From contig JACQVL010000342.1 of assembly GCA_016209865.1 (NCBI GenBank), positions 1-22,623 on the forward strand: a stretch of 22,623 nucleotides of DNA. The letters are read 5' to 3'. The translations under genes and the position numbers were made by a program. The DNA comes from Candidatus Latescibacterota bacterium (GTDB lineage Bacteria; JAAXHH01; JACQVL01). Below, piece by piece: positions 1 to 22,623 of the stretch. The notes beneath the pieces were generated by a model, which was given only the letters and a program-made list of their open reading frames with translations, was not told the origin of the DNA and searched no databases. Every line of letters starts with the position of its first letter. The stretch's first letter is position 1.

Positions 1-1310
1 ACGACAAACACCGGGCGGCGGGCCGGTCGGGCGTGGGCGCGGTCATGGGGTCGAAGCATCTCAAAGCCATCATCGTCCGCGGGACGGGCGGGGTGAAGAT
101 CGTCGATCCTCAGGCCTATATGAAGGCGATGTGGGCGATGAAGGCCAAGCTGAAGGAGCATCCGATCACCGGCCAGGGCCTCGCGGCTTACGGGACCGCG
201 GTGCTCGTCAACGTCATCAACGAGAGCGGCGCGCTCCCGACGAACAACCACCAACTCTCCCAACTGGAGGACGCTGACCAGATCAGCGGGGAGACGTTAG
301 CCGCCGAGCGGCTGGTGGCGAACAAGGCGTGTTTCGCCTGTACGATCGCCTGCGGCCGGGTGTCGAAATTGCCCGGCGAGGCGCGGGATAAATTCATGGT
401 CACCACCCATCCGCATAACTGGAACATCGCCGTCGAGGGCCCGGAGTACGAGAACGCCTGGGCGATGGGCGCGGACTGCGGGATCAACGACCTGGACGCG
501 ATCATCAAGGCGAACGCCCTCTGCAACGAGCTGGGGATGGACCCGATCTCGTTCGGAGCGACCTTGGCCGCCGCGATGGAGCTGTACGAGAAGGGCGTGG
601 TGACGGACGCGCAGACGGGCATGCCCCTCCAGTTCGGGAGCGGGGCGGCGCTCGTGGCTATGACCGAGAGGACCGCCTACCGGGAAGGGTTTGGAAACGA
701 ACTCGCCGAGGGCAGCAAACGGATGACGGAGAAGTTCAACCATCCCGAATTCTTCATGGGGGTGAAAGGCCAGGAATTCCCCGCCTACGACGCCCGCGCC
801 ATTCAGGGGATGGGGTTGGGCTATGCGACCTCCAACCGCGGGGCCTGCCATCTGAAGAGCTACACCGTCGCGCCGGAGATTCTGGGCATTCCGATGAAGA
901 TGGACCCGGCGGTGACCGAAGGGAAAGCTGGCATCACTAAAATCTTCCAGGATGCCACCAGCACCGTGGATTCCTCCGGACTGTGTATTTTCTTGACGTT
1001 TGGGGTTGGTCTTGACGACATACAGCCCCAGTTGGCGGCGGTGACGGGCATCCCGTATACCGTCCAAAGCCTCCTGGACGCCGGCGAGCGGGTCTGGAAC
1101 CTGGAACGGTTGTGGAACCAGCGGGCGGGCTTTAGCGGCAAGGATGACACCCTGCCGAAGCGTCTGCTCGAAGAAGCCATCTCGGCCGGCCCGACGAAGG
1201 GCGCGGTCAACCGCCTGCATGAGATGCTGCCGGAATACTACCAGCTCCGGGGTTGGACAGTGGATGGCCGGCCGACGGCGGAGAAATTAGCGGCGCTGGG
1301 GCTTGTATAA
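1..1310 (+). CDS. Aldehyde:ferredoxin oxidoreductase, copy 1 (5' truncated by window edge)
   Basis: This is a tungsten (or molybdenum) bis-pterin enzyme that would oxidise aldehydes to acids, or the reverse, using a low-potential carrier. The open frame runs from the left edge (codon phase starts at base 3) to a TAA at 1308-1310. The first in-window GTG at base 33 is only an internal valine, because the preceding codons match the interior of copy 2 (around its residue 180). Cluster ligands are visible: the CxxCxxxC motif in KACFACTIACGR, and the later Cys in DSSGLC. The family signatures GPEYEN and RGACHL are also present. About 180 N-terminal residues lie outside the window. The complete paralogue follows after a 134-bp gap. 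Family assignment is firm; the substrate is unknown. Confidence 0.95.
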   Translation, partial: DKHRAAGRSGVGAVMGSKHLKAIIVRGTGGVKIVDPQAYMKAMWAMKAKLKEHPITGQGLAAYGTAVLVNVINESGALPTNNHQLSQLEDADQISGETLAAERLVANKACFACTIACGRVSKLPGEARDKFMVTTHPHNWNIAVEGPEYENAWAMGADCGINDLDAIIKANALCNELGMDPISFGATLAAAMELYEKGVVTDAQTGMPLQFGSGAALVAMTERTAYREGFGNELAEGSKRMTEKFNHPEFFMGVKGQEFPAYDARAIQGMGLGYATSNRGACHLKSYTVAPEILGIPMKMDPAVTEGKAGITKIFQDATSTVDSSGLCIFLTFGVGLDDIQPQLAAVTGIPYTVQSLLDAGERVWNLERLWNQRAGFSGKDDTLPKRLLEEAISAGPTKGAVNRLHEMLPEYYQLRGWTVDGRPTAEKLAALGLV

Positions 1311-1435
1311 AAATAAAAAAATAAGGACGAAGGACAAAGGACGAAAGTGAAAGGACGAAAGATCATCGTCATTCCCGCGAAAGCGGAATCCATTATCTTT
1401 TTCGTACTTCGTCCTTCGACCTTCGTCCTTACTGG
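1311..1435. repeat. Inverted heptad arrays (AGGACGA / TTCGTCC) around an ATTCCC palindrome
   Basis: The left array has six 7-bp units from 1324 to 1365 (AGGACGA, AGGACAA, AGGACGA, then AAGTGAA, AGGACGA and AAGATCA). The right array runs 1401-1435 with TTCGTAC, TTCGTCC, TTCGACC and TTCGTCC. The two arms are complementary. Between them lies the small palindrome ATTCCCGCGAAAGCGGAAT (1371-1389), which resembles the widespread ATTCCC(N8)GGGAAT element. The right arm ends at the Shine-Dalgarno GGAGGTG (1434-1440) of the next gene. Confidence 0.85.
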
Positions 1436-1444
1436 AGGTGTAGC

Positions 1445-3277
1445 ATGACATACGGCTGGGCAGGAAAAGTTCTGCGCGTAGACCTGGCACACGGACGGGT
1501 CACGAGAGAACCGCTGAACGATCAGTGGGCGCGCGATTACGTCGGGGGTCGCGGGCTGGCGGCCCGGTATCTGTACGAGGAGATGGACCCGACGGTCGAT
1601 CCGTTCAGCCCGGACAATAAACTGATCCTGGCGACCGGGCCGTTGACCGGGACGAACTCGTCCTGCGGGTCGCGGTACATGGTCGTGACCAAAGGCCCGC
1701 TCACGGGCGCGATCACCACCTCCAACTCTGGCGGACACTGGGGGCCGGCGTTGAAGTTCGCCGGGTACGACATGGTCATCGTCGAAGGCCGGTCGCCGTT
1801 CCCCTGCTACCTGTTCGTCCACAACGATCAGGTCGAGATCCGCGACGCCCGGAACGTCTGGGGCCGGACGGTCTCTGAGACCGAGGATACCCTCCGTGAG
1901 GAGACGGGCATCCCCGACCTGCGCATCGCCGGGATCGGGCCGGCCGGGGAGAAGCTCGTCCGGTTTGCCTGCATCGTGAACGACAAACACCGGGCGGCGG
2001 GCCGGTCGGGGGTCGGAGCGGTCATGGGAGCGAAGAACCTCAAAGCGATCGCGGTGCGCGGGACGCAGGGGGTTCGGATCGCCCGTCCCGCCGACTACAT
2101 GCGGGCGACCTGGGCGTACCATCGCCTGCTCGCGGACAGTCCGGGCCGGAAAGGGTTCAGCGAGCTCGGGACCGCGCCGACGATCGACCTGACGAACGCG
2201 TTCGGCGGACTCCCCACCCGGAATTTTACCGCCGGTCAGTTCGAGGGCGCGGAGGAAATCAACGGGAACAGCATCAAGGAGAGACGGCTGATCACGAACA
2301 AGGCGTGCTTCGCCTGCAACATCGCCTGCGGCCGGGTGACGAAGATCGGCCCGGAAGCGAATCGGCTCATGGTCAACACCCACCCACGCAACTGGAAGGT
2401 GGCGGGGGAAGGCCCGGAGTACGAGAATCTGTGGGCGTTAGGCGCGGATTGCGGGGTGGACGACCTCGACGCCGTCCTGATGGCCAACTATCTCTGCAAC
2501 GACTTAGGGATGGACCCCATCTCGATGGGGGCGACCTTAGCCGCCGCGATGGAGATGTCCGAGAAGGGCATCTTAAACGAGGCGATCACCGGAGGCCCGC
2601 TGCGGTTCGGGGACGGCCAGGCGCTCATTCGCCTGGTCGAAGCGACGGGATACCGGGAGGGATTCGGGAACGAATTGGCTGAAGGCAGCAAGCGGATGAC
2701 CGAGAAGTTCAACCATCCCGAATTCTTCATGGGGGTGAAAGGCCAGGAATTCCCCGCCTACGACCCGCGCGGGTTCCAGGGGATGGGCGTGGCGTACGCC
2801 ACCTGCAACCGGGGGGCCTGCCATCTGCGCGCCTGGACGCCAGCGATCGAGACGTCCGGTCAGGCGGACCCGCATGGGACCGAAGGGAAGTCGCCCTGGG
2901 TCGTTGATCAACAGAACCAGTCGACCGCCCATGACGCGACCGGCCTCTGCCTGTTCGTCACCTTCGCGGGGGCGACTCTGGACAACTTAGTGGAATGTCT
3001 GAGCGCGGCGACGGGGGTGGACTATACGGTCGAGGATTTCACCAAGATCGGCGAGCGTATCTGGAACCTCGAACGGCTCTGGAACCTGCGCGCCGGGCTG
3101 ACCGCGAAGGACGATGACCTGCCGAAACGATTGCTCCAGGAGGCGCACGCCGAGGGTCCGTCCGCCGGCGTCCTCGTCCATCTCGACCGGATGCTGCCGG
3201 AGTACTATGCCGTCCGCGGCTGGACGGCGGATGGCCGGCCGACGGAGCAGAAATTGCTGGAACTGGGTTTAACTTAG
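1445..3277 (+). CDS. Aldehyde:ferredoxin oxidoreductase, copy 2 (complete)
   Basis: A full-length 610-residue member, close to the roughly 605 residues of the Pyrococcus furiosus enzyme. The N-terminal AFOR domain opens with GWAGKVLRVDL. The 4Fe-4S ligands are C288, C291 and C295 in KACFACNIACGR, the same numbers as in P. furiosus AOR, with a fourth ligand at C502 in DATGLC. Family motifs GPEYEN, EFPAYDPRG and RGACHLR are intact. The start is supported by GGAGGTG ending four bases before the ATG. The protein is clearly paralogous to the truncated gene upstream and is followed by a flavoprotein gene. Together they suggest an NAD-linked AOR like the Aromatoleum AorABC complex; any ferredoxin-type AorA subunit would have to lie left of the window. 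The physiological aldehyde cannot be told from sequence. Confidence 0.96.
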   Translation: MTYGWAGKVLRVDLAHGRVTREPLNDQWARDYVGGRGLAARYLYEEMDPTVDPFSPDNKLILATGPLTGTNSSCGSRYMVVTKGPLTGAITTSNSGGHWGPALKFAGYDMVIVEGRSPFPCYLFVHNDQVEIRDARNVWGRTVSETEDTLREETGIPDLRIAGIGPAGEKLVRFACIVNDKHRAAGRSGVGAVMGAKNLKAIAVRGTQGVRIARPADYMRATWAYHRLLADSPGRKGFSELGTAPTIDLTNAFGGLPTRNFTAGQFEGAEEINGNSIKERRLITNKACFACNIACGRVTKIGPEANRLMVNTHPRNWKVAGEGPEYENLWALGADCGVDDLDAVLMANYLCNDLGMDPISMGATLAAAMEMSEKGILNEAITGGPLRFGDGQALIRLVEATGYREGFGNELAEGSKRMTEKFNHPEFFMGVKGQEFPAYDPRGFQGMGVAYATCNRGACHLRAWTPAIETSGQADPHGTEGKSPWVVDQQNQSTAHDATGLCLFVTFAGATLDNLVECLSAATGVDYTVEDFTKIGERIWNLERLWNLRAGLTAKDDDLPKRLLQEAHAEGPSAGVLVHLDRMLPEYYAVRGWTADGRPTEQKLLELGLT

Positions 3278-3365
3278 CGTTCGCACGTTGGCACGTTAAA
3301 ACGTTTGCACGTTTATGGCTTTCAAAACGTTCTAACGTGCGAACGTTCCAACGTGTCAACGTTCA
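3278..3365. repeat. Inverted octad arrays built on ACGTT
   Basis: The left array has an exact 8-bp period: ACGTTGGC (3285), ACGTTAAA (3293), ACGTTTGC (3301) and ACGTTTAT (3309). After a short spacer, the right array has five units starting with AACGT at 3326, 3334, 3342, 3350 and 3358. The arms are mutually complementary through the near-palindromic ACGT core. The array begins directly after the AOR stop codon and ends a few bases before the GGAGGG ribosome site of the next gene. Confidence 0.85.
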
Positions 3366-3385
3366 GTTGATGGAGGGACCTCACG

Positions 3386-4759
3386 ATGTCAACCAAGCAC
3401 GTGATCATCGGCGGTGGGGCGGCCGGCATGAACGCGATCGAGACGATCCGGGGGGTTGACGAGGGCGCGTCGTCGATAACGCTGATCTCTGATGAGCCCG
3501 CCTACGCCCGGATGGCTCTTCCTTATTACATCTCAGGGGAAATCCCGGAGAGGCAACTGATGGCGGGGGATGAGAGGTATTTCGACCGTCTGAGGGTTCA
3601 TACCCTGTTCGGCAAACGCGTCACCGCCGTCAGTCCGGGCCAGAAGCGCGTCGTCCTGAACGATGGGACGGCGGTCGAGTACGACAACCTGCTCATCGCC
3701 ACTGGATCATCCGCCCAGCGACTGAACATCCCCGGCGCGGATGAGGATGGGGTGTACAACCTGTGGACGTTAGACGATGCCCGGAAGACCCTGGCGAAGC
3801 TCACCCCTCAGGCCGAAGTCGCGTTCATCGGAGCCGGGTTCATCGGGTTCATCATCCTCAACGCGCTGTACAAGCTCGGCACGAAGCTGCACGTGGTCGA
3901 GGTCGAGAATCAGGTGCTCCCCCGGATGCTCGACCCCCAGGGCGGCTCCCTGGTCTCCAGTTGGCTCACCCAGCACGGAGTGAAGGCGTACACCGGGGTG
4001 GGCGTCGTGGAGATCGAAGTCCAGCGCAACAAACGGAAAGTCCTGCGACTGTCCAACGGCAAACAGATCAAAGCTGACCTGGTCATCATCGCCACCGGCA
4101 TCACCACGAACATCGGGTTCCTCAGCGGGTCGGGCATCCACACCAACCAGGGCATCCTCGCCAACCACCGGCTTCAGACGAATTATGCCAACATCTATGC
4201 GGCCGGGGATGTAGCGGAAGGCCCCGACCTGTCGACCGGCAGGCTGGCCATCCACGCCATCCAGCCGACCGTCGTCGATCATGGCCGCATCGCCGGGGCG
4301 AACATGGCCGGCCATGCGGTCGACTATCCGGGCAGCTTGCTGATGAACATCCTCGACGTCTGCGGCCTGCAGTGCGCCAGTTTCGGGCTGTGGCGGGATG
4401 ACGGCCACGAGACGCTGTCGGTCGTCAACGCCACCCGCCCGATCTACCGGAAGCTCGTCTGGGATCACGGCCGGATCGTCGGCGCGATCTTCCTCGGCCC
4501 GGCGGACGACGTCGCCATGCTGAACGACATGGGGATGGTGAAGGGACTCATCCAGACGAAGGCGGAACTGGGCGCGTGGAAGCAGCATCTCAAAGAGAAT
4601 CCGGTGGACATCCGGCGGCCGTACGTCGCCACCAAGACGGCGGCGAAGCTGCTGGAGATGACCCTCCTCGGCCGGCCGTCGGCGTACCGTGACTACCGGC
4701 ACGCCCAGACGAAGACATGGCAGCCCCACGGGGTGTTCGTCGGGACGAAACAGGCGTAG
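3386..4759 (+). CDS. FAD-dependent pyridine nucleotide oxidoreductase (AOR-associated)
   Basis: A 457-residue two-dinucleotide-binding-domain flavoprotein of the NirB / rubredoxin-reductase / ferredoxin-reductase type. The FAD-binding Rossmann motif is IIGGGAAG at residues 7-14. The NAD(P)-binding motif is FIGAGFIG at 148-155. The second FAD contact is AAGDVAEGPD at 272-281. No redox-active CxxC or CxxxxC disulfide follows the FAD motif, so this is not a thioredoxin- or lipoamide-reductase type. GGAGGG lies about nine bases before the ATG. Its place directly after two AOR genes suggests it passes electrons between NAD(H) and the tungsten enzyme, as AorC does in Aromatoleum. That role is inferred from context. 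A stand-alone nitrite- or rubredoxin-reductase-like function is the alternative. Confidence 0.88.
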   Translation: MSTKHVIIGGGAAGMNAIETIRGVDEGASSITLISDEPAYARMALPYYISGEIPERQLMAGDERYFDRLRVHTLFGKRVTAVSPGQKRVVLNDGTAVEYDNLLIATGSSAQRLNIPGADEDGVYNLWTLDDARKTLAKLTPQAEVAFIGAGFIGFIILNALYKLGTKLHVVEVENQVLPRMLDPQGGSLVSSWLTQHGVKAYTGVGVVEIEVQRNKRKVLRLSNGKQIKADLVIIATGITTNIGFLSGSGIHTNQGILANHRLQTNYANIYAAGDVAEGPDLSTGRLAIHAIQPTVVDHGRIAGANMAGHAVDYPGSLLMNILDVCGLQCASFGLWRDDGHETLSVVNATRPIYRKLVWDHGRIVGAIFLGPADDVAMLNDMGMVKGLIQTKAELGAWKQHLKENPVDIRRPYVATKTAAKLLEMTLLGRPSAYRDYRHAQTKTWQPHGVFVGTKQA

Positions 4760-4785
4760 ACGCTCTTTAGGATCGAGGATGAACG

Positions 4786-4831
4786 AGGGCGCGACCTGCC
4801 TCCAACGCTTCAGGAGACGGCTTCGCGCCCT
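4786..4831. other. Stem-loop with GGGCGCGA / TCGCGCCC arms
   Basis: Perfect 9-bp inverted repeat AGGGCGCGA (4786-4794) / TCGCGCCCT (4823-4831) with a 28-base loop, inside the 94-bp gap before the HEPN gene. It has no T-tract, so it is not an obvious intrinsic terminator. The same 8-bp arms recur at 19173-19192 with a much shorter loop. The role is unknown. Confidence 0.5.
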
Positions 4832-4853
4832 TCACGTTTATGGATGACTCGCC

Positions 4854-5297
4854 ATGCCTGCTCGACATGAAGATTGGTTGAAACAGGCGGAACGTGATGT
4901 CGAACATGCACGCCATGCGGTCGAGCATCGTGAGTTTGAGTGGGCCTGTTTTGCCGCGCAGCAGGCGGCTGAGAAAGCATTGAAAGCGCTCTATCAAATC
5001 CTTGAGGGCGAGGGTTGGGGCCATTCCGTGACGAAGCTGCTCGAACAACTTCCGGCATCTCATACCCCAGACTCCCGCCTTGTTGAAGCCGGGATGCGTC
5101 TCGATAAACTCTACATCCCGACCCGGTACCCGAACGGGTTTGATGTCGGCGCACCGATGGATTACTACACGGAAGCCGAAGCCCAGGAAGCGATCGACGA
5201 TGCCCAGGCTATTCTTTCCTTCGTCAGGAGCCAGATGGCTGGATCGACCAGCGGTGATCGTGGCTCTGAGACGGGCGGCACACCGCCTGCGCCGTGA
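4854..5297 (+). CDS. HEPN domain protein (partner of downstream nucleotidyltransferase)
   Basis: A 147-residue all-helical HEPN protein of the PF05168 type. Recognisable parts are the early DWLKQAERDVEHA helix, the family core FAAQQAAEKALKAL (residues 33-46), the GHS turn and the terminal YIPTRYPNG motif (87-95). HEPN proteins paired with minimal nucleotidyltransferases often form toxin-antitoxin modules in which HEPN is an RNase. The usual Rx4-6H RNase motif is not evident in its normal late position; the only matches lie in helix 1 (R14-H21, R20-H25). Toxicity is therefore uncertain. The last 20 or so residues are low in complexity and overlap the next gene, so they may be just overlap sequence. 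No clear ribosome site decides between ATG 4854 and the nearby ATGs at 4840 and 4844, which lie in other frames. Confidence 0.85.
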   Translation: MPARHEDWLKQAERDVEHARHAVEHREFEWACFAAQQAAEKALKALYQILEGEGWGHSVTKLLEQLPASHTPDSRLVEAGMRLDKLYIPTRYPNGFDVGAPMDYYTEAEAQEAIDDAQAILSFVRSQMAGSTSGDRGSETGGTPPAP

Positions 5298-5568
5298 GCG
5301 TCCCGACGTCGAGGCCGTCTATCTGTTTGGGTCACTGGCGACCGGTACCGCGACCCCACGGAGCGATGCGGATATTCTCATCGTCGTGCGCGCCCCTGTG
5401 AGGGGTGATGCACGCAGTCTGATCGACCGTATCCCTGATTATCTCTCCTTTTTTCGCCCGATTCCCGTTCCAGTGGATGTGATCCCTTGCCCGTCTGGTG
5501 CAGTCGAGCAACGCCCGATGTTGCGCCGTGCGCGGTCGGAAGGGATTCGATTGGATGTTGATGAATAA
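5254..5568 (+). CDS. MNT-type nucleotidyltransferase (HEPN partner)
   Basis: A small polymerase-beta-fold nucleotidyltransferase of about 104 residues. The catalytic pattern GSx10DxD is intact in GSLATGTATPRSDAD, and a third acidic residue lies in VPVDVIP. The open frame extends upstream to 5080 without homology, inside the HEPN gene in another frame. I therefore place the start at GTG 5254, giving a 44-base overlap with HEPN; GTG 5260 is equally possible. In known MNT/HEPN pairs the nucleotidyltransferase neutralises HEPN by adding AMP. Here the order is HEPN first. Its 3' end overlaps tenA, so the three genes are probably co-translated. Family assignment is firm; start and function are inferred. 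Confidence 0.85.
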   Translation: MIVALRRAAHRLRRERPDVEAVYLFGSLATGTATPRSDADILIVVRAPVRGDARSLIDRIPDYLSFFRPIPVPVDVIPCPSGAVEQRPMLRRARSEGIRLDVDE

Positions 5569-6226
5569 CATCACTCCCACCCTCTGGGCCGCCATCGTGC
5601 CGATTTTCGATGCGATCCTTGCCCACCCGTTCATCACCGGACTGACGGACGGGCGGCTCGGCCGGCCTCAGTTCCAGTTCTACGTCGTGCAAGACGCCGT
5701 CTACCTGCGGGAGTTCGCCCGGGCGCTCAGCCTGGCCGCCGCTAAAGCGCCAGACGAAGACGCGATCATCATGTTCAACGAGCACGCGAAAGGAGCGCTT
5801 GAAGTCGAACGGGCGCTCCATGAGAGCTTCTTCAAGGAATTCGGCCTCTCGGAAGACGAGGTCCGCACGACCCCGCTCGCTCCCACCAACCTGGCGTACA
5901 CCAGCTATCTGCTCGCCGTCGCCTACGGACGGCCATTCCACGAGACGTTAGCCGCCCTCCTCCCATGCTACTGGATCTACTGGGAGGTCGGGAAGGCGCT
6001 GATGGCGCACGGCTCGCCCGACCCGTTGTACCGGCGCTGGATCGACACTTACGGCGCGGAGAGCTTCGGGACGATCGTCCAGGCCGTCCTGGCCCTCACC
6101 GATCGCGTCGCGTCCAGCCTGAACCCGGACGCGCACGACGCCATGCGACGGCATTTCATCACGACCAGTCGGTACGAATGGATGTTCTGGGAGATGGGCT
6201 ACCGTCAGGAACCGTGGTCGGTGTGA
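5555..6226 (+). CDS. tenA: TenA-family aminopyrimidine aminohydrolase (thiaminase II)
   Basis: A 223-residue TenA protein that salvages the thiamine pyrimidine by hydrolysing 4-amino-5-aminomethyl-2-methylpyrimidine to the hydroxymethyl form. With the ATG at 5555, D47, Y115, C138, Y166 and E208 sit at a constant offset of +3 from D44, Y112, C135, Y163 and E205 of Bacillus subtilis TenA. The catalytic Cys is in LPCYWIYWEVG and the catalytic Glu in RYEWMFWEMGY. One aromatic that is usually Tyr is Phe (F54). I prefer ATG 5555 over ATG 5561 because GGAAGGG (5538-5544) is ten bases away rather than sixteen. Both starts overlap the end of the nucleotidyltransferase gene. No thi-box riboswitch is visible upstream. 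The only thiamine-diphosphate enzyme here is at 17264-18955. Confidence 0.93.
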   Translation: MLMNNITPTLWAAIVPIFDAILAHPFITGLTDGRLGRPQFQFYVVQDAVYLREFARALSLAAAKAPDEDAIIMFNEHAKGALEVERALHESFFKEFGLSEDEVRTTPLAPTNLAYTSYLLAVAYGRPFHETLAALLPCYWIYWEVGKALMAHGSPDPLYRRWIDTYGAESFGTIVQAVLALTDRVASSLNPDAHDAMRRHFITTSRYEWMFWEMGYRQEPWSV

Positions 6227-6246
6227 AGAAAAGAAGGGTGAGAACC

Positions 6247-6267
6247 AGTGACAAGTGACGAGTAAAA
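6247..6267. repeat. Short heptad array (AGTGACA)
   Basis: Three 7-bp units: AGTGACA (6247), AGTGACG (6254) and AGTAAAA (6261). This is a single arm without a partner. The GTG start codon of the permease at 6255 lies inside the second unit. The unit matches the array at 20494-20528. Confidence 0.6.
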
Positions 6268-7667
6268 GCGAGAAAATCGACGTTAAAACTCCTCCAGTTC
6301 CCACATCCGCACTCTCCCTCGCCCGCGTGATGCGGACGACCGAGTATTTCACTTTGGCGTTTGGGACGATCATCGGAGTCGGCTGGGTGCTGGTGATGGA
6401 CGACTGGCTCGGACGGGGCGGCCCGTTAGGCGCGATGTTAGGCTTCCTGATCGGCGGCCTGCTGCTCGTGCCCATCGGCTACGTCTACAGCCGCCTGGTC
6501 ACGTCCCTGCCAGACGCGGGCAGCGAGGTGACGTACACCGCGCAGGTGTTCCCGCGGTCGGTGAGCTTCACGACCGGCTGGTTCATGACGCTGGCCTACC
6601 TGATCGTCTGCCCGTGGGAAGCGGTCGCCATCGGCAAGATCGTCGTCTACCTCATCCCGTCGCTCGACACGATCGAGCTGTACCAGATCGGGGAGAAGCC
6701 GATGTACCTTCCGCGCCTGCTCCTCGGCCTCGGCCTGACGGGCGTCATCGTGGGGGTGAACTACCGGGGCATCCGGCTGAGCGCATGGTTCCAGAATATC
6801 ACCACGTTCGGCCTGCTGGCCATCTTCGTCGTGTTCGCCGGAGCCGGACTGCTGAGAGGGAGTGTGCAGCAGGTCGAGCCGCTGTTCGCGCAACCGGGGA
6901 TAAGCGGCGCTCTCATCTCGTGCCTGCTCGTCATGCAGATCGTCCCGTACTTCATGACCGGGTTCGAGTCGGTGCCCAAATGCGCGGAGGAAGCGAACGC
7001 GAATTTCCAGACCAGCGGGTTCACGCGGGCGATCTTCCTGGCGCTGATCGGCGCGACGCTGTTCTACGTCATCATCATCGGGGTCGTGGCGATGATCGCT
7101 GACTGGCAGCAACTCCTCACCGTGAAGTTTTCCACGGTCGTCGCGTTCGAGCGAGCGTTCCAGTCGAACACCCTCGTCAACCTGATCTTCTTAGCGATGC
7201 TGCTCTCCCTGTTCAAGGTGTTTAACGGGAATTTCTTAGCCGGCACCCGTCTGCTGTTCGCGCTCGGCCGTCGCGGCCTCCTCCCGGCGGCGCTCGGGGC
7301 TGTCCATCCGGCCTACCGGACGCCGGGGAACGCGGTCGTGTTCGGCGGACTCTTGACTGTCATCGGCACCGTCTTAGGGGAGGCGGTGCTCATTCCCATC
7401 ACGGAGGTCGGGTCGTTCGCGGCGGCGGTCGGCTGGATGGCGACCTGCGTCTCGTTCCTCAAGGGGGCGGGCAGGCGGGCGGGCGAGACGGCCGGAAGCG
7501 GGGCGACCCTGATCGCCGGACTCGGCGCCCTCGTCTGCCGCGGTCTACTGCTGATGAAGCTGCTTCCGTTCGTGCCCGGCCATTTTCAGCCGTTCGAATA
7601 CGTCACATTGGGCCTCTGGCTGCTGCTCGGAGGCATCACGTTCGCCCTCACAACGGAGCGACTATGA
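6255..7667 (+). CDS. APC-superfamily permease
   Basis: A 470-residue integral membrane protein with about twelve hydrophobic segments. It has a short hydrophilic N-terminus and then the APC-type first helix around TLAFGTIIGVGWV. The loop motif FTTGWFMTLAY and the typical GFESVPKCAEEAN segment after the sixth or seventh helix match amino acid/polyamine permeases. The only in-frame start before a stop is GTG 6255, which falls in a heptad array. The stop overlaps the next start (ATGA at 7664-7667), so it is translationally coupled to a sugar-acid-type dehydratase. That pairing raises the possibility of a substrate that is not a plain amino acid. Its proximity to tenA also leaves a pyrimidine or thiamine-fragment substrate open. 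Family firm, substrate unknown. Confidence 0.9.
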   Translation: MTSKSEKIDVKTPPVPTSALSLARVMRTTEYFTLAFGTIIGVGWVLVMDDWLGRGGPLGAMLGFLIGGLLLVPIGYVYSRLVTSLPDAGSEVTYTAQVFPRSVSFTTGWFMTLAYLIVCPWEAVAIGKIVVYLIPSLDTIELYQIGEKPMYLPRLLLGLGLTGVIVGVNYRGIRLSAWFQNITTFGLLAIFVVFAGAGLLRGSVQQVEPLFAQPGISGALISCLLVMQIVPYFMTGFESVPKCAEEANANFQTSGFTRAIFLALIGATLFYVIIIGVVAMIADWQQLLTVKFSTVVAFERAFQSNTLVNLIFLAMLLSLFKVFNGNFLAGTRLLFALGRRGLLPAALGAVHPAYRTPGNAVVFGGLLTVIGTVLGEAVLIPITEVGSFAAAVGWMATCVSFLKGAGRRAGETAGSGATLIAGLGALVCRGLLLMKLLPFVPGHFQPFEYVTLGLWLLLGGITFALTTERL

Positions 7668-8806
7668 TCATCACAGATGTTCTCACCTATCTCGTCCATC
7701 CGGACCACCGGAACCTCCTCTTCGTCAAGGTGCGCACGGATGAGGGGATCGACGGCATCGGAGAGGCGTATTCTGTCGGCCCGGACGACGCGACGGCGGC
7801 GACGATCCAGTATTTTAAGGACTGGATCGTCGGGCTCGACCCGATGCGGGTCGAAGACCTCTGGGCACGGTTGTACAACGGCAGCCGGTTTCCCGGCGGC
7901 TCGATCGTCAATTCCGCTATCAGCGGGATCGAGCATGCTCTGTGGGATATCAAGGGCAAGGCTCTGGGAGTGCCCGTCTACCAGCTCTTAGGGGGGGCAT
8001 GCCGGGACAAGGTTCGCGTCTACCAGGGCACGGGCGGAGCCACCCCTGACGAGATGGCTGCACATGCCGTCTCGCTCATCGAACGGTACGGGTACACCGC
8101 CCTCAAGATCGGTCCGCAGCCGCCCGGACACCACAGCCTGCCCATCAACCGGGTCGTCCGGGAGTCCGCCGTCCGTCTGGAAGCGGTGCGGAAGGCGGTC
8201 GGTCCCGACATCGACATCGGCGTCGATCCCCACGCGACGACCTTCGAGCCCATCCGGGCGATCCAGATGGCAGAAGCGCTCAAGCCATACACCCCGTTCT
8301 TCTTCGAGGAACCGCTCCGGCCTGAGAACATCGACGCGCTGGCCAGAGTCGCGGCTCAGGTCGACATCCCGATCGCGACCGGGGAGATGCTGTACACGAA
8401 GTTCGAGTTCCGGGACCTCCTCGTCAAGGCCGCGGCCGATATCCTCCAGCCGGACGTGTGCTGCGCGGGCGGTCTGCTGGAGATGAAGAAGATCGCCGCG
8501 ATGGCGGAGGCGTTCTACGTCTCCATCGCGCCCCACAACCCGATGGGACCAGTGGCTACCGCCGTCAACGTCCATTTCGCCGCATCCACACCCAATTTCC
8601 TCATCCTCGAGTACATCCCAGACGACGCACCACCGCGCCGGGACCTCGTCAAAGAGCCGCTCGTCGTCAAGAACGGGTACATCGACCTCCCGACCAAGCC
8701 GGGGCTGGGGATCGAACTGAACGAAGAGGCGTTCGTCCACTATCCCTTCAAGCCCTGGCGGCGCGGGTTCCCGTTGCACGACGACGGCGCGATGGCGTTG
8801 ATATGA
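7664..8806 (+). CDS. Mandelate racemase/muconate lactonizing enzyme family, galactonate-dehydratase-like
   Basis: A 380-residue enolase-superfamily TIM-barrel enzyme with an N-terminal capping domain. The metal ligands are D188 (GVDPH), E215 (FFFEEP) and E241 (ATGEM). H190 in the D-x-H pair and H291 in APHNPMGP match the acid and base histidines of D-galactonate dehydratase (D183/H185 and H285 in GalD). The following segment, to NFLILEY, also has the GalD flavour. The expected reaction is syn or anti dehydration of an aldonic acid to a 2-keto-3-deoxy acid. The gene is joined by ATGA overlaps to the permease before it and the methyltransferase after it. Subgroup assignment rests on these residues. 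The exact sugar acid is not determinable. Confidence 0.9.
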   Translation: MIITDVLTYLVHPDHRNLLFVKVRTDEGIDGIGEAYSVGPDDATAATIQYFKDWIVGLDPMRVEDLWARLYNGSRFPGGSIVNSAISGIEHALWDIKGKALGVPVYQLLGGACRDKVRVYQGTGGATPDEMAAHAVSLIERYGYTALKIGPQPPGHHSLPINRVVRESAVRLEAVRKAVGPDIDIGVDPHATTFEPIRAIQMAEALKPYTPFFFEEPLRPENIDALARVAAQVDIPIATGEMLYTKFEFRDLLVKAAADILQPDVCCAGGLLEMKKIAAMAEAFYVSIAPHNPMGPVATAVNVHFAASTPNFLILEYIPDDAPPRRDLVKEPLVVKNGYIDLPTKPGLGIELNEEAFVHYPFKPWRRGFPLHDDGAMALI

Positions 8807-9603
8807 ACGCAAAGACACGGGTCAAGGCGCAATTCGAGCGTCAGGCGAAACAGTACACGGTCAGCGCCGTCCACGCGGGCGGGGAGAGCCTCGACCGGCT
8901 CGTCGACCTGGCGGAGTTGCGGCCGGAGGACGTGACGCTCGACGTGGCGACCGGGACCGGGTTCACCGCCTGCGCGGTCGCCCCGTTCGTCCGCCGGGTG
9001 GTCGCCAGCGACCTGGCGCCCGCGATGCTGAACGAGACTCGGGCGCTCGCCGCCCGGCGGGGCCTGACGAACGTGCTCGCCCAGCACGCCGACGCCGAAG
9101 CCTTGCCGTTCCGTGATCGGGTCTTCGACCTCGTCACCTGCCGGACGGCGCCCCATCATTTTCTCGACCCGATGGCGTTTTTCCGGGAGACCCATCGCGT
9201 CCTGAAGCCCGGCGGCCGGCTGGTCGTCTCCGACACCTGCTCCCCCGACGATGACGCCGGGGATGCCTGGATGAACCGGCTCGAAGTCCTCCGCGACGCC
9301 ACGCACATCCGGAATTACCGGCCGGGCGAGTGGCGGCGGATGGCCGATCAGGCCGGTCTCGTCTGGGAGACGGGGGAGGTTGGACTCCGTCAATCGATGC
9401 GTTTTCAGGAATGGGTCGCGCGATCCGGCACCCCTCCGGAGGTCATCGAGGACGTGCGGCGCATGCTCACTAAAGCTTCCCCGGCCCTGCGCGAGACGTT
9501 CCAGATCGAGGAGCGTGAAGACGACATCCATTTCGCCTGGCCGTACGTCGTGTTCCGGGCGCGGAAAATCGGTGGTCAGTGGTCGGTGATCGGTGGTCGG
9601 TGA
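8803..9603 (+). CDS. Class I SAM-dependent methyltransferase (UbiE/Methyltransf_11 type)
   Basis: A 266-residue Rossmann-fold methyltransferase. Motif I is LDVATGTG at residues 46-53, the acidic residue ending strand 2 is D70, and the post-motif segment is HADAEALPF. The VLKPGGRLVVSDT stretch is typical of UbiE-like enzymes. The ATG at 8803 overlaps the previous stop as ATGA, so the upstream open frame is a shadow and not part of the gene. The last residues (GGQWSVIGGR) and the stop are encoded by a heptad array (9571-9605), so the natural C-terminus may once have been shorter. The methyl acceptor is unknown. Membership in the permease/dehydratase operon is the only functional hint. Confidence 0.9.
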   Translation: MNAKTRVKAQFERQAKQYTVSAVHAGGESLDRLVDLAELRPEDVTLDVATGTGFTACAVAPFVRRVVASDLAPAMLNETRALAARRGLTNVLAQHADAEALPFRDRVFDLVTCRTAPHHFLDPMAFFRETHRVLKPGGRLVVSDTCSPDDDAGDAWMNRLEVLRDATHIRNYRPGEWRRMADQAGLVWETGEVGLRQSMRFQEWVARSGTPPEVIEDVRRMLTKASPALRETFQIEEREDDIHFAWPYVVFRARKIGGQWSVIGGR

Positions 9604-9605
9604 GA
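9571..9605. repeat. Heptad array GGTGGTC at the 3' end of the methyltransferase
   Basis: Five 7-bp units: GGTGGTC (9571), AGTGGTC (9578), GGTGATC (9585), GGTGGTC (9592) and GGTGAGA (9599). It supplies the methyltransferase stop codon. Eighteen bases (9572-9589) recur exactly, inverted, at 10459-10476, so the two arrays bracket the gene in between. Confidence 0.85.
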
Positions 9606-9609
9606 ACCT

Positions 9610-10479
9610 ATGAGGTATTGGTGGATCAGTGTCATCATTCTGTTCTCTGTGCCATCTGTGATTCTTGCCGCGTCCCCGCACGTCCATCAGGCCAGGGCGG
9701 TGAGCCGTGCAGAGGTGGTCGACGCGATGAAGCATTGTAAAGGGTACGACCCGACGGCCACGACCAACGGAGCCCGGTTTCAGGCGGAGGTCCTCATGCA
9801 CCTGGCCCGGCAGGCACGCGCACGGGACCCGGAAGGGCCGCCCTTGCTCGTCAGGGCCGCAGACTGGTTCCATGCGTTCTTAGAGATCACTGGCCGGACG
9901 ATCGCGACCGCCCCGCTCTTCGCCCTCCTGGCGTATCGGTACGGACAGGACATGGAGATCGACTACCGGACCGACTGTGTGATCAGCAAGGTGCTGGAAG
10001 GCCCGCGCCCGGAGTTTGCGGCGAACGTGAAGGTCTGGTGGCCAGATGCCCCGAAAGGCCCGCAGTCCTACTCCTACCAGGATACCCTGTCAACTCCCCA
10101 GTTGAGGGTGACTAACCATCGGGTCATCACCTACCGGCTGCTCGTTTTCAAGGATTGGATCGTGTACGACGAGGTCTCGGGACTGACCGGACGCCCCACG
10201 TCGGGTCTTCTGGGCGCGCTGTTCCGGCTCATCGGAGAGGGCCGGGTCGTGGAATCCCGGATGGCGATCTCCCGTGATGGACTGCAAATCTCTCGCGCAC
10301 AGGCTAAGAAAGCGTTTATAGGCGTCACGACGACCGTGACCGTGTACCCCAACGGATACACGGTCAAGGATGTCCCGCCCAATCGACGGGACCTGGAGGC
10401 TCTGGAGGCCCGACTGAAGCAACCGTTGAAGATCGAGTATGTGCCGTTTGGTGGGCCTTCACCGACCACTGACCACTGA
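9610..10479 (+). CDS. Secreted protein of unknown function, bracketed by inverted heptad arrays
   Basis: A 289-residue protein I do not recognise. Residues 1-21 form a signal peptide: MRYWW, a hydrophobic core, then a signal-peptidase-like site near ILAASP. The mature protein is soluble, with no further clear membrane segment, no lipobox and no cysteine motif. The middle part (around residues 100-190) is rich in aromatic and charged residues, and a VYPNGY segment occurs near residue 240. The start ATG lies seven bases after the methyltransferase stop without a good ribosome site. The C-terminal PSPTTDH and the stop are encoded by the right-hand heptad array. The gene has no functional link to its neighbours and could be a separate cassette. 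Coding status is well supported by length and the signal peptide. Confidence 0.75.
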   Translation: MRYWWISVIILFSVPSVILAASPHVHQARAVSRAEVVDAMKHCKGYDPTATTNGARFQAEVLMHLARQARARDPEGPPLLVRAADWFHAFLEITGRTIATAPLFALLAYRYGQDMEIDYRTDCVISKVLEGPRPEFAANVKVWWPDAPKGPQSYSYQDTLSTPQLRVTNHRVITYRLLVFKDWIVYDEVSGLTGRPTSGLLGALFRLIGEGRVVESRMAISRDGLQISRAQAKKAFIGVTTTVTVYPNGYTVKDVPPNRRDLEALEARLKQPLKIEYVPFGGPSPTTDH

Positions 10480-10488
10480 CTACCATAG
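10459..10488. repeat. Heptad array ACTGACC, inverted partner of 9571-9605
   Basis: Units ACCGACC (10461), ACTGACC (10468) and ACTGACT (10475) follow a 7-bp period. Bases 10459-10476 are the exact reverse complement of 9572-9589. It supplies the stop codon of the secreted protein and ends just before the TAGGAG ribosome site of the next gene. Confidence 0.8.
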
Positions 10489-10496
10489 GAGCGCCT

Positions 10497-11552
10497 ATGC
10501 CCTCGTATCGCGTCGGCATCGTCGGATGCAGCGGAATCGCTGCGGCATCGTCTAAGACATGGCCGGGTTCGCCCATCATCGACCCGATGCCCGATTCCCA
10601 CGCCGCGTCGTACGCCGTCGTGCCCTCGACCCGCGTCGTGGCGGTCTGCGACATCGTGCCGTCTCTGCTCGACCAGTTCGTCCACGACTGGAACGCCGCC
10701 TGGCCGGACGTGCATACCTACACCGATTACCGCGACCTGCTCGCTCGCGAACAGATCGACATCCTGAGCGTCGCCACCTCGGATCACCGGCACGCGGACA
10801 TCGTCGTGGACGCGGCGAGCGCCGGAGTCAAGGCCATCCTCTGCGAGAAGCCGATGGCGACGACCCTGGCGGACGCCGACCGGATGATCGAGGCGGTCGA
10901 ACGGAACAACGTGGTGATGACGGTCGAGCACACGCGCCGGTGGTCCGGCCTGTACCACCAGGCGCGCCAGTTGGCGCGGGACGGTGCGATCGGCCCGATC
11001 GGACGGATCGCCGGCTATCTCGGCGGCCCTCGGGCGATGCTCTTCCGCAACGGGACCCATCTGATCGACCTGTTCTGCTTCTTCGCGGAGTCGGACCCCG
11101 AATGGGTAGTCGGGGAGCTCGACCCCGGCTTTGAAGACTACTTTGAGTACCGGGGGGACGGGGGGCGTGACCCGGCGACCGACCCGGGGGCGAGCGGCTA
11201 CATCCATTTTGCGAACGGGGTTCGTGCGTTCTACAACGGGTCGAAGGGCACGCCGTCCGGGTTCTCCGTCGAGTTGTACGGTCCGCAGGGGATGATCAAG
11301 ATGGACGACACCCTGCTCGAACTCTGGACTGTCGATGAGAAGAAGCGATTCGCCGGACGGCCAATCAGCCAGCCGGGCTTCATGAAGAGCCATATCTTAG
11401 GCGCGGTTGACGAGCTCCTCCGGCTGATGGAGCACGGCGGGCAGGGCATCTCGGACGGCCGGGAGGCCCGCAAGACGGTCGCGGTGATGGTGGGACTGCT
11501 GGAATCTCAGCGGCGGGGGAATGGTCGCGTGAACCTGAAGGAGTTGGGGTGA
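10497..11552 (+). CDS. Gfo/Idh/MocA family oxidoreductase (first copy)
   Basis: A 351-residue NAD(P)-dependent dehydrogenase of the glucose-fructose oxidoreductase / inositol dehydrogenase family. The N-terminal Rossmann motif is VGIVGCSGIA (residues 6-15). The signature CEKPM places the catalytic Lys at K118. H188 in NGTHLIDL is the second active-site residue. A run of about 25 extra residues (roughly 16-42) separates the first helix from the second strand, which is unusual for the family. TAGGAG six bases upstream supports the ATG. Such enzymes oxidise hydroxyls of sugars, inositols or their acids. The following hydroxyacid dehydrogenase, four bases away, is probably in the same operon. Substrate unknown. 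Confidence 0.92.
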   Translation: MPSYRVGIVGCSGIAAASSKTWPGSPIIDPMPDSHAASYAVVPSTRVVAVCDIVPSLLDQFVHDWNAAWPDVHTYTDYRDLLAREQIDILSVATSDHRHADIVVDAASAGVKAILCEKPMATTLADADRMIEAVERNNVVMTVEHTRRWSGLYHQARQLARDGAIGPIGRIAGYLGGPRAMLFRNGTHLIDLFCFFAESDPEWVVGELDPGFEDYFEYRGDGGRDPATDPGASGYIHFANGVRAFYNGSKGTPSGFSVELYGPQGMIKMDDTLLELWTVDEKKRFAGRPISQPGFMKSHILGAVDELLRLMEHGGQGISDGREARKTVAVMVGLLESQRRGNGRVNLKELG

Positions 11553-11556
11553 AAGA

Positions 11557-12528
11557 ATGAGAAGAACGCCACACCGCCTCACGATCGTCGTGCCGGGGGA
11601 TGATCCCCCGCAGGTTCAGGGGTCGCCCCACCTGAAGTGCCTTGAGCCGTACGGGGAGGTGATCGTCTACACCGACCGGCCGGCGACCCTGGAAGAGAAG
11701 ATCGCGCGGACGCAAGACGCGGAGATTTTGATCAACTCTCGTGGTATCGTGAAATGGCCCGCTGAAGCGCTGCGCCAGCTTCCCAAACTCCGGATGATCA
11801 CGACCTGCTCGATCGGCACGGACATGATCGACCTGCCGGTCGCGCGGGAGCGGGGCATCATCGTGTGCAACCAGCCCGGCCGGACCGCGCCCGTCGTCGC
11901 GGAACACGCGTTCGGCCTGATGTTCGCCCTGGCCAAGCGGTCGGCGTTCATGACCACCTCCTTGAAAGCAGGCCGGTGGCCGCGCATGGATAACGTCTTT
12001 TTGCAGGGGAAGACCCTGGGCATCGTCGGAACAGGGGCGATCGGGGCTGAGATGGCCCGGCTCGGCCGCGTAGTCGGTCTGCGCGTCGTGGCGTGGACGT
12101 TCCATCCCTCGGCCGAGAAGGCTCAGCAGTTGGGGCTTCGGTACGTAGAGTTGGACGAACTCTTGAGCGCGTCAGACGTCATCAGTCTCCACGTCAGGTT
12201 GACGGATGACAGCCGGTGGCTGATCGGACGTCGGGAGTTCGCGCGGATGAAACAGGGGGCGCTGCTGATCAACTGCGCCCGTGCGGGCGTGGTCGAGACC
12301 GAGGCGCTCGTCGAGGCGCTTCAGACGGGGCATCTGGGGGGCGCCGGAATCGATGTGTTCGATCAGGAGCCGCTCCCGCCCGATCATCCGCTCCTGACCT
12401 GCGACCAGGTGGTGCTCACCCCGCACTGCGCGGACATGACGCCGGAGGGCGTGGACTTACTCAACGAAGGGGCGGTCGATAACGTGATCGCGTTTCTGGA
12501 GGGACGACCACAACATGTGGTGACATAG
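11557..12528 (+). CDS. D-isomer-specific 2-hydroxyacid dehydrogenase
   Basis: A 323-residue member of the phosphoglycerate dehydrogenase / glyoxylate-hydroxypyruvate reductase family. The dinucleotide motif is GIVGTGAIG (155-163). The catalytic triad is R242 (CARAG), E271 (DQEP) and H290 (TPHCAD). The strand-2 end reads VVAWTFHPS, without the Asp that favours NAD, so NADP use is possible. There is no ACT domain, so it is not a full serine-pathway enzyme; a reductase for hydroxypyruvate, glyoxylate or a related 2-oxoacid fits better. The gene starts four bases after the Gfo/Idh/MocA stop. It ends just before the convergent inverted repeat at 12541-12639. Confidence 0.92.
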   Translation: MRRTPHRLTIVVPGDDPPQVQGSPHLKCLEPYGEVIVYTDRPATLEEKIARTQDAEILINSRGIVKWPAEALRQLPKLRMITTCSIGTDMIDLPVARERGIIVCNQPGRTAPVVAEHAFGLMFALAKRSAFMTTSLKAGRWPRMDNVFLQGKTLGIVGTGAIGAEMARLGRVVGLRVVAWTFHPSAEKAQQLGLRYVELDELLSASDVISLHVRLTDDSRWLIGRREFARMKQGALLINCARAGVVETEALVEALQTGHLGGAGIDVFDQEPLPPDHPLLTCDQVVLTPHCADMTPEGVDLLNEGAVDNVIAFLEGRPQHVVT

Positions 12529-12540
12529 CTCGACTCTTCC

Positions 12541-12639
12541 ATTTTGGATTTTAGATTTTGGATTAAAGAACAGAGAGCCCAGTGCAACTCTCTTGCAGTT
12601 CATGTCTGGCTGTTCAATCCAAAATCTAAAATCCAAAAT
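12541..12639. repeat. Perfect 24-bp inverted heptad arrays (ATTTTGG) between convergent genes
   Basis: The left arm, 12541-12564, is made of ATTTTGG, ATTTTAG, ATTTTGG and ATT. The right arm, 12616-12639, is its exact reverse complement. The 51-base loop contains a second inverted pair, GAACAG near 12570 and CTGTTC near 12612. It lies between the stops of two converging genes and its last base belongs to the ThuA stop codon, so it could act as a bidirectional terminator or mRNA-end stabiliser. That role is inferred. The right inner part (12602-12620) recurs at 21540-21558. Confidence 0.9.
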
Positions 12640-13298
12640 TATATTCTCAACAGCCATCGCACCGCGTTCCGCAGGAGTCGCTGCACCATCGGGTGCTGAA
12701 GAATTTCTAAGGTATGGCCGTTCGCTAAGTACGCCACCCGGCCCTGTCCGTAGTCATACGCCCATCCGGCAGCCGACTCCCGGCCATCCCGTCCCTGGCT
12801 CTTGAGCAGCAAGTCGACCCGGTCATAATCGAACCACAGAAAATGCTGCTCATCGACGATCTCGTAATCCTCGACCCCGGCCGTGATCGGGTGAATGTGG
12901 TTGACGACCTTCACATCGAACGGCAAGATGGGCGGATGTCCCTGGTAGTACCCGCCCATCACGCGCCGGTAGCCGTTCCGCCAGGGGTACGCCCAGCCCG
13001 CGTTGTGCAGCGGCATGAACGCCCCACCGGCGGCGACGAACCCCTCGATCGCCGCTTCCTGATGGGGCTGCATCCACACCTCGGACGGCTGGTCGAACCC
13101 GTTCGGCCACTCCATCCCGTCTCGAAGGATGACCAGCAGCCGTTTTCCGTCGAGGACCTCTTTATTCAACGCTGCATAATCGGTCGTATACTCCACGACC
13201 AGTCCCGCCGCCTCCATCGCCGGGCCCACGCCACGGAACGCATCCTCCGCATGATGGTACCGGTCGCCCGCTAACAGAATCGCGTCTCTCTTCTTCAT
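12639..13298 (-). CDS. ThuA-like domain protein
   Basis: A 219-residue protein of the ThuA (trehalose utilisation) family with a class I glutamine-amidotransferase-like flavodoxin fold. Family features are the N-terminal strand ILLAGDRYHHAEDAF, the FVAAGGAFMPLHNAG segment, the VNHIHPITAGVEDYEIVDEQ region and the closing AYLANGHTLEIL...RLLRNAVRWLL. The classical amidotransferase Cys is absent, as is usual for ThuA. Such genes accompany sugar and polyol catabolic genes and Gfo/Idh/MocA enzymes, which fits this window. The molecular function of the family is poorly defined. The gene ends inside the heptad inverted repeat and starts ten bases after the stop of the permease gene upstream, so the two are probably co-transcribed. 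Confidence 0.88.
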   Translation of the reverse strand: MKKRDAILLAGDRYHHAEDAFRGVGPAMEAAGLVVEYTTDYAALNKEVLDGKRLLVILRDGMEWPNGFDQPSEVWMQPHQEAAIEGFVAAGGAFMPLHNAGWAYPWRNGYRRVMGGYYQGHPPILPFDVKVVNHIHPITAGVEDYEIVDEQHFLWFDYDRVDLLLKSQGRDGRESAAGWAYDYGQGRVAYLANGHTLEILQHPMVQRLLRNAVRWLLRI

Positions 13299-13308
13299 CG
13301 GCTTGCCT

Positions 13309-14829
13309 CTAACTCCCCGCCTGCTTGGCGGCCTGCGCTCCCTGCGCCTCAGCGATGACGCTGTGCTTCCGGCTGTAGACGAAATAGATAATCAGCCCGA
13401 TGACAAGCCAGATGATCAGACGCGCCCAGGTGTCCAGGGGGAGAGAGAGCATCAACGCCAGGTTGGCGAGGATGCCCGCTATCGAGACGAAGCTGACCCA
13501 CGGGGTGCGGAACGGTCGTCGCTGGTTCGGGTGGGTACGACGGAGGATCAAGACCGCAGCGCACACGATGACGAACGCCAGCAGGGTGCCGATGTTCACC
13601 ATATCGGCCAGGATATCGATCGGGGTGAGCGCGGCCACGACCCCGCACACCGTCCCCGTCAGGATCGTCGCCCGGTGGGGGGTCCGGAATCGCGGATGCA
13701 CGACCCCGAAAACCTTCCGGGGCAGCAGCCCGTCCCGGGCCATCGCCAAGAAGACCCGAGGCTGGCTGAGGAGCATGACGAGCATCACGCTCGTGATGCC
13801 CGCCACCGCGCCCACAGAGACCAGGAACACGGCGATATTCAACCCATAATTCGAGAACACCGACGCGACCGGCGCGCCGATGTCGATCTGGTCATACTTG
13901 ACCATCCCGGTCAGGACAGCGGTGACCAAGATATACAAGATCGTACAGATGCCCAGAGAGGACAAGATGCCAATTGGTACGTCCCGTTGCGGGTTTTTGG
14001 CCTCCTCCGCATGAGTAGAGATCGAATCGAACCCGATATAGGCAAAGAATATTCGCCCCGCTCCGCGCATCACGCCGGCCAGCCCGAACGGGAGGAACGG
14101 CGTCCAGTTCGCCCGGTTGATATAAGACGAGCCGACGAAGATGACGAAGAGGACGACGGCGAGCTTGATGACGACCATCGTGGCGTTGAACCGGGCGCTC
14201 TCGCGAATCCCGATGACGAGGACGACGGTGACGACCGCGATGATGAAGAGCGCTAAGAAATTGGCCGCAAACGGAATCCCGAAGACGGATGGAATCTCGA
14301 TCGAAGAATACAGCGCAAGCAGTTCATCCGTCGTGCCCTTCTCCGTCGCTTCTTTGAGGAGCGCCGTCGCCGACCAGTAGTCGTTGGCGAACCAGATGGG
14401 GAATTTGACGTCGAATAAGCTCATTAACTTGGCGAAGTACTTCGACCAGCCGTACGCGACCGTGCTCGACCCCATCGCGTACTCGAGGATCAGGTCCCAG
14501 CCGATGACCCAGGCCATCAACTCGCCCAGGGTGGCGTAAGCATACGTATATGCGCTGCCGGCCACCGGGATCATCGAGGCGAATTCCGCGTAGCACAGCC
14601 CGGCGAACGCGCACCCGATCCCGGCGAAGACGAACGACAGCATCAGACCCGGCCCGGCAAATTCCTTCGCGGCCAGGCCGGTGAGGACGAAGATCCCGGT
14701 CCCGATGATGGCGCCGATGCCGAGGGAGGTCAGCGTGATCGGGCCGAGCACGCGCCGGAGCCGCTGTTCCCCCTGAAGCTCCGCTTCCAACTGGGCCATC
14801 GTCTTCTTGGCAAAGAGTGAATGCGCCAT
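13309..14829 (-). CDS. APC-superfamily amino acid permease (cationic amino acid transporter type)
   Basis: A 506-residue membrane protein with about twelve hydrophobic segments. The CAT/YfnA signature GIGAIIGTGIFVLTG opens the first helix. CYAEFASMIPVAGSAYTYAYA follows in helix 3, and FFAYIGFDSISTHAEEAKNP marks the conserved seventh-helix region. The C-terminus is a short charged tail. The start is supported by AAGGAGG (complement of 14834-14840), just upstream on the minus strand. The likely role is uptake of amino acids, with specificity unknown. A heptad array lies immediately 5' of the ribosome site. It is not closely similar to the other permease at 6255-7667, which lacks the IGTGIF motif. 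Confidence 0.93.
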   Translation of the reverse strand: MAHSLFAKKTMAQLEAELQGEQRLRRVLGPITLTSLGIGAIIGTGIFVLTGLAAKEFAGPGLMLSFVFAGIGCAFAGLCYAEFASMIPVAGSAYTYAYATLGELMAWVIGWDLILEYAMGSSTVAYGWSKYFAKLMSLFDVKFPIWFANDYWSATALLKEATEKGTTDELLALYSSIEIPSVFGIPFAANFLALFIIAVVTVVLVIGIRESARFNATMVVIKLAVVLFVIFVGSSYINRANWTPFLPFGLAGVMRGAGRIFFAYIGFDSISTHAEEAKNPQRDVPIGILSSLGICTILYILVTAVLTGMVKYDQIDIGAPVASVFSNYGLNIAVFLVSVGAVAGITSVMLVMLLSQPRVFLAMARDGLLPRKVFGVVHPRFRTPHRATILTGTVCGVVAALTPIDILADMVNIGTLLAFVIVCAAVLILRRTHPNQRRPFRTPWVSFVSIAGILANLALMLSLPLDTWARLIIWLVIGLIIYFVYSRKHSVIAEAQGAQAAKQAGS

Positions 14830-14849
14830 ACATCCTCCTTAGAAAGGCA

Positions 14850-14926
14850 ATGATGAATGATGAACGAGGAATGATGAACGAAAACCAGGAAGAACGAGCA
14901 TGATCGGTCCCCGTTCATCGTTCTCC
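14850..14926. repeat. Heptad array ATGATGA with partial inverted arm
   Basis: Units ATGATGA (14850), ATGATGA (14857), ACGAGGA (14864), ATGATGA (14871) and ACGAAAA (14878) follow a 7-bp period. A short inverted arm, GTTCATC and GTTCTCC (14913-14926), reaches into the 3' end of the phosphatase gene and includes its stop codon. On the transcribed strand the array lies just 5' of the permease ribosome site. Confidence 0.75.
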
Positions 14927-15727
14927 TGTAAAGATCGCCTTGAGCGCAGCATGATCGAGATGGCCGTTCGTCGCTAAGAACGGGAGCCGGTCGACGGCGT
15001 ACTCCGAGAGCGTCTGTGTGAGCGGAAAGACCGGGGCGCCGTCAAATCGCGTGATCCGGCCTCCCGCCTCCTCGACGAGGAGACTCCCGGCTGCGATATC
15101 CCAGAGCTTGGTGGAATCCGAGAACGCGCCGTCCAGCCATCCGCAGGCGATGGCGCAGAGATGGAGCGCCGCCGACCCCAGGTTCCGGTACTCGTCGAAG
15201 TCCTCCAGCACACGGACGACGTGAGGCGGGGGAGGGCCGATGAACCGGGAGGAGAACCCGAACAGCGTCCGTGTCGAGAGCGGAGCCGTGCGTGTATGGA
15301 GGCATTCCCCGTTCCTGAAGGCTCCGCCGCCCCGTACGGCCTTGAAGGTGTCGTTTCGGTTGGGATCGTAGACGACTCCGACCACCACCCGCCCCTCGTG
15401 CACGATGCCGATAGAGACGACGAAAATTGGAATGCCGTGCGCGTAGTTCGTCGTCCCGTCGATCGGGTCGATCACCCAGGCGTAGCCGGACGACCCCGGC
15501 TGGAGTCCGAATTCCTCGCCGAGCATCGCGTCGGCGGGGAAGTGCGACCGGATGGCGTCGATGATCAGCCGTTCAGACGCCCGGTCCGCTTCGGTCACGA
15601 TCTCCCGAAGCCGGTCATCCTTGAGCGTCCCGCGCCGGTCGGTCTGCTGGACGATCAGCCGGCCCGCCTCGGTCGCCGCCTGAGTCGCCAGGGCGAGACG
15701 CGAATCGAGCGAAGAGCGATCCGACAC
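14915..15727 (-). CDS. Inositol monophosphatase family phosphatase
   Basis: A 270-residue Mg2+-dependent phosphatase of the IMPase / histidinol-phosphatase / CysQ superfamily. The metal-site motifs are complete: GEE at 70-72, DPIDGT at 87-92 (WVIDPIDGTTNYAHG) and LWDIAAG with D210. The length is normal for bacterial SuhB-like enzymes. Possible substrates are myo-inositol-1-phosphate, other sugar phosphates or histidinol phosphate. The NIPSNAP gene upstream ends nine bases before its start, so both sit in one leftward operon. With Gfo/Idh/MocA, isomerase and ThDP enzymes nearby, an inositol or polyol-phosphate role is attractive but unproven. Confidence 0.93.
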   Translation of the reverse strand: MSDRSSLDSRLALATQAATEAGRLIVQQTDRRGTLKDDRLREIVTEADRASERLIIDAIRSHFPADAMLGEEFGLQPGSSGYAWVIDPIDGTTNYAHGIPIFVVSIGIVHEGRVVVGVVYDPNRNDTFKAVRGGGAFRNGECLHTRTAPLSTRTLFGFSSRFIGPPPPHVVRVLEDFDEYRNLGSAALHLCAIACGWLDGAFSDSTKLWDIAAGSLLVEEAGGRITRFDGAPVFPLTQTLSEYAVDRLPFLATNGHLDHAALKAIFTGER

Positions 15728-15736
15728 GAGCGACTC

Positions 15737-16063
15737 CTACTGGAGCGGAGAAAACTCCGTCGGCTTCAGGATGCGGATGGCGACGTCCGCCACGAGCAGC
15801 CCGTTCTTCTCGCTCTCCGCCTTCGCTTGAATCCATTCCGGGTCGCTCACGAACGCGTCCCAGGCCCGCTCCCGGTGCGCCAGGTCGTCGTACGCCACGA
15901 TGTAGTAGAGTTCATTCATGCTCGGCCCGAACACCGGCTGCCAGAACCCGATCACCCGAATGCCGTGCCGCTCGAACAGCCGCATCGTCACCTCGGCAAA
16001 CCGTTTCTTGATGTCGGCCATCCGGCCGGGCATGATCTTATAGACGCGTTCTTCGTAGATCAT
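15737..16063 (-). CDS. NIPSNAP family protein
   Basis: A 108-residue single-domain NIPSNAP protein with the dimeric alpha/beta-barrel fold. It shows the opening strand MIYEERVYKIMPGRM, the HGIRVIGFWQPVFGPSMNELYYIVAYDDL core and the AWDAFVSDPEWIQAKAESEKNG helix, all typical of the family. A good ribosome site, GGGAGG, lies just upstream on the minus strand. The biochemical function of bacterial NIPSNAP proteins is not settled. They are common as small partners in catabolic operons. Here it sits between an aminotransferase and a phosphatase with gaps of about ten bases, so it is almost surely co-transcribed with them. Confidence 0.92.
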   Translation of the reverse strand: MIYEERVYKIMPGRMADIKKRFAEVTMRLFERHGIRVIGFWQPVFGPSMNELYYIVAYDDLAHRERAWDAFVSDPEWIQAKAESEKNGLLVADVAIRILKPTEFSPLQ

Positions 16064-16075
16064 GGGAACCTCCCT

Positions 16076-17218
16076 TTACGTCAGTCCCGCCAGACAACTC
16101 CCTCGCTCGACTCGATGGCCCGACTGGCGCAGGAAATGCTCGACGCCGACGAGCAGGGGCACGATCGCCCCGAGGCTCGCGTTCGGTCCCATGTGGCCGA
16201 TGCGAACCGCCTTATCGAACCATTCCCGAATGCCCTGTGCGATGTGAATCCCGTATTCAGCCTTCAAGAATTCGACCAGCGCGCCGGGGTTGAACAGACC
16301 GGCCGATTCGATGACCGTCAGGTTCGCGCAGGCGACGTCCTCGTCGGCCATGACGGCCAGCCCCATCGCCCGCATGCCCGACCGGACGACCCGGGCGATT
16401 CGCGCGTGCCGCTCCCACCGGGCCTCCAGCCCTTCGTCCAGGATGAGCCGGGTGCTCGACCGGAGGGCGACGACGTTGTTCACCGGGATGGTGCCGGGAT
16501 GCGGATGGTAGTCGGCCTGCTCCGAGGCGAACCTGCGCCAGGTTTGCAGGTTACCGACCCAGCCGCGATGGCCTTGACACCGGTCGATCGCCTGCCACGC
16601 CCGGCTGTTGATAGCGATGAGCGCCAGGCCGGGCGGGGATTCGAGGGCTTTCTGCGAGGCGGTGACGCACACATCGACCCCCCAGGCGTCCATCTCGAAC
16701 GGCTCGCCGCCCAGCGAGGCGATCCCATCGACGACGACGAGGAGGTCGTGCTTCCGGGCAGCCTGCGCGAGGTCATGCACCGGGTTCGCCACCCCGGTGG
16801 ACGTTTCCCCGTGGACGACGAGCACCGCCTTGAGGTCGGGCGCGCCCGCCACGGCCGCGTCGATATCGGCCGGCCGGAACGGGCTTCCCCACCGCTTCGT
16901 CAGCCACGTCACCCGCAAGCCGTGGGACTCCGCAACCTCGCCTAAACGATGGCCGAAATACCCGTTATCTAAGGCCAGGACGTGGTCGCCTTCATCGAAC
17001 AGGCTGTTGATGACCATATCGGTGCCCGTATTCCCGGAGCCGACGACGACGAAGACGTCCCCGCTCGTCCTGAAGATCGCTCTCAGGTTCGCTTTCGTCT
17101 CATTCAGAATCCCGATCCACCGCTCGCCGTAATGCGCGGTCAACGGGTCGCTCATGTGCGTCAACACGTCGGGATCGACTTCAACCGGGCCTGGAATCAT
17201 TAAGCGATAGCGTCTCAC
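16076..17218 (-). CDS. Class V aminotransferase (alanine/serine-glyoxylate type)
   Basis: A 380-residue fold-type I PLP enzyme of the AGXT / serine-pyruvate aminotransferase group. The PLP lysine is K190 in TASQKALESPPG. The pyridine-nitrogen Asp is D164 in VVVDGIASLGG, and the phosphate-loop segment is SGNTGTD near residue 61. The C-terminal substrate-binding Arg is in KAVRIGHMG. The N-terminal IPGPVEV is the family hallmark. The start is GTG; its ribosome site AAAGGA (complement of 17225-17230) is supplied by the heptad array upstream. It would interconvert glyoxylate or other 2-oxoacids with amino acids. Together with the hydroxyacid dehydrogenase this could support serine/glyoxylate metabolism, but phosphonate- or sulfonate-related aminotransferases belong to the same family. 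Confidence 0.92.
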   Translation of the reverse strand: MRRYRLMIPGPVEVDPDVLTHMSDPLTAHYGERWIGILNETKANLRAIFRTSGDVFVVVGSGNTGTDMVINSLFDEGDHVLALDNGYFGHRLGEVAESHGLRVTWLTKRWGSPFRPADIDAAVAGAPDLKAVLVVHGETSTGVANPVHDLAQAARKHDLLVVVDGIASLGGEPFEMDAWGVDVCVTASQKALESPPGLALIAINSRAWQAIDRCQGHRGWVGNLQTWRRFASEQADYHPHPGTIPVNNVVALRSSTRLILDEGLEARWERHARIARVVRSGMRAMGLAVMADEDVACANLTVIESAGLFNPGALVEFLKAEYGIHIAQGIREWFDKAVRIGHMGPNASLGAIVPLLVGVEHFLRQSGHRVERGSCLAGLT

Positions 17219-17226
17219 TGAACATC

Positions 17227-17268
17227 CTTTCGTCCTTCGTCCTTTGTCCTTGCTCTTTCGTCCTTACT
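17227..17268. repeat. Heptad array CCTTCGT between ThDP-enzyme and aminotransferase genes
   Basis: Six 7-bp units in register: CTTTCGT (17227), CCTTCGT (17234), CCTTTGT (17241), CCTTGCT (17248), CTTTCGT (17255) and CCTTACT (17262). It fills the whole 45-bp gap, supplies the TAA stop of the ThDP enzyme and abuts the aminotransferase ribosome site. Its unit is the same family as the arrays at 1324-1435. It has no inverted partner here. Confidence 0.8.
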
Positions 17269-18955
17269 TCGCTTCCTGGAAACGTGCATACAGGCGCGCC
17301 AGAGAGGGGCTCGGCACCTCATGATGGGCCATCACCTCGACGAGCGCGGGCCGGCCGGCGGCACACGCCTGCGCGAACGCGTCGGCCAGGTCGGCCGGGT
17401 CATCCACCCTGAACCCGGCCAGACCGACACTCTCGGCTAACTTGACCAGGTCGGGCGTCCCCAAGAACGTCGCGTACGGGCCCCGGTACGCCGACGTCTG
17501 CATGTTATGAATCATCCCGTACTGATGATCGGCGAGGACGACCAGGACGATGTTCGCCTGTTCGGTCACCGCCGTCCCCAGGTCGCTGAGAGCCATTAAC
17601 AGACACCCGTCTCCCGTCACCCCGACGACCTGGCGGTCGGGATGGACGAGCTTGGCGGCGATCGCGCCCGGCAGGGCGAACCCCATCTCCCCCCAGCGTC
17701 CCGGCAGGATCAGCCGCATCCCGGCGCGGACGGTGAGGAGGTGCTGCAGCCAGGACGCCCCATTGCTGACATCCCCGACGACGATCGCATCCGGGTCGAG
17801 ATGATTGGCCAGTTCCCGGACGGCCAGGCCAAAATGCATCGGCCGGAGCGATTCGTACTCCTCTAACGTCTGGAGTTTCGTCTCCGCGGCTACTCGCCGG
17901 TACTCGGCGAGTCTGGCCACGAGCTGGTCCCCGCTCGCCACAGTCCGTCCACGGAGGCGTTCGATCAGCCCGCAGACGGCTAAGCGGGTATCCGCCGTGG
18001 TGTCGACCGCCGCATCGGCCACACGCTTCCCTGTGTCGTCGAACGCGATGAACAGGTGGCGACCGGTGAGATGGCGGCGCAGGATGTGGACGCTCTCCGT
18101 CTCACGCAGGAACCCGACGGAGAGGACGACATCGGCGTCGCGGAGGAGGTCGTAGACGAACGGGTTGGCGGTCCAGGAATAGAAGTAACCAGCCGACAAC
18201 GGATGATCGTCCGGGATCACTCCGGCCTCATACATCGGGTAGACGACCGGCGCGGAGAGTCGTTCCGCCAGGTCGACCAGTTCCCGCGAGGCGCCGGTCG
18301 CGAAGACGCCGGGGCCGGCGGCGATCACCGGGGCGCGGGCGGCGCGCAGGGTCGAAGCGACCCGATCCAGTGCCGCCTGATCCGGCTGGAACCGGGCTGG
18401 CGGACGCCGCTGGTACGGCCTGACCTCCACCGTCTCCGGCTCGTCCCACCGTAGGGGCACCTCCACATGCACCGGGCCGGGCCTTCCGCTCGTCGCCAGA
18501 TGGAACGCCTCTGCCAGCACTGCCGGAAGGTCGGAAAACCGCTCGACCCGGACGCTCCATTTCGTGATGTCCGTAAACATTCTGTACAGGAAATCTGGCT
18601 TCTCGACCCCATGGAACGCTTCCCGGTCCGCGTCAACCGGGACGGTCCCGGAGAGATGGACGACCGGGGAGGCGGCGGTGAACGCCTGGGCGACCCCGGA
18701 GATCGAGTTGGTCGCGCCCGGCCCGGCGGTGACCAGGCAGACCCCCGGCCGGCGGGTCAGACGCCCGTACATATCCGCCATCAGCGCTGCGTTGTTCTCG
18801 TGCTTGACTGTGATGTGACGGATGGCCGGGACATCGCGGAGGGCATCGTAGATCGGGAGGACGTGCGAGCCGGGGAGGCCGAAGATCGTCTCAACGCCCT
18901 CGGCCAACAGCGCATCGACGACTGCCGTCCCGACCGTGTGGGACTGGGTGCTCAT
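17264..18955 (-). CDS. ThDP-dependent enzyme, acetolactate-synthase-like
   Basis: A 563-residue enzyme with the three-domain order of the acetohydroxyacid synthase / decarboxylase family (pyrimidine domain, central domain, ThDP domain). The catalytic Glu is E53 in KHENNAALMAD. GDG is at 448-450. The Asn-Asn that normally closes the ThDP motif is Ala-Asp in LADHQYG, so the usual Mg-ligand Asn appears to be D476. E53 excludes glyoxylate carboligase, which lacks it. No FAD or regulatory-subunit gene is nearby, so branched-chain synthesis is not indicated. A catabolic 2-oxoacid decarboxylase, carboligase or C-C hydrolase (IolD-like) is more likely. AAGGAG lies just upstream of the ATG on the minus strand. 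Confidence 0.92.
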   Translation of the reverse strand: MSTQSHTVGTAVVDALLAEGVETIFGLPGSHVLPIYDALRDVPAIRHITVKHENNAALMADMYGRLTRRPGVCLVTAGPGATNSISGVAQAFTAASPVVHLSGTVPVDADREAFHGVEKPDFLYRMFTDITKWSVRVERFSDLPAVLAEAFHLATSGRPGPVHVEVPLRWDEPETVEVRPYQRRPPARFQPDQAALDRVASTLRAARAPVIAAGPGVFATGASRELVDLAERLSAPVVYPMYEAGVIPDDHPLSAGYFYSWTANPFVYDLLRDADVVLSVGFLRETESVHILRRHLTGRHLFIAFDDTGKRVADAAVDTTADTRLAVCGLIERLRGRTVASGDQLVARLAEYRRVAAETKLQTLEEYESLRPMHFGLAVRELANHLDPDAIVVGDVSNGASWLQHLLTVRAGMRLILPGRWGEMGFALPGAIAAKLVHPDRQVVGVTGDGCLLMALSDLGTAVTEQANIVLVVLADHQYGMIHNMQTSAYRGPYATFLGTPDLVKLAESVGLAGFRVDDPADLADAFAQACAAGRPALVEVMAHHEVPSPSLARLYARFQEAK

Positions 18956-18971
18956 ACGACTCCTTAGGCCG

Positions 18972-19014
18972 ATTACGGATTGCGAATTGCGGAATGAGGA
19001 GCGAAATTCCGCTC
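18972..19014. repeat. Heptad array ATTGCGG and small palindrome
   Basis: Units ATTACGG (18972), ATTGCGA (18979), ATTGCGG (18986) and AATGAGG (18993) follow a 7-bp period. They are followed by the palindrome GAGCGAAATTCCGCTC (18999-19014). On the minus strand the array lies directly 5' of the ThDP-enzyme ribosome site. The unit is the same family as the array at 21521-21594. Confidence 0.75.
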
Positions 19015-19049
19015 TTCACAATCACTGAATTCCTGGGCAATAATGGCGC

Positions 19050-19077
19050 AATATACATACTTTAGCCGGGGAATCAA
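19050..19077 (-). promoter_or_regulatory. Candidate leftward sigma-70-type promoter
   Basis: Reading the minus strand, TTGATT (complement of 19072-19077) is followed after 16 bases by TATATT (complement of 19050-19055), matching the -35 and -10 consensus at 4/6 and 5/6. It lies in the only AT-rich part of the divergent gap, about 95 bases before the ThDP-enzyme start. It would drive the leftward operon. Predicted from sequence only. Confidence 0.5.
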
Positions 19078-19099
19078 CAAGAAAATTCAGCGATCGTCC

Positions 19100-19128
19100 T
19101 TGACAAATGCATAGACTGGCCGTAGTTT
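19100..19128 (+). promoter_or_regulatory. Candidate rightward sigma-70-type promoter
   Basis: A perfect -35 hexamer TTGACA (19100-19105) is followed after 17 bases by TAGTTT (19123-19128), a weak -10. It would transcribe the Gfo/Idh/MocA gene at 19215 with a leader of about 80 bases that contains the palindrome at 19173-19192. Predicted from sequence only. Confidence 0.5.
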
Positions 19129-19172
19129 ACTGATCCAAGCAGTGCGACGTCGTATTAATGGGACGGGTGTAG

Positions 19173-19192
19173 GGGCGCGATTCATCGCGCCC
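19173..19192. other. Tight palindrome GGGCGCGAT-TC-ATCGCGCCC in the 5' leader
   Basis: Perfect 9-bp arms with a two-base centre, lying 12 bases before the ribosome site AGGAGGA of the downstream gene. The 8-bp arm GGGCGCGA/TCGCGCCC is the same as in the stem-loop at 4786-4831. It could be an operator or a member of a dispersed palindrome family. Such GTAGGGGCG-type palindromes occur between genes in many bacteria. Confidence 0.6.
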
Positions 19193-19214
19193 TGCGCGCT
19201 TCCAGGAGGAGAAT

Positions 19215-20489
19215 ATGGAGGCGATACGGCTGGGGCTGGTTGGATGCGGCGGGATGGGCCATCGCCATCTGTTCGGCCTGGCAGAGCTCCATCGCGCTGG
19301 CCTCTGCCGGTTCGCGCCGGTTGCCGCGTGCGATCCCCGGCACGAGAACGCGGTGTCGTTAGCGGCTCACGTCACGGAGCATTTCGGGACGCGTCCCGCC
19401 GTGGTGGGGACGATGGACGAACTCGCGTCCGTCGGGGGCATCCAGGCGGTCGATATCTGCACCGACCCGCCTCATCACCACACCTTAGCGGTGGAGGCGA
19501 TGCGCCGGGGGTGGGATGCGATGGTCGAGAAGCCGATGGGACTGACCGCCCGGGCGTGCCGTCTGATGCGACAGGCTGCGGTGGAGACCGGCCGCCTGCT
19601 GTCAGTGGCGGAGAATTACCGGCGCGACCCGATCAACCGGCTGGCGAAGGCGCTGCTCGACCAGGGGGTGATCGGCCGGACCCGGTTCATGATGCACAAC
19701 ACCGCGGGCGGCCGTGACCAGATGCTCATCTCCGTCTGGCGCCACCAGAAGAACATGAGCGGCATCCTCCTGGATGTCGGGGTGCATTTTTCGGACATGA
19801 TCGAATACCTGATGGGGGACGTCACGACGGTCTACGCCCAGACCCGGCTGTACGAGAAGACCCGGAAAAACCCGATGGCCGGGAAAGACCCGGATGCCGT
19901 CGAGCACACCTCACCTGCCGGGGTCTACGAACGCTGGCAGAAGGACATGCCCGCTGAATTCGAGGCGACGGCGGAAGACGCCGCGTACGCCACCCTCGTG
20001 TTCGCCAGCGGGGCGGTCGGCCAGTACCTCGAAGAACACGCCGCCCACGGGCGGGGATTCTGGCACCGGGCGGTCTACGGGGAACGGGGGTCGCTCGACC
20101 TGCCCGGCGACCGGTCCGGCCAGCCGATCAACCTGACGCTCGACGACGGAGGCCTGATCGAGGGCGCCGCCATCCTCGACCTCGTCCCCGATTTTCACGT
20201 CGATGACGCGACGGCGGCGCTGTTCGGCGGGACGCGGCTCTGGCGGTACAGCTTCCCGTTCGCGGAGACCGACCGGAAGATCATCGCCATCGAGTACGCG
20301 GACTTTGCCGACGCCATCCTGACCGGCCGGCCGCCGGAGGTCGGGCCGGACATGGGCGCCCGCTCCGTCGCCATCTCGTACGCGATGTTAGAGTCTGGGG
20401 CGCTCAACCGGCCGGTGACGATCGACGAGGTGCTCGACGATCGGACACACACGTATCAAGCGGAGATCAACGAGAGTTTGGGGATTTAA
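19215..20489 (+). CDS. Gfo/Idh/MocA family oxidoreductase (second copy)
   Basis: A 424-residue NAD(P)-dependent sugar or polyol dehydrogenase. The Rossmann motif is GLVGCGGMGHRH (residues 7-18), the catalytic EKP is at 105-107 (K106), and LLDVGVHFSDMIEY carries the second active-site pair D187 and H191. It is longer than the first copy and differs clearly in sequence, so they are not a recent duplication. AGGAGGA lies a few bases before the ATG. The gene opens the rightward operon opposite the ThDP-enzyme operon and shares the divergent control region with it. The TIM-barrel isomerase downstream is a frequent partner of such dehydrogenases in inositol and rare-sugar pathways. Substrate not determinable. 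Confidence 0.93.
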   Translation: MEAIRLGLVGCGGMGHRHLFGLAELHRAGLCRFAPVAACDPRHENAVSLAAHVTEHFGTRPAVVGTMDELASVGGIQAVDICTDPPHHHTLAVEAMRRGWDAMVEKPMGLTARACRLMRQAAVETGRLLSVAENYRRDPINRLAKALLDQGVIGRTRFMMHNTAGGRDQMLISVWRHQKNMSGILLDVGVHFSDMIEYLMGDVTTVYAQTRLYEKTRKNPMAGKDPDAVEHTSPAGVYERWQKDMPAEFEATAEDAAYATLVFASGAVGQYLEEHAAHGRGFWHRAVYGERGSLDLPGDRSGQPINLTLDDGGLIEGAAILDLVPDFHVDDATAALFGGTRLWRYSFPFAETDRKIIAIEYADFADAILTGRPPEVGPDMGARSVAISYAMLESGALNRPVTIDEVLDDRTHTYQAEINESLGI

Positions 20490-20493
20490 AATC

Positions 20494-20663
20494 AGTGACG
20501 AGTGACAAGTGATGAGTGACGAGTTAAGATCAGGTTGTCATTCTGAGCGAAGCGAAGAATCCCGTCGTGCGTGAGACCCTTCGCTGTGCTCAGGGTGACA
20601 TGGGGGGAGCAGTTCTTCGCCTCAATCTTAATCTTCTTTTCCTCGTCACTGGTCACTGCTCTT
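20494..20663. repeat. Nested intergenic repeat: AGTGACG heptads, CTGAGC palindrome pair, inverted heptads
   Basis: The outer left array has AGTGACG (20494), AGTGACA (20501), AGTGATG (20508), AGTGACG (20515) and AGTTAAG (20522). The outer right arm has CTCGTCACT (20642-20650) and GGTCACT. Inside, TTAAGAT (20524) pairs with ATCTTAA (20625). At the centre, TTCTGAGCGAAGCGAAGAA (20541-20559) faces CTTCGCTGTGCTCAGGGT (20579-20596), a dispersed type seen between genes of many bacteria. The whole 184-bp gap is repeat sequence with no gene. The right arm ends at the CGGAGG ribosome site of the next gene. Confidence 0.85.
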
Positions 20664-20673
20664 CGGAGGTTCC

Positions 20674-21516
20674 ATGCAACTCGGCTACAGCACCTGGGGG
20701 ATGCCGACCGTTCCGCTGGAGCGGGCGGTCCCGCATCTGGCCGCGCTCGGGTACGACGGCATTGAACTCACCGTCATTCCGGGCTACACCACGGAATTGA
20801 GCACCCTCGTCCCGTCCGAACGGCGGTGGATTCGGCGGGCGTTCCAGGAACACCACCTGGCGTTGCCCGCCATCGCGGCCCACTCCAGCCTGCTGGAGAC
20901 GGACCCCGACAGGCACGCGACGAACATGGCGCGGCTCCGGGCCGCGGTTGATTTAGCGGCCGACCTGACGTGGGGGGATACTCCTCCGGCTGTCAACACC
21001 ACGCCTGGGGGCGGGCCGGATGAGTGGGACGGGGTGAAGGGCCGCTTAGTGGAGGAGACGCGGACGCTGGTCGAGTACGCCGCGTCATCCGGGGTGACGA
21101 TCGCGATGGAACCGCACGTCGGCGCGTCGATCAACAGCCCGGAGCGGGTGCTCTGGCTGATCGAGCAGGTCGGCTCCCCGTACCTGCGCGTGAATTTCGA
21201 CATCAGCCACTTCGATGTCGTCGGTCTGACGATCGAGGAGACGGTGCCCGTCCTCGCGCCGTATTCCGCGCATACGCACGTCAAAGACCAGCGGGGCCGG
21301 CATCCGGATTTCGAGTTCCTCATCCCGGGCGAGGGCACGTTCGACTACGTCCGGTACCTGAAGGCGATGCAGGCCGCCGGGTATGAGAAGTTTATCACCG
21401 TCGAAGTGAGTGTCATGGTCCAACGCCGCCCGGAGTACGACCCGTTCGCGGCGGCGGAGTTGTCGTACCGAACCCTCTCCGCTGCGTTCGAGCAGGCGGG
21501 GATTGAGAGAAGGTAA
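20674..21516 (+). CDS. Sugar phosphate isomerase/epimerase family TIM barrel
   Basis: A 280-residue protein of the xylose-isomerase-like AP-endonuclease 2 family (PF01261). The barrel starts with MQLGYSTWGM and GYDGIEL. Metal-binding residues expected for the fold are visible: E146 (IAMEPHVG), D176 (NFDISHFD), H202 (HTHVKD) and E244 (ITVEVS). CGGAGG lies just upstream of the ATG. Relatives include IolE, IolI, hydroxypyruvate isomerase and D-tagatose 3-epimerase. The position after a Gfo/Idh/MocA dehydrogenase suggests the pair acts on one keto-sugar or keto-inositol intermediate. The exact reaction is unknown. Confidence 0.92.
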   Translation: MQLGYSTWGMPTVPLERAVPHLAALGYDGIELTVIPGYTTELSTLVPSERRWIRRAFQEHHLALPAIAAHSSLLETDPDRHATNMARLRAAVDLAADLTWGDTPPAVNTTPGGGPDEWDGVKGRLVEETRTLVEYAASSGVTIAMEPHVGASINSPERVLWLIEQVGSPYLRVNFDISHFDVVGLTIEETVPVLAPYSAHTHVKDQRGRHPDFEFLIPGEGTFDYVRYLKAMQAAGYEKFITVEVSVMVQRRPEYDPFAAAELSYRTLSAAFEQAGIERR

Positions 21517-21520
21517 CCCT

Positions 21521-21594
21521 ATTGCGGATTTCGGAATGCGGATTGAACAGCCAGATATCAAATCCGCAATCTGAAATCTTCAATCCGCAATTTC
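21521..21594. repeat. Inverted heptad arrays ATTGCGG / CCGCAAT
   Basis: The left array has ATTGCGG (21521), ATTTCGG (21528), AATGCGG (21535) and ATTGAAC (21542). The right array has AATCCGC (21561), AATCTGA (21568), AATCTTC (21575), AATCCGC (21582) and AATTTCA (21589). Both have a 7-bp period and are complementary. The inner segment, 21540-21558, matches the 12541-12639 element in inverted orientation with one mismatch. The right arm ends six bases before the AGGAGGGAG ribosome site. Confidence 0.85.
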
Positions 21595-21618
21595 ATATAC
21601 AGGAGGGAGATCACAGTC

Positions 21619-22050
21619 ATGCCATACGATCCTGAACTGGTACAGCCGATGCGAGAGGAACTCACCCAGCTTGGGGTGCAGGAACTACGGACATCGGCGG
21701 AGGTCGACGAGGTCTTGACGAACGAGAATGGGACCGTCCTGGTGGTCGTGAACTCGGTCTGCGGGTGTGCGGCTGCGAACGCCCGTCCGGGGGTGGCCAT
21801 GGCCCTGCAACACCGGACGCTCCCGGACAAGATCACGACCGTGTTCGCCGGCGTCGACGTGGAGGCGACCGGCCGGGCGCGCAGTTACTTCACGGGGTAT
21901 TTCCCCAGTTCCCCCCAGATCGCGCTGTTGCGTGACGGCCAGGTCGTCTTCATACTGGAGCGGCACGACATCGAAGGCCGGACTGCGCTGGATGTGGCGC
22001 ATCGGCTGACCGAGGCGTTCGACACGTACTGCGCCGTCCCAGCAGAATAA
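21619..22050 (+). CDS. BrxA/BrxB family bacilliredoxin (CGC motif)
   Basis: A 143-residue thioredoxin-fold protein of the YphP/YqiW (UPF0403) family. The active site is C48-G49-C50 in NSVCGCAAANARP. The family signatures LVVVNS, VFAGVDVEAT, YFTGYFPSSPQIALL and ERHDIEGR are all present, and the length is normal. Bacilliredoxins reduce protein-bacillithiol mixed disulfides, so the gene hints that this organism makes bacillithiol. No bsh biosynthesis genes are in the window. AGGAGGGAG precedes the ATG. It is separated from the isomerase by a 102-bp repeat-filled gap and need not share its pathway. Confidence 0.95.
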   Translation: MPYDPELVQPMREELTQLGVQELRTSAEVDEVLTNENGTVLVVVNSVCGCAAANARPGVAMALQHRTLPDKITTVFAGVDVEATGRARSYFTGYFPSSPQIALLRDGQVVFILERHDIEGRTALDVAHRLTEAFDTYCAVPAE

Positions 22051-22177
22051 GAGTATGGAAGTGTGGGGGTGTGAAGGTATGAGAGAATGAGGCGAGGGAA
22101 TGTCCTCTTTGGGCCTATACTCCCATACTCCCATACTCCCACACTTTCACGCTTTCACGCTTTCACGCTTCCATTCT
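22051..22177. repeat. Inverted octad arrays (GTATGG / CCATACT, TTCACGCT)
   Basis: The left array has 8-bp units GAGTATGG (22051), AAGTGTGG (22059), GGGTGTGA (22067), AGGTATGA (22075) and GAGAATGA (22083). The right array is eight units in exact register from 22114 to 22177: CCTATACT, then CCCATACT twice, CCCACACT, TTCACGCT three times, and TCCATTCT. A small GAGG/CCTC hairpin lies between them. The array ends two bases before the ATG of the next gene. Confidence 0.85.
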
Positions 22178-22179
22178 GT

Positions 22180-22461
22180 ATGAATCAGCCTGCCGAACAC
22201 CACCCAGATCGCCGCTTTATCGAGGCGGTTCGAGCCGCTGCCGCCGTCGATCCGCTGCCGACCGTCCGGCAGCTCGCCACGAACGTCGGGCTTTCCCCCG
22301 AAGACATCATCCACTACGTCCTCGTCCAGTGGGCGACCAGCGGCGCTGAGGCGCTGATGGCCACCAGTCCGCTCGCGCTCCGCCAATTGCGCGACGCGGC
22401 GGAAGCCGGGGATATTGAAAAAGTTCGAGGGATCGTTTCGTGGTTGCTTGAAGGGCAGTGA
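22180..22461 (+). CDS. Small conserved-looking protein of unknown function, possible HTH
   Basis: A 93-residue protein starting at ATG 22180 (MNQPAEHH). The open frame upstream to 22087 runs through the octad array and is not protein-like, so I reject the longer start. The segment PTVRQLATNVGLSPEDIIHYVLVQWA resembles a helix-turn-helix or winged-helix half, followed by a helical tail ending IVSWLLEGQ. No metal site, catalytic motif or membrane segment is visible. There is no clear ribosome site because the octad array abuts the start. Codon use looks like the neighbours, which supports coding. A DNA-binding role is a guess from the helix pattern only. Confidence 0.65.
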   Translation: MNQPAEHHPDRRFIEAVRAAAAVDPLPTVRQLATNVGLSPEDIIHYVLVQWATSGAEALMATSPLALRQLRDAAEAGDIEKVRGIVSWLLEGQ

Positions 22462-22524
22462 GGATGGAGCCACTTTAACAGCCTCTGTCTGATCCATGCG
22501 GCGGTGAGATCGCGTAGACCATTT

Positions 22525-22623
22525 CTAAAGCGGTTTTCTCACCCCCGCACTCACCCCCATCACCACCCCCGCCACCCCAATCCCCCAGATAGACGGCGTC
22601 AGGCCGTACACCCCGCGCCCATC
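22525..22623 (-). CDS. C-terminal fragment of a probable sodium:solute symporter (cut by window edge)
   Basis: The minus strand is open from the right edge to a TAG (complement of 22525-22527), giving 32 residues. They begin DGRGVYGLTPSIWGIG, continue through a hydrophobic stretch of Val, Gly and Ala, and end in VRKPL. A glycine/aromatic loop, a last membrane helix and a short basic-proline tail are typical of SSS-family transporter C-termini (the LFGINPAIWG-like ending). The gene converges on the small unknown gene; the 63-base gap between them shows only a weak GGTGAGA/TCTCACC inverted repeat. The assignment rests on a short fragment. Confidence 0.5.
   Translation of the reverse strand, partial: DGRGVYGLTPSIWGIGVAGVVMGVSAGVRKPL

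Follow-up and report, generated by a model that had tools for sequence, protein, structure and literature searches.

Short degenerate tandem arrays with a period of 7 nt, or sometimes 8 nt, lie between the genes of a 22,623-nt stretch of Candidatus Latescibacterota DNA (hereafter the window), and this raises the question of what these arrays are and how they came to be placed there. The initial annotation described them as arrays with locus-specific units, mostly in inverted pairs, and proposed that they are built locally by fold-back synthesis or slippage. As the check proposed in advance, we compared autocorrelation with shuffles in 0.63 Mb of the source genome (G000) containing 327 gaps. 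Gap DNA far exceeded the shuffles at lag 7 (z = 22.8), as well as at lags 14 (z = 17.7), 21 (z = 15.4), and 8 (z = 11), while the lag-7 excess was absent from coding DNA in this sample. An array score of at least 12 was reached in 110 of the 327 gaps compared with 0.6 in shuffles, and 94 of these 110 had period 7 or 14. In an enlarged sample of 1.22 Mb with 664 gaps (the G000 assembly is 83% complete), we found 374 arrays of period 7, some of period 8, spread over 279 gaps; strong arrays numbered 234 in gaps versus 7 in 927 kb of coding interior. Thus, the intergenic period-7/8 arrays are confirmed as a genome-wide feature of a non-cyanobacterial genome, and their fixed register of 7 nt, sometimes 8 nt, is borne out. 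A second MAG of the source's order (G013, an ERR599008 MAG) has the identical architecture with different units, and this speaks against the arrays being an artefact of assembly; arrays are absent from the sponge relatives and from G001.

All arrays originally listed in the window are present, with corrections (Table 1): the array at 6247 shrinks to 6247-6263 (2.4 units), and those at 9569 and 10460 do not lie inside gaps, as had been stated, but cross the 3' ends of ORFs. Inverted pairing is clear at 6 of the 12 arrays (1323-1430, 3278-3364, 12541-12639, 20494-20657, 21521-21591, and 22052-22173) and weak at a seventh (14849-14923), while the remainder are single. Rather than being specific to a locus, the units fall into about ten families that recur genome-wide, and several families are used twice even within the window (AAGGACG at 1323 and 17229; ATTGCGG at 18971 and 21521; RGTGRTC at 9569 and 10460; AGTGACG at 6247 and 20494). 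That many unit sequences share one architecture holds throughout the genome.

Table 1 Repeat blocks and associated elements in the window.
Feature	Position	Strand	Context and source
AAGGACG block, left arm, G-type	1323..1362	+	12 nt past AOR1 stop; TRF
CGTC-tagged REP-like palindrome cgtcattcccgcgaaagcggaatcca in loop	1367..1392	+	sequence; REP family in PMC3733652
AAGGACG block, right arm, C-type	1401..1430	-	ends 14 nt 5' of AOR2 start; TRF
Period-8 ACGTTNNN block, left arm	3278..3314	.	abuts AOR2 stop codon; TRF
Period-8 ACGTTNNN block, right arm	3326..3364	.	5' of FAD-oxidoreductase start; TRF
Short G-type block of the AGTGACG family, single, 2.4 units	6247..6263	+	sequence
RGTGRTC block, G-type	9569..9602	+	across 3' end of ORF 8803-9603; TRF
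RGTGRTC block, C-type	10460..10483	-	across 3' end of ORF 9610-10479, immediately 5' of next gene's RBS; TRF
GATTTTG block, left arm	12541..12564	+	convergent gap; TRF
GATTTTG block, right arm	12616..12639	-	convergent gap; TRF
AATGATG block, G-type	14849..14881	+	19 nt off start codon of left-hand minus-strand gene; TRF
Weak partner arm cgttcatcgttc of AATGATG block	14912..14923	-	sub-threshold; sequence
AAGGACG block, C-type	17229..17265	-	across 3' end of minus-strand gene 17264-18955; TRF
ATTGCGG block, G-type	18971..19000	+	15 nt off start of left-hand minus-strand gene
AGTGACG block, left arm	20494..20529	+	past stop at 20489, aaaatc before block; TRF
Second dispersed-type inverted element tgtcattctgagcgaagcg... 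in loop	20536..20600	.	sequence
AGTGACG block, right arm, short	20642..20657	-	16 nt 5' of start at 20674; sequence
ATTGCGG block, left arm	21521..21545	+	
ATTGCGG block, right arm	21561..21591	-	TRF
Period-8 GTGTGGGA-like block, left arm	22052..22091	+	abuts stop at 22050
Chain of two C-type period-8 blocks, ATACTCCC followed by CACGCTTT	22114..22173	-	end 6 nt short of start at 22180; TRF

A typical block has the form AAAAKC-X(YX)4-AAAA and is about 31 nt long. Its A-rich leader has GC or TC as the last two bases and is followed by three or four units of 7 nt and an A-rich tail; the series of units opens and closes with one shared 3-4 nt word, X. The A-rich flanks on both sides are common to several families, the four-unit mode is found in five, and in four the deviant unit is most often unit 2. 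AGTGACG blocks start in phase 0 in 117 of 143 cases, and their lengths are quantised (16/17, 23/24, 30/31). Blocks are located close to stop codons or immediately 5' of ribosome-binding sites. They are themselves neither palindromes nor tagged with GTAG or CGTC; CGTC-type REPs occur in many loops between paired blocks. The arrays very probably belong to the heptamer gene-edge repeat class.

The placement of the blocks follows an orientation rule. At both gene edges the G-rich strand runs from the edge into the gap, as seen in 316 of the 374 arrays (316:58) and, for single arrays alone, at 154:36. Gaps with two arrays have the order 'GC' 72 times versus 'CG' 3 times, and in all multi-block gaps (n=15) the opening blocks stand before the closing blocks. 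The bias reaches significance at both kinds of gene edge (3' and 5'), for single and multiple arrays, and in convergent gaps; in divergent gaps it is 18:4 for single arrays (p = 0.004) and 10:4 for multi-array gaps (p = 0.18). Because convergent gaps comply and have no start codons, we rejected selection through translation only. In 3-kb loci of other genomes with crude ORF calls, the rule was obeyed 20 times and broken 15 times, and 400 kb of Trichormus plasmids held only 13 arrays, too few for a clear orientation. Neither the orientation rule nor the published precedents (PMC4692102, PMC4679880, PMC4476775) had figured in the initial annotation.

Location, orientation, and the preference for four units match the Xanthomonas and Nostoc heptamers for which G-quadruplexes were suggested (PMC4692102), and 25 of 26 CGGGGTT arrays contain a quadruplex motif. 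However, the motif is found in 0 of 102 AGTGACG arrays, which are nevertheless oriented 92:10, and GATTTTG (22:4) and AGTGAAG (12:1) arrays are oriented as well; the four-unit mode is also present in AGTGACG and GATTTTG. Because families without quadruplex potential behave alike, quadruplexes are refuted as the general cause, may operate in single families, and are extremely unlikely to be what the blocks are. We give equally little credence to intrinsic transcription terminators formed by the repeat arms: the bases of pairs do have an A-tract, GC, stem, GC, T-tract layout, but the loops greatly exceed what a terminator would have, the window contains no more terminator-like sites than shuffles do, and divergent gaps (37%) are about as array-rich as convergent (43%) or co-directional (42-48%) ones. 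Rho-loading sites were rejected because some families (TAACTGA-like and AATTATG units) appear to lack regular YC dimers. Rfam searches of the window gave no match above threshold to known RNA families and no intron match, and sub-threshold microRNA matches there merely reflect long stems.

The two arms in a gap belong to one family in 53 of 72 gaps, compared with 14% for arrays from different gaps and 16% for arrays on either side of a gene. Yet same-gap arms share private variants no more often than same-family arms elsewhere (p = 0.47) and the lengths of paired blocks are uncorrelated, and on these grounds we rejected the copying of an arm from its partner by fold-back. Cassettes consisting of a gene flanked by same-family blocks were also rejected, as the flanks match in family for 12 of 74 genes, which is near background. 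In the ten chains, RGTGRTC precedes AGTGACG at 9:1 with A-rich linkers; for the age stratigraphy of chains, divergence did not differ between chain blocks and lone blocks.

We considered two further explanations. In the first, a fold-back (MITE-like) element with array-type inverted ends is inserted whole, from outer block to outer block. Inverted pairs, fixed orientation, and lineage-specific presence in otherwise compact gaps would fit such an element, but interiors lack homology except for CGTC-type REPs, no target-site duplication was found, many single blocks are correctly oriented, and arm lengths are uncorrelated; this origin is therefore improbable. In the second, the blocks are directional DNA or RNA signals at gene boundaries, which might for instance bind a protein or act in transcripts as these enter and leave genes, and selection, not the mode of insertion, sets their orientation, position, four-unit length, and arms that form useful hairpins or cruciforms. 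The strictness with which blocks are oriented and positioned at either gene edge, the shared family of arms in a gap, and the strong arm-arm RNA duplexes (mean -37 kcal/mol) speak for signals of this kind, as do a block that is 31/32 identical between paralogues only 79% identical in coding DNA and the 83% conservation of block positions between two Xanthomonas species (PMC4692102). On the other hand, ten unrelated families obeying one rule leave no common binding sequence, same-gap arms do not co-vary beyond family, and the sponge relatives and G001 manage without arrays; moreover, duplex energy is equal whichever the strand order, so that selection for hairpins leaves orientation unaccounted for. 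We regard boundary signals as possible but rather doubtful.

The internal variation of blocks bears on how they arise. Among AGTGACG blocks, identical haplotype pairs number 476 versus 371 expected (p < 2e-4), and among 3-unit blocks of this family 7 are perfect versus 17.2 expected, while 60 have exactly one deviant unit versus 42.8 expected. Because haplotypes are shared and perfect repeats avoided, AGTGACG blocks look copied whole rather than locally built; by family, the signal of whole-block haplotypes reaches significance for AGTGACG and CGGGGTT, is weak for GATTTTG, and is missing for AAGGACG. These data also bear on the Mrazek hypothesis, in which ordinary slippage during replication, with a 7-nt spacing that corresponds to the polymerase footprint, produces arrays that are retained neutrally in gaps. 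Among the long simple repeats of bacteria, those of period 7 form the most frequent class in literature cited by PMC4679880, and arrays are depleted in coding DNA, as slippage would have it; yet slippage gives no reason to expect an orientation, or recurring families whose ends have a fixed phase, perfect arrays are too few, whole-block haplotypes exist, and an array is identical between paralogues with flanks about 94% identical. We consider slippage very unlikely. Altogether, the original proposal that fold-back or slippage builds the arrays locally is unsupported by the arms, their lengths, the shared haplotypes, and the deficit of perfect arrays.

Comparison of related loci documents that blocks are gained and lost in compact gaps. 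Among paralogues with a common C-terminus, one is bare and the others have CGGGGTT, RGTGRTC, or AGTGACG blocks that begin 0-1 nt past the stop codon; in two further array-bearing paralogue pairs, array presence differs or the array is retained. Orthologous gaps, of which too few are syntenic with relatives for statistics, measure 17-33 bp without strong arrays versus 108-134 bp with arrays, and the gap 5' of the FAD-oxidoreductase start is bare in the G011 ortholog and has other units in G013. Our working hypothesis, to which we assign a probability of roughly 40%, is that the blocks are dispersed, REP-like polar families that spread by whole-block copying and are oriented at gene edges rather than being built at each locus.

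How whole blocks might be copied is a tentative and rather unlikely part of this proposal. A free DNA 3' end exposed by an intergenic break or single-strand gap would receive the block; it would pair via the 3-4 nt X word with a block located elsewhere, copy about four units, and halt in the A-tract. Because both 3' ends face the gap, two additions would give an inverted pair and one addition a single block, while repeated additions would give nested chains with AAAATC-type linkers; deviant units would afterwards protect the array from slipping. The array-bearing genomes G000 (83% complete) and G013 have no matches to RVT_1 (PF00078), Ku, or Y1 transposase (PF01797), and telomerase-like or reverse-transcriptase-made repeats were rejected given the lack of a PF00078 match in either. 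A model of 3' ends alone does not explain why the two ends have the same family yet different haplotypes, and the interiors between paired blocks are long (median 64 nt), whereas joining of breaks should leave short ones. A shared architecture in which all units are switched together is also left unexplained by simple copying. We speculate, as an improbable extension, that one machine shared by bacteria of several phyla extends exposed intergenic 3' ends by some four repeats of a 7-nt word, with an A-rich leader and tail and an exchangeable word as template. If so, the heptamers of Xanthomonas, Nostoc, Beggiatoa, and the tRNA-Leu intron would be products of one shared machine, and the exchangeable word would let unrelated families obey one grammar of orientation, length, and spacing.

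The arrays here form a rich variant of an already known repeat class. Earlier heptamer reports (Xanthomonas, Nostoc, Beggiatoaceae, and the tRNA intron) each came with a separate explanation, namely quadruplexes, translational regulation, slippage, and RNA folding. About ten unrelated families with the same orientation, length, and position in one genome separate the rule from the sequence, remove quadruplexes as the general cause, and argue against simple slippage. The origin of bacterial heptamer repeats thereby becomes testable as the question of what fixes orientation relative to the gap.

The closest relatives are the GGGAATC and GGGGA(C/T)T heptamers of Xanthomonas and Nostoc (Rehm et al. 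2015; PMC4692102), which share period 7, intergenic location, the four-unit mode, placement at or over stop codons, a position closest to the ORF lying 5' of them irrespective of how that ORF is directed (the orientation rule found here), and inverted pairs (70-75 per genome in Xanthomonas). They differ in that each genome has a single, G-rich family with the potential to form quadruplexes, whereas many of the about ten families here have none, and in being rarer between divergent ORFs, where arrays are common here (37%); the blocks here additionally have A-rich flanks, form chains, and usually contain a single deviant unit each. REP elements, including CGTC and GTAG palindromes, are short dispersed intergenic units with non-random dimer orientation, and the mobiliser of CGTC-type REPs is unknown (PMC3733652); unlike REPs, the blocks here are non-palindromic and untagged, and G000 and G013 have no Y1 (RAYT) transposase. 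The TAACTGA direct repeats of Beggiatoaceae, Cyanobacteria, and Bacteroidetes (MacGregor 2015; PMC4679880) resemble our blocks in lying immediately 5' of start codons, with one orientation predominating (147/170); some are 'split' by a related 7-mer, and they are scattered over phyla. They differ in having one unit per genome, hardly any inverted pairs, and few copies at stop codons. Finally, the P6b heptamer stem of the Nostoc tRNA-Leu(UAA) intron, with the classes TDNGATT and NNTGAGT, has complementary degenerate heptamer arms and whole-family replacement at one site, as do the blocks here (PMC4476775). The TDNGATT class fits the GATTTTG/GATTTTA units described here, and the same pattern is present in 16 of 384 sampled genomes, with 26-60 GATTTTR hits in each of the genomes G044, G055, and G291; P6b is a single site in a group I intron, whereas the arrays here lie between protein genes throughout the genome.

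The window is one complete contig (C309) of G000, a 3.75-Mb, 356-contig metagenome-assembled genome (MAG) that is 83% complete and the sole member of its family among the genomes compared. Among named genomes, those nearest to it are sponge or marine MAGs that carry the labels Latescibacterota, Gemmatimonadetes or Zixibacteriota; JAAXHH01, the prefix of one of them, is the GTDB phylum name. Genes were called on G000 contigs with a custom codon model, and gaps were analyzed in 0.63 Mb and then in 1.22 Mb of contigs. In gaps, self-match at lag 7 exceeded that of dinucleotide shuffles by 22.8 s.d. Harmonics appeared at lags 14 and 21, a lesser peak stood at 8, and coding DNA of G000 had no lag-7 excess; the period-7/8 signal proposed in the initial annotation thus withstood the comparison with shuffled sequence. 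Over 1.22 Mb, 279 of 664 gaps held a total of 374 arrays, and strong arrays numbered 234 in gaps versus only 7 within 927 kb of coding interior. The idea that each locus has its own unit did not hold, as families recur across G000: AGTGACG (98 arrays), RGTGRTC, GATTTTG, AAGGACG, CGGGGTT, AGTGAAG, CAGGGGT, ATTGCGG, AATGATG and the period-8 ACGTTNNN.

For 316 of the 374 arrays, the G-rich strand reads rightward at the left edge of the gap (opening, G) or leftward, on the opposite strand, at the right edge (closing, C), and two-array gaps were ordered GC in 72 cases versus CG in 3. This rule was followed at 3' edges (191:38), 5' edges (125:20), in convergent gaps (30:5) and, clearly, by single arrays in divergent gaps (18:4), while the bias in divergent multi-array gaps was not significant (10:4, p = 0.18); several strong single-array exceptions coincide with apparent mis-called gene starts or a mid-gap location. 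All window blocks with a defined G-rich strand keep the rule. At stop codons, outer array ends lie close by (median +1.5 nt); at start codons, they lie ~18 nt upstream. Gap orientation barely affects array frequency (37–48%). Beyond the window, too, outer ends reach up to ~45 nt into ORFs; one TGCTCTATGCTACATACTGCATACTG-type array (L215), whose word is unique within the genome sample, lies ~150 bp ahead of a start codon.

In 53 of 72 two-array gaps, both arms came from one family (unit distance 0 or 1); the corresponding share was 14% between arms of different gaps and 16% between blocks either side of one gene. A weak inverted partner was present in 35 of 131 single-array gaps versus 0 in shuffles. 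Blocks of the same orientation are chained via AAAATC-type linkers; in 9 of 10 chains RGTGRTC is the outer block and AGTGACG the inner one, and all opening blocks precede all closing blocks in 15/15 multi-block gaps. We conclude that G000 blocks are oriented families, usually with the same family in both arms of a gap. The suggestion that arms are built by fold-back was not supported, and arms show no arm-to-arm copying: within a family, same-gap arms were not closer than different-gap arms (p = 0.47), and arm lengths within a gap were uncorrelated. Target duplication was absent at arrays, and gap interiors were unrelated except for CGTC-type REPs. A loose pattern for these matched 16 of 72 interiors.

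Further features of the window, with a long run in another genome.
Location	Feature	Remarks
Window 1367-1392	CGTC-tagged REP-like palindrome (gtcattcccgcgaaagcgggaatcca)	In loop between heptamer arms; also in many gap interiors
Window 4854-5568	HEPN domain protein, then nucleotidyltransferase (MNT-like) ORF	Typical two-gene toxin-antitoxin layout
Window 9569-9603	Block entering ORF end	Seemingly provides C-terminal residues and stop codon
Window 9610-10479	289-aa ORF, no Pfam match	Between opening and closing RGTGRTC blocks
Window 10460-10479	Block entering ORF end	Seemingly provides C-terminal residues and stop codon
Window 20536-20600	Second dispersed-looking inverted element (gtcattctgagcgaagcgaagaatc ... 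gcttcgctcagggtgac type)	Occupies loop of AGTGACG pair; similar copies in L029, L042
L264 1269-1692 (unrelated genome G079)	Degenerate period-7 run (ACAGGTG/ACAAGTT)	423 bp, much longer than G000 arrays

Blocks have fixed end phases and, in the families measured, usually the form X(YX)n with n ~4, where X is a 3–4 nt word; on the G-rich strand an A-rich leader with a final GC or TC stands before the block, and an A-rich tail comes after it. Of 143 AGTGACG arrays, 117 begin at AGT; the arrays end in GAG/GAGT and have quantised lengths (16/17, 23/24, 30/31, 37/38). In four families, most deviations fall in unit 2, counted from the outer end. Two haplotypes (unit 2 deviant A or C) account for 42 of 86 AGTGACG blocks of at least three units, and identical blocks are more frequent, and perfect blocks less frequent, than expected from independent units. 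We conclude that AGTGACG blocks are copied as whole blocks; the same haplotype signal extends to CGGGGTT, but it is weak in GATTTTG and AAGGACG lacks it.

Comparisons between loci and genomes demonstrate that blocks are gained in compact gaps. Behind the second aldehyde:ferredoxin oxidoreductase, the gap is occupied in the window by a ACGTTNNN pair and in G013, a second array-bearing MAG of the same order, by AGTGAAG and GTGGCAA arms; in genome G011 it is bare and ~20 bp long. Another gap measures 10 bp in G000 versus 127 bp with arrays in G013. Paralogues sharing a C-terminal domain are followed directly after the stop by bare DNA (L066), CGGGGTT (L188, L037; arrays identical, flanks ~94% identical), RGTGRTC (L207) or AGTGACG (L193). 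A natural empty-site comparison is offered by genes 2 and 9 of L242, paralogues with 78% identity across 1343 nt: period-8 arrays flank one of them on both sides, and no array was called on either side of the other. G013 follows the same orientation rule (19:5) with other units, and arrays were not seen in sponge relatives or genome G001. Exact GATTTTR arrays occurred in 16 of 384 sampled genomes, spread over many families, with a nearly empty reversed control, and AGTGACN in 5 of 384.

Blocks might arise if free 3' ends in intergenic DNA received copies of an existing block; each end would point into the gap, giving orientation, single blocks, pairs and inward chains. We regard such 3'-end copying as rather doubtful. 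Searches of G000 and G013 for a reverse transcriptase, Ku or a Y1 transposase as candidate enzyme found none, and a serious rival is that blocks are selected as boundary signals or hairpins.

Heptamers are cited as the most frequent long simple repeats in bacteria by MacGregor 2015 (PMC4679880), who described TAACTGA repeats that point to start codons. In the Nostoc tRNA-Leu intron, complementary arms consist of TDNGATT or NNTGAGT, and the family was replaced repeatedly (PMC4476775). Rehm et al. 2015 (PMC4692102) tied four units of G-rich heptamers in two Xanthomonas and one Nostoc to G-quadruplexes. In G000, no AGTGACG array contains a quadruplex motif, yet the family follows the orientation rule (92:10) and has the same four-unit mode; GATTTTG (22:4) and other families behave likewise. 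We therefore reject quadruplexes as the general cause. G000 blocks are placed and oriented like the Xanthomonas and Nostoc heptamers (PMC4692102), with the same preference for four units and likewise with inverted pairs. We consider it highly probable (roughly 0.85) that they belong to this known class of gene-edge heptamers.
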